Assembly: GCF_024055895.1 (NCBI RefSeq)
Contig: NZ_JAMXLE010000003.1
Coordinates: forward strand, 310,001 to 374,000
Reading direction: 5' to 3'
Length of the DNA stretch: 64,000 nt
Origin: Rhizobium sp. L1K21
GTDB lineage: Bacteria > Pseudomonadota > Alphaproteobacteria > Rhizobiales > Rhizobiaceae
This document shows positions 1 through 64,000 of this stretch, in pieces. Position 1 is the stretch's first letter. Every line of letters begins with the position of its first letter. Made by a program: the position numbers and the translations under genes. The notes below the pieces were generated by a model, which saw only the letters and a list, made by a program, of their open reading frames with translations, did no database searches and was not told the origin of the DNA.

Positions 1-33
1 GGCGAATCCACAACCATTAAAACAGGTGATATC

Positions 34-1140
34 GTGCAAAGAGTTCTTGTTACCGGCGGGTCCGGTTTTATCGGACGTCATGTTTCCCGCGAGCTGGCAG
101 AAAACGGATACAAGGTCCGCATCATCGACTCTCTCGTGGATCAGGTCCACGGCGGTGAACCGATCAACATCGTTCCCGGCACCGAATTGATCCACGCAGA
201 CATCCGCGACAGCAAAAGCGTGCAAAAAGCGCTGGACGGGGTCGATGCCGTTATTCATCTGGCCGCCGAGGTGGGGGTCGGACAGTCAATGTATGAAATC
301 GCCCGCTATGTCGGTGCGAACGACCTTGGCACTGCCGTCCTCCTTGAAGCCCTCATCGAAAATCCCGTCAAAAGGGTTGTCGTCGCCTCCTCCATGAGCG
401 TTTACGGCGAAGGCCTTTACGAAGACGACGAGGGCCGTCGCTATGGTCAAGCCCGGCGCAATCCGAAAACGCTCGAGGCCGGCAACTGGGACATCCGCGC
501 ACCCAACGGAGAACCGCTCAAACCGCTGCCCACCGACGAGGAAAAGCAGGTTGAGCTTGCCTCCATCTATGCGTTGACGAAATATATGCAGGAAAAGCAG
601 GTTCTGATTTTCGGCGAAGCCTATGGCGTGGAAACCGTTGCACTGCGACTGTTTAACGTCTTTGGGGCCGGTCAGGCGCTTTCCAATCCCTATACGGGCG
701 TGCTGGTGAATTTCGCATCGCGCCTTGCGACCGGCGAAACGCCGATGATCTTCGAAGACGGGCATCAAAAGCGCGACTTTGTCCATGTCAAAGACGTGGC
801 GATGGCGTTTCGTCTGGCTCTGGAGCGCCCCGACGTTTCCGGCGAGGTGTTCAACATCGGCAGCGGCCAAGCCTATGCCATCGCCGATGTGGCCAGACTG
901 CTTGCCCAGGAAATGGGGATGCCGGAGAGAGCGCCCGAAATCCTGAACAAGGCGCGCAAGGGCGATATCCGCCATTGCTTCGCTGATATTTCAAAGGCGC
1001 AATCCCTGCTCGGTTTCCGGCCCCGGCACCTGCTTGAAAATTCGCTTAAGGACTTCACGACCTGGGTCAAGACCTCAGCGGTCGTCGACAAGGCCCCCCA
1101 GATGCGCCAGGAACTGGAAGCGAGGGGGCTGGTTTCATGA
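34..1140 (+). CDS. NAD-dependent epimerase/dehydratase (extended SDR)
   Basis: Extended short-chain dehydrogenase that should epimerise or dehydrate a nucleotide sugar in the cytoplasm. Visible features are the dinucleotide-binding GGSGFIG loop at residues 8-14, the HLAA strand near 75-78, the SSMSVYGEG catalytic strand near 119-127 and the Y179-x3-K183 catalytic pair (YALTK). A GTG at 34 is used here, but the frame is open to the left edge of the window, so the true start may lie upstream. The last four bases overlap the next gene (ATGA), placing it in a glycan operon that runs to 7530. The exact sugar substrate cannot be read from the sequence. Confidence 0.85.
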   Translation: MQRVLVTGGSGFIGRHVSRELAENGYKVRIIDSLVDQVHGGEPINIVPGTELIHADIRDSKSVQKALDGVDAVIHLAAEVGVGQSMYEIARYVGANDLGTAVLLEALIENPVKRVVVASSMSVYGEGLYEDDEGRRYGQARRNPKTLEAGNWDIRAPNGEPLKPLPTDEEKQVELASIYALTKYMQEKQVLIFGEAYGVETVALRLFNVFGAGQALSNPYTGVLVNFASRLATGETPMIFEDGHQKRDFVHVKDVAMAFRLALERPDVSGEVFNIGSGQAYAIADVARLLAQEMGMPERAPEILNKARKGDIRHCFADISKAQSLLGFRPRHLLENSLKDFTTWVKTSAVVDKAPQMRQELEARGLVS

Positions 1141-2270
1141 TCGACGCACCCGTAAATGGCCAGACCAGACTTTCCGAATTGGGCCAGCCGGCATCACCGG
1201 CAATCCGCAAAGGCGTCAAACCGATTGTGATCACCGGCGGCAGTGGGTTTATCGGTTCCAATCTCGCCGACAGCTTCCTCGCAGACGGCGAGGATGTGAT
1301 CATCCTGGACAATTTGAGTCGAGCGGGCGTGCAGGAAAATCTCGACTGGCTGGTGAAACGGCACGGCAAGAAAGTTCATCCCTATGTTGCCGACATCCGC
1401 AACCTGCCGGTCATAAAGCCCGCCTTCAATGAGGCCAAGGCCGTTTTTCACCTCGCCGCTCAGACCGCGGTGACAACCAGCCTGGCCGATCCGGTCGAGG
1501 ATTTCAGTATTAACGCAAACGGCACGCTGAATGTGCTGGAGGCGATCCGTACCACGGGAAACAGGATCCCCATCATTTTCGCGAGCACCAACAAGGTCTA
1601 CGGTCAGCTTCAGGATGTGAAGGTGAGCGCAATCGGCGAAGAGTATCGGCCGCAAAACGAGACGATCCGAGCCCACGGCATATCAGAAGACAGGCCGCTT
1701 GATTTCCACACGCCTTATGGCTGCTCCAAAGGTGCTGCCGATCAATATGTGCTGGACTACGCACGATCTTATGGCTTACCGGCCTGCGTGCTGCGCATGA
1801 GTTGCATTTATGGCGCCAGACAGTTCGGCACCGAGGACCAGGGCTGGGTCGCCCATTTTCTCCTGCAGCTTCTGCGTGGCGAACCCATTACCATCTATGG
1901 CGACGGCAAACAGGTACGCGATATTCTCGAAGTCAACGACGCCGTGGGGGCCTACAAGCGCACCTTGGGCTCGATCGACACCTTGAGCGGCTGTGCCTTC
2001 AATCTCGGCGGAGGTCCGCAAAATGCGGTCAGCCTCAACCTCCTCCTGGCCGAACTTGAAAACCTGACCGGACTTCAGGCCGACATTTCCTATGGCGACT
2101 GGCGCGACGGCGATCAGCTCTATTTTGTTGCCGACACGAGCCGGCTTCAGCAGCTGATTGGCTGGGCACCGGAAACCTCATGGAAAGACGGCATTCGCGG
2201 GCTGGCCGACTGGCTCTCTGAAAACCGCTCGGGCTTCGTTTCGCATGACACCGGGAGAGCCACGGGATGA
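1137..2270 (+). CDS. CDP-paratose 2-epimerase-like sugar epimerase
   Basis: Second extended SDR of the operon, 377 residues, with about 28 extra residues before the Rossmann fold. The nucleotide loop GGSGFIG is at 34-40, followed by a STNKVYG strand near 150-156 and Y194-x3-K198 in PYGCSK. The STNKVYG and MSCIYG..QFGTEDQGW strings are characteristic of the CDP-paratose/CDP-tyvelose 2-epimerase group of NAD-dependent epimerases, so a 2-epimerase role on a nucleotide sugar is likely. It overlaps both neighbours by four bases (ATGA), which implies translational coupling. The specificity assignment is inference from family motifs. Confidence 0.85.
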   Translation: MIDAPVNGQTRLSELGQPASPAIRKGVKPIVITGGSGFIGSNLADSFLADGEDVIILDNLSRAGVQENLDWLVKRHGKKVHPYVADIRNLPVIKPAFNEAKAVFHLAAQTAVTTSLADPVEDFSINANGTLNVLEAIRTTGNRIPIIFASTNKVYGQLQDVKVSAIGEEYRPQNETIRAHGISEDRPLDFHTPYGCSKGAADQYVLDYARSYGLPACVLRMSCIYGARQFGTEDQGWVAHFLLQLLRGEPITIYGDGKQVRDILEVNDAVGAYKRTLGSIDTLSGCAFNLGGGPQNAVSLNLLLAELENLTGLQADISYGDWRDGDQLYFVADTSRLQQLIGWAPETSWKDGIRGLADWLSENRSGFVSHDTGRATG

Positions 2271-3430
2271 CGAGCCACAACCGCGATTTCAGCGCGCTGA
2301 CCGCTCCACCTGATCGCTTTGCCTCTCCCCCATCCCAAGACACCGCGAAGCTTCTCATGACGCTGGATTGTGTCGGCGGGGTCTGGCGCTACTCCATGGA
2401 TCTGGCCCGCAGCCTTCGCAGCAGAGGCTACGAAATAATCTTCGCATCCCTTGGCCCCCGCCCCTCGCAGGGACAGGCTTCGGAGGCAGAAAGCATCGGC
2501 AGCCTGCATATGATCGATGAACCGCTGGACTGGATGGCAAATTGCGAAGATGATCTGCGCAATGTGCCACATTGCATTGCACAACTGGCGACAGAGTGCC
2601 ACGCCGACATTCTGCACCTCAACAGCCCGTCCCAGGCCTGCGACATTGATGTGGCGATCCCGATTGTTGCAGCATCACACTCCTGCCTGCCAACCTGGTT
2701 TGACGCCATGCGCGACGGCAATCTGCCCCCGGAGATGGCCTGGCAGAAGCGTCTGCAACGAAAGGGCTTTGATTGCGCCAACGGCGTGATCTCACCAAGC
2801 GCCAGCCATGCAGCCATGTTGCTGGATTGTTATGGTGATATCGCCAATCTTCGCATCATTCACAATTCTGCGCCGCCTCTTCTGGCGTCAACGGAAAAGG
2901 AAAACTTTGTTTTCGCAGCGGCAAGATGGTGGGACGAAGCAAAGAATGGTGAAACTCTGGATGCCGCAGCAAGCGCCATCCAGTGGCCGCTCGTTGCCGC
3001 CGGTGCGACGGAGGGACCGGGCGGTGAAACGACCACCTTCAAGAATGCGCGCTCCAAGGGCGCGATCCCCCATCGTGAAGCGCTCAAACTGATGCAGCAG
3101 GCGGCCATTGTGGTCTCGCCATCGCTCTATGAGCCTTTCGGGCTGGTCGCGCTGGAAGCGGCCCGCTGCGGCGCAGCCCTCGTCTTGGCCGATATACCGA
3201 CCTATCGGGAGCTATGGGATGGAGCGGCCTGCTTTGCCAATCCGCAGGACCCGGACGCCTTTTCCTCCGTTATCAATCTGCTGGTAGCCGATGCCGGACT
3301 GCGCAACAAGCTTGGCCAAGGCGCCATCGAACGAAGCCGCCTTTTCAGTCCGGATGCGCAAGCCGATGCGACGTCCGATCTCTACCGGCAATTGCTGACC
3401 GATACCCGACAAGACCGGAGGCTTTCCTGA
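2267..3430 (+). CDS. glycosyltransferase family 4 protein
   Basis: Retaining GT-B glycosyltransferase, 387 residues. The C-terminal donor-binding half contains the E-x7-E motif at E289 and E297 within SPSLYEPFGLVALEA, and an ASHSCLPTW segment lies in the N-terminal acceptor half. No signal peptide or membrane segment is apparent, so it should act at the cytoplasmic face. The first 20 or so residues are poorly conserved in character, and a later start is possible, but the ATGA overlap with the preceding epimerase supports the start given. Donor and acceptor are unknown; the operon context argues for glycan assembly. Confidence 0.85.
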   Translation: MTSHNRDFSALTAPPDRFASPPSQDTAKLLMTLDCVGGVWRYSMDLARSLRSRGYEIIFASLGPRPSQGQASEAESIGSLHMIDEPLDWMANCEDDLRNVPHCIAQLATECHADILHLNSPSQACDIDVAIPIVAASHSCLPTWFDAMRDGNLPPEMAWQKRLQRKGFDCANGVISPSASHAAMLLDCYGDIANLRIIHNSAPPLLASTEKENFVFAAARWWDEAKNGETLDAAASAIQWPLVAAGATEGPGGETTTFKNARSKGAIPHREALKLMQQAAIVVSPSLYEPFGLVALEAARCGAALVLADIPTYRELWDGAACFANPQDPDAFSSVINLLVADAGLRNKLGQGAIERSRLFSPDAQADATSDLYRQLLTDTRQDRRLS

Positions 3431-3432
3431 CA

Positions 3433-4563
3433 ATGCAATTTGTATTCTACACACACTCCCTGGTTTCCGACTGGAACCACGGCAATGCACACTTCTTGCG
3501 CGGTGTGATGCGCGAGCTGGAAACGGCAGGCCACAGTGCCGTCGCCCTGGAGGCACATGAGAACTGGAGCCGCGACAATCTGATTGCGCAGCATGGCCCC
3601 CAGGCAGCCGCGGACTTCCACCGGAATTTCCCCGACCTGAAATCCGGCATTTATGGAGAAGACGCCGATCACCATGCGTTGCTGGAAGAGGCGGACGTGG
3701 TGATTGTTCACGAATGGAATGATCCGGCCCTTGTCAAAATGCTTGGCGAGTACCGCAAGAGCGGTGCCGATTTCACGCTGCTTTTCCACGACACGCACCA
3801 CCGTGCCATTTCTGCGGGAAGCGAGATCGCCGAACTGGATCTATCCCACTATGACGGCATATTGGCTTTTGGGGAAACGCTTCGCCAGCGCTATCGCGCG
3901 ATGGGATGGGAGAAGCCGGTGTTCACCTGGCACGAGGCGGCCGACACCGCGCTTTTCAAGCCGCAGCCCGACATTTCCAAAGACAAGGATCTGGTCTGGA
4001 TCGGCAATTGGGGCGATGATGAGCGCAGCGCGGAGCTGAATACCTTTCTGATTTCGCCCGCCCGCGAACTTGGTCTCAGCGGCACCGTCCACGGTGTGCG
4101 CTATCCCGATGCTGCGCGGGCGGAGATCATGAAGGCCGGTCTCGATTTCGAAGGCTGGCTTGCCAATTACAATGTCCCGGCCGTTTTCGCCCAGCACAGG
4201 GCAACCGTGCACATTCCGCGCCGTCCCTATGTCAGGGCGCTGCCCGGTATCCCCACGATCCGCGTTTTCGAGGCATTGGCCTGCGGCATTCCGCTGGTAT
4301 GCGCTCCCTGGAACGACGCGGAAGGTCTTTTCAGATCAGGCCGCGATTATCTTCACGCCGAAAACGGCAGCGAAATGAAGGCGCAGTTGGACCGCATTCT
4401 TCATGAGCCCGATTTGGCCGAAGACCTCGCTTCAGCCGGCCTCGAAACCATCCGCGACAGGCACACCTGCACGCACCGGGTCGGCGAGCTTCTCGATATC
4501 GTCGATCAGATGAGGACTGGATCATCAGCACAGCCCAAATTACGCAAGGAGGCAGCGCAATGA
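3433..4563 (+). CDS. CgeB-like glycosyltransferase (first of three)
   Basis: Glycosyltransferase of the CgeB/Glyco_trans_1_2 type, 376 residues. The start is placed at the ATG two bases after the upstream stop, preceded by GGAGGCTTTCC; the open frame extends further 5-prime but only through sequence that overlaps the preceding gene. The N-terminus reads FVFYTHSLVSDWNHGNAHFL, which matches the opening of its two neighbours in style, and the C-terminal donor site has PTIRVFEALACGIPLV followed by an acidic loop. It overlaps the next gene by four bases. Substrate unknown. Confidence 0.8.
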   Translation: MQFVFYTHSLVSDWNHGNAHFLRGVMRELETAGHSAVALEAHENWSRDNLIAQHGPQAAADFHRNFPDLKSGIYGEDADHHALLEEADVVIVHEWNDPALVKMLGEYRKSGADFTLLFHDTHHRAISAGSEIAELDLSHYDGILAFGETLRQRYRAMGWEKPVFTWHEAADTALFKPQPDISKDKDLVWIGNWGDDERSAELNTFLISPARELGLSGTVHGVRYPDAARAEIMKAGLDFEGWLANYNVPAVFAQHRATVHIPRRPYVRALPGIPTIRVFEALACGIPLVCAPWNDAEGLFRSGRDYLHAENGSEMKAQLDRILHEPDLAEDLASAGLETIRDRHTCTHRVGELLDIVDQMRTGSSAQPKLRKEAAQ

Positions 4564-5648
4564 AAATTGCTTTTTACGGATCAAGCCTGTTGTCGGCCTA
4601 TTGGAACGGTGCGGCGACTTATTATCGCGGCATGCTGAAAGCGCTCAGCGCAAGAGGCTATGAGATTACCTTTTATGAGCCCGATGCATTTGACCGTCAG
4701 TCGCATCGCGATATCGACCCGCCTGAATGGTGCCGCGTCATGATATATGAGGCGAGCATCGAAGGTCTCAAAAAGGCCGCGGCTCTTGCCGCCTCCGCCG
4801 ATATCGTTATCAAGGCAAGTGGCGTGGGCTATGAAGATGACATTCTCCTGCAGTCCGTCTTGGATAGTACCCATGCCGATGCGCTCACGATATTCTGGGA
4901 TGTCGATGCGCCGGCCACGCTCTCCGAACTGCAGCAGACGCCCGATCATCCTCTGCGCCATGCTCTGGCCGATATCGACCTCGTGCTGACCTATGGCGGC
5001 GGCGATCCCGTGGTCCGGCAGTACGAGGCGCTCGGCGCAAAATCCTGCCGTCCGATCTATAACGCGCTTGATCCCGACACCCATCATCCGGTTCCCAAAC
5101 AGCGTCGCTTCAAGGCTGACATGGCCTTTCTTGGTAACCGGCTGCCGGACCGCGAAGCGCGGGTCGAGAGCTTTTTCCTCGAGCCTGCAGCCGCCTTGCC
5201 CATGCACGATTTTCTACTTGGAGGGTCAGGTTGGGAGGACAAGCCGATGCGTGCCAATGTCCGCTACATCGGCCATGTTCCGACATCGGATCACAACGCT
5301 TTCAACACCTCGGCAAAAGCGGTCTTGAATATCTCCCGTTCCAGCATGGCGACCAACGGCTTCTCGCCTGCCACCCGTGTCTTTGAAGCCGCCGGTGCCG
5401 GGGCCTGCCTGATTACGGACTATTGGGAAGGCATTGAACAGTTTCTGGAACCTGGCAAGGAGGTGCTTGTCGCGCGCGACGGTCAGGAGGTTGCCGAGAT
5501 CATGCGCGGCCTGACCGGCGAAGAGGCGGAAAGGATCGGCCAGGCAGCACTCGCCCGGGTCTTGCGCGATCACACCTATGCCGAGCGCGCCGCCATCGTT
5601 GATGATCTTCTTCGCTCGCAGATACATGCCCTCAGGGGGGCTGCATAA
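4560..5648 (+). CDS. CgeB-like glycosyltransferase (second of three)
   Basis: CgeB-family protein of 362 residues. The start KIAFYGSSLLSAYWNGAATY and the C-terminal block PATRVFEAAGAGACLITDYW are the family signatures, the latter corresponding to the nucleotide-sugar binding region of GT-B enzymes. No membrane segment. CgeB was named for a Bacillus spore-coat maturation protein, but in proteobacteria the family is found in polysaccharide loci. It is coupled by ATGA to the gene before it and by one base to the gene after it. Tandem arrangement with two homologues suggests either sequential sugar additions or paralogues with different acceptors; which one cannot be decided here. Confidence 0.82.
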   Translation: MKIAFYGSSLLSAYWNGAATYYRGMLKALSARGYEITFYEPDAFDRQSHRDIDPPEWCRVMIYEASIEGLKKAAALAASADIVIKASGVGYEDDILLQSVLDSTHADALTIFWDVDAPATLSELQQTPDHPLRHALADIDLVLTYGGGDPVVRQYEALGAKSCRPIYNALDPDTHHPVPKQRRFKADMAFLGNRLPDREARVESFFLEPAAALPMHDFLLGGSGWEDKPMRANVRYIGHVPTSDHNAFNTSAKAVLNISRSSMATNGFSPATRVFEAAGAGACLITDYWEGIEQFLEPGKEVLVARDGQEVAEIMRGLTGEEAERIGQAALARVLRDHTYAERAAIVDDLLRSQIHALRGAA

Positions 5649-6763
5649 TGGAACGCCGCAAATATATTTTTCTCGGATTGTCCCTGTCTTCTGCCTGGGG
5701 AAATGGTCATGCCACAACTTTTCGGGCTCTCATCAAGGGGCTCAATGCGCTGGGACACGAGTGTATTTTCCTGGAAAGAAACCAGCCCTGGTTTGTGCAA
5801 AACAGGGATATGCCGAATCCGGATTTCTGCAAGCTGATCACCTATGACGAGGTCGAAGAGCTCATTCGCAGCCATGCACGGCTGCTTCGCAGCGCAGATG
5901 CCGTGATTATCGGTTCCTATGTGCCGGATGGTGTGGCAGTCATAGCCGCAGTTGCCGCCTTGCGGCCCAATGTCTTGTGCTTCTACGACATTGACACGCC
6001 GGTGACGCTCGGCAGACTCGACAAGGGGGACAGTGAGTATATCACAGCCGGGCAGCTCCAGGTGTTCGACATATACTTTACCTTTTCAGGCGGCAAAAAT
6101 CTGACGCGGTTGAAAGAACTCGGCGCGCGAAAAGCCGTACCGCTTTATTGCTCGGTCGACCCTGAACTTTACTGCAACACAAATGAGCCGTTGCGCTGGG
6201 ATCTCGGCTATCTCGGCACCTACAGCGACGACAGACAGCCGATGCTTGAAAAACTTCTGGTCGAGCCTGCCCGGCAATTGCCTGAGATGCGTTTCGTGAT
6301 TGCCGGCGCGCAGTATCCCGACGGTCTGGACCTGCCCGCCAATATCGAGCGCATCGAGCATGTACCGCCAAACGAACATGCATCTTTCTATAGCCGCCAG
6401 CGCTTTACGTTGAACATAACACGCCGTGATATGGTGCGCGCCGGCTTCTCGCCCAGCGTGCGCCTGTTTGAGGCGGCGGCCTGCAAGACACCGATTATCA
6501 GCGATGACTGGGAGGGTCTGAACGACTTCCTGCCTGAGGATCGAGCCATCGTTATCGCCGAGGATTCACAACAGGTGATCAACGCGCTGACGGCGATGAA
6601 CGATGAGGAAAGGAAGGCTCTTTCAACCGCGGCCCACCGCATTGTGATGGGTGGCCACACCGGCGCTGCGCGCGCTGAACACTTCGTCCATGCAATTGAA
6701 GATGAACTGAACACAGAAGAGGAAGGAGCAAATTCATGGCTGCTTCGCAAGCTTCCAGGCTGA
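5648..6763 (+). CDS. CgeB-like glycosyltransferase (third of three)
   Basis: Third CgeB-type glycosyltransferase, 371 residues. N-terminal FLGLSLSSAWGNGHATTFRA and C-terminal PSVRLFEAAACKTPIISDDW align with the same blocks in the two preceding genes, so the three are paralogues although clearly diverged. The ATG shares its A with the preceding TAA stop, and a GGGGGC stretch lies just upstream. The 3-prime end overlaps the methyltransferase gene by 28 bases. Likely cytoplasmic, acting on a nucleotide-sugar donor and an unknown acceptor. Confidence 0.82.
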   Translation: MERRKYIFLGLSLSSAWGNGHATTFRALIKGLNALGHECIFLERNQPWFVQNRDMPNPDFCKLITYDEVEELIRSHARLLRSADAVIIGSYVPDGVAVIAAVAALRPNVLCFYDIDTPVTLGRLDKGDSEYITAGQLQVFDIYFTFSGGKNLTRLKELGARKAVPLYCSVDPELYCNTNEPLRWDLGYLGTYSDDRQPMLEKLLVEPARQLPEMRFVIAGAQYPDGLDLPANIERIEHVPPNEHASFYSRQRFTLNITRRDMVRAGFSPSVRLFEAAACKTPIISDDWEGLNDFLPEDRAIVIAEDSQQVINALTAMNDEERKALSTAAHRIVMGGHTGAARAEHFVHAIEDELNTEEEGANSWLLRKLPG

Positions 6764-7530
6764 CGACGACGCAAGATCAGGTTTCCGAAATGTCGAGCAA
6801 AGACTTGAAAGAACAAATCAATGCGCTCGGCCCCTGGTTTCACAATATGACAATTCAGGGCGTGGAGACAGCGCCAGACCATTTCCTGGGCGACTACCCG
6901 CGCAACAAATGGCAGGCTTTTGAAGATGTCATTCCACGAGATCTCGAAGGCTGCAGCGTTCTCGACATCGGCTGCAATGCCGGCTTTTACGCTCTGGAAA
7001 TGAAACGGCGCAATGCCGGACGCGTGGTTGGTATCGATACCGATGCCCGCTATCTGGCTCAGGCCCGTTTTGCCGCAGAACAGTGCGGTGCCGATATCGA
7101 ATTCCGGCAAATGTCCACATACGACCTGCGCCAGTTCGACGAAAAGTTCGATCTCGTCATCTTCATGGGCGTCTTGTACCACCTGCGCCATCCGCTTCTG
7201 GCACTCGATCTGCTTTATGAAACGGTGGTCGGAAAACACCTGCTTTTCCAATCCATGCAACGCGGCAGCGCCGATGTCGGTGGGATTGAAGAAAATGATC
7301 CGTTTTCGGAAGAAAATGTCTTCCACCGTCCGGATTATCCCAAGCTGCATTTTGTTGAACACCGCTACGCGGACGACCCCACCAACTGGTTCATACCGAA
7401 CAAGGCGGCTGTCGAAGCCATGTTGCGCAGCGCCGGTTTCAAGATCGAAGCCAATCCCGAAGAGGAAGTCTATCTCTGCAGCAGAGGCGAACGCCACTTT
7501 GCCGCAGAGCCGCCGCCGCTTTGCACCTGA
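6736..7530 (+). CDS. SAM-dependent methyltransferase (CmoB/DUF1698-like)
   Basis: Class I methyltransferase, 264 residues, with motif I VLDIGCNAGFYALEM at about 75-89 and the acidic end of strand 2 in VGIDTD near 98-103. The pre-domain sequence LGPWFHNMTIQGVETAPDH resembles the CmoB/DUF1698 group (tRNA wobble uridine modification), but in this operon it is the last gene after six sugar-handling genes, so methylation of a sugar or lipid carrier is as plausible. The start is supported by GAGGAAGGA 8 bases upstream, although it overlaps the preceding gene by 28 bases. Confidence 0.8.
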   Translation: MAASQASRLTTTQDQVSEMSSKDLKEQINALGPWFHNMTIQGVETAPDHFLGDYPRNKWQAFEDVIPRDLEGCSVLDIGCNAGFYALEMKRRNAGRVVGIDTDARYLAQARFAAEQCGADIEFRQMSTYDLRQFDEKFDLVIFMGVLYHLRHPLLALDLLYETVVGKHLLFQSMQRGSADVGGIEENDPFSEENVFHRPDYPKLHFVEHRYADDPTNWFIPNKAAVEAMLRSAGFKIEANPEEEVYLCSRGERHFAAEPPPLCT

Positions 7531-7574
7531 CACGCGGCTAAGAATTTCTGGCCCTCGCTTGCCAACAGAGGTCA

Positions 7575-7596
7575 TCCGCCGCTTTGATGCGGCGGA
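7575..7596. terminator. possible bidirectional terminator hairpin
   Basis: A perfect 8-bp stem TCCGCCGC / GCGGCGGA with a 6-base loop lies between the convergent methyltransferase and SDR genes. No clear T tract follows on either strand, so intrinsic termination is only suggested. Confidence 0.4.
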
Positions 7597-7618
7597 CGAT
7601 AAAACATGTGGAACGGAC

Positions 7619-8593
7619 TTAACCGCCCACGACCGGCAATACCTCACCAGTGATATAGCTCGAGCAATGCGGCGACGCCAGGAAGACATAGGCGGGCGCA
7701 ATCTCCTCCGGCTGGGCCGGACGCTTCATGGGAACAGACCCGCCGAATTGCGCGATCTCGTCGGCGTCGCGATCGGAAGGATTAAGCGGCGTCCAGACAG
7801 GTCCGGGCGCAACGGCGTTCACGCGGATACCACGCGAAATCAGGTTGGCGGCCAGCGACTTGGTAAAGGCGTGAATGCCACCCTTGGTAATGCCGTAGTC
7901 CAGAAGGCCGGGGCTGCCGCGCAGCCCAACGACCGAACCCGTGTTGATGATGGATGAACCCTGCTCCATATGCGGCACCGCAGCCTTGGTCAGGTTGAAG
8001 AGACCATAAAGGTTGGTCTTGATCGTTTCGTCGAAATGCTCGAACGACAGGTCTTCGATCGTCTTGCTGTGCACCTGGAAGCCGGCATTGTTGACGAGAA
8101 TGTCGAGATGGCCAAAATTCGCCACCGTCTTTGAAACAAGCGCTTTGCAATAGTCAGGGTCCTGAATATTGCCGCGGCTCAGCATGCATCGCCTGCCCTC
8201 ACGCTCGACCATGCGCAGGGTCTCCTTCGCATCCTCATCTTCGGCGAGATAGGAGACGACCACATCCGCACCTTCGCGGGCAAAAAGAATGGCCACAGAC
8301 CGACCAATTCCGGAATCACCGCCAGTGACGATTGCTACCTTGTCCTTGAGCTTTTCCGAGCCTTTGTAAAAAGGCGCATCATACATGGGTTCGGGATCAA
8401 GATCGGCCTCCGAACCCGGCTTCTTCTGGTGCTGTTTGGGTAACGGTGGGATCGGGTAGAGGCGTGCACCGGCCTGCATGGCCCCACCCTTGCCACCAGA
8501 ATGCTGATGATCCCTTTCTCCAATCTCCTGCTGAATATCGCGTTGGCGTTCGACCGTGTCTTCGGTCTGCCGTTTCCGATTGTGCTCGGCCAT
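7619..8593 (-). CDS. SDR oxidoreductase with polar N-terminal extension
   Basis: Classical short-chain dehydrogenase, 324 residues, of the general-stress/glucose-1-dehydrogenase-like group. The NAD(P) loop TGGDSGIG is at 90-97, NNAG at 168-171, catalytic Ser near 220 and Y233-x3-K237. About 80 residues precede the Rossmann fold; the first 40 are highly polar (Arg, Gln, Asp, His) and may be disordered. Family members of this length are common in stress regulons. An EcfG-type promoter is centred about 80 bp upstream (8660-8684). Substrate unknown; an aldehyde or sugar is possible. Confidence 0.88.
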   Translation of the reverse strand: MAEHNRKRQTEDTVERQRDIQQEIGERDHQHSGGKGGAMQAGARLYPIPPLPKQHQKKPGSEADLDPEPMYDAPFYKGSEKLKDKVAIVTGGDSGIGRSVAILFAREGADVVVSYLAEDEDAKETLRMVEREGRRCMLSRGNIQDPDYCKALVSKTVANFGHLDILVNNAGFQVHSKTIEDLSFEHFDETIKTNLYGLFNLTKAAVPHMEQGSSIINTGSVVGLRGSPGLLDYGITKGGIHAFTKSLAANLISRGIRVNAVAPGPVWTPLNPSDRDADEIAQFGGSVPMKRPAQPEEIAPAYVFLASPHCSSYITGEVLPVVGG

Positions 8594-8659
8594 GGTGTTT
8601 CTCCCATTTTGTGATTATGCGGATGCGCGCCATTCCGGCGGGCATTGAACCAACGATCA

Positions 8660-8684
8660 AACCGCGGCTGCGGAGAAAGGTTCC
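8660..8684 (-). promoter_or_regulatory. EcfG-type promoter for SDR gene
   Basis: On the minus strand GGAAC (8684-8680), 16-base spacer, GGTT (8663-8660), 66 bp before the start codon at 8593. It matches the alphaproteobacterial EcfG/RpoE2 consensus GGAAC-N16/17-cGTT apart from one base. Confidence 0.7.
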
Positions 8685-8724
8685 CGCTTCCGGCAACGCC
8701 CGTCTTGCGCCCGCTCACCGATTA

Positions 8725-8898
8725 TCAAAGGCGATGCTCATCGCTTTCGTCGTTGTACATCGCCTCGACGGCATGCCGCCGCGAACGGCGCTCCGATGGG
8801 GTCAGTCTGCGCGAACGCATCATTCCGTAAAAAATCGCCAGGCCCAGCAGGACCGGGCCGATACCGGCCACGAAAAGCCACATCAAAATCGACATCAT
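8725..8898 (-). CDS. small single-span membrane protein
   Basis: A 57-residue protein too short for most gene callers. It begins with two methionines, then an uninterrupted hydrophobic stretch (SILMWLFVAGIGPVLLGLAI, residues 3-22) ending at YGMMRSRR, then a basic, charged tail with acidic end. The positive cluster after the helix predicts an N-out, C-in single span. A strong GGAAGGA ribosome site lies 8 bases upstream, and an EcfG-type promoter (8929-8953) precedes it. Function unknown; the regulatory context suggests a stress-induced envelope peptide. Confidence 0.7.
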   Translation of the reverse strand: MMSILMWLFVAGIGPVLLGLAIFYGMMRSRRLTPSERRSRRHAVEAMYNDESDEHRL

Positions 8899-8928
8899 GA
8901 GTTCATCCTTCCTTTCTTTGTGCAGCTT

Positions 8929-8953
8929 AACAATTCAAACCCGCTCCTGTTCC
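8929..8953 (-). promoter_or_regulatory. EcfG-type promoter for small membrane protein
   Basis: Minus strand GGAAC (8953-8949), 16-base spacer, TGTT (8932-8929), 30 bp before the 8898 start. It stands back to back with the + strand element at 8977-9001, the two -35 boxes being 23 bp apart. Confidence 0.55.
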
Positions 8954-8976
8954 GCCGGCAAAGTGGTGACCCTACG

Positions 8977-9001
8977 GGAACATCTGACGCCCAGTCTGGT
9001 T
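8977..9001 (+). promoter_or_regulatory. EcfG-type promoter for 9085-10485 operon
   Basis: GGAAC (8977-8981), 16-base spacer, GGTT (8998-9001), 83 bp before the ATG at 9085. It probably drives the three co-directional genes that follow with gaps of about 30 bp. Confidence 0.7.
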
Positions 9002-9084
9002 TTGCCCGTGCTTACATTCCAACCCCACCCGCACACCGGCCAACCGTGGCCCGTGCGGTTCTGAGAGGCGAAGAAACAATTGAT

Positions 9085-9363
9085 ATGTCTGCAGAGTTGA
9101 TGAAATATCGCGAGGATCTGGCAACGCCGGATTCCGTCATCATCCGGATCGTCACGGAAGATGGCCTCACCCGAGCCTTCGTGCGCTTCAAAAGCGAAGG
9201 TGAAGACAGCACACCCCATTATCCGACCGAAGAGATTCCCGTGCCCGAGGCCATCAGGCTTGCTTCAAATAGAAGGGAAGCCGGCCAGCCCATTCTTGTT
9301 CAGCTGGAAGAAGGCGCTGAATGGGATGACGATTGGGGTGATCTGCGCGACGACGCCGAATAG
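9085..9363 (+). CDS. small acidic protein of unknown function
   Basis: A 92-residue acidic protein starting MSAELMKYREDLATPDS and ending in a strongly acidic DDDWGDLRDDAE tail. The ATG at 9085 is preceded by GAGGCGAAG; the open frame extends further upstream but only across the divergent promoter region. No known domain is recognised. It is the first gene of a probable stress operon with the SDR at 9397 and another small acidic protein at 10207. Predicted soluble and cytoplasmic. Confidence 0.7.
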   Translation: MSAELMKYREDLATPDSVIIRIVTEDGLTRAFVRFKSEGEDSTPHYPTEEIPVPEAIRLASNRREAGQPILVQLEEGAEWDDDWGDLRDDAE

Positions 9364-9396
9364 GCAAAACGAATTTTCAAATTCAAGGAGAAGGTA

Positions 9397-10176
9397 ATGG
9401 CCGAAAAGCCTGTTGCACTTGTCACCGGTGCCGGATCCGGCATTGGCAAAGCCTCTGCTTTAGTCCTTGCTGGCGATGGCTATGTGGTCGGTGTTCTCGG
9501 CCACACGGAAGAAGAAAACCGGCAGACGGCCGAGGCAATTCGTGCAAGCGGTGGCCAGGCCGAAGAGCTGCTGGCTGACGTCACACACGAAGATGAGATG
9601 AAGCGCGCCGTCGCCAAGATGGTAGACACCTATGGGCGCTTGGATGTGGTGGTGGCAAATGCCGGCATCAATGGAAAGTGGGCACCGATTGACGAGCTGA
9701 CCCCAGCGGATTGGGACAAGACGATCGCGGTCAATCTCAAGGGAACATATCTCACCATCCACACGGTGACGCCCCACATGAAATCGGCAAAGAAGGGTTC
9801 GATCATCGTTATCGCATCCATCAACGGCACGCGCACCTTCACCTCGCCCGGGGCAACCGCCTATGTCGCAACGAAAGCTGCTGAGGTGGCCATGGTCAAA
9901 CAACTGGCGCTCGAACTTGGAAAACATGGGATACGGATCAACGCCGTCTGCCCAGGCAAGATCGAGACCAAAATCGACGATAATACCGAGGTTATAAACC
10001 CGCAGGAAACGGCAATACCGGTCGAGTGGCCGGAGGGAGAGATACCACTGACCGGCGACAAGCCAGGCAAAGCCGAGGACGTGGCAAATACCGTAGCATT
10101 TCTGGCTTCCTCCAAGGCCGCACACATTACCGGGTCGCCCATCTGGGTCGACGGCGGGCAAAGCCTGCTGCGGTGA
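9397..10176 (+). CDS. SDR family oxidoreductase
   Basis: Classical SDR, 259 residues: TGAGSGIG at 10-17, NAG at 88-90, catalytic Ser141, Y156-x3-K160. The C-terminal ITGSPIWVDGGQSLLR is the usual end of the family. The start is fixed by AAGGAGAAGGTA directly upstream, 33 bp after the preceding small gene, and the next small gene follows after 30 bp, so the three are probably one transcript from the EcfG-type promoter at 8977. Likely reduces a carbonyl or oxidises an alcohol with NAD(P); the substrate is not evident. Confidence 0.88.
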   Translation: MAEKPVALVTGAGSGIGKASALVLAGDGYVVGVLGHTEEENRQTAEAIRASGGQAEELLADVTHEDEMKRAVAKMVDTYGRLDVVVANAGINGKWAPIDELTPADWDKTIAVNLKGTYLTIHTVTPHMKSAKKGSIIVIASINGTRTFTSPGATAYVATKAAEVAMVKQLALELGKHGIRINAVCPGKIETKIDDNTEVINPQETAIPVEWPEGEIPLTGDKPGKAEDVANTVAFLASSKAAHITGSPIWVDGGQSLLR

Positions 10177-10206
10177 AATCTGCAGATCGTGAAAGGGAAT
10201 ACCATC

Positions 10207-10485
10207 ATGACACATTCCAAAATGACAACCGATCATGAAACCATAAAAGAATGGGTGGAGGCGCGTGAAGGCCGCCCCTCCATCGTACGCACGGAGGGAC
10301 CGGGTGGCATATTGCGCATCGATTTCGGCACGCCGGACGACGATCTGGAAGAGATCAACTGGACGGAATTCTTTGAGGTTTTTGAGGACAACAACTTGAA
10401 ATTCCTCTATCAGGAGCATCTGGAAGATGGACGCTTGAGCCGCTTCAACAAGTTCATTGATCGCGAACACGACCCGGCAGATTGA
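10207..10485 (+). CDS. small acidic conserved protein
   Basis: A 92-residue protein beginning MTHSKMTTDHETIKEWVEAR and rich in acidic and aromatic residues (LEEINWTEFFEVFEDNN). The ATG at 10207 with GAAAGGG 9 bases upstream is preferred over an in-frame GTG at 10189. I recall proteins of this kind as small uncharacterised proteins of rhizobia, often encoded near stress genes, but I assign no function. It is the third gene of the 9085-10485 transcript. Confidence 0.7.
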   Translation: MTHSKMTTDHETIKEWVEAREGRPSIVRTEGPGGILRIDFGTPDDDLEEINWTEFFEVFEDNNLKFLYQEHLEDGRLSRFNKFIDREHDPAD

Positions 10486-10521
10486 GTACCCCGCCGATGC
10501 ATATCGCTTCCCTTCCTGCCG

Positions 10522-10737
10522 TCAGGTCTCGTTGATGTCCGGCAGGAAGTGGATGACCTCTTTTTTGTCCTCGTCGTTCAGCACCTCGATATGCGCATCC
10601 CAGAAGCGTTTTGCTTCCGGGGAATCCTTTTCCCAATTGCGCGAGGTCACGACGTTGTCGTCGATCTTGGAAAGACGACCGCCGCCCAGGCGGACATATT
10701 CCTCGGCGAGCATCTGAAATCTTTCTTCGTTGGCCAT
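10522..10737 (-). CDS. small conserved hypothetical protein
   Basis: A 71-residue soluble protein (MANEERFQMLAEEYVRLGGG ...) with a probable N-terminal helix and a DAHIEVLNDEDKKEVIHFL helical segment. The ATG is preceded by AGGAGTTCATC on the minus strand. It converges with the operon ending at 10485 and lies 117 bp downstream of the start-proximal side of the next gene to its right (stop at 10855). No GGAAC promoter element was found upstream. Function unknown. Confidence 0.6.
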   Translation of the reverse strand: MANEERFQMLAEEYVRLGGGRLSKIDDNVVTSRNWEKDSPEAKRFWDAHIEVLNDEDKKEVIHFLPDINET

Positions 10738-10854
10738 GATGAACTCCTGTTTGTCTGCTCTGAACGCAGGTCGGCTACTGTCAACCCGAGACGGTCGATC
10801 AGAAAGGTTTCCATACCGATCTGCATCAGCACTCTCTCGGATTTGGCAATCCTG

Positions 10855-11790
10855 TCAAAGAAGCTCCAGCACGATTTTCCCGCGGCTGTGTTCGTGCTCC
10901 AGCACGCGTTGAGCCTCTGCAGCTTCCGACAGCGGAAAGATGCGATTGAGGACGATCTTGACCTTCTCGTCTTCCACCAGTTTGACGATGTCCGCGAGCT
11001 GCCTGCCGTTCGGTTCGGCCTTGAACCAGGCGACGCGAACGCCGTTCAGATTTGCAAGGGCTTCGCTCGGCTCCTGGACCGTCGAAACCAGAATGCCGCC
11101 GCTCTTCACAACGGCGAAGGACTGCTCTTGTGTCTCGCCTCCGATGAGATCGAGAACCATGTCCACCGGCTCGAGCGCCTCTTCGATACTCTCTTCATGG
11201 TAATTGATCGCCTGATCTGCGCCGAGCATTTCTGCCAGCTCGATGTCCGAGCCGGATACGGTCGTGGCAACCCACGCACCCTTGGCCTTGGCCAGCTGGA
11301 TGGCGATATGCCCCACACCACCCGAACCGCCCTGGATCAGCACACGCTGACCTGCCTGCAAGTTGCCGTGATCAAATAATCCCTGCCATGCCGTAATGCC
11401 GGCCAGGGGAAGTGCGGCCGCCTCATTGGTCGTTGCAAAGCGGGGCATATGGGCGAACTCGTTTGCCTCGACGAGCGCGTATTCCTCGTAGGCACCGCGT
11501 CCTTCACCGATAAAGGCGATAATCCTTTCCCCTTCAGAACAATTTTCCACATCGGACCCAACAGCGGCAACCCTGCCACACACGTCGCGGCCCAGCGTGA
11601 TCGGAAGATCGGCTTCGTCCACACTCGGATAACCGCCCTTGCGCATTTTCCAATCGACAGGATTGACCCCGGCGGCAAGAACCTTGACCAGAATCTGATT
11701 GCGGCCGGGTTCAGGCACACTAACATCTTCATAGTTGAGAGCGCCCTCGTCGCCGAAATGATGAATACGGACAGCCTTCATGCTAGCCAT
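10855..11790 (-). CDS. NADP-dependent zinc-free quinone/enone oxidoreductase (MDR)
   Basis: Medium-chain dehydrogenase/reductase of the quinone oxidoreductase type, 311 residues. It has the opening MKAVRIHHFGDEGAL, the AAGVNPVDWKMRKG segment, the coenzyme loop GGSGGVG at 154-160, and no zinc-ligand cysteines, so it should reduce quinones or alpha,beta-unsaturated carbonyls with NADPH. A start at the second Met (11781) is equally possible. The PEBP gene lies 65 bp upstream on the same strand, so both may share a transcript. Probable role in detoxifying reactive carbonyls. Confidence 0.87.
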   Translation of the reverse strand: MASMKAVRIHHFGDEGALNYEDVSVPEPGRNQILVKVLAAGVNPVDWKMRKGGYPSVDEADLPITLGRDVCGRVAAVGSDVENCSEGERIIAFIGEGRGAYEEYALVEANEFAHMPRFATTNEAAALPLAGITAWQGLFDHGNLQAGQRVLIQGGSGGVGHIAIQLAKAKGAWVATTVSGSDIELAEMLGADQAINYHEESIEEALEPVDMVLDLIGGETQEQSFAVVKSGGILVSTVQEPSEALANLNGVRVAWFKAEPNGRQLADIVKLVEDEKVKIVLNRIFPLSEAAEAQRVLEHEHSRGKIVLELL

Positions 11791-11855
11791 GTCTTATCTC
11801 CATTGGTTGTTTTTATCTGGGCAACTTGCCCTTGCGCTGGCAAAGACAACCTCGG

Positions 11856-12326
11856 TCACGTCACCTCAAAGGTTCCCGTCAGTGTGGCCTCAGCCAAAGC
11901 GTGCTTTTGCGCCTCATCCGTAAGCGTCTTGACGCCGGCTGCACCGGGAAGAGGAATGCTCGGCACATCAAGCGCCTGCAGACGGAAACGGTAACGGTGT
12001 TGGCCATGCCCTTTTGGCGGCTCCGGTCCGTCGTAGCGCGTGTTGCCGAAATCGTTTTCGGAGAAGCGCAATCCGGATTCCGGCTGCGTGTCGGCGCTCT
12101 CGGCGAGTTTTCGACAATCGCCCGACAGGTTAAACACACCGCAATGATGAAATGTGCCGCTTGGCGCATCGGGATCTTCCACAGTCAAGACGAAACTGCG
12201 GGTCCTGTCAGGCGCTCCGGCCCATTTCAGCGGAGGCATGAGGTTTTCTCCCAAGCGGCTGTATTTTTCCGGAATTGGCTCACCGTCTGCAAAGGCCGGG
12301 CTCATCAACGTCATGGACATTTCCAT
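11856..12326 (-). CDS. YbhB/YbcL-type PEBP (Raf kinase inhibitor-like) protein
   Basis: Phosphatidylethanolamine-binding-protein fold, 156 residues, bacterial YbhB/YbcL group. The conserved anion-site motifs DPDAP (51-55), GTFHHCGVFN and GPEPPKGHGQHRYRF are all present. No signal peptide, so cytoplasmic. The start is preceded by CAGGAGATGG. A GGAAC-N16-AGTT promoter lies 31 bp upstream (12358-12382). A second PEBP gene is at 14556, also behind an EcfG-type promoter. The biochemical role of bacterial PEBPs is unsettled. Confidence 0.88.
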   Translation of the reverse strand: MEMSMTLMSPAFADGEPIPEKYSRLGENLMPPLKWAGAPDRTRSFVLTVEDPDAPSGTFHHCGVFNLSGDCRKLAESADTQPESGLRFSENDFGNTRYDGPEPPKGHGQHRYRFRLQALDVPSIPLPGAAGVKTLTDEAQKHALAEATLTGTFEVT

Positions 12327-12357
12327 CTCCTGTGCCGTTCCAAGGACTAGGAGACCT

Positions 12358-12382
12358 AACTGAATTGGTCGGGGATGGTTCC
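12358..12382 (-). promoter_or_regulatory. EcfG-type promoter for PEBP gene
   Basis: Minus strand GGAAC (12382-12378), 16-base spacer, AGTT (12361-12358), 31 bp before the start at 12326. Confidence 0.62.
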
Positions 12383-12450
12383 CGCGCGCGCAACCTGACG
12401 CGCACTTTCTTGATCATAGACCATTATTGCTGCCGAATTTGCCGGTTTCA

Positions 12451-12475
12451 GGAACATTCACCAGAAGATGGGGTT
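12451..12475 (+). promoter_or_regulatory. EcfG-type promoter for DUF1328 gene
   Basis: GGAAC (12451-12455), 16-base spacer, GGTT (12472-12475). The predicted transcription start falls at the first of two 25-bp direct repeats, giving a leader of about 100 bases before the ATG at 12579. Confidence 0.68.
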
Positions 12476-12482
12476 GGGCCGA

Positions 12483-12532
12483 CGTGCAGCGACCTGCACC
12501 CATGACCCGTGCAGCGACCTGCACGCATGGCC
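12483..12532 (+). repeat. two 25-bp direct repeats, each a short hairpin
   Basis: Two adjacent 25-bp units at 12483-12507 and 12508-12532 differ at only two positions. Each contains the inverted repeat GTGCAG-CGAC-CTGCAC, able to form a 6-bp stem with a 4-base loop in RNA or to bind a dimeric protein as DNA. They lie between the EcfG-type promoter and the DUF1328 gene. Confidence 0.8.
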
Positions 12533-12578
12533 CACGTGCCGGCCCTCGGCTCAGAATGAAAAACGGAGGACACAGCCA

Positions 12579-12749
12579 ATGCTGAAATGGGCGATTATAT
12601 TCTTGATCATCTCGCTGATCGCGGGTTTCTTTGGATTCTCAGGCGTCTCGGCAGCCACAGCGACCATTGCAAAAGTGCTATTTGCCATCGCGGTCGTTAT
12701 TTTCCTTGTATTCCTCGCACTCGCAATCTTTGGTGCCGGCGTTGCCTAA
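12579..12749 (+). CDS. DUF1328 small membrane protein (YtjA-like)
   Basis: A 56-residue, almost entirely hydrophobic protein with two membrane spans (about 2-24 and 28-53), starting [20 protein letters not shown]. This is the DUF1328/YtjA family, found in many proteobacteria and often stress-induced. The start is set by CGGAGGA 9 bases upstream. It has its own EcfG-type promoter and a leader holding two hairpin repeats. It converges with the topoisomerase gene, 30 bp away. Confidence 0.88.
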
Positions 12750-12779
12750 TAGTGCCGGCAAACGGACGTCATCGCTACC

Positions 12780-13850
12780 TTACACGGCATCGTCTCCGCG
12801 AAGATAAACGAGTAGCCTTTGTTCCATTCTGCTCATCCCGGTGACGGGTTTGGGCGGATGGTTCAAAATATCTTCCAGTTGCTTGGCGGCTTTGTCATCC
12901 ACCGCCGTTGCGATCACCGAGGGATGAACATAGCTCGAACGGCAGATCGAAGCGGTGTTGCACAATTCTTCTGCCGCCGCCTCGCACAGACTTTTGATGG
13001 ATGGGGACTCGCCGCGCCGTATCGCAGTCGCGGCTTGCTGAAAGGCGGCGAGCGTTCCACCCCAGGTGCGGAAGACCTTGGCGGAAACGCTTCCGGTGCC
13101 CTCGCAAATATCATCGAGATATTGGTTCAAGAGACCGGAGTCCACCTTGTGCAGGTTGCCGTCATTATCACGCCAACTGAAAAGCTCGCGCCCCGGCAGG
13201 TCTGCAATCCTTTCAAGTGTCTTTTGCAGCTTTGGCGCATGCAGGCTGCGTTGGAGGATACGGTTCCCTTTGCCCCGAAATCGTATCTTCAGCGAATTTC
13301 CGAAAGAGACATGGCGCTTCATCAGCGTCGTTGCACCATAGGTTCCGTTGTCGTCCAGATACTCCCAGCTCCCGGCCCTCAAATGCGCGGCATCCAGAAG
13401 AAGGACAAGTGTGCCCAACACGGCGTTTCGGATCTCGGAAATATCTTCGGCGTCCCGTCTCGCCACCCTGCGTATCCGCGGCAACATCTCGGCAAATGCA
13501 ATCAGGCGGTCAAACTTCTGTTCCGAACGAAGTTTCTGCCATTCCGGGTGATATCGATATTGCTTTCGGCCGCGCGCGTCGAAACCTGTGGCCTGAAGGT
13601 GGCCCTGCGGATTCATGCAAATCCAGACGCGTTCATGGGCGGGCGGGATTCCCAGCGCCTTGATCCTGGCCTTGACCTCTTCATCACGCACAAGCGATCC
13701 ATCGGGGTAGCGATAGGAAAATCCGCGGCCTCTTCGTTCTCTCAAGATGCCCGGCTCATGATCGGAGACATAGACCAGACCTGAGCGTCTGATTTCCTTT
13801 TCGATGTCCGCGTTGTTGTTTTCATCGCCCGCCCGGCGTGTGGGACCCAT
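12780..13850 (-). CDS. DNA topoisomerase IB
   Basis: Type IB (poxvirus-like) topoisomerase, 356 residues from the ATG at 13850. It nicks one DNA strand through a 3-prime phosphotyrosine and relaxes supercoils of both signs. Visible features: GRGFSYRYPDG near the N-terminus, DNGTYGATTLMKRHV, the lysine loop RFRGKGNR, KVFRTWGGT with the active-site Arg, and Tyr307 in SSYVHPS as nucleophile. The start is one base after the stop of the preceding gene (TGACATG), so translation is coupled; the frame is open upstream but overlaps that gene. Third gene of a stress operon from 14404. Confidence 0.88.
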   Translation of the reverse strand: MGPTRRAGDENNNADIEKEIRRSGLVYVSDHEPGILRERRGRGFSYRYPDGSLVRDEEVKARIKALGIPPAHERVWICMNPQGHLQATGFDARGRKQYRYHPEWQKLRSEQKFDRLIAFAEMLPRIRRVARRDAEDISEIRNAVLGTLVLLLDAAHLRAGSWEYLDDNGTYGATTLMKRHVSFGNSLKIRFRGKGNRILQRSLHAPKLQKTLERIADLPGRELFSWRDNDGNLHKVDSGLLNQYLDDICEGTGSVSAKVFRTWGGTLAAFQQAATAIRRGESPSIKSLCEAAAEELCNTASICRSSYVHPSVIATAVDDKAAKQLEDILNHPPKPVTGMSRMEQRLLVYLRGDDAV

Positions 13851-13851
13851 G

Positions 13852-14169
13852 TCAACGGCGGTCTGGCAGGATAACGTCTTTATAGACGGCACCGCGCAGC
13901 ACCTCGCGGGGGCCATCTTGAGGAAACTCTCCACTCTCATCTACAATGACCGTGAAGAGCTTTTCGTTGCGGAAGGCAGAGGCACCTGTGGTGGAAACAC
14001 CCTCACCCGGGAGTGCATCACTGCCCAGAAAATCGTGTTCCGCTTCAACAGCGACCTGTCTTGCGTCACCGGTGCTTTTAGCACGCACGGTGATTTCGCC
14101 CTGCTTGGCTGAAAGCTCCCAGTTCGGATCATCATAAGGCGCGGTCGGTACCAGGCGGTAAATCTGCAT
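13852..14169 (-). CDS. conserved hypothetical protein, topoisomerase partner
   Basis: A 105-residue soluble protein starting MQIYRLVPTAPYDDPNWELS, followed by QGEITVRAKSTGDARQVAVEAEHDFL and a C-terminal VLRGAVYKDVILPDRR. No domain recognised; the alternation suggests a small beta-rich fold. It is flanked by TGACATG junctions on both sides: its ATG follows the stop of the 77-residue gene by one base, and the topoisomerase ATG follows its own stop by one base. The position between a small disordered protein and topoisomerase IB suggests a DNA-related stress role, but that is only context. Confidence 0.65.
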   Translation of the reverse strand: MQIYRLVPTAPYDDPNWELSAKQGEITVRAKSTGDARQVAVEAEHDFLGSDALPGEGVSTTGASAFRNEKLFTVIVDESGEFPQDGPREVLRGAVYKDVILPDRR

Positions 14170-14170
14170 G

Positions 14171-14404
14171 TCAGTCGCGCTCCTTGCGGGATTTGGACGT
14201 GTCTTGGTCATCCTTCGTTTTCATCGCGTCGGAGACATTCTCTTTCCGCGGGTCCTGCAGGTTTTCGCCGACAGCGTCGCGGTCGATATCCGGATCATCT
14301 TTCGCCGGCATGTAGCCGCGCGGACGGTTTTCCTCAGGACCTTCCCAGCGTGGTGATTGTTCAGTCGTTCCGGCTTTTCCCGGTTTGGGGCTCTTGATGG
14401 CCAT
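14171..14404 (-). CDS. small charged, probably disordered protein
   Basis: A 77-residue protein MAIKSPKPGKAGTTEQSPRW... composed almost entirely of Lys, Asp, Glu, Pro, Arg and Ser, ending KTKDDQDTSKSRKERD. It has no predicted hydrophobic core and is probably intrinsically disordered. The ATG at 14404 is preceded by CAGGAGGAAACC, so the start is firm. It is the first gene of the three-gene topoisomerase IB operon and lies 30 bp behind a GGAAC-N16-GGTT promoter. Similar tiny hydrophilic proteins occur at 20758, 20962, 24072 and 26309. Confidence 0.68.
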   Translation of the reverse strand: MAIKSPKPGKAGTTEQSPRWEGPEENRPRGYMPAKDDPDIDRDAVGENLQDPRKENVSDAMKTKDDQDTSKSRKERD

Positions 14405-14434
14405 GGTTTCCTCCTGTTTTTCCAACAGGATTTG

Positions 14435-14459
14435 AACCCCCAGCCCTTTCAAATGTTCC
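14435..14459 (-). promoter_or_regulatory. EcfG-type promoter for topoisomerase IB operon
   Basis: Minus strand GGAAC (14459-14455), 16-base spacer, GGTT (14438-14435), 30 bp before the ATG at 14404. It forms a divergent pair with 14480-14504; the -35 boxes are 20 bp apart. Confidence 0.7.
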
Positions 14460-14479
14460 AGACGGCCGAACGCATGTCT

Positions 14480-14504
14480 GGAACATCTACAGGCCCAGTC
14501 GGTT
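14480..14504 (+). promoter_or_regulatory. EcfG-type promoter for second PEBP gene
   Basis: GGAAC (14480-14484), 16-base spacer, GGTT (14501-14504), 51 bp before the ATG at 14556. Confidence 0.7.
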
Positions 14505-14555
14505 CGGCTCTGACACATCACACATTTTGAAACGCTGCCTGAAAGGGAGGCTGTC

Positions 14556-15011
14556 ATGAAGATTAACAGCGCTGCATTCCGCGACGGTCATCAGATCCCG
14601 GACAAATTTACCAGGTTCGGAGAGAACGCGGTGCCACCGCTTCAGTGGGACGATGTGCCAGAGGGAACCCAGAGCTTTGCTCTTCAGGTGGAAGATCCCG
14701 ATGCCAGCAAATCCCCGTTCGTTCATTGTGTCATTTACAACATCCCGGCCGACCGCCTTGCCATCGACGAGCCGGCCTTGTCCTCAAGCAAAGGTGTGGT
14801 CTTCGCCACCAACGATTTCGGAAACCGGGGCTATGATGGTCCAGAGCCGCCGAAGGAACACGGCCCCCATCGCTACGTCTTTCGCCTGGCCGCCCTTGAT
14901 GTTCCCGAGCTCGACGTTCGCGACTGGACGAAGGCATCCGATGTCTGGCGTCAGGCCTGCATTCACAGCCTCGCGATCAGCGAGCTGACGGGGCGTTACG
15001 AGAAAACCTAG
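14556..15011 (+). CDS. YbhB/YbcL-type PEBP protein (second copy)
   Basis: A 151-residue bacterial PEBP, related to the protein at 11856-12326. Motifs DPDA (47-50), SPFVHCVIYNIP and GPEPPKEHGPHRYVF outline the anion-binding pocket. Cytoplasmic, no signal peptide. The start is preceded by GAAAGGGAGGCTGTC. It is divergent from the topoisomerase IB operon, with back-to-back EcfG-type promoters between them. The two copies differ enough that recent duplication is unlikely. Confidence 0.88.
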   Translation: MKINSAAFRDGHQIPDKFTRFGENAVPPLQWDDVPEGTQSFALQVEDPDASKSPFVHCVIYNIPADRLAIDEPALSSSKGVVFATNDFGNRGYDGPEPPKEHGPHRYVFRLAALDVPELDVRDWTKASDVWRQACIHSLAISELTGRYEKT

Positions 15012-15179
15012 ACAATTGCATGCGCTAATATCGCAACGCCGGCATCGATCCTGTCTGAACGCGATGTGGAGCCCTCTACGTCGATGACATCTGTATCACC
15101 CTCGGCCTACGTGTCGGCGTAGCACACCGGGCAAGTATGGAGACAAAGAAGCCCGCCATCGAAAGAGAAGAAACCTTCT

Positions 15180-15204
15180 GGAACAAATTGATAGAGCAGG
15201 TGTT
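15180..15204 (+). promoter_or_regulatory. EcfG-type promoter for DUF2231 / PQQ dehydrogenase pair
   Basis: GGAAC (15180-15184), 16-base spacer, TGTT (15201-15204), 37 bp before the ATG at 15242. The rest of the 15012-15179 gap shows only a short inverted repeat (CTACG...CGTAG near 15107-15122). Confidence 0.6.
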
Positions 15205-15241
15205 CAGCCTCCATCTCTCGATAAGAATGGAGGCGTAAGTT

Positions 15242-15691
15242 ATGGCTTTACATGACGATTATCGCGCTAACTCGGTAAGATATTACCCGCTTCGCAATTT
15301 GTTTGTTCCTTTTCCTTTTGTGGGTTTTATCCTGACACTCTTTTGCGACACGCTTTATTGGCAAACAGCAAACCTGATGTGGAAGCATTTTTCCTCCTGG
15401 CTTTTATTTGCCGGGCTTGTTTTCGGCGCATTTGGCCTGCTGGCCGGCATTGTAGATTTGCTGCGCCCGAAAGAGCATGGCGTCCAGCCAACGCTGTTTG
15501 AAATACTCGGCTATCTGGCGGTGCTGGTCCTGGCGCTGTTCAATAGCCTCGTGCATGCCGCAGACGGTTGGACCGGCGTTGTTCCCGACGGCATCATCTT
15601 ATCTTTCCTCACAGTGGCCTTTGTCGTCGCCACCGTCTGTTTCTCGGCGGCCTATACGCGTCCACACGGTTGGAGGACATATCATGACTAA
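15242..15691 (+). CDS. DUF2231 membrane protein
   Basis: A 149-residue integral membrane protein with four predicted spans (about 21-38, 49-68, 81-99 and 113-137), starting MALHDDYRANSVRYYPLRNL. The layout matches the DUF2231 family, which is often encoded beside periplasmic or membrane redox proteins. The last 8 bases overlap the start of the PQQ-type lipoprotein dehydrogenase, so the two are co-translated; the membrane protein could be a haem or electron-transfer partner for that enzyme, though no haem ligand pattern is obvious. Behind an EcfG-type promoter. Confidence 0.8.
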   Translation: MALHDDYRANSVRYYPLRNLFVPFPFVGFILTLFCDTLYWQTANLMWKHFSSWLLFAGLVFGAFGLLAGIVDLLRPKEHGVQPTLFEILGYLAVLVLALFNSLVHAADGWTGVVPDGIILSFLTVAFVVATVCFSAAYTRPHGWRTYHD

Positions 15692-17270
15692 GCTCTATCC
15701 ACTCAAGAGCACTGCAAAATACATGCTCATTGGTGTCGCGACGCTCGCCCTTTCCGGCTGCGGCGATGACCCTTCCGGCTTTGATGTCTCAAAACAGATC
15801 GGCACCGATCCCGTGTTGCCCGAAGCTGACCCGTCCTTGCTGCCCAGCATGAAAATCGCCGAAGTGATCGGCTGGAGCGGCGAACAGAAACCCACTGTGC
15901 CGGACGGGCTGACGGTCACTGCCTATGCCACGGATCTCGCCAATCCGCGCACCGTGCATACCTTGCCAAACGGAGACGTTCTGGTGGTCCAATCCAAGGG
16001 GCCTGGTCTTGAAGCTGTGTCTCGCCCGAAAGATCTTGTTCGCGGCTGGCTGATGTCCATGGCGCATGGTGGTGGCGGCAAGCAGAAAAAGAGCAATCTC
16101 ATTACACTGCTGCGTGATACCGATCGCGATGGCACGGTCGATGAAAGCTACGATCTCTTGACCGACCTTAACTCGCCTTTCGGCGTCGCATGGGCCGACG
16201 ACACGCTTTATGTGGCCGCAACGGATGCAATTCTCGCTTATCCCTATGAACTGGGACAGACCGAAATTGCTGCAGAGCCGGAGGTTTTGACGCCGCTGCC
16301 GGGGGGCCCCATCGACCACCACTGGACAAAGGATCTGGCGCTTAGCCCGGACGGAGAGACGCTTTACGCCTCGGTGGGTTCCAACTCCAATATCGTCGAG
16401 AATGGCCTTGAGGCGGAAAAGGGCCGTGCGGCCATCTGGCAGGTCGATCGGCGCACCGGCGCTGCCAGGGTCTATGCATCGGGTTTGCGCAATCCCAATG
16501 GCCTGTCCTTCAATCCGGAGAGCGGCGAACTCTGGACCGTGGTCAATGAACGGGATGAACTGGGGCCCAACCTGGTTCCCGATTACATGACATCCGTTCA
16601 GGACGGTGCGTTTTATGGTTGGCCGTGGAGCTACTATGGAAACCATGTGGATGAACGTGTCCATCCGCAAAGGCCGGACATGGTCGATAAAGCCATTATG
16701 CCCGACTATGCGCTTTCAAGTCATGTGGCACCCCTTGGCATGACCTTTTCCCAGGGCTCTGCCCTGCCGGAGACATATGCGAGCGGCGCGTTCGTTGGCG
16801 AGCATGGCAGTTGGAATCGCAGCGTTTTCACCGGCTACAAGGTTATCTACATTCCCTTCGTCAATGGCGAACCCGCGGGCATGCCGCAAGACGTTTTGAC
16901 CGGCTTCATTGAGGGTGATCAGGCGCATGGGCGACCTGTCGGGGTGGGCATAGACGGCACCGGCGCACTTCTGGTGGCAGACGATGTCGGCAATACAGTC
17001 TGGAGAGTGGCTGCCGCCGACGGATCCGTTACATCAGAGCCGATCGGCACAGACCGGATGCCTGCGGAATACGCGACAGACAACGGTGCAAGCCCGAGTG
17101 CCCAAAACGGCAACGCTGCAACGACGGACCAAAGGTCAGAGCCATCGCCAAGCGCCGATGAAAGGATGACGGATCAGGCACCAGTTGAAGGCTCTTCGGC
17201 GGGTGGGGAAACACTCAACCCGCCCCAAACGGAAATAGCGCCGACAGTCCTGCCCAGGAGCAATGACTAA
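15684..17270 (+). CDS. PQQ-dependent sugar (sorbosone-type) dehydrogenase, lipoprotein
   Basis: A 528-residue beta-propeller dehydrogenase. The N-terminus carries a lipoprotein signal with LALSGC at 21-26 (lipidated Cys26). The propeller contains repeats such as GLTVTAYATDLANPRTVHTL, HHWTKDLALSPDGETLYASVGS, RNPNGLSFNPESGELWTVVNERDELG and FVGEHGSWNRS, as in soluble glucose/sorbosone dehydrogenases. The last ~75 residues are rich in Ser, Pro, Thr, Gln and Ala and look disordered. It should oxidise a sugar or aldehyde in the periplasm using PQQ. The ATG at 15684 overlaps the DUF2231 gene by 8 bases; a hairpin terminator follows. Confidence 0.85.
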   Translation: MTKLYPLKSTAKYMLIGVATLALSGCGDDPSGFDVSKQIGTDPVLPEADPSLLPSMKIAEVIGWSGEQKPTVPDGLTVTAYATDLANPRTVHTLPNGDVLVVQSKGPGLEAVSRPKDLVRGWLMSMAHGGGGKQKKSNLITLLRDTDRDGTVDESYDLLTDLNSPFGVAWADDTLYVAATDAILAYPYELGQTEIAAEPEVLTPLPGGPIDHHWTKDLALSPDGETLYASVGSNSNIVENGLEAEKGRAAIWQVDRRTGAARVYASGLRNPNGLSFNPESGELWTVVNERDELGPNLVPDYMTSVQDGAFYGWPWSYYGNHVDERVHPQRPDMVDKAIMPDYALSSHVAPLGMTFSQGSALPETYASGAFVGEHGSWNRSVFTGYKVIYIPFVNGEPAGMPQDVLTGFIEGDQAHGRPVGVGIDGTGALLVADDVGNTVWRVAAADGSVTSEPIGTDRMPAEYATDNGASPSAQNGNAATTDQRSEPSPSADERMTDQAPVEGSSAGGETLNPPQTEIAPTVLPRSND

Positions 17271-17277
17271 TCGTTTT

Positions 17278-17311
17278 CGCCGGGAGGCAGGCACAAGCCT
17301 TCCGGCGTTTT
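17278..17311 (+). terminator. rho-independent terminator after PQQ dehydrogenase
   Basis: An 11-bp stem CGCCGGGAGGC / GCCTTCCGGCG with one G-T pair and an 8-base loop, followed by TTTT (17308-17311), just after the stop at 17270. Confidence 0.7.
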
Positions 17312-17522
17312 GCGGATAAGGATCGTTTGGCAACTTCGGCTGCGGCACAGTGGCCCTCATGGGTTTGAAAGGTAAACATGCCTTGCCGCCCTAAGCTCTT
17401 TGGTTTAATGAAGAATATCTTCTGCGAGCCACTCGAAAAAAGTTAAATTATTGTCATCCACTTTGGATACTGATCCGTAATCCACATATACGAGTGATAT
17501 TATAAATGCGCCGAACCGCTGG

Positions 17523-17915
17523 ATGTTGATAAGGCGCGACCGAAGTGGATTTGTCTTGATCTCTAGCAAGGTGGTTATCATCAGCAGCCGAAAACTGTTG
17601 AAAACGGATATATGGGAGGCATGGGAAGCCATGGAGATCGACTTGATCGGCCCTGTGTCCCCGTCCGGCCTGGATGACGCCAACCTCTCGCTGCAGACGA
17701 CATTGGGCTGCTTGATAGACCTGCAGGAAGACCCGGAAATCACCGTCGAAGTTGTTGAAAAGCTTGAGGCGGTCGCCATACCCTTTCTTTTCATCAGTAT
17801 CGAAGGTGATCAAAATGGGCGCTATGCAAACTACGAGCTGAATTCGCGGGCCGACGATATTGCACTGATTTTCGAGGCGCTAGTCCACCAGAACGACAGC
17901 GGGCTGCGTCACTAG
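17523..17915 (+). CDS. degenerate receiver-like protein
   Basis: A 130-residue soluble protein with the strand/helix rhythm of a CheY-type receiver: VVIISSRKLLKTDIWEAW, LGCLIDLQEDPEITVEVVEK, AIPFLFISIEG. The usual acidic pair after strand 1 is replaced by SSR and the KP lysine after strand 5 is missing, while an Asp remains at the phosphoacceptor strand (LIDL). It is therefore probably not phosphorylated, or is a protein-interaction receiver. The start is uncertain: no good ribosome site precedes 17523, and in-frame TTG 17556 or GTG 17571 are alternatives. The 250 bp upstream are AT-rich; a terminator is all I see there. Confidence 0.55.
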   Translation: MLIRRDRSGFVLISSKVVIISSRKLLKTDIWEAWEAMEIDLIGPVSPSGLDDANLSLQTTLGCLIDLQEDPEITVEVVEKLEAVAIPFLFISIEGDQNGRYANYELNSRADDIALIFEALVHQNDSGLRH

Positions 17916-17945
17916 AGGCTACAGCAAAATCACAAACTCTGTGGT

Positions 17946-17970
17946 CGAACATTTGCCGTTGACAAGCGTT
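17946..17970 (+). promoter_or_regulatory. weak EcfG-type promoter for DUF2188 gene
   Basis: CGAAC (17946-17950), 16-base spacer, CGTT (17967-17970), 71 bp before the ATG at 18042. One mismatch in the -35 box, but the -10 is the canonical CGTT. Confidence 0.4.
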
Positions 17971-18041
17971 TTCTTTCCAAAGCCGACAACTCTCAGGGTT
18001 GATGCCCGGGAGGCTGGTGAAGCAGAAAGAAAGGCAACGAC

Positions 18042-18278
18042 ATGCACATCACCTATCACGTGGAGCGTCATGACGAAGTATGGGCTTACAGACTGGACGA
18101 CGTCTGGTCAGAGCCTTACGCGACCCATGACGACGCGTTTGAGGCAGCCCGTTCCGCTGCTGAGCGCCAACGTCTCGAAGGCAGTGACACAACGATCAAC
18201 TATCAGACAGAAGATGGTCAATGGCACTATGAGTTTTCGGCAGCCGGGGACCGCCCGCAGAGCGACGTGGAAGCCTGA
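18042..18278 (+). CDS. DUF2188-like small protein
   Basis: A 78-residue protein MHITYHVERHDEVWAYRLDD followed by ATHDDAFEAARSAAERQRLEG and INYQTEDGQWHYEF. The pattern of a small beta hairpin, a helix carrying an AA.SAAERQ motif and a final strand fits the DUF2188 family. The start is preceded by GAAAGAAAGGC. Soluble, function unknown; the family is frequent among stress-induced genes. A separate longer frame overlapping it from 17941 is not supported. Confidence 0.75.
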   Translation: MHITYHVERHDEVWAYRLDDVWSEPYATHDDAFEAARSAAERQRLEGSDTTINYQTEDGQWHYEFSAAGDRPQSDVEA

Positions 18279-18310
18279 ACTCTATTCAAAGCGTGAAGAA
18301 AACCGGCTGA

Positions 18311-18871
18311 CTATTGCGAATTTGCGCTTGATCTCAGCACGATAAAGTGGCTGCGAAACGTCGGATAGAATGAAACAGCATAGGCCTTCAGCGGGCCGCC
18401 TGCGCCGGTATCGGCATAGACCGAGAGTCGTTCCAGCGCAGATTGAAGAATGATCATTTCTCCCGAGCGATAAACGTCATCGAATTCGGCGGGGTCGGCG
18501 GCGCGCAGCGCTTGAAGCTTTGCGAGCTGATCCTCATTAAGCTCCGGCTGCAAGGTCATGCCTTGCGATCTTGCAGCATTTTCCAGTTCTCTCTGTGCCT
18601 TCTCATGTTCCCGGAGAAACGTCTCCGCCATATCGCGCACATTGCGTTCATGCGAAATTTCAAGCGCCATTTGCGCCGAGCGGATGAAATACAGGTTGTC
18701 GGCTGCAGCGCGGGCGGCAAAGTCTGCTGGTTTCGGCGCTTCTCTTGGTGCAGGATCACTCGGCGTTGGCTCCATGGTAACCGTGGGGGCTGGAGGTATC
18801 TCCTGAGCAGCAGACGCCATTGGTGATGCCGCTGCGGCCAGTGAAAATAAAACCGTCAATGCTTTTCTCAT
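18311..18871 (-). CDS. DUF4142 exported protein
   Basis: A 186-residue exported protein with a typical Sec signal (MRKALTVLFSLAAAASPMAS, cleavage expected after ASAA) then a Pro/Thr-rich linker and an all-helical domain: FIRSAQMALEISHERNV, AETFLREHEKAQRELENAAR. This matches DUF4142, a ferritin-like four-helix fold of unknown role in the periplasm. The ATG at 18871 is preferred to an in-frame ATG 15 bases upstream because CGGAG lies between them. It is 40 bp downstream of the NDH-2 gene and probably ends the SdhD-NDH-2-DUF4142 transcript. Confidence 0.82.
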   Translation of the reverse strand: MRKALTVLFSLAAAASPMASAAQEIPPAPTVTMEPTPSDPAPREAPKPADFAARAAADNLYFIRSAQMALEISHERNVRDMAETFLREHEKAQRELENAARSQGMTLQPELNEDQLAKLQALRAADPAEFDDVYRSGEMIILQSALERLSVYADTGAGGPLKAYAVSFYPTFRSHFIVLRSSANSQ

Positions 18872-18911
18872 GGGAATCTCCGTCATTTACCAACCTCAAT
18901 CTTCGCGTTTC

Positions 18912-20231
18912 TCAGGATCGCTCATCGATCAGGCGCGCATTTCGTTGCTTGGTGAAAAACGTCCACATCCACTGTGTGCTGACCAGGAACCGCTTTTCGA
19001 AATTGACCAGCAGCAGAACGTGAACGATTGCCCAGAGGAACCATGCAGTACGCCCGGTCAGCTTCAGCCGGCCCGCTTCGAAAATGGCCGCGTTGCGTCC
19101 AATGACCGCCGTAATGCCGCGGTTTTTGAAGCGGAAAGGCTCATCACTGCGGCTGCGGCTGTGACGTTCGGCGCGGAGCTTTTTACCGAGGTAACGTCCC
19201 TGCTGTTTGGCCACCTGCGCCAATGCAGGAAAAGGTTTGCCGTTTTCATCCAGCGCCAGCGCAGCATCGCCCACAATGTAAATATCGGACAGTCCCTTCA
19301 CCGAGAGATCGCCTTCAACGGGGACACGCCCGCCACGGCCGGCCTCGAGGCCGAGCCATTCGGCCACCGGCGTGGCTTTCACCCCGGCACCCCAGATGGT
19401 GCAGCAGGTTTCGAACCTCTCGCCTCCAGCCGTCACCCCGCCGTCTTCGATTGCCTCGACAGGTGTATTCACACGCACTTCGACGCCCTTTTTCTCCAGC
19501 GTCTTCTGCGCATAATCCGACAAGGATTTGTCAAAGCCGGACAGGATACCAGGCGCTGCCTCCAGAAGAACGATCCGCAGCTCGTCAATTGATATATTTT
19601 TGAAGTCGCGCGGTATGAGAAATCTGCCGAGTTCGGCAATCGCGCCCGCCAGTTCGACACCCGTCGGTCCGCCGCCGATGATCACGCTTGTCAGGCAGGC
19701 ACGGCGCTCTTCTGGATTTTCGGCCAGCTCCGCCCGTTCAAACAGTGTCAGCAGGCGCTCGCGGATAAGCCTTGCATCGCGGTTGCTCTTGAGGCCAGGG
19801 GCGAATTCGCGCCATGTATCGTTGCCGAAGTAGTTGTCTTTCGAGCCTGTGGCGATCACCAGCGTATCGTATTCGATTGGCGCACCGTCTTCGGCGATAA
19901 CGGCTTTGCGCACTGTATCGATCCCTGTCACTTCGGCCATCACGACATGGATATTGTTGTGCCGGCCCAACGTTCGGCGCAGCGGTTCGGAAATGCTTGC
20001 CGGTGAAAGAATGGCGGTTGCCACCTGATAGAGAAGCGGCTGAAACAGGTTGTGATTGCGGCGGTCGACCATCGTCACGTTGACTTTCGCCCCACCGAGC
20101 GCCGATGCGCAGGCAAGGCCGCCAAAGCCGCCACCCACGATGACGATGCGGCGCGGTCGCTGCAAAAGCGCACCGGAGAGGCCGCCTTCACCAGCGCCAA
20201 AATCTTCGTTTTCGGTTTTGGATATCATCAT
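18912..20231 (-). CDS. ndh: type II NADH dehydrogenase (NDH-2)
   Basis: A 439-residue single-subunit NADH:quinone oxidoreductase. FAD loop IVIVGGGFGGLACASALGG near 29-47, NAD loop VIIGGGPTGVELAGAI near 180, IWGAGVKATPVAEWLGL and the FAD-ribityl motif DIYIVGDAAL near 315. The C-terminal part FLWAIVHVLLLVNFEKRFLV is amphipathic to hydrophobic, consistent with membrane association. It passes electrons from NADH to quinone without proton pumping. It follows an orphan SdhD by 54 bp and precedes a DUF4142 gene, in a transcript with an EcfG-type promoter. Confidence 0.9.
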   Translation of the reverse strand: MMISKTENEDFGAGEGGLSGALLQRPRRIVIVGGGFGGLACASALGGAKVNVTMVDRRNHNLFQPLLYQVATAILSPASISEPLRRTLGRHNNIHVVMAEVTGIDTVRKAVIAEDGAPIEYDTLVIATGSKDNYFGNDTWREFAPGLKSNRDARLIRERLLTLFERAELAENPEERRACLTSVIIGGGPTGVELAGAIAELGRFLIPRDFKNISIDELRIVLLEAAPGILSGFDKSLSDYAQKTLEKKGVEVRVNTPVEAIEDGGVTAGGERFETCCTIWGAGVKATPVAEWLGLEAGRGGRVPVEGDLSVKGLSDIYIVGDAALALDENGKPFPALAQVAKQQGRYLGKKLRAERHSRSRSDEPFRFKNRGITAVIGRNAAIFEAGRLKLTGRTAWFLWAIVHVLLLVNFEKRFLVSTQWMWTFFTKQRNARLIDERS

Positions 20232-20285
20232 GGATTGCGTTTTCTTGCGCCACCGACAGGACGTTTTCCGCCATGCGCGTTTTTC

Positions 20286-20663
20286 CTAAATTTGCTGAAA
20301 GAAGATACGAATGAGCGACAGAAACACCGAGGCCGTGATCGCCAGGCAAAACGCCCAGTTCAGGAAAAGCAGAGTAACCTTCATTCCCTTGTGATGGACG
20401 TAGTCCTCAATGATCGTCTGCATCCCGAGCCGCATGTGCAGTATGGCAAGCGCCATGAAGACAAATACCGCGGGCGCTATCCAGAGCGAGGAAAGCGCAC
20501 CCACGACCTCATCGCGCGAGCGCCCGAAAAGCCAGACCCCCAGAAAAATCATGAAAGGCGTCAAGAACATCAGGAGGACTGCACGCAGCCGATCTTTAAA
20601 AAAGTCTTCAGTTCCTTCCCGTGCGGAACCAAGACCCATGACGCGTCCAAGCGGTGATTTCAT
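20286..20663 (-). CDS. orphan SdhD-like succinate dehydrogenase membrane anchor
   Basis: A 125-residue protein with three membrane spans (about 31-46, 60-82 and 95-120). MKSPLGRVMGLGSAREGTED and HMRLGMQTIIEDYVHHKG are the hallmarks of alphaproteobacterial SdhD: His76 corresponds to the haem ligand, Asp87-Tyr88 to the quinone-site pair. No sdhA, sdhB or sdhC gene is nearby; instead an NDH-2 gene follows after 54 bp. It may be a paralogue that binds haem or quinone with another partner. An EcfG-type promoter lies 28 bp upstream of the start. Confidence 0.8.
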   Translation of the reverse strand: MKSPLGRVMGLGSAREGTEDFFKDRLRAVLLMFLTPFMIFLGVWLFGRSRDEVVGALSSLWIAPAVFVFMALAILHMRLGMQTIIEDYVHHKGMKVTLLFLNWAFCLAITASVFLSLIRIFFQQI

Positions 20664-20691
20664 CGATTTTCTCCCCTAGCCAAGTCGCCTG

Positions 20692-20716
20692 AACCACGGG
20701 GTGTGCGAAATGTTCC
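20692..20716 (-). promoter_or_regulatory. EcfG-type promoter for SdhD/NDH-2/DUF4142 operon
   Basis: Minus strand GGAAC (20716-20712), 16-base spacer, GGTT (20695-20692), 28 bp before the start at 20663. Confidence 0.7.
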
Positions 20717-20757
20717 AGGACGCTGCTATTCAGCGGGTTTGGTTCAGCAGCGCTTGT

Positions 20758-20952
20758 TCAACCGCCCTTCTTCTCGGGATCGTGGGTGTGGTGATAATCG
20801 CGCTCGCCGCCGCCGCCGGAGACCCTGCTGTGGTCTTTTGAGTCCGGAATGGGTGGGGGTTTCGGGATTTCGAGCGGTGCCTTGGCGTTTTCTTCCGATG
20901 CGCCTGGTCCACCCTGGCGGATGCTTGCCGGCGTCTTTTTCGATGTTGACAT
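20758..20952 (-). CDS. tiny hydrophilic Pro/Gly-rich protein
   Basis: A 64-residue protein MSTSKKTPASIRQGGPGASE ... ending in a GGGGERDYHHTHDPEKKGG tail. It is rich in Pro, Gly, Lys, Asp and His, with no hydrophobic core, so it is probably disordered. GAGGAGG lies 7 bases before the ATG. It starts 9 bp after the stop of the similar 61-residue protein, forming a two-gene unit behind the EcfG-type promoter at 21210. The DYHHTHDP string could bind a metal, which is speculation. Confidence 0.68.
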   Translation of the reverse strand: MSTSKKTPASIRQGGPGASEENAKAPLEIPKPPPIPDSKDHSRVSGGGGERDYHHTHDPEKKGG

Positions 20953-20961
20953 AACACCTCC

Positions 20962-21147
20962 TCATCTATCCTGCTGATAGCCTTGATTGTGTGTGTTCAC
21001 GTTGATGTTGCCCTGTTGACCGGTCTTGTCCGGGTCCTTTGGAGACACAGTCTTCTTGTCCGTCTCGGCGTTCGACACATGGGCAGGTTCGCCCGTTCCT
21101 TTCGGGCTGCGGTTTTCCTCAGGGACCGGCGGCGTTCTGCTGTTCAT
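20962..21147 (-). CDS. tiny hydrophilic, probably disordered protein
   Basis: A 61-residue protein MNSRTPPVPEENRSPKGTGE ... DKTGQQGNINVNTHNQGYQQ, without hydrophobic segments and rich in Asn, Gln, Pro, Lys and Thr. The ATG is preceded by AAAGGGAAGAGAA. It is the first gene of a two-gene unit with 20758-20952, 62 bp after an EcfG-type promoter. The composition is reminiscent of desiccation-type hydrophilins, but no family is claimed. Confidence 0.68.
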   Translation of the reverse strand: MNSRTPPVPEENRSPKGTGEPAHVSNAETDKKTVSPKDPDKTGQQGNINVNTHNQGYQQDR

Positions 21148-21209
21148 TTCTCTTCCCTTTCCAGTTCTTCACACTTCAGACGCTTAAAACACGCCCGTTT
21201 GTGACCGCG

Positions 21210-21234
21210 AACCACAGCGTCTGCGAAATGTTCC
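21210..21234 (-). promoter_or_regulatory. EcfG-type promoter for two tiny hydrophilic genes
   Basis: Minus strand GGAAC (21234-21230), 16-base spacer, GGTT (21213-21210). The stretch around its -35 box (TGGAACATTTCGCA) is identical to that of the promoter at 20692-20716, which suggests duplication or conserved extra contacts. Confidence 0.7.
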
Positions 21235-21294
21235 AGAAACCAGTCTGCGTACCGCGCGGGAGAGCAACCGGTTCCGAGATGATCGATATTTTCT

Positions 21295-21319
21295 GGAACC
21301 TATTGGCCAAAAGGCAGTT
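21295..21319 (+). promoter_or_regulatory. EcfG-type promoter for inositol-phosphate synthase operon
   Basis: GGAAC (21295-21299), 16-base spacer, AGTT (21316-21319), 37 bp before the ATG at 21357. Confidence 0.6.
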
Positions 21320-21356
21320 CAGGGCGGGATTGTAGAAGCCACGGAGGGGCCGTTTC

Positions 21357-22460
21357 ATGTCTGGCGGACACATACGCATTGCTATTGTTGGCGTTGGCAA
21401 TTGTGCATCATCGCTTGTCCAGGGTCTGACCTATTACCGCGGCATTGATGACAATGAGCCTGTGCCGGGACTAATGAATGTTGATCTCGGCGGTTACCGG
21501 ATTGACGACATCGAGGTCGCTGCTGCCTTTGACGTCGCCCAATCAAAAGTGGGCCGCGATGTTGCAGAGGCGATATTCGCACCGCCGAACAATACTTTCC
21601 GCTTTGCCGAGGTGGCGCCCACCGGTGTTCATGTCAATCGCGGTCCCACACTCGACGGGCTCGGCCGCTATCTGAACGAGGATATGCAGGAATCGACAGA
21701 ACCGCTTGCCGATGTCAGCACCATCCTGCGGGAGAGCGAGGCCGACATTCTGATCTCCTATCTGCCGGTTGGCTCTGAAGAGGCAACGCGCTGGTATGCC
21801 GAACAAGCACTTGAAGCTGGCTGCGCCTTTATCAATTGCATCCCGGTTTTTATCGCCTCCGATCAGGATTGGCAGCGAAAATTCGCCGAGCGTGGTCTCC
21901 CGATCATCGGCGACGACATAAAAAGCCAGGTTGGCGCAACAATCCTGCACCGCGTGCTGGTCAACCTGTTCAAAGAACGCGGTGTGCGGATCGATCGGAC
22001 CTATCAGCTCAATTTCGGCGGTAACACAGATTTTCTCAATATGCTGGAGCGCGAGCGGCTTCAGTCAAAAAAGATATCAAAGACGCAGGCCGTGACCAGC
22101 CAGCTCGACCTGCCGCTCGCTCCCGATGATGTTCATGTCGGCCCAAGCGATCACGTGCCTTGGCTGCACGACCGCAAATGGGCGCACATACGCCTCGAAG
22201 GCACCACCTTTGGCGGCGTCCCGATCAGCATGGAAACAAAACTCGAGGTTTGGGACTCCCCCAATTCGGCAGGCGTTGTGATTGATGCAATCCGATGCGC
22301 AAAATTGGGGCTGGACCGCGGAATGGGTGGGCCACTCGAAGGACCATCAAGCTATTTCATGAAGTCACCACCCCAACAATATTCCGATACGCAAGCACGC
22401 GAAGAAACCCGCAAATTCATCTCGGGAGAGCACGATCATGCTTCCGAGGCTGCCGAATGA
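21357..22460 (+). CDS. ino1: inositol-3-phosphate synthase
   Basis: A 367-residue actinobacterial/proteobacterial-type myo-inositol-1-phosphate synthase, converting glucose 6-phosphate to inositol 3-phosphate with bound NAD. Visible features: [18 protein letters not shown] nucleotide-binding segment near 6-23, [37 protein letters not shown] near 183-200, [13 protein letters not shown] near 220 and the [20 protein letters not shown] region. Cytoplasmic. The following phosphatase gene overlaps by ATGA, so inositol phosphate could be processed in the same transcript. EcfG-type promoter upstream. Confidence 0.9.
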
Positions 22461-23056
22461 CGACCACGTTTCTTCTGGTTCGCCACGCCGCGCATGATGA
22501 TCTCGGCAGGCTTCTCACCGGTCGCGCAGGCGATATCGCGCTGAATGCAACCGGGCGGCAGCAGGCACAGAAGCTGGGTGTCAGATTGCAGCGTGAAAAG
22601 CTCAGCGCGATCTATTCCAGTCCCCAGAGGCGGGCGCAGGAAACTGCGGCAGAGATCGCCTCCGTCTGCGATTGCGGCCCCGTGGAAACCAGCGCCGACA
22701 TTGACGAAATCGACTTCGGTTCCTGGGCCGGCGAAAGCTTCGACACGCTTGCCGGCGACCCTGACTGGCAGAAATGGAATTCACTGCGAAGCGAAACTTG
22801 CCCGCCAAACGGCGAGTCGATGCAGGATGTCCAACGGCGCGTCAAAGCTTTTCTCGAGGCCCAGATCGCCGCCAGAAAAGATCAGACCGTCGCCCTCGTC
22901 AGCCATGCCGACGTCATCAAGGCGGCGGTGATCGACGCCATGGATATTCACATTGACGACTGGTCGGCCTTCGACATTGCGCCGGCTTCCATCACGTCCC
23001 TGGTCGCCGGCGACTGGGGCGCACGCATATTCACACTCAACGAAACACTGGAATGA
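22457..23056 (+). CDS. histidine phosphatase (phosphoglycerate-mutase-like) protein
   Basis: A 199-residue member of the histidine phosphatase superfamily. The catalytic phosphohistidine motif is LVRHAAHDD near residues 7-15 (RHG replaced by RHA), the second Arg is in [10 protein letters not shown], the acid/base Glu in [16 protein letters not shown] and the second His in [10 protein letters not shown]. The ATG overlaps the stop of the inositol-phosphate synthase gene (ATGA). A phosphatase directly coupled to Ino1 may dephosphorylate inositol phosphate or an onward metabolite, which is inference. The reading frame open further upstream overlaps ino1 and is not used. Confidence 0.85.
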
Positions 23057-23069
23057 CAGGGAGGCTGCA

Positions 23070-23990
23070 TTGATTGAAGCGGCGATGATCTGGAATGAGC
23101 CCAACAACAAGTCGCACTGGGATCTTGAACTCGATCCCAATTGGCGTCGGTTTTCCCACATGGCAGCCCTGGCTGCCGATGCGGTCGGGTCAGCAAATCC
23201 CGACATCGTGCGTGTGCTTGGCGGCATGTCGCCGATTGATCCGGCTTTCCTGCAGCGCCTTCAAGGCTACGGGCTTTTGGAGCATTTCGACGCGGTGGCG
23301 GTTCATGGCTTTCCGCTGGACTGGAATCTCTGGCAGATCCAGGAATGGCCACGCAAAATCGCCGAGATCCGCGCAGTCACGGACCTGCCTGTCTGGGTCA
23401 GCGAAACCGGAATCTCCTCTTTCGGAGCCGAAGAGGTGCAGCGATGGGGCCTGGAACGCACGGCAGAACTTTTGAAAGGTCTGGTCGATCGTGTGCAATG
23501 GTACAGTCTTTTTGATCTGCCGAGCGCCTGGGAGGCGACGACCCGCCACCGCGAAGCCGAAGGTTCTTCCTATTACCGCCACTTCTATATGGGCCTTCTG
23601 CGCGAAGATGGGACCCCGAAGCCGGCGCTGGAAGAGTTCACCAAACACACACCCGAGTTCGGCCTCATGCAGTGGTTCCATTTCGAGGATCACCGCCTGG
23701 ACGACGCGGTGGAATGGATGAAACGGCTGGGTGTCACCTATGTCCGCACTGGCCTTTCATGGTCGGATCGTCTCAAGCCCAATGCACTCGACTGGTTTGA
23801 CCGGCAAATGCGGGCGCTCGAGGATTTTGACGTGACATTGACCTTCTGTTTTACGCCTGAACACCGAGGCGTGCTACCTCACCACACCAGCGCGCCCCTG
23901 ATCCCGGAAGAATTTGCCGAATTCTGTGGCGAAATGATCGACCGCTACGCGCCCGCTCAAGCCAGAAATCCGTTGCGCGCAAGCGCGTGA
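23070..23990 (+). CDS. glycoside hydrolase clan-A-like protein with permuted barrel order
   Basis: A 306-residue protein annotated in relatives as beta-xylosidase-like. It starts with TTG 6 bases after AGGGAGG, 13 bp behind the phosphatase gene. The acid/base motif MIWNEPNN is only 6-13 residues from the start; the nucleophile Glu is in VWVSETG, followed by a strand-8-like QWYSLFDLP. After that come blocks typical of strands 1-3 of a GH-A barrel: MQWFHFEDHRLDDAVEWM, GVTYVRTGLSWSD and VTLTFCFTPEHRG. Strand order thus appears to be 4-8 then 1-3. It probably acts on a xyloside- or glucoside-type bond; no signal peptide, so cytoplasmic. Confidence 0.75.
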   Translation: MIEAAMIWNEPNNKSHWDLELDPNWRRFSHMAALAADAVGSANPDIVRVLGGMSPIDPAFLQRLQGYGLLEHFDAVAVHGFPLDWNLWQIQEWPRKIAEIRAVTDLPVWVSETGISSFGAEEVQRWGLERTAELLKGLVDRVQWYSLFDLPSAWEATTRHREAEGSSYYRHFYMGLLREDGTPKPALEEFTKHTPEFGLMQWFHFEDHRLDDAVEWMKRLGVTYVRTGLSWSDRLKPNALDWFDRQMRALEDFDVTLTFCFTPEHRGVLPHHTSAPLIPEEFAEFCGEMIDRYAPAQARNPLRASA

Positions 23991-24010
23991 ACTCAGCAGT
24001 TGGGGCGGCA

Positions 24011-24035
24011 GGAACAATTGCTGCATTGCGAAGTT
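24011..24035 (+). promoter_or_regulatory. EcfG-type promoter for 24072 / TreZ unit
   Basis: GGAAC (24011-24015), 16-base spacer, AGTT (24032-24035), 36 bp before the ATG at 24072. Confidence 0.6.
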
Positions 24036-24071
24036 TTGACACTGTAATCGACTAGCCCGACGGAAGCGATC

Positions 24072-24317
24072 ATGACCAGGAAAACAGCAGATATCCCAGC
24101 TGACAGAGCCGCAGACAAGAGCCCCGATAAACCGATCTATCCCGATCAAGGACGGCATCTGGAAAGCATAGAACCCGATGATGTGCCCAACAATGACGCG
24201 CGGCGCAAAGCCGCCCGCAAGGGCACCGACACCTTTCTGGTCGAAGCCGATCTTGAGGATATGGATCAGGACCATGCGGCCACCGCCGACCGGGATCAAG
24301 ACGATTTCAATCACTAG
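24072..24317 (+). CDS. small acidic hydrophilic protein
   Basis: An 81-residue, highly charged protein MTRKTADIPADRAADKSPDK ... ending DMDQDHAATADRDQDDFNH. Asp makes up about a fifth of the residues and no hydrophobic core is visible apart from a short TFLVEADLE stretch, so it is probably largely disordered. It lies behind an EcfG-type promoter and 81 bp before treZ on the same strand, so the two may be cotranscribed. No family recognised. Confidence 0.65.
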   Translation: MTRKTADIPADRAADKSPDKPIYPDQGRHLESIEPDDVPNNDARRKAARKGTDTFLVEADLEDMDQDHAATADRDQDDFNH

Positions 24318-24398
24318 AGCTCCATCTATCCGTTTTTGCCGCATTGTCCGACGCTGAAGTAAGCGCGCTTCGACCGGAAATGCTCGAGGGACCCGACT

Positions 24399-26252
24399 AT
24401 GCCGCACGATATTTCCGCGCCTGCCTCTGGAAAAGAAGCACGTCTGTTTCCAAAAAGCTGGGGAGCCGAATTCATCCGCGATGGTGCCGCACGCTTTCGC
24501 CTTTGGGCGCCGGCGCTGACGGAACTGTCGCTCGAACTGGACGGACAGGCCTACCCGATGGGCAAAATAGGCGACGGCTGGTTTGAGTTCCTGGCAGAAG
24601 GCGTTGCGGCCGATACACCCTATCTTTTCGTGTTGCCGGATGGCCAGCGTGTTCCCGATCCCGCCTCGCGCGCGCAACTGTCAGGTGCCGGCGGCCCGTC
24701 CCTATTGGTCGATCCAACGTCCTACCGCTGGGAGGCACGCGGTTGGCTGGGGCTGCCGTGGGAAGAAACCATCTTCTACGAATTGCATATCGGCACCTTT
24801 ACACAGGAAGGAACCTTCCGTTCGGCCATCGGCAAGCTCGACTACCTGAAAGACCTCGGCATAACCGCCATCGAAATTATGCCGGTGGGCCAGTTTCCCG
24901 GCGTGCGCGGATGGGGCTATGACGCTGTTCTTCCCTACGCCCCACATTCAAGCTACGGCACCCCCAACGACCTGAAGGCGTTGGTGGATGCCGCGCATGT
25001 GCGCGGTCTTTCGGTTTTTCTGGACGTCATCTACAATCATTTTGGACCCGCCGAAAATTTCCTGCCGACCTATGCCCCAGATTTCTTCGACAAAGATGTC
25101 GTGACCCCGTGGGGACAGGCGATCGACTATTCGAAAGATGCCGTGCGTCGCTTCATCTGTGAAAATGCGCTGTACTGGCTTGAAGAGTATAATTTCGATG
25201 GATTGCGGCTCGACGCAACCGAGCAGATCAGAGACGAGCATTCGCCGACGCATATCCTGCACGAGATCAGCCAGCGCGTGGAGGCCTACTTTGATCGCCC
25301 GAGACACCTGGTGGTGGAGGACCACCTCAATCGGGCCAGCCTGTTGGAAAAGACGTCCAGCCGCAAGTCGCGGCTGTACCAAGGTTCATGGAACGATGAT
25401 TTTCACCACGCTGCCCATGTGCTCGCCAGTGGTGAGACCGGCGGCAATTACGAAGGCTTCGATTTGACGCCTGTCGACAGGATCGGCACCGCGCTCGCAC
25501 AAGGCTTCGTGCGACAAGGGCAGCCTTTTCCCGCACGGAAAGAAATGCAGCATGGCGAGCCATCTGCTCATCTGCCGCCCACAGCCTTTGTGAATTTCAT
25601 TCAGAATCACGACCAGATCGGCAATCGCCCCTTTGGCGATCGTCTGAACACCTATGCCCCGGAAGACAAGGTGCGGCTCTTGACTGCAATTCTTTTCCTC
25701 GCGCCTGCTGTTCCGCTCATCTTCATGGGAGATGAAATGGGATCACGCCAGCCATTCCAATTCTTCTGTGATCTGCCATCGCTCGCTGATGCCATTGTTG
25801 AAGGGCGGTTTGGGGAATGCCAGAATTTCGGCCCGCTCCCCAAGGGAGCCGAGGCTCCGGCAGATTTGCCCAATCCCAATCATGACGAAACGTTCCTTCG
25901 CTCGAAAATCGATTGGTCGGAAGCCCAAAACCCCAAAGCTGCGAGCTTCATCGGGTTCATATCGGCACTGGCAAAATTACGAGCCGAACACATTGTACCC
26001 TACCTCACTACCCTGCTGGAAAACTGTGGTGAGCTGATCGAAGGCGACGAGGGTGCGGTGGCTGTCAACTGGACGCTGAATGGGAAAAGGTTGCAGATGA
26101 GAGCCAATTTTTCCGACAAGCCTGTCAACACGAACGCTATTGTCGGTCAGCTTATTTTCAGCCTTGGCGATTTTGTTCAGGCCGATGACATGACGGTTCT
26201 AGGGAAGGATGCCATGGTGGTCGCACTTTGTGACGCCCCCACCCTGGCGTGA
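24399..26252 (+). CDS. treZ: malto-oligosyltrehalose trehalohydrolase (TreZ)
   Basis: A 617-residue GH13 enzyme releasing trehalose from malto-oligosyltrehalose. An N-terminal carbohydrate-binding E-set domain (about 15-110, FRLWAPALTELSLEL) precedes the barrel. Conserved blocks: YELHIGTFTQEGTFRSAIGK, DVIYNHFGP, nucleophile Asp in FDGLRLDATEQI, VVEDHLNRASLL and FIQNHDQIGNR. It needs TreY (maltooligosyltrehalose synthase) as partner, which is not in this window. Trehalose is a stress protectant, which fits the EcfG-controlled surroundings. A hairpin follows the stop. Confidence 0.92.
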   Translation: MPHDISAPASGKEARLFPKSWGAEFIRDGAARFRLWAPALTELSLELDGQAYPMGKIGDGWFEFLAEGVAADTPYLFVLPDGQRVPDPASRAQLSGAGGPSLLVDPTSYRWEARGWLGLPWEETIFYELHIGTFTQEGTFRSAIGKLDYLKDLGITAIEIMPVGQFPGVRGWGYDAVLPYAPHSSYGTPNDLKALVDAAHVRGLSVFLDVIYNHFGPAENFLPTYAPDFFDKDVVTPWGQAIDYSKDAVRRFICENALYWLEEYNFDGLRLDATEQIRDEHSPTHILHEISQRVEAYFDRPRHLVVEDHLNRASLLEKTSSRKSRLYQGSWNDDFHHAAHVLASGETGGNYEGFDLTPVDRIGTALAQGFVRQGQPFPARKEMQHGEPSAHLPPTAFVNFIQNHDQIGNRPFGDRLNTYAPEDKVRLLTAILFLAPAVPLIFMGDEMGSRQPFQFFCDLPSLADAIVEGRFGECQNFGPLPKGAEAPADLPNPNHDETFLRSKIDWSEAQNPKAASFIGFISALAKLRAEHIVPYLTTLLENCGELIEGDEGAVAVNWTLNGKRLQMRANFSDKPVNTNAIVGQLIFSLGDFVQADDMTVLGKDAMVVALCDAPTLA

Positions 26253-26255
26253 TGT

Positions 26256-26277
26256 GAGGGCCGAAGCTTGGGCCCTC
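26256..26277 (+). terminator. terminator after treZ
   Basis: A 7-bp stem GAGGGCC / GGCCCTC with an 8-base loop followed by a pyrimidine-rich TTCCTCTC, between the convergent treZ and the small gene at 26309. Confidence 0.5.
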
Positions 26278-26308
26278 TTCCTCTCGCTCCCGATGAGCAG
26301 GAACGGCC

Positions 26309-26503
26309 TTAGAGAACACCTCCGGACAGGTTGCGGCCATTGATCGAGGCCGGCACGCGAACTTCACCGCGCCCCTTTTCCGAAAGCGGAACGGACGGAT
26401 AAGGCGAATCCGGCTTGCGTGTTTTTTCCATCGTCTTGGCTCGCTGAGTTTTCTTTTCGCTGTGGCGCTTTTGCGTAACGTTGGGACGCGGTTCGATTTT
26501 CAT
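26309..26503 (-). CDS. tiny basic hydrophilic protein
   Basis: A 64-residue basic protein MKIEPRPNVTQKRHSEKKTQ ... EVRVPASINGRNLSGGVL. Lys, Arg, Ser, Pro and Glu dominate, with no membrane segment; the high positive charge could allow nucleic-acid binding, but no motif supports this. GAGGAAATGTC precedes the ATG on the minus strand. It has its own EcfG-type promoter 29 bp upstream, and a MITE-like element begins 14 bp beyond that promoter. Confidence 0.65.
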   Translation of the reverse strand: MKIEPRPNVTQKRHSEKKTQRAKTMEKTRKPDSPYPSVPLSEKGRGEVRVPASINGRNLSGGVL

Positions 26504-26532
26504 GACATTTCCTCACATTTCCATGCAGACGA

Positions 26533-26557
26533 AACCGGTTTGCGCTGCAAAGGTTCC
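26533..26557 (-). promoter_or_regulatory. EcfG-type promoter for 26503 gene
   Basis: Minus strand GGAAC (26557-26553), 16-base spacer, GGTT (26536-26533), 29 bp before the start. The MITE-like element starts 14 bp upstream of the -35 box. Confidence 0.7.
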
Positions 26558-26570
26558 AGTAAAAGGCTCC

Positions 26571-26838
26571 TAGGGTCAGGACCTATTAATTTGTGGTGTT
26601 GCGTTGGATAAAATGCGTTCAGATGGCGGGAAATGGTGCAAGAGAAGGCTTATTGCCTTGTCGCAGCAGCATTTCCAACAGATGGATGCATTTTATCCAA
26701 CCCGAAGGGCGAGGCAGCTTTCCCGATTGGCTGCGTCGAAGACGCTTGAAAATACGACATATTTCCTGCGCGACTTCTCCTTGCCACTCGAAAAATCTGC
26801 TCTCGCGCAACGCCATAAATTAATAGGTCCTGACCCTA
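26571..26838. mobile_element. 268-bp MITE-like element with 33-bp inverted ends
   Basis: The ends 26571-26603 and 26806-26838 are inverted copies matching at 31 of 33 positions (outer part TAGGGTCAGGACCTATTAAT). The element is bounded by TA on each side, consistent with a TA target duplication as used by IS630/mariner-type and some IS5-group elements. Inside, GTTGGATAAAATGC (26603-26616) and its inverse (26688-26701) form a further pair of arms. A 65-codon open frame on the minus strand (26619-26816) almost fills the element but resembles no transposase I recognise. The size and lack of transposase make it non-autonomous. Confidence 0.8.
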
Positions 26839-27099
26839 ACGCTTCATCGCAGCTGCCCGTTGGGACGCTGCTTCCAGAATGGAGCGCAACTCTGCAGCCG
26901 TTTGCGCCTGTTCCGCGTAGGCTTCACCCGGCACCACGCCCGGGTCTTCCTCCTGGTCAAGCACGGCGAGGTCGCCATCGGGTGCAAACATGGCCGCATC
27001 GATCTCCTTGCCCTGCTGCATCAAGGCCGCTGCCAGTTGGATGAGAATCTCCCGATGCGCATTCAATCGCGCCTCGAGCGACTTGTGGCGGTTTTCCAT
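26836..27099 (-). CDS. small helical conserved protein, stop codon at MITE edge
   Basis: An 87-residue protein MENRHKSLEARLNAHREILI ... QAQTAAELRSILEAASQRAA, predicted as two helices with an acidic loop. AAGGAG precedes the ATG at 27099. Its stop codon TAG (26838-26836) uses the terminal TA of the MITE-like element plus the element's first G; in the inferred empty site the next base is also G, so the same TAG would be read. The insertion therefore replaced only the 3-prime untranslated part. No EcfG-type element was found for this gene. Confidence 0.68.
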   Translation of the reverse strand: MENRHKSLEARLNAHREILIQLAAALMQQGKEIDAAMFAPDGDLAVLDQEEDPGVVPGEAYAEQAQTAAELRSILEAASQRAAAMKR

Positions 27100-27140
27100 T
27101 GCTTTTCTCCTTCTTAAGGGGCAGCCCTTTCGTCCGGTCG

Positions 27141-27166
27141 GGAACAATCAGCTTCAAACTGAAGTT
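27141..27166 (+). promoter_or_regulatory. EcfG-type promoter for CDF transporter
   Basis: GGAAC (27141-27145), 17-base spacer, AGTT (27163-27166), 53 bp before the ATG at 27220. Confidence 0.5.
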
Positions 27167-27219
27167 GTTTGGCAGACGTAGCAGCGCCTTTGCCCGCATG
27201 TAACTCGAAAGGAAGAACA

Positions 27220-28143
27220 ATGCCGCATCAGCATGGTTCCGAAGATTCCAGCGACAGCAGAATCATATTTGCTCTGGTCATCAATCTTGCGCTGACGGCA
27301 GTCCAGATCGTTGCCGGCTTATTTGCTGGAAGTCTGGCCCTGGTCGCCGATGCCATGCACAATTTCAGCGATGCCATGTCGATCGGTATCACCTTTGCGG
27401 CACGCCGCATCGCACGACGACCCGCCGACGAGACCATGACCTTCGGCTATGGCCGCGCCGAGGTGGTTGCAGCGCTCATCAATTACACGACTCTGATCGT
27501 CATTGGTCTCTATCTCGTCTACGAAGCCGTGACTCGCTTCTTTGATCCGGGCGACGTGGGCGGCTGGACGATGGTCATTGTTGCCGCAGTTGCGGCGGTC
27601 ATTGACTTGGCAACCGTGTTTCTCACCTATTCCGGCTCCCGCCACAGCATGAATATCCGCTCCACATTTCTCCACAACTTGGCCGACGTATTCGGGTCTC
27701 TCGGAGTCATTGCAGGCGGCGTATTGGTGATCGTGTTCAAATGGACTGTCGCCGATCCGCTTATCACCCTGGCGATTGCGGCCTATATTCTCTGGCAGGC
27801 CTTTCGCGAAATTATCAAGCCGATCCGGCTTCTGGTCCTGGCGGTGCCGGAGGGTATCAATGGAAGAGAGGTGGTGGAGACCATAAAATCCGTGCCAGGT
27901 GTCTCCGGCTTGCATCATCTGCATCTTTGGTCAATCAACGAACATGAGCATGCTGTTGAGGCCCATATCGAGACGGATCAGAAGCACCTGCAGCGCATCG
28001 AGCAGATCAAGTCCGATCTCAGGCAAGCGTTGAAAAAGAATTTCGGCATCGAACACACGACCTTCGAATTCGAAGATCCCGCCGACACGACGTGCGAGGC
28101 ATCGAAGACGCTGATCAATCAGCGCAAACCCCTGTCGCTATGA
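27220..28143 (+). CDS. cation diffusion facilitator (Zn-type) transporter
   Basis: A 307-residue CDF antiporter that exports divalent cations, probably zinc, in exchange for protons. Six membrane spans are visible; the transport-site pairs H47-x3-D51 in span 2 (DAMHNFSDAMS) and H152-x3-D156 in span 5 (FLHNLADVFGS) are the two-histidine arrangement of zinc/cobalt members. A cytoplasmic C-terminal domain (GVSGLHHLHLWSINEHEHAVEAHI) follows. The ATG at 27220 has GAAAGGAAGAACA upstream and is preferred to an earlier in-frame codon at 27169. EcfG-type promoter upstream. Confidence 0.88.
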   Translation: MPHQHGSEDSSDSRIIFALVINLALTAVQIVAGLFAGSLALVADAMHNFSDAMSIGITFAARRIARRPADETMTFGYGRAEVVAALINYTTLIVIGLYLVYEAVTRFFDPGDVGGWTMVIVAAVAAVIDLATVFLTYSGSRHSMNIRSTFLHNLADVFGSLGVIAGGVLVIVFKWTVADPLITLAIAAYILWQAFREIIKPIRLLVLAVPEGINGREVVETIKSVPGVSGLHHLHLWSINEHEHAVEAHIETDQKHLQRIEQIKSDLRQALKKNFGIEHTTFEFEDPADTTCEASKTLINQRKPLSL

Positions 28144-28144
28144 C

Positions 28145-28804
28145 CTAGTCGGCTGGAAGTTTGTTGACCATCTCGATGGCAGCATCGTCGGAAATATGCT
28201 CGTAGTTCCTGTAAAGCCGGCGCGCTTCGCCTGACGAGGCAACCTGGTGCAGCGATACGACATCCTGAACATTTGAGGGTACGGTGTTCAGAATCTCCTC
28301 CGAGGTCACCGGCATGGCCAGTGTAATCGTACGTGGCTTGATTCTCTCCAGCGCCATCCAAACCGCCCTGAGAAGCTCAGGGGACGTTTCGCATTCACAA
28401 ACCAGAATGACATCGCGGTCAGTCAGCGTTTCAGGCGTGTGATACGGCATGTATTCACGCAGAATGCGCTCCGCATGAAGAAGAAGATTGCGTCGTTCCT
28501 CCTCGACATAGCCCGGCGGTACAAAATGTTTGACCGCTTCGTCTTCGTCCATGATGATATGCGGCTCTGCTCCGCTGACCATGAAGCCAATCTTCTTCTC
28601 CGGCTCCAACGGTGCCTTCACATCCAAAACGATCAGAAGCTCCAGCGGCAGATTCAGGTTTTTGGCCATTTCCAGCGCCATGGGAACACCAAGCGGCGGA
28701 ATTGCCGCGAGAACGGGCTCCTCGGGCATTTTCTCAGACAGCGCTGTCGTTAGCTGTTGCCCGGCATCCGACTGATTTTCAAAAACATATTTAATATCGC
28801 TCAT
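28145..28804 (-). CDS. phosphoribosyltransferase-fold protein with lost PRPP loop
   Basis: A 219-residue protein with the overall layout of type I phosphoribosyltransferases of the stress-associated kind: AAIPPLGVPMALEMAKNLNL, LELLIVLDVKAPLEPEKKIG, YVEEERRNLLLHAERILREY. The PRPP-binding loop, normally VDDG-ATGAT, is here VILVCECETSPELL, so both acidic residues and the T-G-A-T loop are absent. It is probably catalytically inactive and may serve as a binding or regulatory protein. It ends two bases from the convergent CDF gene and has an EcfG-type promoter (N17) 86 bp upstream. Confidence 0.75.
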   Translation of the reverse strand: MSDIKYVFENQSDAGQQLTTALSEKMPEEPVLAAIPPLGVPMALEMAKNLNLPLELLIVLDVKAPLEPEKKIGFMVSGAEPHIIMDEDEAVKHFVPPGYVEEERRNLLLHAERILREYMPYHTPETLTDRDVILVCECETSPELLRAVWMALERIKPRTITLAMPVTSEEILNTVPSNVQDVVSLHQVASSGEARRLYRNYEHISDDAAIEMVNKLPAD

Positions 28805-28890
28805 TTTCCTACCGCCATGACTGTCTCAGGCTGTGTTCGGCAGCCTTCCTTCGCCACCAACCCTGATCACAGGCCTGAAGATGTAGTCAC

Positions 28891-28916
28891 AACCTCGTGG
28901 GTAGGATTTTTGTTCC
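28891..28916 (-). promoter_or_regulatory. EcfG-type promoter for PRTase-like gene
   Basis: Minus strand GGAAC (28916-28912), 17-base spacer, GGTT (28894-28891), 86 bp before the start at 28804. Confidence 0.55.
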
Positions 28917-28948
28917 AAAAACCATTTAGAGTCACGACGGCAACGACA

Positions 28949-29662
28949 TTACAACTCCCCTAAGAGCCTGCGATATTCGGCCTCCGGTTTTCCATAAGTC
29001 TCACCAACCATCGCTTCGATTGCGCCACGATCGCGAATTGTAATGCGTCCGCGCTCGGCCCGGATCAACCGTTTGCCCTCCAGTATATGCAGGGCCGTTG
29101 TGATGCTGGGACGGCGGACGCCCAGGACGTGCGAGATCGCGTCATGTGTCAGTGTGATTTCGTTGCCGCCCATCCGGTCGTGGCACATCAGCAACCATCG
29201 CGCGACGCGTTCGTGCATTTGCAGGGCCACGCTGGCTAGAGCCGTGTAGGAAACCTGCGAAATGAAGGTCTGGTTATATTTGACAAGCAAATCGGCAAAG
29301 GCAGGATTTGCGGCCACAACGCGGGAAAAATCCTCCAGCCCAACCCGCCAACCTGACCCCTCAATCAGCATGAAGATTTCGTGAACGCTGATCGTTCCAC
29401 CAACAGCAGCGGATGTCGGCGAAAATCCCTCGACACCAAACATGCCGGCTTCCACCCGCTGGCTTTCGCCCATGACGGTTAAGACGGAGCCGATCCCTTC
29501 GCTTAGAAAATATACATATTCGATCACTTTGTCCGGACCAGCCATGACATACCCGTGCGGCAGTTCCACATATTCCAATACCTCCCGCAGTGCATTCAGC
29601 TCCTCCTCTGGAAGCCTGTTGAGGAGATGATTGTGTATTCTAGGCTCATGTAATGCTGGCAT
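28949..29662 (-). CDS. Crp/Fnr-family transcriptional regulator
   Basis: A 237-residue regulator with an N-terminal cyclic-nucleotide-binding-like beta barrel (about 15-130, ending LLVKYNQTFISQV) and a C-terminal winged helix (EITLTHDAISHVLGVRRPSI then TTALHILEGKRLI). No N-terminal cysteine cluster, so it is not an oxygen-sensing Fnr. The effector is unknown. The gene lies 144 bp upstream of the PRTase-like gene on the same strand, with an EcfG-type promoter in between, and diverges from the receiver gene at 29830. Confidence 0.85.
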   Translation of the reverse strand: MPALHEPRIHNHLLNRLPEEELNALREVLEYVELPHGYVMAGPDKVIEYVYFLSEGIGSVLTVMGESQRVEAGMFGVEGFSPTSAAVGGTISVHEIFMLIEGSGWRVGLEDFSRVVAANPAFADLLVKYNQTFISQVSYTALASVALQMHERVARWLLMCHDRMGGNEITLTHDAISHVLGVRRPSITTALHILEGKRLIRAERGRITIRDRGAIEAMVGETYGKPEAEYRRLLGEL

Positions 29663-29829
29663 GGAACTCGCAAAATTTGAAAGAAATCAATATTTTTGGG
29701 GTTGATCCTCCTCTGCTCAGGCGAGCAGACAAATTCCTATAGCATCCTGTTTTTATAAAACGGACGTGGGTACGCTGGCGGACAAACGAGCGGCCAAGAG
29801 GTAGTAAACGAAATGTCCGCAACCGTACG

Positions 29830-30501
29830 GTGCCGATTCATTCGTTGCTATGGAAAAGCATGTATGGGATGTTTGATAGAGAAAATGATCTAGCTCGAAC
29901 GGAATGTCCAATGACTCATCTGAAGAGTGTCGTTCGCCCGAGCGACCTTGCGATCATGCAACACGTCTATAACAGCGTCAGCAATGAGCCATGGTTTACC
30001 CAGAACCCCGTGGAGCGAGAGAAATTTGCCCGCTATACGATGCGCTTATATGAGCGTGGGCTTGTGGTCCCTCAATTGCTCGAAATCGTTTGCCGCATTT
30101 CTGCACAAAGGCGATTTCTGGACGGCGTCGAATACCCGGCATCTCTTCACCACACCCTGGTTATGGTCGTGGAAGAAGGGGATGCGATTACAAGTGACGC
30201 CAGCGATAGCCTTGCCCATTTCGGTGCCACCGTCTTTGGTCCGGTGAAATCCGTCAAACAGGCTGTCGGTGTAATCGCCCAATCAGACAAGCAGTTCGAT
30301 GCAGTGCTGATCGACATGGCTTTCGGCAAGGAAGAAGAAAACCTTTTATTCGAATGCCTCCACGAGAAGCAAATTCCATATGCCGTCTCCACAGACGGCG
30401 AACCGCACAGCATGACCTCATTTCGCAAACCAGCTTCAACCTTTTCCCAACCCGCGGATTGGGCAGCAATTGCCAGCCAATTGATGGGCGGCAAGCTTTA
30501 G
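29830..30501 (+). CDS. receiver-domain protein with N-terminal helical domain
   Basis: A 223-residue protein. Residues about 28-95 (SDLAIMQHVYNSVSNEPWFT ... ISAQRRF) form a helical domain known from small rhizobial proteins. Residues about 107-220 look like a response-regulator receiver: acidic pair in MVVEEGD, phosphoacceptor in AVLIDMAFG, STDGEP switch position and the lysine in SFRKPAST. No DNA-binding output domain. The start is uncertain: ATGs at 29830, 29860 and 29911 are all possible, and none has a strong ribosome site. Probably a single-domain phosphorelay element; no kinase gene is nearby. Confidence 0.65.
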   Translation: MPIHSLLWKSMYGMFDRENDLARTECPMTHLKSVVRPSDLAIMQHVYNSVSNEPWFTQNPVEREKFARYTMRLYERGLVVPQLLEIVCRISAQRRFLDGVEYPASLHHTLVMVVEEGDAITSDASDSLAHFGATVFGPVKSVKQAVGVIAQSDKQFDAVLIDMAFGKEEENLLFECLHEKQIPYAVSTDGEPHSMTSFRKPASTFSQPADWAAIASQLMGGKL

Positions 30502-30526
30502 GTCGCAGGTTGGATATGGCTGACGC

Positions 30527-31438
30527 CTAATCTCGCTTGGGTGCGTAGGAAACATTTGCCAAACGCCATGAATAGGCTGGATCGCCCGTCCAAAGATCTT
30601 CAAGCGGCGCGGGCTCATCGGGAAGATGGGGACCGGTGACCTGAGCTGCGATAAAGCGTCCGGTCTCGCGCAGCCTCACCTCGCTTCCTGGATGACGCTT
30701 TTCCAGCACGGATTTGAGGGCCTTCGCGTCCTTGTCTATCTTTGTGCCGCCAAGTTCCCGCGGCATTCCATCAGACAGTTCGGCGATAGCCACTCTGGCA
30801 GCACGCAGCCCATCATGGGCAATATCCAGGGCAATCAGCGCCGCAGCAACCGAATCCGCCCACCAGAAGCCGAAACCCACGCCGGATACGCCCAGAATAC
30901 CAGCCAGACCGGTCATCCAATCCGCTTTCTGCATCAGAGCATCCGTGTGCAGTACCTTGTCTCTCAAGCGCTTGGAAACCGGCTGTTTGAGCCGTCCGAT
31001 AATGACAGGTGGAATGACGGAATAGGCCAGAGCGGCCATCATCACCCATCCGATCCAGATCGTTTCGCCAAACAGCGTTATCGGTCCCAAGGTCGGGTGT
31101 TCCATGGCGATCAGCTTGGACACGGAATCGTAGAGAAGATAGGCTCCCATGAACACCAGAACACTGGCAGACGCGAGGAAGGCAAGGCTGTTGACCCGTA
31201 GAAAGCCAAAGGGAAATTTGGGTGTGGGCGGCTGGCGCTCAAAATGGACGGAAAGCAGGAATATACCGGCAGGGACCAGCCCCAGCAGGTCTTCCATCCA
31301 GGCCGACTTCATTGCCTGACTGGACCCCAATACGAAATACATCACCACCACGATGGATGTCTGCCAGGCAAGTGTCCACCATTCCAGACGGATTGCATGC
31401 TTAAGGTCGGATTGGAGGTGATCAGGAACCGGCTTCAT
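30527..31438 (-). CDS. CDF-family cation transporter with atypical metal site
   Basis: A 303-residue membrane protein of the cation efflux superfamily with about six spans. The span-2 region reads MKSAWMEDLLGLVPAGIFLL and the span-5 region DALMQKADWMTGLAG, so the usual HxxxD/DxxxD ligands of span 2 are altered while acidic residues remain in span 5. The C-terminal domain carries ALKSVLEKRHPGSEVRLRET. The substrate is therefore uncertain. The first 17 bases overlap the lipoprotein gene upstream, and both should be transcribed from the EcfG-type promoter at 31940. Confidence 0.8.
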   Translation of the reverse strand: MKPVPDHLQSDLKHAIRLEWWTLAWQTSIVVVMYFVLGSSQAMKSAWMEDLLGLVPAGIFLLSVHFERQPPTPKFPFGFLRVNSLAFLASASVLVFMGAYLLYDSVSKLIAMEHPTLGPITLFGETIWIGWVMMAALAYSVIPPVIIGRLKQPVSKRLRDKVLHTDALMQKADWMTGLAGILGVSGVGFGFWWADSVAAALIALDIAHDGLRAARVAIAELSDGMPRELGGTKIDKDAKALKSVLEKRHPGSEVRLRETGRFIAAQVTGPHLPDEPAPLEDLWTGDPAYSWRLANVSYAPKRD

Positions 31439-31889
31439 CGGCCCTCTCCTTTTTCATCTGCGCAGACAGAAACATCAGCCACCGGTTTTCGCCCAGGGCG
31501 ACTGCCGCGCGCATAACGGGTTCATCTGACGGCGGTGATTTGGCTTCGGGGGAGGCTGTGAAGGCCGCTTTTTCCTTCATCGGCGATGCCTTGGCAAACT
31601 GTCCAAATACGACGTCCAGTTCGCCCTTTTCGAGGCGGCGCAACAGCACTTCGGAACTGCCCTCTTCAAACTGCGGCCGGGCACCTGCAGCATCAGCTGC
31701 GCGCGCTGCCAGCCGACGTTCCTCAGCTTCAACACCGGGACCGGACACAATGCCGGTGCGCATGACCCCGCTGGTCTGGACCTGTTTCATGGTGCCTTCC
31801 GGGTCCGCTGGAAAATCGTCGCAGCCCGCAAGCAGCAAAAGGCAACCGCTTGCCAGCAAAACTGAATGTATTGGCTTGAGCCTTTTCAT
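31422..31889 (-). CDS. lipoprotein with truncated solute-binding-like domain
   Basis: A 155-residue lipoprotein: signal with lipobox LLLAGC (lipidated Cys23) and then a short domain beginning GTMKQVQTSGVMRTGIVSGP. Segments VMRTGIVSG and EVLLRRLEKGELDVVFGQFA look like the start and the lobe-switch strand of a family-3 periplasmic solute-binding protein, but only about half the usual length is present. It overlaps the atypical CDF transporter gene by 17 bases, suggesting a shared function in the envelope. Behind an EcfG-type promoter. Confidence 0.7.
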   Translation of the reverse strand: MKRLKPIHSVLLASGCLLLLAGCDDFPADPEGTMKQVQTSGVMRTGIVSGPGVEAEERRLAARAADAAGARPQFEEGSSEVLLRRLEKGELDVVFGQFAKASPMKEKAAFTASPEAKSPPSDEPVMRAAVALGENRWLMFLSAQMKKERADEAGS

Positions 31890-31939
31890 GGGTTCTTCCG
31901 TTGATTCCGTTCGGTTGCAGTATCAATCTCTGCTCCCAG

Positions 31940-31964
31940 AACTCCCTTCTTCTTTGAAGGTTCC
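31940..31964 (-). promoter_or_regulatory. EcfG-type promoter for lipoprotein/CDF pair
   Basis: Minus strand GGAAC (31964-31960), 16-base spacer, AGTT (31943-31940), 50 bp before the start at 31889. Confidence 0.62.
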
Positions 31965-32009
31965 AGACCTTTGCTGAATGGAGAAACGTGAAGACCTTTC
32001 TTTCCCGTG

Positions 32010-32951
32010 CTAAACAGCTCCTGAGCGTATGCGCTCGCCCAGCAGATCGGCTTCGACGAAGATTTTCTGTACTTCGGGATGTGCATCGCGAATACGTTTC
32101 TGCACCCGATCAACAACCTCAAAGAGCGCATCCTTTTGCACGTCAGCGGCGAACTCGATCTCCATGTTGAGGAGAACCTGTTTGGGTCCGAGATGCATTG
32201 TCAGTAGCCTTGGAACCGCGTGCACGCTGCTGTCTTCGGTGGCGATTTTACGAAGCGCCTTCAAAAGATCAGGATCGGCACTTTCGCCGACGATCAGTGC
32301 CCGCGATTCATAAACAAGGAAACAAGCAACGATAATCAGAATATGGCCGATCCCGATTGAGGCCAGACCATCAAAAAGCGGCTTCTCGAACGTCACCGAC
32401 AGGAAAACGCCCGCCAGTGCAACCATAATGCCGAGCAGTGCTGCCGTGTCTTCCGCAACGACGGTGAACACCGACGGGTCCTTGCTCCTGCGGAAGGTCT
32501 TAAACACACTCTCACCCTGCTTGCGCTCCTTCAAAAGCGACCGCAACGCGATGAGCCAGGACGTGCCCTCAGCGAGAAACGCGATCGCCAACACCACATA
32601 GTTCCAGATCGGCTGGGTAACCGGCTCAGGATGCCTAAGATGGGAAACGCCTTCATAGATCGAGAGACCGCCGCCAACTGAAAATAGCAGGACCGCAACG
32701 ATCAAACCCCAGAAATAGATCTCATGACCGTGACCAAAGGGATGCTGCTCATCCGGCGGGCGCCGGCCAAGCCGTATGCCGAGAAGGAGAAGCAACTCGT
32801 TGCCGGTGTCCACCACCGAGTGGAAGGCTTCCGACAGCATGGACGAACTGCCGGTAAAGAAAGCAGCGACGAACTTTGCAACCGCTATCAAGAGATTGGC
32901 TGCAATTGCACCATAGACCGCTGTAGGTCGATTTTCGGATTGATCCGCCAT
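32010..32951 (-). CDS. cation diffusion facilitator transporter (ZnT9-like)
   Basis: A 313-residue CDF transporter with six spans. Span 2 has H44-x3-D48 (SEAFHSVVDTGNE); span 5 has the acidic pair in VVAEDTAALLG rather than a histidine, as in the ZnT9-like subgroup. The HPFGHGHEIYFWGLI loop between spans 2 and 3 is typical. The C-terminal domain (TMHLGPKQVLLNMEIEFAAD) is cytoplasmic. The gene is 59 bp downstream of the P19-like iron gene and may share its promoter, although a small hairpin lies between them. Confidence 0.87.
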   Translation of the reverse strand: MADQSENRPTAVYGAIAANLLIAVAKFVAAFFTGSSSMLSEAFHSVVDTGNELLLLLGIRLGRRPPDEQHPFGHGHEIYFWGLIVAVLLFSVGGGLSIYEGVSHLRHPEPVTQPIWNYVVLAIAFLAEGTSWLIALRSLLKERKQGESVFKTFRRSKDPSVFTVVAEDTAALLGIMVALAGVFLSVTFEKPLFDGLASIGIGHILIIVACFLVYESRALIVGESADPDLLKALRKIATEDSSVHAVPRLLTMHLGPKQVLLNMEIEFAADVQKDALFEVVDRVQKRIRDAHPEVQKIFVEADLLGERIRSGAV

Positions 32952-32981
32952 TCTGCGTTCTCAAACACAAGGTGCGTTCAA

Positions 32982-33000
32982 GGCTCCACCAATTGGAGCC
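32982..33000 (-). terminator. weak hairpin between P19-like and CDF genes
   Basis: A perfect 7-bp stem GGCTCCA / TGGAGCC with a 5-base loop, just downstream of the P19-like stop. No T run follows, so it may attenuate rather than end transcription into the CDF gene. Confidence 0.35.
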
Positions 33001-33010
33001 GTCGAACTGA

Positions 33011-33559
33011 TCAGCCTTGCCCCGTCTTGATATCGACGCCTTCGAAAACCACTTCGACAGGCTTTGCATAGCGCTTGCCGTTGGTTTCATCATGGCGTGC
33101 AAACGAAGGGGCGGCGATGTTGACGGTGACGTCGTACTTGCCTGCATCCGGCACTTTCACATTGGCACCATAGTGGTAGAGGCCAGGATGCCACAGAAAG
33201 GGCGTCGTTAAGGGTCCGATCTTGGCGCCATCTTCCGCAGTGAGCGTGACCTCAATCTCCAAGCCGGGGATAAAGCGATGATCGGCCGCATCGCTGACGG
33301 AGACCTCGATGTGGCAGTTCTCCTCGTCCGGCTCCTGCCATTTCAGGCCGCCCTCGCCATCGGGGCGATACATGCCTTCGGCTTCTTCCTGGGCGATAGC
33401 CACGATATAGTCTTCCACCTGTTTCTTCGCGCCGGTGTGAGCGACTTCCGTGACCATATATTCGAGCGACTTGTTGTAAGCCTTGCCTTCTTCCCTGGCC
33501 AGTTCGAGCTGACGCTTGTCTGCTTCTTCGCTCGGTACCTGTTTCTTTGCTTCAGTCAT
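33011..33559 (-). CDS. P19/Tp34-like iron-transport protein without signal peptide
   Basis: A 182-residue protein whose C-terminal two thirds (about 75-165) resemble the P19/Tp34 family of periplasmic iron-binding partners of FTR1-type ferrous iron transporters: DAADHRFIPGLEIEVTLT, TTPFLWHPGLYHYGANVKV and KYDVTVNIAAPSFARHD. The start is firmly fixed by GAAGGAGGACACC, and the N-terminus MTEAKKQVPSEEADKRQLEL is charged, so there is no secretion signal. It should therefore be cytoplasmic, unlike the known family members. An EcfG-type promoter lies 62 bp upstream. Confidence 0.75.
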   Translation of the reverse strand: MTEAKKQVPSEEADKRQLELAREEGKAYNKSLEYMVTEVAHTGAKKQVEDYIVAIAQEEAEGMYRPDGEGGLKWQEPDEENCHIEVSVSDAADHRFIPGLEIEVTLTAEDGAKIGPLTTPFLWHPGLYHYGANVKVPDAGKYDVTVNIAAPSFARHDETNGKRYAKPVEVVFEGVDIKTGQG

Positions 33560-33621
33560 TAAGGTGTCCTCCTTCAGCGTCCGGCTACACGGAATGCGCA
33601 GCCGGGACCTTCGGGATGACT

Positions 33622-33647
33622 AACTTCATCTATCGGGGTTTGGTTCC
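33622..33647 (-). promoter_or_regulatory. EcfG-type promoter for P19-like gene
   Basis: Minus strand GGAAC (33647-33643), 17-base spacer, AGTT (33625-33622), 62 bp before the start at 33559. It is the last such element in the island. The region 33648-33801 beyond it shows no gene. Confidence 0.55.
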
Positions 33648-33801
33648 AAGCGGGGGGCGCAAGTGTCTGGATTGCGGCCACGGAAAAGTCCGATGGCCTC
33701 CTTCGCGATGCATCTGGTCGAATGGCCCGAGCATGGGGCTTCCGGGGCAATAAGGTGCAAAATGCCTTGGTTTCCCGGGCCAGGATGGGAAGGAAAAGTC
33801 C

Positions 33802-34905
33802 TCAGCGGGCAACCCAGTCGCGGATCAGGGCGTAGTAGCGATCGAGTTGATCGGTGGCGATTGATTCATCGGGCTGGTGCCCGTCATCCATTGTGCCCGG
33901 GCCACAGACGACCGTCGGGATGCCCAGCCCGGCGAAATATCCGGCCTCGGTTCCGAACGCAACGGTCGCCGGGTGCGCATCGGGCAAGGTGGCCAAAAAA
34001 CCCGCTACGACAGGATCATCTGCTGAACCCGAGAGGCCGGGATACTGCCCTGTGCAGATAATGTCTGCTCCTTCCTGCGGCACCAGACCGGAGAGGATCC
34101 TGTCCGGCGTCTCCCCTGCCAGGTGACGGATTTCAAACAGGACTTCGGCATGGTCCGGAACGATGTTCAGCGCGACCCCGCCTCGGGCCACACCGGCATG
34201 GACGGTGGAAAAGGGCGGATCGAAGGCCTCATCATGTGCACCCGTTTCTGCCAGTGCGCCCTGAAGGTTTTTCAAGGACAGAATGAAGTCTGCAGCGCCG
34301 TGCAAGGCATTTGTCAAATAGGGTGCCATCGCGGAATGGCCGGGCGTGCCCTTGAATGTGGCCCGATAGCTGGCCTTGCCCTTGTGGCCCAGCACCGGAC
34401 GCATCAGGGTCGGCTCGCCGACGATACATAGATCCGGTTTGCCAAGGGTCGGTATGACCGTTCCAATCATCTCCGGAATACCGCGGCATCCAAGCTCTTC
34501 GTCCCAGCTGAGGCCAATCATCACCGGCTTGGCGGGCGGCGTTTCGCGCAATGTCTCGGCCAGCGCCAGTACACAGGCGATAAAGCCCTTCATATCGGTG
34601 GTTCCACGGCCGATATAGCGACCTGCCCTTTCGACCAGAGCGAAGGGATCGGTGGTCCAGTTCTGGCCATCGACAGGAACGACATCGGTATGGGCAGAAA
34701 AAAGCGTTCCGCCATCGCCCTCTCCGAAGCGAGCGAGCAGGCCGGCTTTTGGTCCATCGCGTGCAGGAACAATGGTCACGGCAAATCCGGCTGCGGTCAG
34801 CAGATCCTGAGCCCAGTCGATCAAGTCGAGATTGGACTGGCCGGCAATCGTTGGAAAGGCGATGAGCTTTTCGAGGAGGGGCTTTATTCTCGACAAATCC
34901 GGCAT
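33802..34905 (-). CDS. M20 family deacylase (ArgE/acetylornithine deacetylase-like)
   Basis: A 367-residue zinc-dependent hydrolase of the M20/ArgE group. Metal-site motifs: SAHTDVVPVDG, GTTDMKGFIACVLAL, the catalytic Glu in SWDEELGCRG, CIVGEPT, and a C-terminal CGPGTMDDGHQPDE. A dimerisation lid (ASYRATFKGTPGHSAMAPYL) is present. It should cleave an N-acyl group from an amino acid or amine; true arginine biosynthesis is less likely because it sits 30 bp behind a LysR regulator in an operon with a flavin monooxygenase, RidA and DUF1028. Confidence 0.88.
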   Translation of the reverse strand: MPDLSRIKPLLEKLIAFPTIAGQSNLDLIDWAQDLLTAAGFAVTIVPARDGPKAGLLARFGEGDGGTLFSAHTDVVPVDGQNWTTDPFALVERAGRYIGRGTTDMKGFIACVLALAETLRETPPAKPVMIGLSWDEELGCRGIPEMIGTVIPTLGKPDLCIVGEPTLMRPVLGHKGKASYRATFKGTPGHSAMAPYLTNALHGAADFILSLKNLQGALAETGAHDEAFDPPFSTVHAGVARGGVALNIVPDHAEVLFEIRHLAGETPDRILSGLVPQEGADIICTGQYPGLSGSADDPVVAGFLATLPDAHPATVAFGTEAGYFAGLGIPTVVCGPGTMDDGHQPDESIATDQLDRYYALIRDWVAR

Positions 34906-34935
34906 GATCCATTTTTCTCGTTTGGAGCGCGCGCT

Positions 34936-35868
34936 TTAGCTGGCGGCAAAATCGAACGTGTTGTGGGCCTGAATGAAGGTTTTGGCGTGCTCGATGAAGG
35001 TGGAGACCGTGCGCGTGTTTTCCGCACCCTCGCTCATAAGAAGGCCCATGTTGAGGGGACGCACCGGGCCGGACAGCGGCACAAAACGAAGCTGTTTTCC
35101 ATCGGGCGAAAGCTTGGACAAGGGGCGGATATTGGCGACCGAATAGCCGAAATTATTGGCCACCAGCGAACGCATCACGGCCATATCCCGCGTCCGCTCC
35201 ACGATTTCGGGACGAACGCCCAGCGAAGAGAAAATGGAAAGAAAATAATCCGCGCTCATCGGCAGATCGAGCAGTATCATCGGAAAGCCGGCCAGGTCCA
35301 TCGGCGAGACATATTGCCGTTCGGCAAGCGGATGCCCCTCGCTGAAAAGCGCAAAAGGCGGCAATTCGATGAGCGGCACGAAGCTGAGATCTGCGGGAAT
35401 GTTGAGATCGTAAGTGAGCGCGATATCGAGCTTTGCGGCGCGCAACCCGTTGAACAGTTCGGATTGGTCCCGTTCGAACTGGCTGAATTCAACCTCCGGG
35501 AACAGATCGACAAAGCTGCGGCGCAGGCTCGGCAGCACGATCTGCGCAAATGTCAGAAGACAACCAACACGCAGGCTGCCGCGCACCGTTCCTGCGACAT
35601 CGGCAGCCAGCTGGACGAGGCCATTGGCCTTCGCCAGTGTTTCGCGGGCAGCATTCAAAAACAACTCCCCGGTCTGCGACAGCGAAAGGCCGTGGGCATG
35701 CCGGCGCACGAACAGTTTCAGCCCGAACTCCGCTTCAAGTTGGGCAATCGCCGCGGAGATGGATGGCGAAGAAACATTGATTTTCTGCGCAGCCAGGGCA
35801 ATCGACCCACAATCGCAAACCGCCACAAAATATTCCAGTTGTCTGAACGTGATACGAAGCGGCACGCC
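34936..35868 (-). CDS. LysR-family transcriptional regulator
   Basis: LysR regulator, about 310 residues from the GTG at 35868, chosen because the winged helix begins 4 residues later (ITFRQLEYFVAVCDCGSIAL) and GGAACC precedes it; an in-frame ATG at 35952 would add 28 residues of unusual sequence. The helix-turn-helix AAQKINVSSPSISAAIAQLE is followed by a periplasmic-binding-like effector domain. It is embedded in the same-strand operon between DUF1028 and the M20 deacylase and probably controls it. Confidence 0.85.
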   Translation of the reverse strand, partial: GVPLRITFRQLEYFVAVCDCGSIALAAQKINVSSPSISAAIAQLEAEFGLKLFVRRHAHGLSLSQTGELFLNAARETLAKANGLVQLAADVAGTVRGSLRVGCLLTFAQIVLPSLRRSFVDLFPEVEFSQFERDQSELFNGLRAAKLDIALTYDLNIPADLSFVPLIELPPFALFSEGHPLAERQYVSPMDLAGFPMILLDLPMSADYFLSIFSSLGVRPEIVERTRDMAVMRSLVANNFGYSVANIRPLSKLSPDGKQLRFVPLSGPVRPLNMGLLMSEGAENTRTVSTFIEHAKTFIQAHNTFDFAAS

Positions 35869-35966
35869 GGTTCCATGTCCTTCAAAATCAAAGAGTCTGC
35901 GGTCAAAGCAGCTGATCACCTGAGAATATACGGTTCTTTCGCGACGAGACAATCACGCGCGCACGA

Positions 35967-36644
35967 TCATTCGTCGCCTGGAACGCCATAGGACGGAGCA
36001 GCCTCAGGGTTCAGGGCGCGCGTGATATAGGCGTCCGCCTGAGGTCTGTAGACATCCCATGCGCGGGCGAGTGCTGCAATCGGGCAAGCCTCATCCAGCC
36101 AGTCGATGCGCAGCTCGGCATAGGGCCAGCTCTGCCGGTCAACGATCAGCAGACCGGCGGAATGCACCGGTCCGGCTTCACCACCTGCTGCAAGGCCGGC
36201 CTGCATGGCTGCCACCAGCCTGTCGCCGAGCGCTCCTCCTGCTGCTTCAAACGCGGACACCATGGCGGCAGGCACCTGGTCGTTGGCAAGCAGATTGCCC
36301 CCGGCAGCGCAGTCTGTCCCGAAAGCGCTCGTCCATATGCCGAGCGCCTTCGGCCCGGAATGGATCGCGCTTACCCCTTCCCTGTCGATCGCCAGAAGCT
36401 GGCGGTAATCCGCAAAGCCGTCAGCGTCCCTGGCTGTCGCAACAGCCTTTTGCGCGTCGGCACCCTTCGCCATTTCCGACAGCATGATGGGACCGAGCGC
36501 CGGGTTGGTGACATTCTGCGTCGAAACCGCGCCCACGCCTGCTTCGGCAAAGCTGCAGCGCGCAGCAACCGCAGGCGAGGACGAGGAAATGGCTACGCCG
36601 AACTGTCCGGTTTCGGGGCAGCGGGCGACGATGGAAAAGGTCAT
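35967..36644 (-). CDS. DUF1028 protein (Ntn-hydrolase-like)
   Basis: A 225-residue DUF1028 protein: MTFSIVARCPETGQFGVAIS, SSPAVAARCSFAEAGVGAVS, QNVTNPALGP and GNLLANDQVPAAMVSAFEA are family blocks. The fold is related to Ntn hydrolases, although no activity is established. It follows the RidA gene by 18 bp. DUF1028 and RidA genes often accompany amidohydrolase and amino-acid catabolic genes, so a role in turning over an amide or imine intermediate is plausible but inferred. Confidence 0.87.
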   Translation of the reverse strand: MTFSIVARCPETGQFGVAISSSSPAVAARCSFAEAGVGAVSTQNVTNPALGPIMLSEMAKGADAQKAVATARDADGFADYRQLLAIDREGVSAIHSGPKALGIWTSAFGTDCAAGGNLLANDQVPAAMVSAFEAAGGALGDRLVAAMQAGLAAGGEAGPVHSAGLLIVDRQSWPYAELRIDWLDEACPIAALARAWDVYRPQADAYITRALNPEAAPSYGVPGDE

Positions 36645-36662
36645 GGCAGGCCCTTCTGTGGT

Positions 36663-37082
36663 TTAGTGCTCGTCGGGAATGACGGCAGTGCCATCGATTT
36701 CGACGAGCCATTCGGGCCGCGCGAGACAGGACACGACCACACCTGTCGAGACCGGGTGCACGCCCTTGATATATTCACCCATCGTGCGATAAACGGCTTC
36801 CCGATGGCGCACATCGGTCAGATAGACGACCACCTTGCACAGGTGCTCCATCTTACCGCCCGCCTCCTCGATCAACTGCTTGATGTTCTGCATGACCTTG
36901 TGCGTTTGCTCGACGGGATCGTGGCTGGCAATATTTTCAGCCGTATCGAGATCCTGAGGGCATTGGCCGCGCAGAAAAATCGTCGTCCCTCTTGCGACCA
37001 CGGCCTGACACAGATCGTTGTCAAGCTTTTGCTCCGGATAGGTGTCCTTGGTGTTGAATTTACGAATGCGCGTATGCGACAT
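36663..37082 (-). CDS. RidA family (YjgF/YER057c/UK114) protein
   Basis: A 139-residue RidA-fold protein. GTTIFLRGQCPQDLDTAENI, QTHKVMQNIKQLIEEAGGKM, HLCKVVVYLTDVRHREAVY and CLARPEWLVEIDGTAVI cover the conserved strands and the subunit-interface site; the Arg in SCLARPEWLVEI matches the carboxylate-binding Arg of imine deaminases. It should hydrolyse reactive enamine/imine intermediates. Positioned between a flavin monooxygenase and DUF1028 in the same operon. Confidence 0.9.
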   Translation of the reverse strand: MSHTRIRKFNTKDTYPEQKLDNDLCQAVVARGTTIFLRGQCPQDLDTAENIASHDPVEQTHKVMQNIKQLIEEAGGKMEHLCKVVVYLTDVRHREAVYRTMGEYIKGVHPVSTGVVVSCLARPEWLVEIDGTAVIPDEH

Positions 37083-37135
37083 GGTGTGTCTTTCTGATCA
37101 TCTTGCAGACGTCGGATGCGGGCTTGGGAAAAGAC

Positions 37136-38419
37136 CTATTCGGCTACAGCCTGCAATCGTTCTGGTTTGCTTTTATATTCGAGATACTTTTGCTGGATAA
37201 GTATATGGTCGGCAACATATTTCGCGTCGTGCCACACACCCCAGATGAAGCTGGAGCCGCGGCCCGATAGCCAGGGCAAGCCCAGGAAATAGATTCCGGG
37301 TTCCCCGGAGACACCGCGCTGGTGTCTGGGCTGCCCGCGTTCATCGAATATGTCGAGCTTCAGCCAGCTGTAATCTGATCGGAAGCCCGTCGCCCAGATA
37401 ACCGTTGTGATGCCGGCCTCTTTCAGGTTCAGCTCGAAAATGGGATTTTCAATGCAGTCGGGATTTGCGCCGAAAGTGCGCGCTTCGGGTTCTTCAGGCA
37501 GGTCAAGTCCATTGCGCTCCACATAGGCATCGGCTTCATCAAGCAACGAGAGATAGTTCTCGTCTCCGCGGGCGATGTTTTCGGCAAGGTCATGCGCAAA
37601 GTGCAAGGTGCCGTTGTCGTAGCTTTCGGTGCGACCCACGAGAGTCATTCCGAGGTTCGCCAAATTGCGGAAGTCGATGGTTTCGCCATTACGCGCGCCG
37701 CTGACGGCGATGGTCACATGTTCCGTACCGGGGGCCTGAGCCTGCAGGTTCCATTTACCCAGAACCCCGAGCCACCAAACGAAATCCCGACCGCGATAGG
37801 CACGGGGCGGACGATCATGCGGGCCGACGGACAGATAAACCTTGCGGCCGCTTCGCGCGATTTCGTCAGCGATCTGGACGCCGGAAGACCCCGCACCCAC
37901 CACCATGATGTTACCGGCGGGCAATTTATCCGGATTGCGGTAGTCGGACGAATGCATCTGAAGCAAACCCGCGGTTTCCTCTATAATCGGCGGGATCGCG
38001 GGATGCTGAAAAGGCCCCGTCGCCACGATAACGTTGGACGCTTCGATTTCCCCTTTATCGGTCCTGACCAGGAAGCCGCGTTGATGGTCCTTGCGTTCGA
38101 CCGACAACACCTCGACCCCGCAGCGGATCGGGGCATCGAACGTCTCCGCATAAGCGGCGAAATAGTCTGCAACGGCGTCTTTGTGCACGAAGCTGTCCGG
38201 ATCGGCACCTTCGAATTCAAGATTTGGGAAACGATCGTGCCAGGCAGGCCCGTTTGCGACCAGAGAGTCCCAACGCGCCGTTCTCCAACGCTCGGCGATC
38301 CGGCTACGCTCGATCACAACATGCTCGGTCCCGTTCTTGCTCAGGTGTTCGCTGGCCGCGATCCCCGCTTGACCGGCGCCAACCACGACGGTGTCAACTT
38401 TTTCCAAAGCCATACGCAA
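37136..38419 (-). CDS. flavin-containing monooxygenase (CzcO/FMO type)
   Basis: A 427-residue class B flavoprotein monooxygenase. FAD loop VVVGAGQAGIAASEHL near 9-24, the ERWRTARWDSLVANGPAW segment, NADPH loop MVVGAGSSGVQIADEI near 170, and TVIWATGFRSDYSWL near 340. It should oxygenate an N- or S-containing or ketone substrate using NADPH and O2. The start may be the second Met (38413). First gene of the operon with RidA, DUF1028, LysR and the M20 deacylase; 337 bp separate it from the aldehyde dehydrogenase gene. Confidence 0.88.
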   Translation of the reverse strand: MRMALEKVDTVVVGAGQAGIAASEHLSKNGTEHVVIERSRIAERWRTARWDSLVANGPAWHDRFPNLEFEGADPDSFVHKDAVADYFAAYAETFDAPIRCGVEVLSVERKDHQRGFLVRTDKGEIEASNVIVATGPFQHPAIPPIIEETAGLLQMHSSDYRNPDKLPAGNIMVVGAGSSGVQIADEIARSGRKVYLSVGPHDRPPRAYRGRDFVWWLGVLGKWNLQAQAPGTEHVTIAVSGARNGETIDFRNLANLGMTLVGRTESYDNGTLHFAHDLAENIARGDENYLSLLDEADAYVERNGLDLPEEPEARTFGANPDCIENPIFELNLKEAGITTVIWATGFRSDYSWLKLDIFDERGQPRHQRGVSGEPGIYFLGLPWLSGRGSSFIWGVWHDAKYVADHILIQQKYLEYKSKPERLQAVAE

Positions 38420-38545
38420 ATTTTCCCGTTGTCAAAGCTTCGTTGAACCGTCACCAGCTCATTTGTGCATGTACTGAAGCTTATAGGGAATGCGGCGCAT
38501 ACAAAAATAGAAATTCCGATATCGTGAGTTAGGAAATAGCTAAGC

Positions 38546-38722
38546 CTAAGCGGATTGCGGATGCAGTTGGATGATGCCGCACGCGTGTTCTTTTGGGAAA
38601 AACGCGCCGACGGTTTCGTTGCCGGCTCTGGTGAGCGCGAAGCCGCTCTCCCAGAGGTGCCCCGGCTGCGGCACCGTCTGCAAAGCTAAGAGGGCTTGAA
38701 AATGGAGCCGGCCTGGGGATTG
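38546..38722 (-). pseudogene. coding-like remnant in the 38420-38756 gap
   Basis: The 337-bp gap holds no intact gene. A stop-to-stop frame of 58 codons on the minus strand reads with protein-like composition (TVPQPGHLWESGFALTRAGN then ETVGAFFPKEHACGIIQL) and ends TAG at 38548-38546, but it has no ATG and no ribosome site. I do not recognise the family; it could be the 3-prime end of a deleted gene. Nearer the monooxygenase start, 38460-38545 is AT-richer and is the likely promoter/operator region. Confidence 0.3.
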
Positions 38723-38756
38723 CTACGATCTGCGATGAACCCTGCCCGCATCAGGC

Positions 38757-40217
38757 TCAACGTTGAACGGTCACGAGATGGTCGGTGGTGAATTCTTCGA
38801 TAATCCAGTGCCCGTTGAAACGCCCAAGGCCGGAGTTCTTTTCACCGCCGAACATCACATGCGGGAAATCATGGATCGTCATATCGTTGATGTGGGTCAT
38901 TCCCGCTTCGAGCCCTTGTGCGAAACGCATTCCACGCTGCTCGTCTCCGGTGATCACCGCACTGGAAAGACCGTATTCGGTATCGTTTGCAAAGGCGAGC
39001 GCTTCTCGCTCATCCGCGGCACGGATGACCGGCGCGACGGGACCAAATATCTCGCTCCTGGCCAGGCGTGAATCATTGGTGACACCGGCGAATACGTGTG
39101 GCGGTATGATCCGCCCCTCTGTTTCGCCAGACACCCGCAGATCGAAACCCTGTTGACGACCGGATTCAATCAGACCGGTTACGGATTGCACCTGCGCGTC
39201 ATTGCACAAAGGACCGATCATCGTGTCGTCTGCATTCGGGTCTCCACATTTGATCTCCGACACCGCAGCGCAAAAGGCATCCAGGAAATTGTCGTAGAGC
39301 GCGCCATCGACAATGATGCGGTTGGTGCTCATGCAAATCTGTCCACAATGGTCGAAGCGCCCGACAAGAGCCGCCTTAACGGCCACGTCAATATCGGCGT
39401 CATCAAGGATAACCAATGGCGAGTTGCCGCCCAGTTCCAAACCGAGCTTTTTCAGCCGGGGCGAACCGCCCGAAATCCGCGCGATGCGCTGGCCAACCTC
39501 GGTTGAGCCGGTGAAGCTGATGATGCGGGGGATCGGATGCGCGCAGAAGGCATCGCCAATGTCCGAACCCGCACCGATGACCACGTTGAGGACACCGGGA
39601 GGCAGGCCTGCCTCTTCGTAAATCTTCGCCAGAAGAAGTCCGCCGGTCACTGGCGTGTCACTCGCAGGCTTCAAGACGACCGCATTGCCAAGCGCCAGGG
39701 CTGGTGCCACCGACCGGTTGGAAAGATGAAGCGGAACATTCCAGGGACTAATCACCGCGATCACCCCGACCGGCTTGCGGTAGACGCGTGCTTCCTTTCC
39801 AGGACGATCAACCGGCATGATGAAACCATGCATCAGATAGGGCATGCTGGCGGCTTCGATCATGCCATCACGTACGCCATTGAACTCGATCGTGGCCTTC
39901 ATTCGCGTGGAGCCGGATTCACGAATGATCCAGTCGATGATCTCGTCCCGCCTTCTGTCGAGAATGCCGACCGCGTTGTGGAAGATTGCAGCCCGTTCCT
40001 TTGGCAAGGCCATCGCCCAGGATTTTTGTGCCTGTTGCGCGGCTTCATAGGCGCGGTCGAGATCATCGACCCCCGCCATGGCAATCCGGGTCAACAAATT
40101 GTCGTTATATGGGTTGAAGTCCTCAAGCTCGCGCATCGCCGAACCGGAGCACCATTGCCCGTTGATATATTGTCCCGTGAAGCCATCATAGGCTGTCAAA
40201 GTCGTATGCACGTTCAT
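38757..40217 (-). CDS. aldehyde dehydrogenase (aryl-aldehyde type)
   Basis: A 486-residue NAD(P)-dependent aldehyde dehydrogenase. Motifs: ISPWNVPLHLSNRSVAPALA, FTGSTEVGQRIA, LELGGNSPLVILDDAD with the general-base Glu, and the catalytic Cys in FDHCGQICMSTNRIIV. The start at 40217 is fixed by GGAGGAGAT just upstream; the open frame continues 5-prime without support. The sequence style is that of benzaldehyde/vanillin/salicylaldehyde dehydrogenases, and the neighbours (FAD hydroxylase, extradiol dioxygenase, aryl-alcohol-like dehydrogenase) support an aromatic aldehyde as substrate. Confidence 0.88.
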   Translation of the reverse strand: MNVHTTLTAYDGFTGQYINGQWCSGSAMRELEDFNPYNDNLLTRIAMAGVDDLDRAYEAAQQAQKSWAMALPKERAAIFHNAVGILDRRRDEIIDWIIRESGSTRMKATIEFNGVRDGMIEAASMPYLMHGFIMPVDRPGKEARVYRKPVGVIAVISPWNVPLHLSNRSVAPALALGNAVVLKPASDTPVTGGLLLAKIYEEAGLPPGVLNVVIGAGSDIGDAFCAHPIPRIISFTGSTEVGQRIARISGGSPRLKKLGLELGGNSPLVILDDADIDVAVKAALVGRFDHCGQICMSTNRIIVDGALYDNFLDAFCAAVSEIKCGDPNADDTMIGPLCNDAQVQSVTGLIESGRQQGFDLRVSGETEGRIIPPHVFAGVTNDSRLARSEIFGPVAPVIRAADEREALAFANDTEYGLSSAVITGDEQRGMRFAQGLEAGMTHINDMTIHDFPHVMFGGEKNSGLGRFNGHWIIEEFTTDHLVTVQR

Positions 40218-40296
40218 ATCTCCTCCATTTGCTGCTGCGGCGCAGCTGTGACCGGCAAGGTCACGCAAACCGGTATTGCGCTTCAAAATGCATTCT

Positions 40297-41964
40297 TCAT
40301 CCCGGCGTTTTTTCGCCCGCGGCCGCCACGGCTTCTGCCGCCACCGGCACACTGTCCCTGTTCTGCTCCGTGTGGCCTGTTGCCGTAAGGCGTTCGATGA
40401 CGGGCAAGAGCAGCTCAAGCGTTGCGACAGGCTCGATGGCCGCCACGTAACGGTCACGGCGCAGCAACAGCCCATGTCCCAGACAGTCTCGGAATGGCGG
40501 CACCGAGAAAAAGCGGCTTTTGTCCTTAAGGATTGGGAAGGATGCCTGCACGGGGTTCATCCATTCTGGCGTCAGGCCAACAATTTCGGCCCCAGCTGCT
40601 GAGAACCGCGCATGCAGATCCGCACTGACGACCCGATCGGGCATCTCGTCGAATATCAAGACAACGGGCCGATCTGGCAGGCACGCGTCAAGCAGGAATT
40701 CCTCCCGGTCGGGCTGCGTCACCAGCGGCTGTGGTATCATCCGCCCCACTGCGGGCGCGCCAGCACTGTTGGCGGATCGCCGGATCATGCCTGCCATGAA
40801 CTTGGGCTTGGGCTTGTATTTCATTTGGGCAACATAGTCGCGTGCCGGGCTGTAAAGCCCCAGGAGCCGGAACCCCGTGCGGATTGCCATTCCACGCACA
40901 GATGAATCCGGCATCATCACCTTGCCCATCCTCAGCGCCAGTTCGATCATCGACCAGGCATGCGGCTTGCGCTCTGTCTGGTAGCTGTCGAGCAGGTCCT
41001 CAGGATCGGCCATGGTGAGTGCTTCGGCCAGTTTCCAGGCCAGATTATGCGCGTCGCGCAGACCGCTGTTCATGCCTTGTCCGGCAAAAGGCGGAGTCAG
41101 ATGCGCTGCATCGCCGGCCAGAAATACCCGCCCCTTGCGCCAGCGCGATGCGATGCGGGCATGGAACGTGTAAACCTTTTGCCGCCGGATCGGCTCGTCG
41201 CGATCCGGCCCCACTTCGCCAAGAAGACGGCGCGCGAATGTTTCGCGCTCGGCTTCTTCGATCGTCTCCCCTGCATTCAGCTTGAATTCGTAGCGTCGAA
41301 TGCCGCCCGGACCGGGCAAAGAGATCGCAGAACGTTTGGGGTCGCAAAACACCTCCGTATGAAAGCAGCGGTTTCTGGTCGTTGCCAGGTCTACGATCAG
41401 CCACGGCTCTTCGAATGTGGAGCCCTCCATGACGACACCGAGGGCCTTGCGCACCGTCGAGCGGCCGCCGTCAGCAGCAACCATATAACGCACACGCAAT
41501 TGATAGGCCCTGCCGTTTTCTGTCATGTCTGCAACAACGTGGTCTTCGACCTGCTCGAATCCCGTCAGCGTGACTCCGAAGCGGGCATCAACCTTGCCAT
41601 GACGTCCGAGCGCACGCCGAAGAGTGGCTTCAAATTCAGGCTGCTCAAATGCATTGCGTTTATCGAAGCCGTATTCCTTCACAAAGGGTTTGACCTCGGC
41701 AAAGACCTTCCCCGATGGCCCTTTGTACAGCGACCCGTAGCCCTTGGCCGTGATCGCGGAAATTTCCGCTGACAAGCCGGCGGCCTGCAGCGCACGCATT
41801 GATTCATCATCAATCGAGACCGCACGCGGCTCCTGAACGGTGGTCTCGTTGCGTTCGACCAGGATTGTGTCAACCCCCATCGAACCCAACAGGTTGGCCA
41901 GCAAAAGCCCGGTCGGCCCCGCCCCAACGATCAGAATGTCTGCATCCAGCAAAGTGGGTCTCAT
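40297..41964 (-). CDS. FAD-dependent aromatic hydroxylase (MhpA-like)
   Basis: A 555-residue class A flavoprotein hydroxylase resembling 3-(3-hydroxyphenyl)propionate hydroxylases. FAD loop ILIVGAGPTGLLLANLLG near 9-26, a DG motif in YMVAADGGRSTVRKALG, the second FAD motif FLAGDAAHLTPPFAGQGMNS near 290-310, then a thioredoxin-like C-terminal domain (about 430-540). It should hydroxylate a phenolic ring next to an existing hydroxyl, giving a catechol for the extradiol enzyme encoded upstream. Its ATG follows the preceding stop by one base (TGACATG). The C-terminal tail is Ala/Val-rich. Confidence 0.88.
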   Translation of the reverse strand: MRPTLLDADILIVGAGPTGLLLANLLGSMGVDTILVERNETTVQEPRAVSIDDESMRALQAAGLSAEISAITAKGYGSLYKGPSGKVFAEVKPFVKEYGFDKRNAFEQPEFEATLRRALGRHGKVDARFGVTLTGFEQVEDHVVADMTENGRAYQLRVRYMVAADGGRSTVRKALGVVMEGSTFEEPWLIVDLATTRNRCFHTEVFCDPKRSAISLPGPGGIRRYEFKLNAGETIEEAERETFARRLLGEVGPDRDEPIRRQKVYTFHARIASRWRKGRVFLAGDAAHLTPPFAGQGMNSGLRDAHNLAWKLAEALTMADPEDLLDSYQTERKPHAWSMIELALRMGKVMMPDSSVRGMAIRTGFRLLGLYSPARDYVAQMKYKPKPKFMAGMIRRSANSAGAPAVGRMIPQPLVTQPDREEFLLDACLPDRPVVLIFDEMPDRVVSADLHARFSAAGAEIVGLTPEWMNPVQASFPILKDKSRFFSVPPFRDCLGHGLLLRRDRYVAAIEPVATLELLLPVIERLTATGHTEQNRDSVPVAAEAVAAAGEKTPG

Positions 41965-41965
41965 G

Positions 41966-42823
41966 TCAGAGCCCGCTTTCGTCCGCGACCGGATTGATGA
42001 GCGTTCCCAGCTGACCAATCTCGACTTCGACCACGTCACCAGGTTTCAGGTAAAGCGGCGGATCGCGGCGATCACCGACGCCTCCGGGTGTCCCCGTGAC
42101 AATCACATCGCCCGGTGAAAGCGGCGTATAGGTCGAGATATAGGCGATCAATCGTGGTACCGGAAAGATCAGGTCGGCCAGCGTTGCGTCCTGAACCACC
42201 ACACCATTGAGGCGCGTGCGGATCGACAACGCTCTGTAGTCGCCAACCTCGTCGGCGCTCACCATATAGGGCCCGAAAGCCCCTGTGCCCGGAAAGGTCT
42301 TGCCGGGGCCAAACTGATGGGTGTGGCGCTGCCAGTCGCGAATGGTGCCGTCGTTGTAACAGGCATAGCCAGCCACATGAGACATGGCGTTCTCTTCGGC
42401 TATGTAGCGGCCTCCGCGACCGATAATCACGGCCATCTCGCCTTCGTAGTCAAGCCGGTCTGAAACGCCCGGGCGGATCATGGGCGCGCCATGGGCAATT
42501 TGGCTATCGGCGTAGCGGGTGAACATCGTCGGATATTTTGCATCGGGACGCTTGGTCTCGGCGCGGTGGGTTTCGTAATTGAGCCCTACACAGAGGATCT
42601 TGCCGGCATCGGGGATTACCGGCAACAAGCTGACATCACTGGACGCCAGTTCCGGCGGTTTCGTCCCCGCATAATCGACGGCAGCACCGAGCAGATCGGC
42701 GGCAATCAAAGCCTTGAGACTATCTATGTCTGAACGGATACGACCGGTGAGATCGACAATCCCACCATCAACCAGGGCGCCCACGCCCGACCTGCCGAGG
42801 CGGGTGAAGCTGATAAATTTCAT
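41966..42823 (-). CDS. fumarylacetoacetate-hydrolase-family protein
   Basis: A 285-residue FAH-family enzyme. Typical blocks are ILCVGLNYETHRAETKRP, DRLDYEGEMAVIIGRGGRYI with the metal-ligand Glu/Asp residues, YNDGTIRDWQRHTHQFGPGK and VIVTGTPGGVGDRRDPPLYL. It should hydrolyse or hydrate/decarboxylate a ring-cleavage product. The start at 42823 has ACAGGAGGACTCC upstream, 13 bp after the dioxygenase stop. It is translationally coupled to the hydroxylase gene. Confidence 0.88.
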   Translation of the reverse strand: MKFISFTRLGRSGVGALVDGGIVDLTGRIRSDIDSLKALIAADLLGAAVDYAGTKPPELASSDVSLLPVIPDAGKILCVGLNYETHRAETKRPDAKYPTMFTRYADSQIAHGAPMIRPGVSDRLDYEGEMAVIIGRGGRYIAEENAMSHVAGYACYNDGTIRDWQRHTHQFGPGKTFPGTGAFGPYMVSADEVGDYRALSIRTRLNGVVVQDATLADLIFPVPRLIAYISTYTPLSPGDVIVTGTPGGVGDRRDPPLYLKPGDVVEVEIGQLGTLINPVADESGL

Positions 42824-42836
42824 CGGAGTCCTCCTG

Positions 42837-43688
42837 TCACGAGCGCAGAATGGCGCGTCCCCATTTGTTGAGCGTGCGCGGGTCCTGCGGCCAGTCGATG
42901 ACGTCACGATCATAGATCGTTTCCAGCTCGCCGGAGATTTCGATCCAGTTGCCGTCCGGGTCTGTGTAGAAGACGAACAAGTTGTTGCCCGGTCCGTGAC
43001 GGCCCGGCCCCCAGGTTAGAAGAACATCATTGGCAGCAAACCGGTCGCAAAACTTCTTGATGTTTTCAAAGCTGCCCGCTTCGTATGAATGATGATCAAC
43101 GCCTGTGCGGTCGGACAGGAAACAGGCAATGGTATGGTGTTCGTGATTGGTCGTTGTAAACACCGTCGCAGGTTGGCCATTTTCATGCAGAACCCTGTCG
43201 GACAGGAAAAAGCCGAGCTTGTCGACATAGAATTCCTTGAAGCCTGCGAGATCCTGTGTGGCAAACGTCAGGTGCTGGGTTGGAGCGTGAAGCCCCTCAC
43301 GCTCCGGCAAATAGGCCGTTGTGCGCTGCTTTGCGACCCCGAAGCAAATCAGATGCCCATCATTGTCGCGAACAGCGAACGCGCCATCCTCGAAATAGGG
43401 AGAGACGTTTTCAAGGATCTCGACCCCGTTGGAAACGGCCTGCGCGCGCTGGACGGCAAGCACATCTGCATTCCGGTAGGCAAGCCCCGCATAGGCAAGC
43501 TTTTTGTCTTCGCCCTTAACGGCAATGAAGCGGCGCATGGGTCCAAGGCACCGATACTCGTCGTCCGAAATCTTCTCGACAGCCATATCCATATTGGCGG
43601 CGTAGAAATTGGCCAAGCGTTCCGGATCAGAACTCTCAAAGGCGACATGGTGCAAATATGCTCCCGCCTGAACAGCATTGTGCGACAT
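42837..43688 (-). CDS. type I extradiol ring-cleavage dioxygenase (VOC fold)
   Basis: A 283-residue two-domain vicinal-oxygen-chelate protein resembling 2,3-dihydroxybiphenyl/catechol 2,3-dioxygenases. Putative iron ligands are His139 (TQHLTF), His199 or His200 (VDHHSYEA) and Glu250 (GNWIEISG). DGHLICFG and LFVFYTDPDGNWIEI are the duplicated-domain signatures. It should open a catechol ring meta to the hydroxyls with O2. The start at 43688 has ACAGGAGAGAG upstream. It is the first gene of the catabolic operon that runs to 38757. Confidence 0.88.
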   Translation of the reverse strand: MSHNAVQAGAYLHHVAFESSDPERLANFYAANMDMAVEKISDDEYRCLGPMRRFIAVKGEDKKLAYAGLAYRNADVLAVQRAQAVSNGVEILENVSPYFEDGAFAVRDNDGHLICFGVAKQRTTAYLPEREGLHAPTQHLTFATQDLAGFKEFYVDKLGFFLSDRVLHENGQPATVFTTTNHEHHTIACFLSDRTGVDHHSYEAGSFENIKKFCDRFAANDVLLTWGPGRHGPGNNLFVFYTDPDGNWIEISGELETIYDRDVIDWPQDPRTLNKWGRAILRS

Positions 43689-43767
43689 CTCTCTCTCCTG
43701 TGTCTTTCTCACTTATTTATCCATTTTTCATAAAATAACAAGCGTCAACTTATATTTTTATCGTTTT

Positions 43768-43782
43768 ATGAGAAAATCTCAT
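43768..43782. promoter_or_regulatory. palindromic operator candidate upstream of dioxygenase operon
   Basis: ATGAGA-AAA-TCTCAT, a perfect 6-bp inverted repeat in an AT-rich 277-bp divergent region between the dioxygenase and IclR genes. It is preceded by TATTTTTATCG (43753-43763), an 11-mer also found next to the palindrome at 44772. Confidence 0.5.
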
Positions 43783-43965
43783 ATTTTATGCTGCAAAAAG
43801 ACACTTTCTCTGGAAACCTGCGGGAGGGAAACATGTGCTGAAATCTTTCGCTCAGCGGATGCCGAGAATCCTGTTATGCGGTACCTTACCCCTGTCAAAT
43901 CTCGGTTTCTGTCGATAGAAGATAAAAATGATACTCAGCAGAATGCATGAAAGAGAACCACGCCA

Positions 43966-44742
43966 ATGACGGGAATTACGCGCTACACCAGAATCCTCAC
44001 CTTGTTCGATCAAGCGCACCCAACCTGGACGGTCGCGGAAATTTCGGCAGCTCTTGATACCTCTGCCAGTACGCTCTACCGGCTGATCCGGGAAATGGTT
44101 GCTGCCGACATGCTGGAAAGCACAGTTGAGTCGCGCTACAGGCTCGGTCCGCTCTTCGTGGAATATTACCGACGCCTGAAGCTGACCGATCCTCTTGTCT
44201 TGTCAGGGTCGAAATTTCTTCGCCCGCTCCTGAACCAGATCCCTTGTCCTTGCACCACGATTCTTGCCCGGCTCTACGGGAAAACTGTGATGTGCGTTGC
44301 TGAGGAGCGTTCCAGTATTGCAACTTTTGCGACGAGCTATGAACTTGGCCGGCCTATGCCGCTTTTGCGCGGCGCGACATCGAAGGCCGTGCTTTCGACC
44401 CTGCCAAAACGCCAGATAATGTCGCTCATCGAGCAAGCCTCCCCCAATGCGCAGAACGATCTCGACGCGCTCTACGCCGAATTCACCAGCATACGCAAGA
44501 TCGGGATCAGCGAGACCCATGGACAGGTTGACGCCGGATTGGTGGGTATCGCCGCCCCCCTGCGAAGCGCCGAGCTTGGAATCAATGCTTCGTTATCGGC
44601 CATTGTGGAAGAACGCAAACTCAATGAGGAAATTCGTCCGCAGATCTATGCTGCCCTGTCGTCAACGGCACGAATGATCGAAGGCTTCATGGCAGAACTC
44701 GCACTTGACGAGACAAAATCCAACCCCGCAAAAAGCTCATAA
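43966..44742 (+). CDS. IclR-family transcriptional regulator
   Basis: A 258-residue IclR regulator. N-terminal winged helix: TRILTLFDQAHPTWTVAEIS, then TSASTLYRLIREMVAADMLE. Effector domain: CVAEERSSIATFATSYELGR, PLLRGATSKAVLSTLPKRQI and GVAAPL-like GIAAPLRSAELGI. It sits between the divergent extradiol operon and the co-directional ABC-transporter operon and is the natural regulator of both. An aromatic acid is the expected ligand by analogy with other IclR regulators such as PcaR/MhpR, which is inference. Confidence 0.88.
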   Translation: MTGITRYTRILTLFDQAHPTWTVAEISAALDTSASTLYRLIREMVAADMLESTVESRYRLGPLFVEYYRRLKLTDPLVLSGSKFLRPLLNQIPCPCTTILARLYGKTVMCVAEERSSIATFATSYELGRPMPLLRGATSKAVLSTLPKRQIMSLIEQASPNAQNDLDALYAEFTSIRKIGISETHGQVDAGLVGIAAPLRSAELGINASLSAIVEERKLNEEIRPQIYAALSSTARMIEGFMAELALDETKSNPAKSS

Positions 44743-44771
44743 AAAACAGAAACAGAAAAACTATTTTTATC

Positions 44772-44788
44772 GATATTTGATAAATATC
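44772..44788. promoter_or_regulatory. palindromic operator candidate upstream of ABC importer
   Basis: GATATTT-GAT-AAATATC, a perfect 7-bp inverted repeat 100 bp before the substrate-binding-protein gene. It carries the same flanking 11-mer TATTTTTATCG (44762-44772) as the palindrome at 43768. A possible -35 box TTGACA lies at 44799-44804. Confidence 0.5.
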
Positions 44789-44887
44789 ACATTATTGATT
44801 GACATATAGGCTGATATTTGCGAATTCTACTGCAACAAACAGGCCGCTCCATTCTGTCTATGGAGGGGCCGTTGCGGGAGGATTGCA

Positions 44888-46171
44888 ATGTCATTTACAA
44901 TTTCACGGCGCAAGGCGCTGATCGGTGGCGCCTATGCTGCTGCCGGAACACTCGTGAACCTTTCCATTCGTCCGGCATTTGCGGACGCACGCACCCTCAA
45001 GATTGGGGTCGTTTCCCCACAGACAGGCCCCATGGCGGCCTTTGCAGAGCCCACAGGGTTTGTCATTGAACGTATTCTGGAGGGCACCGGAGGCTTTATT
45101 GAGAATAACGGCATCCGCTATCCTCTTGAAATCATTGAACGCGATACCCAATCGAATCCCAACCGCGCCGCCGAGGTGACCCAGGAGCTGATCTTGTCCG
45201 AAGGGGTCGATGTCATCCTCTGCTACGGCGGTCCGGAGAATGCGAACCCCGCCTCGGATCAGTGCGAGTTGAACGGTGTACCCTGTCTATCCTCCGACGT
45301 GCCGATCGAACCGTGGTTCTTTGGACGCAACGGGGACCCGGCCAAGGGCTTCGACTACACCTATTGTGCCTTCTTTGATGTCAAAACCTATGCGGGCGCA
45401 ATGCTTGCCTTTATGGACAAGATCGCTCCAGGCGGCACGGTCGGGGGGCTCTGGCCCAATGATGCCGACGGTGTTGTCCTCTCGCAGGCGTTCACGGAAG
45501 GCTTCGGTGCCGCGGGCTATACCATCGTCGATCCGGGCCGTTTTGATTTGCCGACATCAAGCTTCTCGACCCAGATTGCCAAATTCCGCGATAGCAATGT
45601 CGATATCGTCCAAGGCATCATGCCTCCACCGGATTTCACCTTGTTCTGGACTCAATGTGCCCAGCAGGGTTTTCAACCCAAAGCCATGATCGCCGGGAAA
45701 TCCTCAGAGTATCCGGCCTCGGTCGAACCGCTGGGTGAGAAGGCCGTTGGCGTTTCCGTGCCGATCTGGTGGACGCCTGATTTTCCGTATGTGTCTTCTA
45801 TAGACGGGACCACCGCCTTGGAAACGGCGCGCCGCTACGAGAGCGAAACCGGCCGGCAATGGACGGCCGGAATCGGATCACGCCACGCCATGCTTGAGGT
45901 GCTGGTTGATACCCTGCGCAGGGCCGAGAATCTCGACGACCCCGAAAGCGTCAGCGCCGCACTGGGCGCAACGAAGCTCGAAACGATCTGCGGCAGCATT
46001 GATTTCTCGACCGGACCGGTGCCGAACTCGGCAAAGCTCGGGCTGGTCTCGATTCAATGGGTCAAATCAAGCGAAGGCTATGCGTTTCCCTATGATATGG
46101 CCGTGGTCGAAAACAGCTTCCACCCGGCCGTGCCGGTTGCCCGCGAGCCTTTCCCGATCCCTTACGGCTGA
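44888..46171 (+). CDS. branched-chain-amino-acid-type ABC substrate-binding protein
   Basis: A 427-residue periplasmic type I solute-binding protein of the LivK/AmiC kind. The signal MSFTISRRKALIGGAYAAAG contains two arginines followed by a hydrophobic stretch, suggesting Tat export, with cleavage near PAFADA. The mature part begins RTLKIGVVSPQTGPMAAFAE. CGGGAGGATTGCA precedes the ATG. Followed by ATPases and permeases of the same system. In this setting the ligand is more likely an aromatic acid or alcohol than an amino acid. Confidence 0.87.
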   Translation: MSFTISRRKALIGGAYAAAGTLVNLSIRPAFADARTLKIGVVSPQTGPMAAFAEPTGFVIERILEGTGGFIENNGIRYPLEIIERDTQSNPNRAAEVTQELILSEGVDVILCYGGPENANPASDQCELNGVPCLSSDVPIEPWFFGRNGDPAKGFDYTYCAFFDVKTYAGAMLAFMDKIAPGGTVGGLWPNDADGVVLSQAFTEGFGAAGYTIVDPGRFDLPTSSFSTQIAKFRDSNVDIVQGIMPPPDFTLFWTQCAQQGFQPKAMIAGKSSEYPASVEPLGEKAVGVSVPIWWTPDFPYVSSIDGTTALETARRYESETGRQWTAGIGSRHAMLEVLVDTLRRAENLDDPESVSAALGATKLETICGSIDFSTGPVPNSAKLGLVSIQWVKSSEGYAFPYDMAVVENSFHPAVPVAREPFPIPYG

Positions 46172-46192
46172 TAGGTCTGAATCGTCTTGCCC

Positions 46193-46906
46193 ATGCTTGA
46201 AGTTTCGCAACTCAAGAAACACTTTGGCGCGCTCAAGGTCATCGACGGGGTCAACCTGTCGGTGGCGCGCGGCGAAGCGCTAGGTATTCTCGGCCCCAAC
46301 GGGGCGGGGAAAAGCACCTTGTTCAACCTGATTTCCGGCAATCTCAGCCCGACTGCGGGCACCATTCGCCTGAACGGAGAGGATATCACCAGGGCGAGCC
46401 CATGGACGCGGGTTCGGGGCGGAATTGGACGGACATTTCAAATACCGCATCCCTTCGTTCATCTGTCGGTCTTCGAAAATGTCCTGGTCAGCGCCACGCA
46501 GGCCAGTGGCCGGGGCATTGCGGTCGCGCGGCCGGAGGTAAATCGCATACTGGATCTTTGCCAATTATCACATCGTTCACGCACACTCGCCGGCGATTTG
46601 CCGCTGCTCGATCTCAAACGGCTTGAACTGGCAAAAGCGCTTGGGACATCGCCCCGTCTGTTACTGCTTGATGAGATCGCGGGTGGTTTGACGAACAGCG
46701 AATGCGTCGCGCTTCTGGCAATTCTGGAAACGATCAAGTCTGAAGGCGTTACGATCGTGTGGATCGAGCACATTGTCCATGCTCTGATCAAGGTCGCGAC
46801 AAGGCTCGTCGTCCTGGCGGAAGGCAACCTGATTGCGAACGGCACCCCCGAAACCGTAATGGCCGATGCGAAAGTGCGCGATCTCTATCTCGGGGTTGAA
46901 GCATGA
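46193..46906 (+). CDS. LivG-type ABC transporter ATP-binding protein
   Basis: A 237-residue ABC ATPase. Walker A GPNGAGKSTLFNLI, Walker B RLLLLDEIAGGL and WIEHIVHALIKVATRLVVL are visible; the signature segment is DLPLLDLKRLELAKAL in place of a canonical LSGGQ, which is unusual and may weaken the consensus ATP contact. The ATG at 46193 is used, with a TTG two codons upstream as alternative. Four-base overlap with the next ATPase gene. It should energise the importer of 44888-49471 at the inner face of the membrane. Confidence 0.85.
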   Translation: MLEVSQLKKHFGALKVIDGVNLSVARGEALGILGPNGAGKSTLFNLISGNLSPTAGTIRLNGEDITRASPWTRVRGGIGRTFQIPHPFVHLSVFENVLVSATQASGRGIAVARPEVNRILDLCQLSHRSRTLAGDLPLLDLKRLELAKALGTSPRLLLLDEIAGGLTNSECVALLAILETIKSEGVTIVWIEHIVHALIKVATRLVVLAEGNLIANGTPETVMADAKVRDLYLGVEA

Positions 46907-47604
46907 GTGCACTTCTGGAACTACGCGGTCTCAACGTGTTCTACGGCGCTTTTCATTCCGTCCATGGCGTGGATATTTCGTGCCGAGAAGGTGAAGTCCT
47001 GTCCCTCATAGGGGCGAATGGCGCGGGAAAAAGCTCGACACTGCGCGCCATCATAGGTCAGGTGCCGCGCGTCACTGGCGAAATACGCTTTGCCGGTGAA
47101 GACATTAGCAGGCGCACGACGCCCGAGCGAATTTCATCGGGCATTGCTCTCGTCCCAGAAGGGCGGCAACTCTTCCCCAATCTGACGATTGAGGAAAATC
47201 TGAAGATCGGCGGCTATACCGGACAAAAGGGAAGCATCGGCCTTGCTGAAGTTTATGAGATATTTCCCGCACTGTCGGAACGCCGGAAACAGCTTGCCCG
47301 ACTGCTTTCGGGCGGGCAGCAGCAGATGGTCGCAATTGGCCGGGCACTGATGATGAACCCCCGGCTTCTGCTTTGTGATGAAATCAGCCTGGGGCTGTCG
47401 CCCAAGATCATCGCGGAAATCTACGAGGTGCTGCCCCGCATTCGCGACCACGGCGTGAGCATGATCCTGGTCGAGCAGGATATCGCGCGCGCACTGAGTG
47501 CATCAGACCATGTCGCCTGCATGCTAGAAGGCCGCATCTCACTGGCTGGGCCTTCGAGTGAAGTCTCCCGCGAACAGATCGCAGCCAGCTATTTCGGAGA
47601 ATGA
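46903..47604 (+). CDS. LivF-type ABC transporter ATP-binding protein
   Basis: A 233-residue ABC ATPase: Walker A GANGAGKSSTLRAI, signature LLSGGQQQMVAIGRAL, Walker B LLLCDEISLGLSPKI and the switch His replaced in SMILVEQDI (Gln-Asp), as is usual in LivF proteins. It partners the LivG-type subunit encoded immediately before (ATGA overlap). The stop is followed one base later by the permease ATG (TGACATG). Confidence 0.9.
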   Translation: MSALLELRGLNVFYGAFHSVHGVDISCREGEVLSLIGANGAGKSSTLRAIIGQVPRVTGEIRFAGEDISRRTTPERISSGIALVPEGRQLFPNLTIEENLKIGGYTGQKGSIGLAEVYEIFPALSERRKQLARLLSGGQQQMVAIGRALMMNPRLLLCDEISLGLSPKIIAEIYEVLPRIRDHGVSMILVEQDIARALSASDHVACMLEGRISLAGPSSEVSREQIAASYFGE

Positions 47605-47605
47605 C

Positions 47606-48469
47606 ATGACCGGCCTCCTCGACCAAATCATCCAGGCCGTCCTGCTGGGTGGACTTTACGCCATATTTGCTCTCGGCCTGGCCATCTCCGTGGGTGTTTT
47701 GAAATTCATCAATGTCGCACACGGCGATCTCATCGTTGCCATGTCGTTTCTCATGCTGACGCTGACCAATAGCCTTGGTTTGCCTGTTCCCGTTGCGCTG
47801 ATAGTCCTTATTCCCGTGGGGGCTGGTGTCGGCTGGCTGCTGCAGTTTGGTCTTTTCCAGCGCGCGGCAAGCCAGAACGAGTTGCAGATCATTCTGATCA
47901 CGTTTGGGCTTTCCGTCATCATTCAGAACGGTCTACTCGGCCTGTATGGTGCCGACACCCGCAAGGTTACGGCTGGCGGCATTGAAATGGCCTCTATCAA
48001 TCTCTTCGGGAATATTAATGCAGGCGTATTGCCGCTGATAATTTTCGTCACCGCGTGCTTGCTCATCGTTGGGCTGGAACAGATACTCTACCGCACCGGG
48101 TTGGGCATCCAAATCCGCGCCATTGCCGATGCACCCGCCGCTGCCAAATTGGTAGGGCTGAGGCTGGCCGGGCTCATGGCAGTCGCAATGGCGATGGTTG
48201 GGATCACGGAAGCCGTTTCGGGTGGCCTTATGTCGATCTGGACCAATTTCGATCCCTCTTCAGGTTCAAGCCGCCTGTTGATTGCATTCGAAGTGGTCGT
48301 GCTCGCAGGCCTTGGCAGCTTCTGGGGCGTTCTTGTTGGCGGCATCATCATTGCTCTTGCCCAGACGTTTGGGGGCATGATCGACAGCGCCTTCCAGATG
48401 CTCGCAGGACATATCGTCTTTCTCGTTCTCTTTCTCTTTCGGCCTCAGGGCCTCTTCCCGAAGACATGA
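47606..48469 (+). CDS. LivH-type ABC transporter permease
   Basis: A 287-residue inner-membrane permease with about eight spans; MTGLLDQIIQAVLLGGLYAI is the typical start and RAIADAPAAAKLVGLRLAGL the conserved cytoplasmic loop contacting the ATPase. VVLAGLGSFWGVLVGGIIIA is the family C-terminal block. The start is one base after the LivF-type stop; an earlier in-frame codon at 47558 overlaps that gene and is not used. Confidence 0.88.
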   Translation: MTGLLDQIIQAVLLGGLYAIFALGLAISVGVLKFINVAHGDLIVAMSFLMLTLTNSLGLPVPVALIVLIPVGAGVGWLLQFGLFQRAASQNELQIILITFGLSVIIQNGLLGLYGADTRKVTAGGIEMASINLFGNINAGVLPLIIFVTACLLIVGLEQILYRTGLGIQIRAIADAPAAAKLVGLRLAGLMAVAMAMVGITEAVSGGLMSIWTNFDPSSGSSRLLIAFEVVVLAGLGSFWGVLVGGIIIALAQTFGGMIDSAFQMLAGHIVFLVLFLFRPQGLFPKT

Positions 48470-48478
48470 GGTAACATC

Positions 48479-49471
48479 ATGACATCCGGTTTTGTGATTT
48501 TCGGGAGGCTGGCGCTGGCAGCCGGTCTGATATGTCTGTGTATTGCGCCCTTTGCCTTTACTCCGGCAGTTTTGGTTCTGTTGACTCAGGCTTTGTCCAT
48601 GCTGTCTCTGGCGATGCTTTGGAACCTCGTCGCTGGATACGGCAATGTGATGGTTATCGGCCAGCATGCCTTTGTCGGCATTGGTGCCTATGCGTTTTAC
48701 GGTTTTGCAATGCTTGCCGGTTTGCATATGGCGGTGGCGCTGCCTGCGGCAATGGCGGTGACACTCGCTTTTGGCTCCATGGTCTATGCCATGCTGTATC
48801 GGCTGCGTACCGCTTATTTGGCGGTTGGGAGCTGGGTTGTTGCCGAAACGTTGATGCTGGTTGCCAGCCGTCTGCCCGGCTTTGGCGGCGGATCGGGCGC
48901 GAGCCTGCCTGCAAACCTTCTGCGGACCTTCGGCGCGCGGGTGCCCGAACGCCTTTCGACAATTTACATAATGGTGCTGGCGGTGGCCGTGCTGACCTTT
49001 GTTCTGATCTGGGCCTTGATGCGCTCGCGCATCGGCCTGGGACTTGCCGCCTTGCGCGACAATGAGGAAGGTGCCGCGGTCGCCGGGGTTAATACCCGCC
49101 TTGTGCGCGCCGCCTGCTTCATCCTTGCCGCTCCAATGGTCGGTTTGGTGGGTGTCCTTGTAACTCTGCAAGAGGGTCGAATTTCGCCTGTCGCTTCCTT
49201 TTCGATGCTCGATTGGACCATTTATGTGCTCTTCATCGTTGTCATCGGAGGCTTGGGCAGCCTGGAAGGCCCTATCATCGGGACGCTGGTGTTTTTCCTG
49301 CTGCGAGAGTTGCTCCAGGATTACGGCACATTATACCTCATTACGCTCGGCGCGATTTCGATCCTCATCGTGCTTTTTGCTCCAACGGGCCTTTGGGGCT
49401 TGGCGCGGCGCAAGCTCGGGCGTGATCTCATTCCACTGACCCACGATCCCAAGACAGGAGGTGCTTCATGA
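48479..49471 (+). CDS. LivM-type ABC transporter permease
   Basis: A 330-residue permease with about nine to ten spans. LWNLVAGYGNVMVIGQHAFV and RIGLGLAALRDNEEGAAVAG (the EAA-like ATPase contact loop) identify the LivM family, as does VVIGGLGSLEGPIIGTLVFF. GAGGTAACATC precedes the ATG. It overlaps the alcohol dehydrogenase gene by four bases, which links import of the substrate with its first oxidation. Confidence 0.88.
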   Translation: MTSGFVIFGRLALAAGLICLCIAPFAFTPAVLVLLTQALSMLSLAMLWNLVAGYGNVMVIGQHAFVGIGAYAFYGFAMLAGLHMAVALPAAMAVTLAFGSMVYAMLYRLRTAYLAVGSWVVAETLMLVASRLPGFGGGSGASLPANLLRTFGARVPERLSTIYIMVLAVAVLTFVLIWALMRSRIGLGLAALRDNEEGAAVAGVNTRLVRAACFILAAPMVGLVGVLVTLQEGRISPVASFSMLDWTIYVLFIVVIGGLGSLEGPIIGTLVFFLLRELLQDYGTLYLITLGAISILIVLFAPTGLWGLARRKLGRDLIPLTHDPKTGGAS

Positions 49472-50574
49472 AAATTCAGGCTGCCGTTGCCCGAGAACCC
49501 GGTAAGCTCGTCTATGAGGCCCTCGATCTCGACGCGCCGCGTGACAACGAGATTCTTGTACGCATCGTCGCAACGGGGATATGTCACACCGATCTATCCG
49601 CGATCGAGCAGCTTTTGCCGGCGCGCTTACCGATGGTCCCAGGTCATGAGGGCGCGGGAATTGTCGTCGCCGTCGGGGCCGACGTGACGAAGGTCGTGCC
49701 TGGTGACCATGTGGTCATGACCTACGATTATTGCGGCGATTGCCGCGCATGCAACGACCATGATCACACCTATTGCCACCATGCCGTGGAACGCTGCTTC
49801 TTCGGAGACCGTCCCGATGGAAGCAGCACTTTGCACGATGGACAGCAGGCAGTTGTGCACGGGAGTTTCTTCGGCCAGTCCTCCCTTGCCACCCATGCGC
49901 TTTGTTACGACCGCAATGTGGTCAAGGTCAGCAAGGAAGCACCACTGGAGCTTCTTGGCCCGCTCGCCTGCGGCATCCAGACCGGTGCCGGTGCCGTCTT
50001 TAACGCACTCGCCGTCGATGAAAAGACCGACTTTGCGGTATTCGGCGCGGGGGCCGTCGGGCTGAGCGCCGTGATGGCTGCTCATGTGGCCGAAGCGCCC
50101 GTCATTATCGCAGTGGACATTTCAGACGATCGCCTCGAAACGGCGCGCGCCCTGGGTGCCACGCATGTTTTCAACAGCAAGAACGGCGATCCCGTGGCCT
50201 TCATCCGCAGTCTAACCGATGGCGGCGTATTGCGTTCGCTCGACACAAGCGGTGTCCCGACGGTGATGCAACAGGCGCTCGCCTCCACCGCGCCGCGCGG
50301 CACTTGCGGATGGCTTGCCGGGGTCGATCCATCGCTGGAAGTGCCGATAAACCCGACATTCCTTTTGGCCGGACGCAGCGTCAAGGGCATTATCGAAGGA
50401 GAAAGTCACGATGCTCAGGCCTTCATAACACGGCTCATCGACCTCTATATGGACGGCCGTTTTCCCTTTGACAGACTGTGCCGTTTCTATGAGATGGACC
50501 AACTGGCCGAAGCGCTCGCCGACAGTAAGTTTGGAAGAACCATTAAGCCCATCATCAGGTTCGCGGGCAACTGA
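49468..50574 (+). CDS. zinc-dependent aryl-alcohol-type dehydrogenase
   Basis: A 368-residue zinc alcohol dehydrogenase of the MDR superfamily. Catalytic zinc ligands Cys39 (TGICHTD) and His60-Glu61 (GHEGAG); structural zinc cysteines 89, 92, 95 and 103 (CGDCRACNDHDHTYC). NAD loop FAVFGAGAVGLSAVMAAH near 185-200. The overall look is that of benzyl-alcohol dehydrogenases. Translation is coupled to the LivM-type permease (ATGA). Together with the aldehyde dehydrogenase at 38757 it could oxidise an aromatic alcohol to the acid. Confidence 0.88.
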   Translation: MKIQAAVAREPGKLVYEALDLDAPRDNEILVRIVATGICHTDLSAIEQLLPARLPMVPGHEGAGIVVAVGADVTKVVPGDHVVMTYDYCGDCRACNDHDHTYCHHAVERCFFGDRPDGSSTLHDGQQAVVHGSFFGQSSLATHALCYDRNVVKVSKEAPLELLGPLACGIQTGAGAVFNALAVDEKTDFAVFGAGAVGLSAVMAAHVAEAPVIIAVDISDDRLETARALGATHVFNSKNGDPVAFIRSLTDGGVLRSLDTSGVPTVMQQALASTAPRGTCGWLAGVDPSLEVPINPTFLLAGRSVKGIIEGESHDAQAFITRLIDLYMDGRFPFDRLCRFYEMDQLAEALADSKFGRTIKPIIRFAGN

Positions 50575-50710
50575 GAGTATAGGGCTGTATTTGCATAAAC
50601 TCGGATGATGTCGGAAACGAGGGACTTTCCCCGGCATCGGCACGTTCAGCTTGCGATGTCATCTTGTTCTGACGCCAATGCTACAAGCCTTTCCGGAGGC
50701 GTCCCATGGG

Positions 50711-51517
50711 CTACTTTGTCAGGGCGTCCAACGGCGAGATTTGGTTTAGAAAACGCTCCCAGATTTGCTTGCCGACAGCGTCGAACTCTCTCACAGCCTG
50801 GAAAAACGCGTGACGCGCGGTTTCGTCCGTCAGCGGCGCAGGCAACAATGGGTCGAAGACAACCTGACGAATTGCCTCGTCGCCGAGCGTGAAACTCTCC
50901 CTTGCTGCAATATCCAGACTGAGCGAAGGGGCCTTTTCTAACCAGTGCATCAGCTTTTCTGTGCGCTCCCAATAAACTGCGGCGGGAAATTCGCCCTCCC
51001 ACAACGAAGAGGCAGCCTCACGCCAGCCTTGTCCGAGATCGCTGATGGCAAAAACGATTGCCTGTTCATCAAGACCCAGGCCCAAAAGCCGTTTTTCCAC
51101 CTTCGCTACATCGTCAATCAGGTTATCTGGACGAATGAATAAGCCTTGAGCAAGTTCACGCATGCCCAGCATTGACAACGCCCGTTCACGACTTCGCAGA
51201 CGCTTGCGGTCACTGCGCGGCAGTCCCCCGGTTGCCGCGGCAATCCATTGGCCGTTCCATGGCCGAAGACGTGCTTCTGCGCGGACCCAGCCCGCAACAT
51301 CGCGCCCCAAACGCTTGCCTGCAGGCCCGAGGGAATAAACGCCCCGCTCAACAGCTTCAATCAGGTCACGCTGAGCCAGACGGGCCAGCGTTACACGCGC
51401 GCTGTTTTCAGTGATGCCGAAAAGCGAACAGGCCCGCAACACAGCCGCAACCGACAGAGTTGCATCACCGTTTACCGCCAGCAGGTTCAAGATCAATCTT
51501 CGTGTGTCCATTTTCAC
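50711..51517 (-). CDS. PaaX-family transcriptional regulator
   Basis: A 268-residue PaaX-like protein: N-terminal winged helix (VLRACSLFGITENSARVTLA then RLAQRDLIEAVERGVYSLGP) and a central/C-terminal domain with WNGQWIAAATGGLPRSDRKR. PaaX represses phenylacetyl-CoA catabolism and responds to the CoA thioester. Here it is divergent from an acyl-CoA dehydrogenase and crotonase rather than paa ring-epoxidase genes, so its ligand is probably another acyl- or aryl-CoA. Confidence 0.85.
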   Translation of the reverse strand: MKMDTRRLILNLLAVNGDATLSVAAVLRACSLFGITENSARVTLARLAQRDLIEAVERGVYSLGPAGKRLGRDVAGWVRAEARLRPWNGQWIAAATGGLPRSDRKRLRSRERALSMLGMRELAQGLFIRPDNLIDDVAKVEKRLLGLGLDEQAIVFAISDLGQGWREAASSLWEGEFPAAVYWERTEKLMHWLEKAPSLSLDIAARESFTLGDEAIRQVVFDPLLPAPLTDETARHAFFQAVREFDAVGKQIWERFLNQISPLDALTK

Positions 51518-51529
51518 ATATTACTTGTT

Positions 51530-51558
51530 TTGACATTTATTGCCATTAGCTGTAATCA
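51530..51558 (+). promoter_or_regulatory. sigma-70-like promoter for acyl-CoA dehydrogenase
   Basis: TTGACA (51530-51535), 17-base spacer, TAATCA (51553-51558), 31 bp before the ATG at 51590 and only 13 bp from the PaaX start, so a PaaX operator is likely to overlap it. Confidence 0.55.
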
Positions 51559-51589
51559 AAAAAGCCGCCTATGCACAGGAGGAGACAAA

Positions 51590-53239
51590 ATGCAGCCCGT
51601 CAACCGGTTCATGACCCATGAAGTCGAAAACCAGCCCTTTGCCATGGGGTATTACAATGTGTGGGCGACCGACACGGCACTGAAAGAATGCGTAGACCGC
51701 GAAGGTGGCGGTTGGGCCGATGAGCAGCTGATGGATTATGGCGAACAGGCTGGCGGTGAACTTGTCGCACTTGGTTTTGATGCCAATGAAAACCCACCGA
51801 AGTTGCGCTCTTTTGATCGTTATGGTCGCCGTATTGACGAAGTTGAGTTTCATCCCGCTTACCACGAATTGATGAAGGCCAGCATGAAGGCCGGTGTCAA
51901 CGGTTTTGCATGGCGCAATGCCAATCGCGCAGGCGCCCATGTGGCGCGGGCCGCACTCATGTATGTCGGCTCCCAGGCCGAACAGGGAACCGGCTGCCCC
52001 ATATCGATGACCTATGCGAGCATCCCCACTTTGCGTCATGCCAAGCCCGAGATCGCCGACAAATGGATCCCCAAGCTGCTTTCGACACAATATGATCCGC
52101 GCAGCATTCCCATGGAGCAGAAGAACGGCTGCACAATCGGGATGGGCATGACCGAAAAGCAAGGCGGATCGGATGTGCGCACCAATACGACCCGCGCGGT
52201 CTTGCAAGCTGACGGCTCCTATGAAATCACCGGGCACAAGTGGTTTTTCTCCGCACCGATGTGCGATGCACATCTGGTGCTTGCGCAAACGGATGCCGGA
52301 CTGGGCTGTTTTCTCGTCCCGCGTTTTCGACCGGACGGATCGCGCAACGCTGTGGAAATTCAGCGCTTGAAGGACAAACTCGGCGATCGCGCAAATGCCT
52401 CGTCTGAAGTAGAATTTCTGGGTGCCTATGGTGAACTGATTGGTGAAGAGGGCCGCGGCGTTTCGGCCATCATCGAAATGGTGGGGCTCACCCGACTTGA
52501 TTGCATGATCGGTTCGTCATCACAAATGCGACAAGCCTTGGTGCAGGCATTGAACCATACAAATCAGCGCGAAGCATTTGGCAAACGCCTCATCAATCAG
52601 CCCCTGATGCGCAATGTTCTGGCTGACCTTGCCCTGGAAAGCGAAGCCGCTGTTGCACTCACGATGAGGGTCGCGCGCGCCATCGATTCTGCTCCACGCG
52701 ACGAGCAGGAAGCCGCCTTTGCCCGCATCGCAACTGCGGTGGGCAAGTTCTGGATATGCAAACGCGCACCCGCCTTTATCAATGAGGCACAGGAGTGTCT
52801 GGGTGGCATCGGTTATGTGGAGGAGAATATTCTCCCGCGTCTCTACCGGCAGGCACCGCTCAATTCCATCTGGGAAGGCAGCGGCAACATCCAGTGCCTC
52901 GACGTTTTGCGGTCGCTGTCGAAAGAGCCGAAGACCCATGCCGCCCTCTTCGCCGAGCTCCAGAGCGCCAAGGGCAGGAACGCCCGCTATGACGCCGAGC
53001 TTCAACGGCTTATGGCCGCCTTTTCTGATATGGAGCAAATCGAATACCGCAGCCGCTATATTGTCGAACGCACGGCACTTGCGCTTCAGGCTTCCCTGCT
53101 TCTTAAAACAGAGCACGACGACATTGCAGACGCTTTCTGCGCATCGCGCCTTGGCGGAGAGCACGGCCTCGTGTTCGGCACATTGGGCAAGGAAGCACCG
53201 GTCGACAAACTGATCGAACGCGCATTGGTCGTCGCCTGA
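51590..53239 (+). CDS. AidB-type acyl-CoA dehydrogenase
   Basis: A 549-residue acyl-CoA dehydrogenase of the AidB-like branch, longer than the usual 380 residues. GMTEKQGGSDVRTNTTRA, YEITGHKWFFSAPMCDAHLV, NQREAFGKRLINQPLMRNVL and LNSIWEGSGNIQCLDVLRSL are family blocks; the FAD-binding Arg/Trp region is intact. The start at 51590 is set by CACAGGAGGAGACAA. It should introduce an alpha,beta double bond into an acyl-CoA; AidB itself is linked to alkylation stress, but the divergent PaaX and downstream crotonase favour a catabolic role. Confidence 0.88.
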   Translation: MQPVNRFMTHEVENQPFAMGYYNVWATDTALKECVDREGGGWADEQLMDYGEQAGGELVALGFDANENPPKLRSFDRYGRRIDEVEFHPAYHELMKASMKAGVNGFAWRNANRAGAHVARAALMYVGSQAEQGTGCPISMTYASIPTLRHAKPEIADKWIPKLLSTQYDPRSIPMEQKNGCTIGMGMTEKQGGSDVRTNTTRAVLQADGSYEITGHKWFFSAPMCDAHLVLAQTDAGLGCFLVPRFRPDGSRNAVEIQRLKDKLGDRANASSEVEFLGAYGELIGEEGRGVSAIIEMVGLTRLDCMIGSSSQMRQALVQALNHTNQREAFGKRLINQPLMRNVLADLALESEAAVALTMRVARAIDSAPRDEQEAAFARIATAVGKFWICKRAPAFINEAQECLGGIGYVEENILPRLYRQAPLNSIWEGSGNIQCLDVLRSLSKEPKTHAALFAELQSAKGRNARYDAELQRLMAAFSDMEQIEYRSRYIVERTALALQASLLLKTEHDDIADAFCASRLGGEHGLVFGTLGKEAPVDKLIERALVVA

Positions 53240-53295
53240 CTACGAATTGCCCTTCAGCCAGTGTTATTGAATCCCTCTTGGGCAGAATTTGGATA

Positions 53296-54087
53296 ATGGA
53301 AATGCAGAAACGGCCTGTTATTCGTGTCGAGCGGCAAGATGCGGTCACGACGATCATCATGGATCGTGCCGATTGCCGGAATGCAGTTGATGGGCCGATG
53401 GCTCTGGAATTGCGAAAGGCGTTTCGCGACTTCGAAGCGGACGACAGTCAGCGGGTTGCTGTCCTTTGGGGTGAGCACGGCACCTTTTGCGCCGGCGCCG
53501 ATCTGACCGCAGTGAACGATCCGGCGCGAATGCATGAGCTGGATATGGAGGGCGGCGGCGATGGTCCAATGGGCCCGTCGCGCATGGCTTTGTCAAAGCC
53601 GCTCATTGCCGCCGTTGCTGGTTACGCCGTCGCTGGAGGGCTGGAACTTGCCTTGCTTGCAGATATGCGCGTGGCCGAGGAAGGCGCGACCTTTGGCGTC
53701 TTCTGCCGCCGATGGGGCGTACCCCTCATTGACGGCGGCACCGTGCGGTTACCACGAATTGTTGGAATGGGACGCGCGCTTGATATGATCCTCACGGGTC
53801 GGCCTGTCGGCGCTGATGAGGCCTTTCAGATGGGATTGGTCAACCGTATTGTGCCAAATGGGCAATCGCGCGTTGCTGCAGAAAAGCTCGCGCGGGAAAT
53901 TGCCGCCTTTCCGCAAGAATGCATGAAGGCCGACCGTCGATCAGCCTATATGCAGTGGGATCTTCCCCTTGCAGAGGCTATCCGTCAGGAGGGACAGCAC
54001 GGCGCTCCCATCGTCGCGCTTGAGGGCAAGGGCGGTGCCAAGCGCTTTGAAGACGGTGCGGGACGTCACGGACGCCCGGTTGAGTAA
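53296..54087 (+). CDS. enoyl-CoA hydratase/isomerase (crotonase) family protein
   Basis: A 263-residue crotonase. VTTIIMDRADCRNAVDGPMA, the oxyanion-hole segments GTFCAGADL and AGYAVAGGLELALLADMRVA, and GVPLIDGGTVRLPRIVGMGR are present. One of the two catalytic glutamates of classical hydratases is not obvious, so isomerase or hydrolase activity is possible. The ATG at 53296 is used; a TTG at 53278 is an alternative. It follows the acyl-CoA dehydrogenase by 56 bp and probably acts on its product. Confidence 0.87.
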   Translation: MEMQKRPVIRVERQDAVTTIIMDRADCRNAVDGPMALELRKAFRDFEADDSQRVAVLWGEHGTFCAGADLTAVNDPARMHELDMEGGGDGPMGPSRMALSKPLIAAVAGYAVAGGLELALLADMRVAEEGATFGVFCRRWGVPLIDGGTVRLPRIVGMGRALDMILTGRPVGADEAFQMGLVNRIVPNGQSRVAAEKLAREIAAFPQECMKADRRSAYMQWDLPLAEAIRQEGQHGAPIVALEGKGGAKRFEDGAGRHGRPVE

Positions 54088-54369
54088 AGGGCGTGAGCAT
54101 GCCCAATGGCGGTACAGCCTCTTAGCGCTCTTGAGAAGGGCGAACCCACCTCGTCCCGCCACACAATAAGAAATTAAGCGTGGTCTCAACTTAGGTTGAG
54201 CCCATAAGGGCGCGATATTCCTGGTTTCCCGCAGGCTGCAATTTTCCATGCATTGAATGCTTTGTGGGGTATTGCAACGTTAAAGGGCTTCGCTCCAAGA
54301 AGCACGCGGTGGATCTTCGCCTGCTTCGCAAGGCAATTTTGCTGGTGTCCGCACTCTAGCCAAAAGCTT

Positions 54370-54497
54370 CAATCTCTTTCAGGTATAGAGCGATCGACAG
54401 CGTCCTCATCGAGTTCCACGCCCCAGCCCGGTCCGGTCGGTACGTGCGCGAAGCTTTTCTCGTAGGGGATGCTCTCTTTGAGGCCTGCTTGCTTTCT
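54370..54497 (-). pseudogene. C-terminal remnant of an enolase-superfamily enzyme
   Basis: Within the 436-bp gap 54088-54523 a minus-strand frame of about 42 codons reads ...SIPYEKSFAHVPTGPGWGVE LDEDAVDR... and ends TGA at 54372-54370. The HVPTGPGxGVExDED string is the usual C-terminus of mandelate racemase/muconate lactonising enzyme family proteins. A stop codon interrupts the frame upstream (54500-54498) and nothing of the barrel is left. I see no other gene in the gap; 54180-54300 is AT-rich. Confidence 0.5.
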
Positions 54498-54523
54498 CTA
54501 GTGTCTAGCGGACGATTGCACCT

Positions 54524-55183
54524 TCAGGGCGTGCTCCCGCCACTGATTCCAGTGTCCAGCAATTCGACCAACCGCTCTCGGGCCACTTCACGGCCTCGGC
54601 GAAGATTTTTGGAAACCCCTGCCCGGTTTGCGGCAGAGCGGGTCTGTTCCAGCTTGCCAACACCAACCACCTGTTCGATGTGCAGGCGAAAGCCCAGAAT
54701 GCGTTTCATCATTCGATCAATATCGGCCTGCGGAATACGGTCCATCTGCCAATTCCCGCCGACCCGTGCCTCTGACTGTGCAATGATGTTTTCCATCAAA
54801 ATCGACATGTCATTGTGATCCTGGACCGGCTCAATTTGCCCGCGCACATGGACCGCCTGATAAATCCAGGTCGGAACGTCCTCATCTTCGACATACCAGG
54901 CAGGCGAAACATAGGCCGAGGGACCGTTGAAAACGGCGAGCCCCGGCCTGCCTGCGGAGATATCTGCGGCTTGAGGATTAATCCGGGCGATGTGGCCTAT
55001 CAGCGTGCTGCAGTCTGTTTCTCCCGTCTCGAAAAAGAGCGGCGTATGTGTCGTCTCTATTATCCCTTCAAGGCCTGGCGTCACAACCAGAGCAAACGGC
55101 TCTGCAAGAATCATTTGTCGCGCCGCATGCTCATCCATGCGGTAAGAAGAGGGAACGTAGGGTCGTGTTTTTTCCTGTATCAT
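54524..55183 (-). CDS. PaiB-like FMN-binding protein
   Basis: A 219-residue PaiB-family protein with an FMN-binding split barrel. MIQEKTRPYVPSSYRMDEHA, GLAVFNGPSAYVSPAWYVED, VPTWIYQAVHVRGQIEPV and the C-terminal QTRSAANRAGV block match the family. Bacillus PaiB is described as a negative regulator of sporulation and protease genes, but the fold suggests an FMN/haem-related or reductase function. Its start overlaps the double-ATPase gene by four bases; it is the last gene of the transporter operon. Confidence 0.87.
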   Translation of the reverse strand: MIQEKTRPYVPSSYRMDEHAARQMILAEPFALVVTPGLEGIIETTHTPLFFETGETDCSTLIGHIARINPQAADISAGRPGLAVFNGPSAYVSPAWYVEDEDVPTWIYQAVHVRGQIEPVQDHNDMSILMENIIAQSEARVGGNWQMDRIPQADIDRMMKRILGFRLHIEQVVGVGKLEQTRSAANRAGVSKNLRRGREVARERLVELLDTGISGGSTP

Positions 55184-56955
55184 GGGGCGATCTCCGCGTA
55201 GCCTCTGACCGCGACCCGGTGTCCGGCATCCGTTTCAACCAAGCGATACGGCTCGTCTGCACGCAGTGCGTCGAAGTAGTCGACCGTATCGCCTTCGTTG
55301 TCCGCCAATTCGGTTTCCGCCAATTGCAATCCATCTTTCCCCTGTTCCAGGCGCGGCGACGCACTGAGCAGTCGGCGGGTATATGGATGACGCGGTTCAG
55401 CGAATAGGACGGGTGTCGGTGCCTCTTCCATCAAACGCCCTTTATGTAGAACATAGAGGCGCGCGCAGAGCTGTTCGACAATATGCAGATCGTGGCTGAT
55501 GAAAAGACAGGCAAAGCCATAGTCGGCCTGCAGGCGCTTGAACAAGGCAAGTATCTGCGCCTGAACCGTAACGTCGAGGGCTGACACCGGCTCGTCTGCG
55601 ATGATCAGATCCGGCTTGGCGATCAACGCGCGGGCGATGGCAACGCGCTGGCGCTGCCCGCCGGAGAGTGCATGCGGAAAGCGATCCGCCATCTCTGCCG
55701 TCAGACCAACCGCCTCCAGCATTTCCTCCACTGCCCTCTGGCGCTCTGACCTCGTTGCACTGCGGTCGTGGCGCAGACCTTCGCGGATGATGCGGCCGAT
55801 CCGCATACGCGGGTTCAACGAGGAGAATGGGTCCTGAAACACGACACGGATCCGACGCCGCTGGGTTTGTTCTTCGGAGCGGGATAGGCGATCAAGTTCC
55901 TGCCCGTCAAAGATCACGCGCCCGCTCACCATTGGGGCGAGGTCACATATCGCTCGTCCGATCGTACTTTTTCCGCTGCCGGATTCTCCGACAAGACCAA
56001 CGAATTCACCGGGTGCGATCTTCAGCGAGACGTCACGAACCGCGTGGTGAACCTTGCGCCCGAAGAGCCCGAACATCGTCTTTTCACTGAAATCGACACT
56101 CAGATTTTCGACCTGCAGCAGCGGTTTTCCTGACGACCCTTCAATCGGGCTTGGAGCGCCGAGCTGTGCGGCGCTGAGCAATTTGCGGGTGTAGGCGTGC
56201 TGGGGCTGCGACAGCACCCCGCGAGTGGGGCCGCTTTCCACCAACACGCCCTGCTCCATCACTGCGATCCGGTCGGCATAACGCGCGACAACTGCAAGAT
56301 CATGGGAAATGAGGATCACTGCGGTCTCGTTTGCCCGGGCCACATCCTGCATGATGTCAAGCACCTCCCGCTGAACAACTGCATCCAGCGCGGTGGTCGG
56401 CTCGTCGGCAATCAATAGCTTTGGTTGCAGCATCATAACCGACGCAATCATGATCCGCTGGCGCATGCCGCCCGAGAATTCATGAGGATAGCGGTTCAAC
56501 AAAGCCTCCGGCCGGTCCAGCCGAACCTGCCGCAGCATATCGATCGCGCGCTCCCGGATCTGCGCCTCGGACAGATCCGTGTGCAGCCGCATTGCCTCAA
56601 ACATCTGCTCGCCTATCCGCATCGTGGGGTTCAGCGAAGACAAGGGTTCCTGAAAGATCAGGCCAATGGATCGCCCGCGCAATAGACGCAATTCGTCTGG
56701 GCTCGACGGTGCGGTGATTTCATGTTCGCCGAAGCCTATCCTGCCCGCTGTCACGCGACCGGGCGCAGGCAAAAGCCCGAGGATCGACCGCCCGATCATA
56801 CTCTTGCCGCTACCGGATTCCCCGACAATGGCAAGCACTTCGCCCGGCTTCACAGTGAGATTGACCCCCTTCACGACCGCCAACGGGCCAAAGGAAATCT
56901 CCAGATTCTCGATTGCCAGAAGATCGGTGGCAGACCCTGTTTCGAGTTCGCTCAT
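55180..56955 (-). CDS. fused double ABC ATPase for peptide-type importer (DppD-DppF-like)
   Basis: A 591-residue protein with two complete ABC ATPase domains, about 12-270 and 295-560. First: Walker A GESGSGKSMIGRSI, signature SGGMRQR, Walker B LLIADEPTTALDAV. Second: GESGSGKSTIGRAI, SGGQRQR, LIIADEPVSALDVT. The fusion corresponds to separate DppD and DppF proteins in many bacteria. The ATG at 56955 follows the permease stop by one base (TGACATG). It powers the importer of 56957-60332. Confidence 0.9.
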   Translation of the reverse strand: MSELETGSATDLLAIENLEISFGPLAVVKGVNLTVKPGEVLAIVGESGSGKSMIGRSILGLLPAPGRVTAGRIGFGEHEITAPSSPDELRLLRGRSIGLIFQEPLSSLNPTMRIGEQMFEAMRLHTDLSEAQIRERAIDMLRQVRLDRPEALLNRYPHEFSGGMRQRIMIASVMMLQPKLLIADEPTTALDAVVQREVLDIMQDVARANETAVILISHDLAVVARYADRIAVMEQGVLVESGPTRGVLSQPQHAYTRKLLSAAQLGAPSPIEGSSGKPLLQVENLSVDFSEKTMFGLFGRKVHHAVRDVSLKIAPGEFVGLVGESGSGKSTIGRAICDLAPMVSGRVIFDGQELDRLSRSEEQTQRRRIRVVFQDPFSSLNPRMRIGRIIREGLRHDRSATRSERQRAVEEMLEAVGLTAEMADRFPHALSGGQRQRVAIARALIAKPDLIIADEPVSALDVTVQAQILALFKRLQADYGFACLFISHDLHIVEQLCARLYVLHKGRLMEEAPTPVLFAEPRHPYTRRLLSASPRLEQGKDGLQLAETELADNEGDTVDYFDALRADEPYRLVETDAGHRVAVRGYAEIAP

Positions 56956-56956
56956 G

Positions 56957-57805
56957 TCAGATCGTCTCCTTGGAGGGGGCGACCCCCGATTTCGGGTCCA
57001 ACTCATCGCGCAACGCATCGCCAAGGAGGTTCACGCCAAGCAGTGCAAGAGAAATGCAGATCCCAGGCAGCAGACCGAGCAACGGGTATCGTATCAGGTG
57101 GGCCTTGGCCTCGGATAGAATATTGCCCCAGCTCGGCTCCGGCGGCGGCACGCCCAGGCCCAGAAAACTCAGCGCGCTCTCTGCGAGAAGAATCCAGCCA
57201 AACATCATGGTGGTGAGAACAATCAGGGGCGCAAGACAGTTCGGCAGAATATGAACGACCAATGTGTAGAGGCGCGAATTTCCCATCACTGCTGACGCCT
57301 CCACAAATTCGTTCTGGCTTATGGAAAGAACCGATCCGCGCACCACACGCGTGACCGCGGGAAGATATGCGACGGACAGCGCAATGATGACGCCATAGCG
57401 GTTCGCCCCCATGACGGCCATCAAACCCAATGCAATCAGAAGACCCGGGAACGCCATCAGCGCATCGAGCACCATGATCAACAAACGATCGAACCAGCCG
57501 CGGAAATAGCCTGCGGCCGCACCGAAAAGCGTACCAAGCGCGACAGGGAGCACCAAGGTCGACAACCCGATCGAAACTGAAACCCACGCACCGCGCATGA
57601 GGCGCGAGAGCACATCGCGACCAAACATGTCGGTGCCGAACAGGTGCGCCATACTCGGTTCAGCAAAGCGGTTGAGCAGGTCGGACTTGAGTGGATCATA
57701 GGGCGTCCAGACTGCGCCGAGACAGGCCGTGAATAACACGATTGCGAGCATCAGGGCACCGATCAGGCCGTTGGCCTTGCTGAGCAGGCGAGCGAAAAAA
57801 GTCAC
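56957..57805 (-). CDS. DppC-type ABC transporter permease
   Basis: A 282-residue inner-membrane permease with about six spans. FGTDMFGRDVLSRLMRGAWV and LAESALSFLGLGVPPPEPSW are the signature blocks of DppC/OppC proteins, and EASAVMGNSRLYTLVVHILP is the EAA loop that contacts the ATPase. It overlaps the DppB-type gene by four bases and is coupled to the ATPase gene downstream. Confidence 0.9.
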   Translation of the reverse strand: MTFFARLLSKANGLIGALMLAIVLFTACLGAVWTPYDPLKSDLLNRFAEPSMAHLFGTDMFGRDVLSRLMRGAWVSVSIGLSTLVLPVALGTLFGAAAGYFRGWFDRLLIMVLDALMAFPGLLIALGLMAVMGANRYGVIIALSVAYLPAVTRVVRGSVLSISQNEFVEASAVMGNSRLYTLVVHILPNCLAPLIVLTTMMFGWILLAESALSFLGLGVPPPEPSWGNILSEAKAHLIRYPLLGLLPGICISLALLGVNLLGDALRDELDPKSGVAPSKETI

Positions 57806-58758
57806 GTCAGTCGCACCTTCGGATCAAAGAATGTATAGGCGATATCGATCAGCAGGTTTGTCACCACATAAATCAGTGCGATGAACAGCAAAGCGCCCTG
57901 AAGCACCGGATAATCCCGGCCATAGATCGAATCGACGAGAAGCTTGCCCAGCCCGGGCAGCGTAAAGACGGTCTCTGTCACTGCTGCGCCGGCCAGGAGA
58001 CCCGCCATCGCAATCCCGACCATTGTCAAAGTCGGCGCAAAGGCGTTTGGAAACACGTGCCGCCAGAGTACCTGCCGCTCGGGCAGTCCCTTGGCACGTG
58101 CATGGGTAATGTAGTCGCGGTTCATCACCTCAAGGCTCCCGGCCCGCATCATCCGGGTCATGACCGCAATTTCCGACAAGGCAAGCGAGGTCACGGGCAG
58201 GATCAGATAAGTGACACCAAGCCCGAAGTCCTGCGACAACGAAACAAACCCCACAGTGGGCAACCAACCCAAAATCGCGCCGAACAGAACCAACAGCATC
58301 AGCCCAACCCAGAAGCTTGGCATGGACAGTTTGAGTATGGTCAGCACCACAATGGCATAGTCCGTTCGACTGTTGTGGCGGTGAGCGGCCAGCAAGCCAA
58401 GCGGCACGGACACAATCAAAGCAGACGCCATCGCCAGGAGCACGACGGTGGCGGTGACGCTGAACCGATCAAGCAGAAGCGCCCCCACTGGCTGTCCAGT
58501 CAGCACCGATATGCCGAGATTGCCGGAAAAAAGCTCTCGCAACCACGCCACGAACTGAACCGGCAGCGGCTGATCCAGCCCGAGCTGCTGACGCATCATT
58601 TCCAGCGTGGCTTCGTCGTCTATGTTTCCGCCCAGCATCATGATCGCCGCATCGCCCGGTAGCGCCCGGACGAGGCAGAAGATCATGACGGCCACGATGA
58701 TGAGTGTCGGGATCGACATCAGCAAGCGACGTACAACAAAAAGGTACATGGCCGTCAT
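57802..58758 (-). CDS. DppB-type ABC transporter permease
   Basis: A 318-residue permease with about six spans, starting YLFVVRRLLMSIPTLIIVAV; the Met at 58749 is an alternative start. ALPGDAAIMMLGG, YITHARAKGLPERQVLWRHV (EAA loop) and VTETVFTLPGLGKLLVDSIY identify the DppB/OppB family. It lies 17 bp after the substrate-binding-protein gene. Confidence 0.9.
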   Translation of the reverse strand: MTAMYLFVVRRLLMSIPTLIIVAVMIFCLVRALPGDAAIMMLGGNIDDEATLEMMRQQLGLDQPLPVQFVAWLRELFSGNLGISVLTGQPVGALLLDRFSVTATVVLLAMASALIVSVPLGLLAAHRHNSRTDYAIVVLTILKLSMPSFWVGLMLLVLFGAILGWLPTVGFVSLSQDFGLGVTYLILPVTSLALSEIAVMTRMMRAGSLEVMNRDYITHARAKGLPERQVLWRHVFPNAFAPTLTMVGIAMAGLLAGAAVTETVFTLPGLGKLLVDSIYGRDYPVLQGALLFIALIYVVTNLLIDIAYTFFDPKVRLT

Positions 58759-58775
58759 CTCCTAGCGTGCGTTGA

Positions 58776-60332
58776 TCAGTTCGAAGTTCTCAACATCCAG
58801 CCGCGCAACACGCCTGCACCCCAGTCCTCAAACCCTTCAATACGGTCTGACATGCCGGTAAAGAGCATCCGGTGGCCGAGCCCGATTGCCGGAACCTGCT
58901 CGTTAAAACGACGTGACAGTTCGTCGATAATTGCCTGCAGGCGCTCCGGGTCCCGGGTTGTCAGCGATTCCTGAACCAGTGCTATTGCTTCGGGATCCTG
59001 CCATGCCTTGCGGACATCATCACCGGTGAACATTTCAAAGCTCAGTCCGGCGTGAAGCCGTGGCGAGAAACTGAACGATTGCATCGTATAGCCCTCACCA
59101 GTGCGATAGGCCTCGAGTTGTGTTCCCCACTCGACCACTTCAAGCGTTGCATTGAACCCGGCGTCCATCAGCATCGCCTGCGCCATCAGCGCCCGCTCGT
59201 AATAGGCACCATTGCGCCGGGTCGCGAGGATCTTGATCTCTTCACCGTTATAACCAGCCTCTTTCATCAAGGTTTTAGCCAGTTCGACATCATATGCCGG
59301 GTACTCGGCCTCCACTTCGGTGAAGTTCTTCGACATCGGAGGCACTGGCGAGGGTGACGCCTTGCCGAACCCTTCCGTAATGGCCGCCATGATCTGGTTG
59401 GGGTCGATTGCATGTGCCATCGCCTGACGAATGCGCACATCGGCCAGCACCGGATCATTGGGGTTCAAGAGATAGGTATCCCAGACGGCCGACTGGGTGA
59501 TATCGACCTTGAACCCTGGCTGGTCTTTAAGTTCGGACGCCGCCATTGCATCAAGTGCGACAAGATCAAGGTCCCCGGCCATCAATGCGGTCTTGGCAAC
59601 TGCGCCCTCGCTTACGATATCGAAATGCAGCGTGTCGACCTCGGCATGCTTGCCTCCGCCAAGGCCGTTCATCGGCTCATCCCGGCTCACATAGTCGGCA
59701 AAGCGGTTGAGCTCCACATAGCGACCGGGAAGGTGCTCACCCATCACATAGGGTCCGGTCCCGATTGGTGCATTCCAGCTACCGTCCGCATTGACGGAGT
59801 CAGGGTGCAAAACCCCCATGGAACCACAATCGAACCGCGCTATGGTCGCCAGGAACACGGCATAGGGTCGGTCGAGCTTGATTTCGAAAGTATAGTCGTC
59901 GATTGCCTTGGCCGACACAACCTTCAGGCCGTTCTCTCCATTGAAGTAATTCTTGCAGTGGCTCTCTGAGGCTTCGCCTGCCAGCCGGTTCCACGACCAC
60001 TCGACTTCTTTTGCCGTCATCTCCTCGCCATTGTGAAACTTCACGCCGTGGCGAAGTTTGAACGTATAGGTCAGACCGTCTTCGGACACGTCATAGCTGT
60101 CGGCCAGCATGGGTATGACCTCGAAGTTCTTGCCGTAGGTCACCAGCCCTTCAACGAACTGGGCATGAATGATGTCTGTGTTGCCGTCTCGGGTCACGCC
60201 GGGATTGGTGCCGCGGATATCGGCATTCAATGCCATGTGAACGACGCTCTGAGCCATGACGGCCCCCGCCGGGGCGCATCCGATCACCGTGGCGGCAAAC
60301 AGTGTTGCGAAAATTCGAGTGTTCTTTTTCAT
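58776..60332 (-). CDS. family 5 ABC substrate-binding protein (DppA/OppA type)
   Basis: A 518-residue periplasmic binding protein with a Sec signal (KKNTRIFATLFAATVIGCAP, cleavage after VMAQ). VEGLVTYGKNFEVIPMLADS, YTFKLRHGVKFHNGEEMTAK and RIRQAMAHAIDPNQIMAAI are the family 5 signatures. The ATG at 60332 has AAAGGGAACATGAA upstream. The ligand is not evident: dipeptides, opines, glutathione and N-acylated compounds are all bound by relatives. Operon neighbours (C45 hydrolase, alpha/beta hydrolase) favour an acylated or amide substrate. Confidence 0.88.
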   Translation of the reverse strand: MKKNTRIFATLFAATVIGCAPAGAVMAQSVVHMALNADIRGTNPGVTRDGNTDIIHAQFVEGLVTYGKNFEVIPMLADSYDVSEDGLTYTFKLRHGVKFHNGEEMTAKEVEWSWNRLAGEASESHCKNYFNGENGLKVVSAKAIDDYTFEIKLDRPYAVFLATIARFDCGSMGVLHPDSVNADGSWNAPIGTGPYVMGEHLPGRYVELNRFADYVSRDEPMNGLGGGKHAEVDTLHFDIVSEGAVAKTALMAGDLDLVALDAMAASELKDQPGFKVDITQSAVWDTYLLNPNDPVLADVRIRQAMAHAIDPNQIMAAITEGFGKASPSPVPPMSKNFTEVEAEYPAYDVELAKTLMKEAGYNGEEIKILATRRNGAYYERALMAQAMLMDAGFNATLEVVEWGTQLEAYRTGEGYTMQSFSFSPRLHAGLSFEMFTGDDVRKAWQDPEAIALVQESLTTRDPERLQAIIDELSRRFNEQVPAIGLGHRMLFTGMSDRIEGFEDWGAGVLRGWMLRTSN

Positions 60333-60384
60333 TTCATGTTCCCTTTTTGGTTGGTTGTTTTTCGATACTGTTCTGCAGCAGCCG

Positions 60385-61497
60385 CTAAGCGAGGTTGAAA
60401 ACCGTTGTCTCGGTGTTGGCATAGGGCAATTGGCGAATGCGCATCTCCCTTGCGCCCGCATCCATCAGGACCATCGCGACCGTTGCCGAGAGATAGGCAT
60501 TGGTTTCGCCTTCGTTGCCTTGCGGCGAACGGATGATCCCTCGCGGCGCGCCGAAGCGGTCGTCCAGCGCCTTGGCCAAGGTGTCGAGCGTATGATTGGA
60601 GCCGCCCCGTTCGATCAGCGCACGCAGACGACGATCCCTGAAGAGCGTGTCCGCACCGCGAGCGATGCCCAAATCCGTTTCGCGAACACGCGCCGCCGGG
60701 CAGGTAAAATGATTGGCATGTGTCAGGCAGCCGCCCTCCGGCGCTTGCCAGTAGATCTGAGCAGGTGTCGTTTCGAAGTTGAGGCAGTCGCCGCTCTGAG
60801 CGCAACTGACCGTCATGTTGTTCGAGACCGTACGTGGCAGACGGTGTAGTTCAGTCAGCGCCCGCGAATAACCGCCTGCCTCCAACACGCGACGTCGTAT
60901 TACCGAAAGTGGAACCCCGAAGGGAGCCTTTCCATCCTGTGCGCAAACGAGGTTGTTTCCAGTAATCGCAACACCTTCAGAGTTAAATCCGGCGCGGGCG
61001 AGCCCACCAGCTTCGACAAAAGTCAGCACGTCCGGCCCGCCATTACCCCGGATCTTGAGGACCACGGTACTCTCGGCACAGTCTGGCAGCCAGTCCCAGT
61101 TCTGGACGTGCAGCAATCGTCCGTCTTGCGTCATCTCCGGCAGAACCACGGCTGCAGTGCAGCCGTCGTCCAATTTGGATGTGTCCTTTGGCCGCTGCGC
61201 ATGAAGATTGATGATCTCACTGCGGCCATTGATAACGAGAACTTCCTCAAGCAACACACCCGCGCCTTCCGCGATACCGGCGAGCTCTTCCATGGCGTCA
61301 GGCACTTTGCCAACCAGGCTCTCACGCAATTCCGCAGCATAGGCAAGAACGCTGTCCCAACTCAGCCGGTGCTCTTCGAAGAGTGATCGGTAGACGCCAA
61401 GGCCATGGCGCAATTGCGTGTCCGCGGCTCGCCCATAGGCCTGCCCGCGCGCACGCGGCGTGCCTTCAAGCTCGATCAGTTTGGGGACGGCAACCAT
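60385..61497 (-). CDS. C45 family (isopenicillin-N acyltransferase-like) hydrolase
   Basis: A 370-residue Ntn-hydrolase of the C45 family. The nucleophile that would be exposed by autocleavage is Cys113 in KLDDGCTAAVV, followed by VQNWDWLPDC, AGLARAGFNSEGVAITGNNL and MTVSCAQSGDCLNFET. Known members act on acyl amides (acyl-CoA:6-APA acyltransferase, acid-ceramidase-like enzymes). It shares one base with the preceding hydrolase gene (TGATG) and lies 52 bp before the binding-protein gene, so it probably deacylates the imported compound. Confidence 0.87.
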   Translation of the reverse strand: MVAVPKLIELEGTPRARGQAYGRAADTQLRHGLGVYRSLFEEHRLSWDSVLAYAAELRESLVGKVPDAMEELAGIAEGAGVLLEEVLVINGRSEIINLHAQRPKDTSKLDDGCTAAVVLPEMTQDGRLLHVQNWDWLPDCAESTVVLKIRGNGGPDVLTFVEAGGLARAGFNSEGVAITGNNLVCAQDGKAPFGVPLSVIRRRVLEAGGYSRALTELHRLPRTVSNNMTVSCAQSGDCLNFETTPAQIYWQAPEGGCLTHANHFTCPAARVRETDLGIARGADTLFRDRRLRALIERGGSNHTLDTLAKALDDRFGAPRGIIRSPQGNEGETNAYLSATVAMVLMDAGAREMRIRQLPYANTETTVFNLA

Positions 61498-62381
61498 CAG
61501 CGGACGCCCGGCGTTGGAAGCTTGTCGCGCACCACGTCAGTGAAAAAGCGTTCGACATAGGGAAACACACCGCGCATGTCGTGCGGAACGCCGGGCGCGA
61601 TGTCATGCCAAACATCAATACCACGCGCGACAAGTGACTCCCTCAGGCTGTGAAGCCGTTCGTTGCGGTCTTTGCCTGCACTGTTGGCACCAGGAATGAA
61701 GCGCGGCGAATCCTCGGGAAAGGTAATCTCCCAGCTCTCGAGATCCTGAGCACCAACCGACATATGGACTTTGACCTGCTTCAACGCGTCAAAGTCGATA
61801 CCTCGTCCGAACACTTCGGAAAAATTGCGGATGCCGGGCCACCAGTCCATCGTTTCGTCCAGCAACGTGACCGAACCCGGCGCACCAATCGAAACAGCCT
61901 TGAGCCGCTCGGGGTGCAAATAAAGAAACCGGTGGGTAAAGTGTCCGCCGCCAGAGAAACCGAACAGCATGAACTTCTCGAAACTGCGCTTCAGCAGTTC
62001 GCCCGCCTCCTTGACCATCGCGAGCAGAACCTCGTCATACCGGATGTCGCCCTCGATCATGTACTTGTAGCCGCTGCCATCCATGTTGCCGCGCACCCCG
62101 ACAGGGAAGAGCGGTGCCAGGATCACGCAGTTGTTAAAACGGCCAAACCCAGAGAACGCGTCACGGTAGAGAGATTGCAGGCGCATCGTGCCATGCACCG
62201 CGACGAGGAGATCCAATTCCCGCTCCGGCTCGTCCCAGGCGCTTTCGGGTATGTAAAGCGTGTAGCAGAAACGCGGATCCGCCTTGCAGGCGATGATTGT
62301 CGTGTCCCCGGTCAGATAAAGCGACTTTAGTCTTTCCTCAGGACTATCCCCTACTCTTGGCAACATTCCACCGATCTCCAT
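61497..62381 (-). CDS. alpha/beta hydrolase
   Basis: A 294-residue alpha/beta hydrolase. VAVHGTMRLQSLYRD contains the oxyanion-hole strand, the nucleophile elbow is GFSGGG (Ser143), and the catalytic His is likely in APGVPHDMRG near the C-terminus. The N-terminal 40 residues are atypical. No signal peptide. First gene of the - strand peptide-type importer operon, divergent from a GntR regulator. Esterase or amidase action on the transported ligand is inferred from context. Confidence 0.8.
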   Translation of the reverse strand: MEIGGMLPRVGDSPEERLKSLYLTGDTTIIACKADPRFCYTLYIPESAWDEPERELDLLVAVHGTMRLQSLYRDAFSGFGRFNNCVILAPLFPVGVRGNMDGSGYKYMIEGDIRYDEVLLAMVKEAGELLKRSFEKFMLFGFSGGGHFTHRFLYLHPERLKAVSIGAPGSVTLLDETMDWWPGIRNFSEVFGRGIDFDALKQVKVHMSVGAQDLESWEITFPEDSPRFIPGANSAGKDRNERLHSLRESLVARGIDVWHDIAPGVPHDMRGVFPYVERFFTDVVRDKLPTPGVR

Positions 62382-62416
62382 TCATTGATTTTGGGTGACT
62401 ATAGGAGCAAGAAATG

Positions 62417-62450
62417 TTGGCGTCAAAATGTTTTTACAAATTGGCGCCAA
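62417..62450. promoter_or_regulatory. paired operator candidates between hydrolase and GntR genes
   Basis: TTGGCGTCAA (62417-62426) and the perfect palindrome TTGGCGCCAA (62441-62450) differ by one base and are spaced 24 bp start to start in the 101-bp divergent region. They are good candidates for binding by the adjacent GntR/FCD regulator. Confidence 0.5.
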
Positions 62451-62482
62451 TTTCGTATACCATATTGTAAGATGCCCTCGAG

Positions 62483-63181
62483 ATGTGTAAATTGACGACA
62501 AAACAGCCGGATACGACCTCAATGAACGAAGCACAGCTAGAGATCAGCACTGAAAAACAATCCCCTGACGAAATCTCGCAGCGGATCGTCACCGACATCA
62601 ACAAGGGTGTCCTGAGCCCAGGGGAATGGCTCAAACAGATTGATTTGGAAAAGCGTTACGGCAGCACCCGGATCAAGGTCCGCAGTGCGCTGACCAACCT
62701 GCATTCCAAGCGACTGGTCGAGCATATTCCCAATCGTGGATACCGTGTACCCCTGCCCGATCCTGTGCGGCTCCGTCAGGTTGGCGAAGTCAGGGCAATG
62801 CTTGAATGCCAAGCCGCCGCCGATGTCATCAAATATGCCACCGAGGCAGATATCGCCGAGCTGCGCGGCTATGCCGAAGCATTCAAGCGGGCTGCATACC
62901 ATGGTTCTTCATTTGAACAGATCGAGGCCAATCAGGCCTTTCACTTCAAGTTCTACAGTTTTTGCCGCAACGATGTGCTGCGAGAACTGATGCTGGATCT
63001 GCGCCAGCGCGGACCGGCCGCGCCCATTGGACAATGGCAGACGATGTTTCAGCTTCAACAGGCCACACAAGGCCATTTCGACCTCGTAGACGCCATAGAG
63101 AAGCGCGATCTCGGCCTGCTGCAGGCCACAGTCACCAACCACATCAGAGGAAGCGGCAACGGATCGGAAGCAAGCGAATGA
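62483..63181 (+). CDS. GntR-family (FCD/FadR subgroup) transcriptional regulator
   Basis: A 232-residue regulator. Winged helix GVLSPGEWLKQIDLEKRYGS, TRIKVRSALTNLHSKRLVEH and PNRGYRVPLP, then an all-helical FCD effector domain with metal-binding style residues (ANQAFHFKFYSFC, ATQGHFDLVDAIEKRD). The ATG at 62483 is used, and a second in-frame ATG at 62522 is possible because neither has a strong ribosome site. It overlaps the esterase gene (ATGA) and diverges from the importer operon it probably represses. Confidence 0.87.
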   Translation: MCKLTTKQPDTTSMNEAQLEISTEKQSPDEISQRIVTDINKGVLSPGEWLKQIDLEKRYGSTRIKVRSALTNLHSKRLVEHIPNRGYRVPLPDPVRLRQVGEVRAMLECQAAADVIKYATEADIAELRGYAEAFKRAAYHGSSFEQIEANQAFHFKFYSFCRNDVLRELMLDLRQRGPAAPIGQWQTMFQLQQATQGHFDLVDAIEKRDLGLLQATVTNHIRGSGNGSEASE

Positions 63182-64000
63182 CAATGCATCCTGACCTGTC
63201 CCGACTGCTGGAACGTAATCGCGCTTCCGGCGGCCCGCCTCTGCAGGACATGGACCTGGCTGATGCGCGCCAAGCGATGCGCGACATGTTCCTGGCGAAT
63301 GGCTACCCCCTCCGCCATGCAGCCAGAGTCGAGCACATCTCTTCAGCCTCAACCGGCGCCCATTTCGACGCGACCATCTATCGTCCCGAACATGTCGAGG
63401 GGCCGCTGCCTGCAATCGTCTACTTCCATGGTGGTGGTTTCGTTTTGGGCGACGCTGAAACCTATGACGCCCATTCCCGTGCGCTGGCGCATCTACTGGA
63501 GGCGGCGGTTGTCTTCGTAGGCTACCGGCTAGCCCCGGAACACCCGTTCCCCGCAGCTATTGAGGACGCGCACGCTGTCATCGAGTGGCTCAGCCGTTCT
63601 GCCTGCGAACTGGGCATAGACCCGGCCCTCATCGCGTTGATGGGCGAAAGCGCTGGCGGCAATCTCGCAGTCAACGCCGCCCTCCATGCCGGGCGAACGG
63701 GTGTGCTAAAGCTGCGCGCGGCAACGTTGATCTACCCGGTCGCTGATGCCCGCCCCTTTGCCAGCGGCGGACAGACGGACCGCTATCCCTCCCTCTCGCG
63801 CTACGCCCAAGGCACCAATCTCGAGCATGCGGAAATGCAATGGTTCATGGTAAACTACCTGCCAAACAGCGCCGATGCCCAACGACCCGAGAACGTGCTG
63901 GAACTGCACCCGGATCTGGCCCTTATGCCACCCACCCGAATCATCACCGCTGAATGCGATCCGCTACGCGACATGGGTCTTCAATTCGCCAATACGTTGA
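63178..64000 (+). CDS. HSL-type alpha/beta hydrolase (esterase), 3-prime partial
   Basis: The first 274 codons of an esterase of the hormone-sensitive-lipase group; the gene continues past the right edge. The oxyanion motif HGGGFVLGD is at about 82-90, followed by GYRLAPEHPFPAAIED and the nucleophile elbow MGESAGG near 159-165; the catalytic Asp is in ITAECDPLRD near 257-266, and the His lies beyond the window. The start overlaps the GntR gene (ATGA). Likely hydrolyses a short acyl ester connected with the adjacent importer pathway. Confidence 0.85.
   Translation, partial: MTMHPDLSRLLERNRASGGPPLQDMDLADARQAMRDMFLANGYPLRHAARVEHISSASTGAHFDATIYRPEHVEGPLPAIVYFHGGGFVLGDAETYDAHSRALAHLLEAAVVFVGYRLAPEHPFPAAIEDAHAVIEWLSRSACELGIDPALIALMGESAGGNLAVNAALHAGRTGVLKLRAATLIYPVADARPFASGGQTDRYPSLSRYAQGTNLEHAEMQWFMVNYLPNSADAQRPENVLELHPDLALMPPTRIITAECDPLRDMGLQFANTL

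Follow-up and report, generated by a model that had tools for sequence, protein, structure and literature searches.

Results

Organization of the window

The analyzed window comprises 64 kb (C9:310001-374000, where C9 is our label for the contig). The contig also carries a repC-family gene (C9:109302-109823), a sign of a secondary replicon. The genes and promoter-like sites of the window are listed in Table 1. The operon at the left end is part of the cluster described below by virtue of the GGTT site ahead of it, which stops at C9:309995. Rfam and tRNA scans of the window gave no match. In a distant DNA search with L013, a UDP-glucuronate decarboxylase-like stretch was the only one that matched among the matches listed.

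Table 1. Promoter-like sites and the genes that they precede (window coordinates, except where marked C9).
Feature	Position	Strand	Genes and remarks
Seven-gene operon, nucleotide-sugar and glycosyltransferase-like by sequence	34-7530 (about 1-7530)	+	led by GGTT site C9:309971-309995, just left of the window
GGAAC-N16-GGTT	8660-8684	-	short-chain dehydrogenase gene 7619-8593 (-)
GGAAC-N16-TGTT	8929-8953	-	within doubtful ORF; weakest of the 18
GGAAC-N16-GGTT	8977-9001	+	ORF at 9161 and SDR gene at 9397; within doubtful called ORF
GGAAC-N16-AGTT	12358-12382	-	PEBP-family gene 11856-12320 (-)
GGAAC-N16-GGTT	12451-12475	+	DUF1328 gene 12579-12749 (+)
GGAAC-N16-GGTT	14435-14459	-	unit 12780-14404 (-), last gene topoisomerase IB
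GGAAC-N16-GGTT	14480-14504	+	second PEBP-family gene 14556-15011 (+)
GGAAC-N16-TGTT	15180-15204	+	DUF2231 gene 15242-15691 (+) and glucose/sorbosone dehydrogenase-like gene
Near-match CGAAC-N16-CGTT	17946-17970	+	DUF2188 gene 18042-18278 (+)
GGAAC-N16-GGTT	20692-20716	-	Sdh_cyt-like gene 20286-20663 (-)
GGAAC-N16-GGTT	21210-21234	-	small ORF 20962-21147 (-), no Pfam match
GGAAC-N16-AGTT	21295-21319	+	inositol-1-phosphate synthase gene 21357-22460 (+) and histidine phosphatase-family gene
GGAAC-N16-AGTT	24011-24035	+	small ORF (24072 or 24183 to 24317, +), then alpha-amylase-family gene 24399-26252 (+)
GGAAC-N16-GGTT	26533-26557	-	small ORF 26309-26503 (-)
GGAAC-N17-AGTT	27141-27166	+	cation-efflux gene 27220-28143 (+)
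GGAAC-N16-TGTT	27216-27240	-	small ORF 26836-27099 (-)
GGAAC-N17-GGTT	28891-28916	-	ORF 28145-28804 (-), no Pfam match
GGAAC-N16-AGTT	31940-31964	-	unit 30527-31790/31889 (-), includes cation-efflux gene
GGAAC-N17-AGTT	33622-33647	-	Fe2+-transport-family gene 33011-33559 (-); right edge of cluster

Counted on both strands, the pattern GGAAC-N16/17-NGTT matched 19 times in the window, and 18 of these matches lie within 8660-33647. The other one (1110-1134, +) was rejected as a promoter, since a called gene spans it and chance is its probable source. The first-pass annotation had reported 17 perfect sites and a CGAAC near-match; the cluster and the near-match were confirmed, but the perfect sites number 18. 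They comprise 9 GGTT (about ten had been claimed), 6 AGTT, 3 TGTT, and no CGTT variants, with 15 N16 and 3 N17 spacers of varied sequence. Control spacings from 8 to 29, other than 16 and 17, gave 0-3 matches each in the same interval. By the gene calls of a finder written for this analysis, rather than a published one, 16 of the 18 sites are intergenic and upstream of a gene. Their distances to our own gene starts are 29-150 bp; with longer ORFs, several of the larger ones drop into the 28-104 bp given earlier.

The whole genome (4.34 Mb) contains 276 matches to the pattern and 336 to the pattern read backwards, indicating that scattered matches are mostly due to chance. The expected number in 25 kb is 1.6, or about 1.3 (1.35) when the cluster is excluded from the background. 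Against the latter value, the 18 observed sites correspond to a Poisson p of about 1e-14, as the earlier proposal of an excess over the genome background had anticipated.

Extent of the cluster

The cluster extends over 72 kb (C9:271.7-343.6 kb) with 46 pattern matches, and the interval 8660-33647 of the window represents its right third. A 25-kb island with its left edge at 8.66 kb was accordingly rejected, since the sites continue leftward to 38 kb past the left end of the window. The companion claim that genes outside the island lack the promoter fails on that side and holds on the right: no pattern match was found in the window beyond 33,647, and none of the 20 transcription units at C9:343.8 to 394 kb has a site. 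Within the block, sites are present in 38 of 53 transcription units, as opposed to 1/13 and 0/20 in the flanks, which supports the proposed physical grouping of stress-type genes. Some of these genes are small and unknown, as the first-pass annotation emphasized, but many have recognizable protein families (Pfam), so this description is just part of the picture.

The 40 intergenic sites of the block (34 with N16 and 6 with N17) show the layout of EcfG-type promoters, that is, a GGAAC -35 element, a 16-17 bp spacer, and a position upstream of genes. When the pattern was restricted to A/C and then A/T after GGAAC, a restriction chosen after the island had been seen, 36 matches were found in the block and 67 in the remaining genome. 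Without this restriction, the first -10 base of the intergenic block sites is non-C in 36 and C in 4.

On the one hand, the earlier assignment to the EcfG/RpoE2 promoter is correct as to type. On the other hand, the block is nearly devoid of the canonical CGTT box, which accounts for 26 of 38 upstream sites elsewhere in the genome and 2 of 33 in the block (non-C to C, 31:2 in the block and 12:26 elsewhere; p = 3e-8). The block promoters thus appear to be EcfG-type but one -10 letter off those of the main chromosome.

A second EcfG-type sigma gene inside the block

An EcfG2-type sigma gene is located inside the block, 4.3 kb left of the window (C9:305124-305663, -). Its protein matches Sigma70_r2, Sigma70_r4_2, and PhyR_sigma2 (region 2 and region 4 domains) and shares 36% identity with the chromosomal EcfG, which adjoins phyR-nepR. 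In the tree, EcfG1 proteins formed one clade (98/90) and the C9 sigma fell among the EcfG2-type proteins; the three outgroup proteins were scattered, one EcfG2 protein joined two of them, and long branches were flagged. No NepR was found beside the C9 sigma gene, the only NepR match of the genome being at C7:87478. The genome has ten Sigma70_r2 hits, of which the C9 gene alone lies in the block and the other nine on contig C7. The canonical phyR-nepR-ecfG locus has five sites in its surrounding 20 kb, all CGTT. One of the two C sites of the block is a CGTT site 242 bp upstream of ecfG2, suggesting a cascade from EcfG1 through EcfG2 to the block. The likely regulator of the block would be the EcfG2 encoded inside it rather than the chromosomal EcfG.

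EcfG2-type neighborhoods in other genomes

In 40 EcfG2-type neighborhoods from other genomes of the family, 145 sites were found when 10.8 were expected, 13 times the genome-average density; 18 neighborhoods were enriched at p < 0.001, and 8 had no site. Within 30 kb of the EcfG2 gene, there were 16 sites on R. etli p42f (1.8 expected), 20 on a Martelella plasmid (1.2), and 25 on a Roseinatronobacter plasmid (2.0), and the S. medicae pSymB neighborhood had 6 upstream sites in 40 kb. The scan of genome contigs retained 80 of 135 relatives, mostly non-EcfG.

In 54 EcfG2 neighborhoods, the first -10 base of upstream sites was non-C in 244 and C in 100. This ratio is close to neutral and thus supports at most a loss of the C preference, short of a general change. 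Near EcfG1, the ratio was 28:60 (p 3e-11), although the comparison mixes filters, with upstream sites only for EcfG2 and all sites with spacers of 15-18 for EcfG1. The Mesorhizobium jarvisii EcfG2 neighborhood is C-rich (7/8 sites), and the -10 base did not differ significantly between near and far sites in R. etli p42f (p 0.26) or Martelella pMM593 (p 0.68). A site at most 250 bp before the sigma gene is present in 20 of the 54 loci, with C in 13 and non-C in 7. The C share of these own-promoter sites exceeds that of other upstream sites (87/324; p 6e-4), which fits EcfG1 driving ecfG2. Near-fixed differences in region 2, at N59, A62, L68, and E71 of EcfG1, separate 30 EcfG1 from 55 EcfG2 proteins, and a sigma match was present at 29 of 30 NepR loci.

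At the genome level, 39 of 151 genomes were taken to bear EcfG2, with the cut set by eye in a gap at 119 bits; two genomes, with 113 and 109 bits, fell below it and were placed in the group without EcfG2. The excess of non-C sites over control had a median of 4.47 per Mb with EcfG2 and 1.49 without (p 6e-8). However, this association is weakened and is no proof, considering that CGTT sites were likewise higher in EcfG2 genomes (3.51 versus 0.46), that the EcfG2 effect on non-C sites fell to 1.03 (SE 0.60) with the CGTT excess in the model, and that the raw non-C share was lower in EcfG2 genomes (0.59 versus 0.64). The difference persisted when the comparison was limited to genomes whose CGTT excess was 1.5 per Mb or more (36 versus 33 genomes, p 0.001).

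Discussion

The window holds the right third of the block on a secondary replicon. We consider, with a probability of about 0.6, that the EcfG2-type sigma encoded inside the block has this block as its local regulon and operates in an EcfG1-EcfG2 cascade. Under stress, PhyR/NepR would release the chromosomal EcfG1, which would read CGTT promoters, including the one upstream of ecfG2. In turn, EcfG2, which would no longer favor C as the first -10 base, would drive transcription of the block at GGAAC-N16/17-[GAT]GTT promoters. The choice of EcfG2 over EcfG1 as reader, its altered -10 preference, and the cascade are our inferences from sequence.

The most serious alternative, which we regard as improbable, is that EcfG1 reads the block and the chromosome alike, GGTT, AGTT, and TGTT being tuned weaker promoters and the second sigma an amplifier of the same specificity. 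Boxes other than CGTT are indeed described in EcfG regulons, for example C/GGTT in Methylobacterium extorquens and CATT and TGTT in Sphingopyxis, where most transcript comes from CGTT and the paralogues read the same promoters. However, relaxed selection predicts about one quarter C, while the block has 2/34 compared with 26% in its own intergenic NGTT (p 0.003); the contrast between the block and the rest of the genome and the preference of each R. etli sigma for its own promoter (PMC3892343) also argue against a single reader. It is far less likely that another ECF sigma with a GGAAC-like -35 element reads the block. Several of the ten Sigma70_r2 hits are ECF sigmas, and RpoE6 (ECF26) of S. 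meliloti overlaps RpoE2 promoters (PMC6180224), but EcfG2 is the sole such gene in the block, and other genomes show the clustering around their EcfG2-type genes too. Chance matches or a repeat effect can practically be dismissed: the motif is short and its backward form is even commoner genome-wide, yet the spacing and genome controls, the upstream position of the sites, and their varied spacers speak against it.

Among known systems, EcfG2 of R. etli (PF00052, plasmid-borne) resembles the C9 sigma in being an additional EcfG-type sigma carried by a secondary replicon, in falling on that side of the tree as well, and in having no reported NepR/PhyR neighbor. RHE_RS26680 is probably PF00052, because of the place of the gene and because there is no other EcfG-type match in the stretch. 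GGAAC-N16-NGTT sites gather near R. etli EcfG2 as well; between 45 and 67 kb of p42f, 11 of the 12 have a first -10 base other than C. Unlike C9 ecfG2, R. etli ecfG2 lacks a perfect GGAAC promoter, its best candidate being CGAAC-N16-TGTT, and no perfect or one-mismatch GGAAC site was found upstream of katG, which is EcfG2-dependent by array. In the R. etli study, the two sigmas have partly separate targets and are called parallel, not serial, the ecfG2 promoter was not directly raised by EcfG1 in E. coli, and no EcfG2 motif was found (Jans et al., 2013; PMC3892343). Another source states one motif for both (PMC4167512).

RpoE5 of Sinorhizobium meliloti (SMb21484) is likewise a second ECF15 sigma on a megaplasmid and is activated by the canonical RpoE2; it differs in that its overexpression raised a single gene (PMC6180224), as against the dense block here. 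The canonical EcfG/RpoE2/SigT with PhyR-NepR shares the GGAAC -35 element, 16-17 bp spacer, and GTT with the block, but has a CGTT -10 box, a phyR-nepR neighborhood, and scattered targets, a role held here by the C7 copy. Several EcfG copies and a variable first -10 base are also described in Sphingopyxis granuli (EcfG1/EcfG2, which form a hierarchy) and M. extorquens (EcfG1-6). These differ in that the paralogues share promoters, and the accessible descriptions mention no clustered local regulon.

Two or more EcfG-like genes occur in about half of the completed alphaproteobacterial genomes, and the extra copies are described as lacking a satisfactory explanation (PMC3892343). Tentatively, and at somewhat less than even odds, EcfG2-type sigmas may add a second, widely distributed layer to the stress response of Alphaproteobacteria. 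Each would be activated by the canonical EcfG, would owe the loss or alteration of its preference for C at -10 to a few region-2 residues, and would lie on a secondary replicon with a contiguous block of its own targets. Together, sigma and regulon would make up a single transferable unit, shielded in part from the chromosomal regulon. With its sigma placed amid densely packed promoters that depart from the usual box at a single -10 base, the block offers a direct, testable answer on the extra EcfG copies, and the non-C GGAAC sites are a candidate for the motif of EcfG2 in R. etli. The block also illustrates possible divergence of a sigma factor along with its regulon following duplication, and perhaps their joint movement.

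Extent and content of the promoter cluster

The 64-kb window covers positions 310001-374000 of contig C9. The pattern GGAAC-N16/17-NGTT was found in it 19 times, and 18 of these matches fall within 8660-33647, where the rate in the genome with the cluster left out would predict 1.35 (p ~1e-14) and where other spacer lengths, from 8 to 29, gave 0-3 matches each. The first-pass annotation had counted 17 perfect promoters and one near-match here; 18 perfect sites and the near-match were recovered, and the genome-wide density comparison it had proposed bears out the grouping. In the whole genome (4.34 Mb, 11 contigs) the pattern has 276 matches and the reversed loose pattern 336, indicating that the scattered sites are mostly chance occurrences and that the cluster is not. 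The high density of grouped EcfG-type promoters is established.

On contig C9 the sites span 271.7 to 343.6 kb (46 matches). The grouping reported earlier as a 25-kb island was real, but this block, at 72 kb, is nearly three times as long. Transcription units were derived from a gene finder written for this analysis; a site no more than 350 bp away was found for 38/53 units of the block, compared with 1/13 on its left side as far as C9:250 kb and 0/20 on its right side as far as C9:394 kb. The claim that outside genes lack the promoter holds on the right, while on the left the sites run on to the block's edge. Eight divergent site pairs less than 150 bp apart lie in the block. C9 is probably a secondary replicon because it carries a repC-family gene.

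Two near-identical sites on one strand (20692-20716 and 21210-21234, ~520 bp apart) look as if one were a duplicate of the other. A smaller second group occurs on contig C6 (27.5-32.7 kb; 6 sites in 5 kb, 3 C and 3 non-C at the first -10 base) near small stress-type genes. In a family scan of 20 block proteins left of the window, one was without any match. The COX1/COX2, NrfD and molybdopterin/4Fe4S genes (C9:278.4-290.3 kb) resemble an alternative complex III-oxidase cluster, and a similar gene row is found in the annotated Martelella neighbourhood.

Features of the block, the window and the canonical phyR-nepR-ecfG locus (bare positions are window coordinates)
Feature	Location	Remark
PhyR-like protein	C7:91892-92584	canonical locus
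nepR	C7:87478	canonical locus; only NepR match of the genome
ecfG	C7:86874	canonical locus
EcfG2-type sigma	C9:305124-305663 (minus)	inside block, left of window
Near-match CGAAC-N16-CGTT	17946	pattern scan
Two short-chain dehydrogenases, zinc alcohol dehydrogenase-like protein, two PEBP-family proteins, DUF1328, topoisomerase IB, DUF2231, glucose/sorbosone dehydrogenase-like protein, DUF2188, DUF4142, NDH2-like oxidoreductase, inositol-1-phosphate synthase, alpha-amylase-family protein, three cation-efflux proteins, Crp-like regulator, Fe2+-transport-family protein	window	
Peptidase M20 and LysR genes	window, beyond 33.8 kb	
CAP, DUF4142, Na+/H+ exchanger, PRC-barrel with EF-hands, redoxin-like protein, COX1, COX2, NrfD, 4Fe4S/molybdopterin-binding protein, DUF4396, starch-synthase-family protein, alpha-amylase, PLD-like, endonuclease/phosphatase-family protein, DUF892, BON, Cu/Zn superoxide dismutase, CBS	left of window	

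The -10 element and the second sigma factor

The 18 sites at 8660-33647 have the -10 boxes GGTT (9), AGTT (6), TGTT (3) and CGTT (0). When the pattern was restricted to A/C then A/T after GGAAC, 103 sites remained genome-wide (66 non-C, 37 C), 71 of them intergenic and within 300 bp of a gene start; among these 71, the non-C to C ratio is 31:2 in the block and 12:26 elsewhere (p 3.4e-8). Compared with the block's own intergenic NGTT, C is rarer at block sites (2/34, p 0.003) and G mildly commoner (19/34, p 0.01). One of these two C sites precedes the second sigma gene by 242 bp. The 20 kb around the canonical locus on contig C7 hold five perfect sites, all CGTT. The earlier reading as EcfG/RpoE2 promoters is right in that the GGAAC sites are EcfG-type, but block promoters differ from the rest at one base of the -10 box.

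Of the genome's ten Sigma70_r2 matches, C9 carries one and C7 the other nine. The C9 protein matches Sigma70_r2, Sigma70_r4_2 and PhyR_sigma2 and is 36% identical to the C7 EcfG. When region 2 of 30 EcfG1 (canonical) and 55 EcfG2 sequences was compared, a near-clean split appeared at positions 59, 62, 68 and 71: EcfG1 has N (30/30), A (30/30), L (30/30) and E (28/30), and EcfG2 mostly R/S/K, then S (55/55), M (51/55) and T (42/55). The C9 sigma has K, S, M and A. This stretch is presumably, judging from ECF structures, the one touching the -10 element.

EcfG2-type genes in other genomes

Among the matches listed, at least 39 of 151 family genomes have an EcfG2-type match of at least 119 bits, the next being 113 and 109 bits and others lower. 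Forty neighbourhoods (10-20 kb each, 38 genomes) together hold 145 sites, where the individual rates of the genomes predict 10.8; 32/40 have at least one site and 18/40 are enriched at p < 0.001. Six plasmids were searched, and in the three with complete listings the sites crowd around the EcfG2-type gene: at distances of up to 30 kb there are 16 against 1.8 expected (R. etli p42f), 20 against 1.2 (Martelella pMM593) and 25 against 2.0 (Roseinatronobacter). One family genome has three EcfG2-type matches, one with an inner stop, and Rhizobium paknamense has two such genes on separate contigs.

In terms of the -10 base, sites near and far from the gene differ significantly in Roseinatronobacter (p 0.0007), but not in R. 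etli p42f (p 0.26) or Martelella pMM593 (0.68). At 45-67 kb of p42f, 11/12 sites are non-C, including some that precede genes beside ecfG2 for a ferritin-like protein, a cytochrome P450 and a DUF4142 protein. Upstream sites of 54 neighbourhoods are 244 non-C to 100 C (by spacing controls, chance would give ~16), indicating a loss of the preference for C and not its reversal. In Mesorhizobium jarvisii the neighbourhood is rich in C (7/8). At 20/54 loci the sigma gene is preceded by a site at a distance of 250 bp or less, and this site is C in 13/20, compared with 87/324 other sites (p 6e-4).

Before R. etli ecfG2, the best candidate promoter is CGAAC-N16-TGTT (non-C; p42f stretch L187: 19538-19562, plus strand, 112 bp before the gene), which would fit the published self-activation. 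Another sigma-70 family gene, accompanied by an NrsF-family partner (L187: 22082-23271), lies ~2 kb from R. etli ecfG2.

Which sigma factor reads the block

According to PMC3892343, the R. etli EcfG2 subgroup is plasmid-borne, EcfG2 has a target set partly its own, the phyR promoter is read by both sigmas, and EcfG1 did not directly raise ecfG2 in an E. coli assay. The same study reports that no motif was identified for EcfG2 and that the EcfG1 motif precedes 1/19 units lowered in the ecfG2 mutant. PMC3188799 describes R. etli EcfG2 as raised in stationary phase and its mutant as sensitive to oxidative stress. In S. meliloti, according to PMC6180224, rpoE5 is directly activated by RpoE2, and RpoE5 raised one gene. 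EcfG copies of Sphingopyxis and Methylobacterium extorquens are treated in PMC7083833 and PMC4814048. Among literature titles, with most subscription journals outside the search, none dealt with an EcfG2 regulon that is clustered or with an EcfG that reads GGTT.

Contrary to an altered preference of EcfG2, PMC4167512 states that the R. etli sigmas share one motif. In the tree, EcfG1 forms a single clade (98/90) with all EcfG2-type sequences, including R. etli EcfG2, outside it. Of the three outgroup sigmas, two group with one EcfG2-type sequence and the other with EcfG1. Since some branches were also flagged as long, the tree does not establish a single EcfG2 clade.

We consider that the promoters of the block are read by an EcfG2-type sigma factor, with a probability of roughly 0.6, and that the block's own sigma is probably the one encoded inside it.
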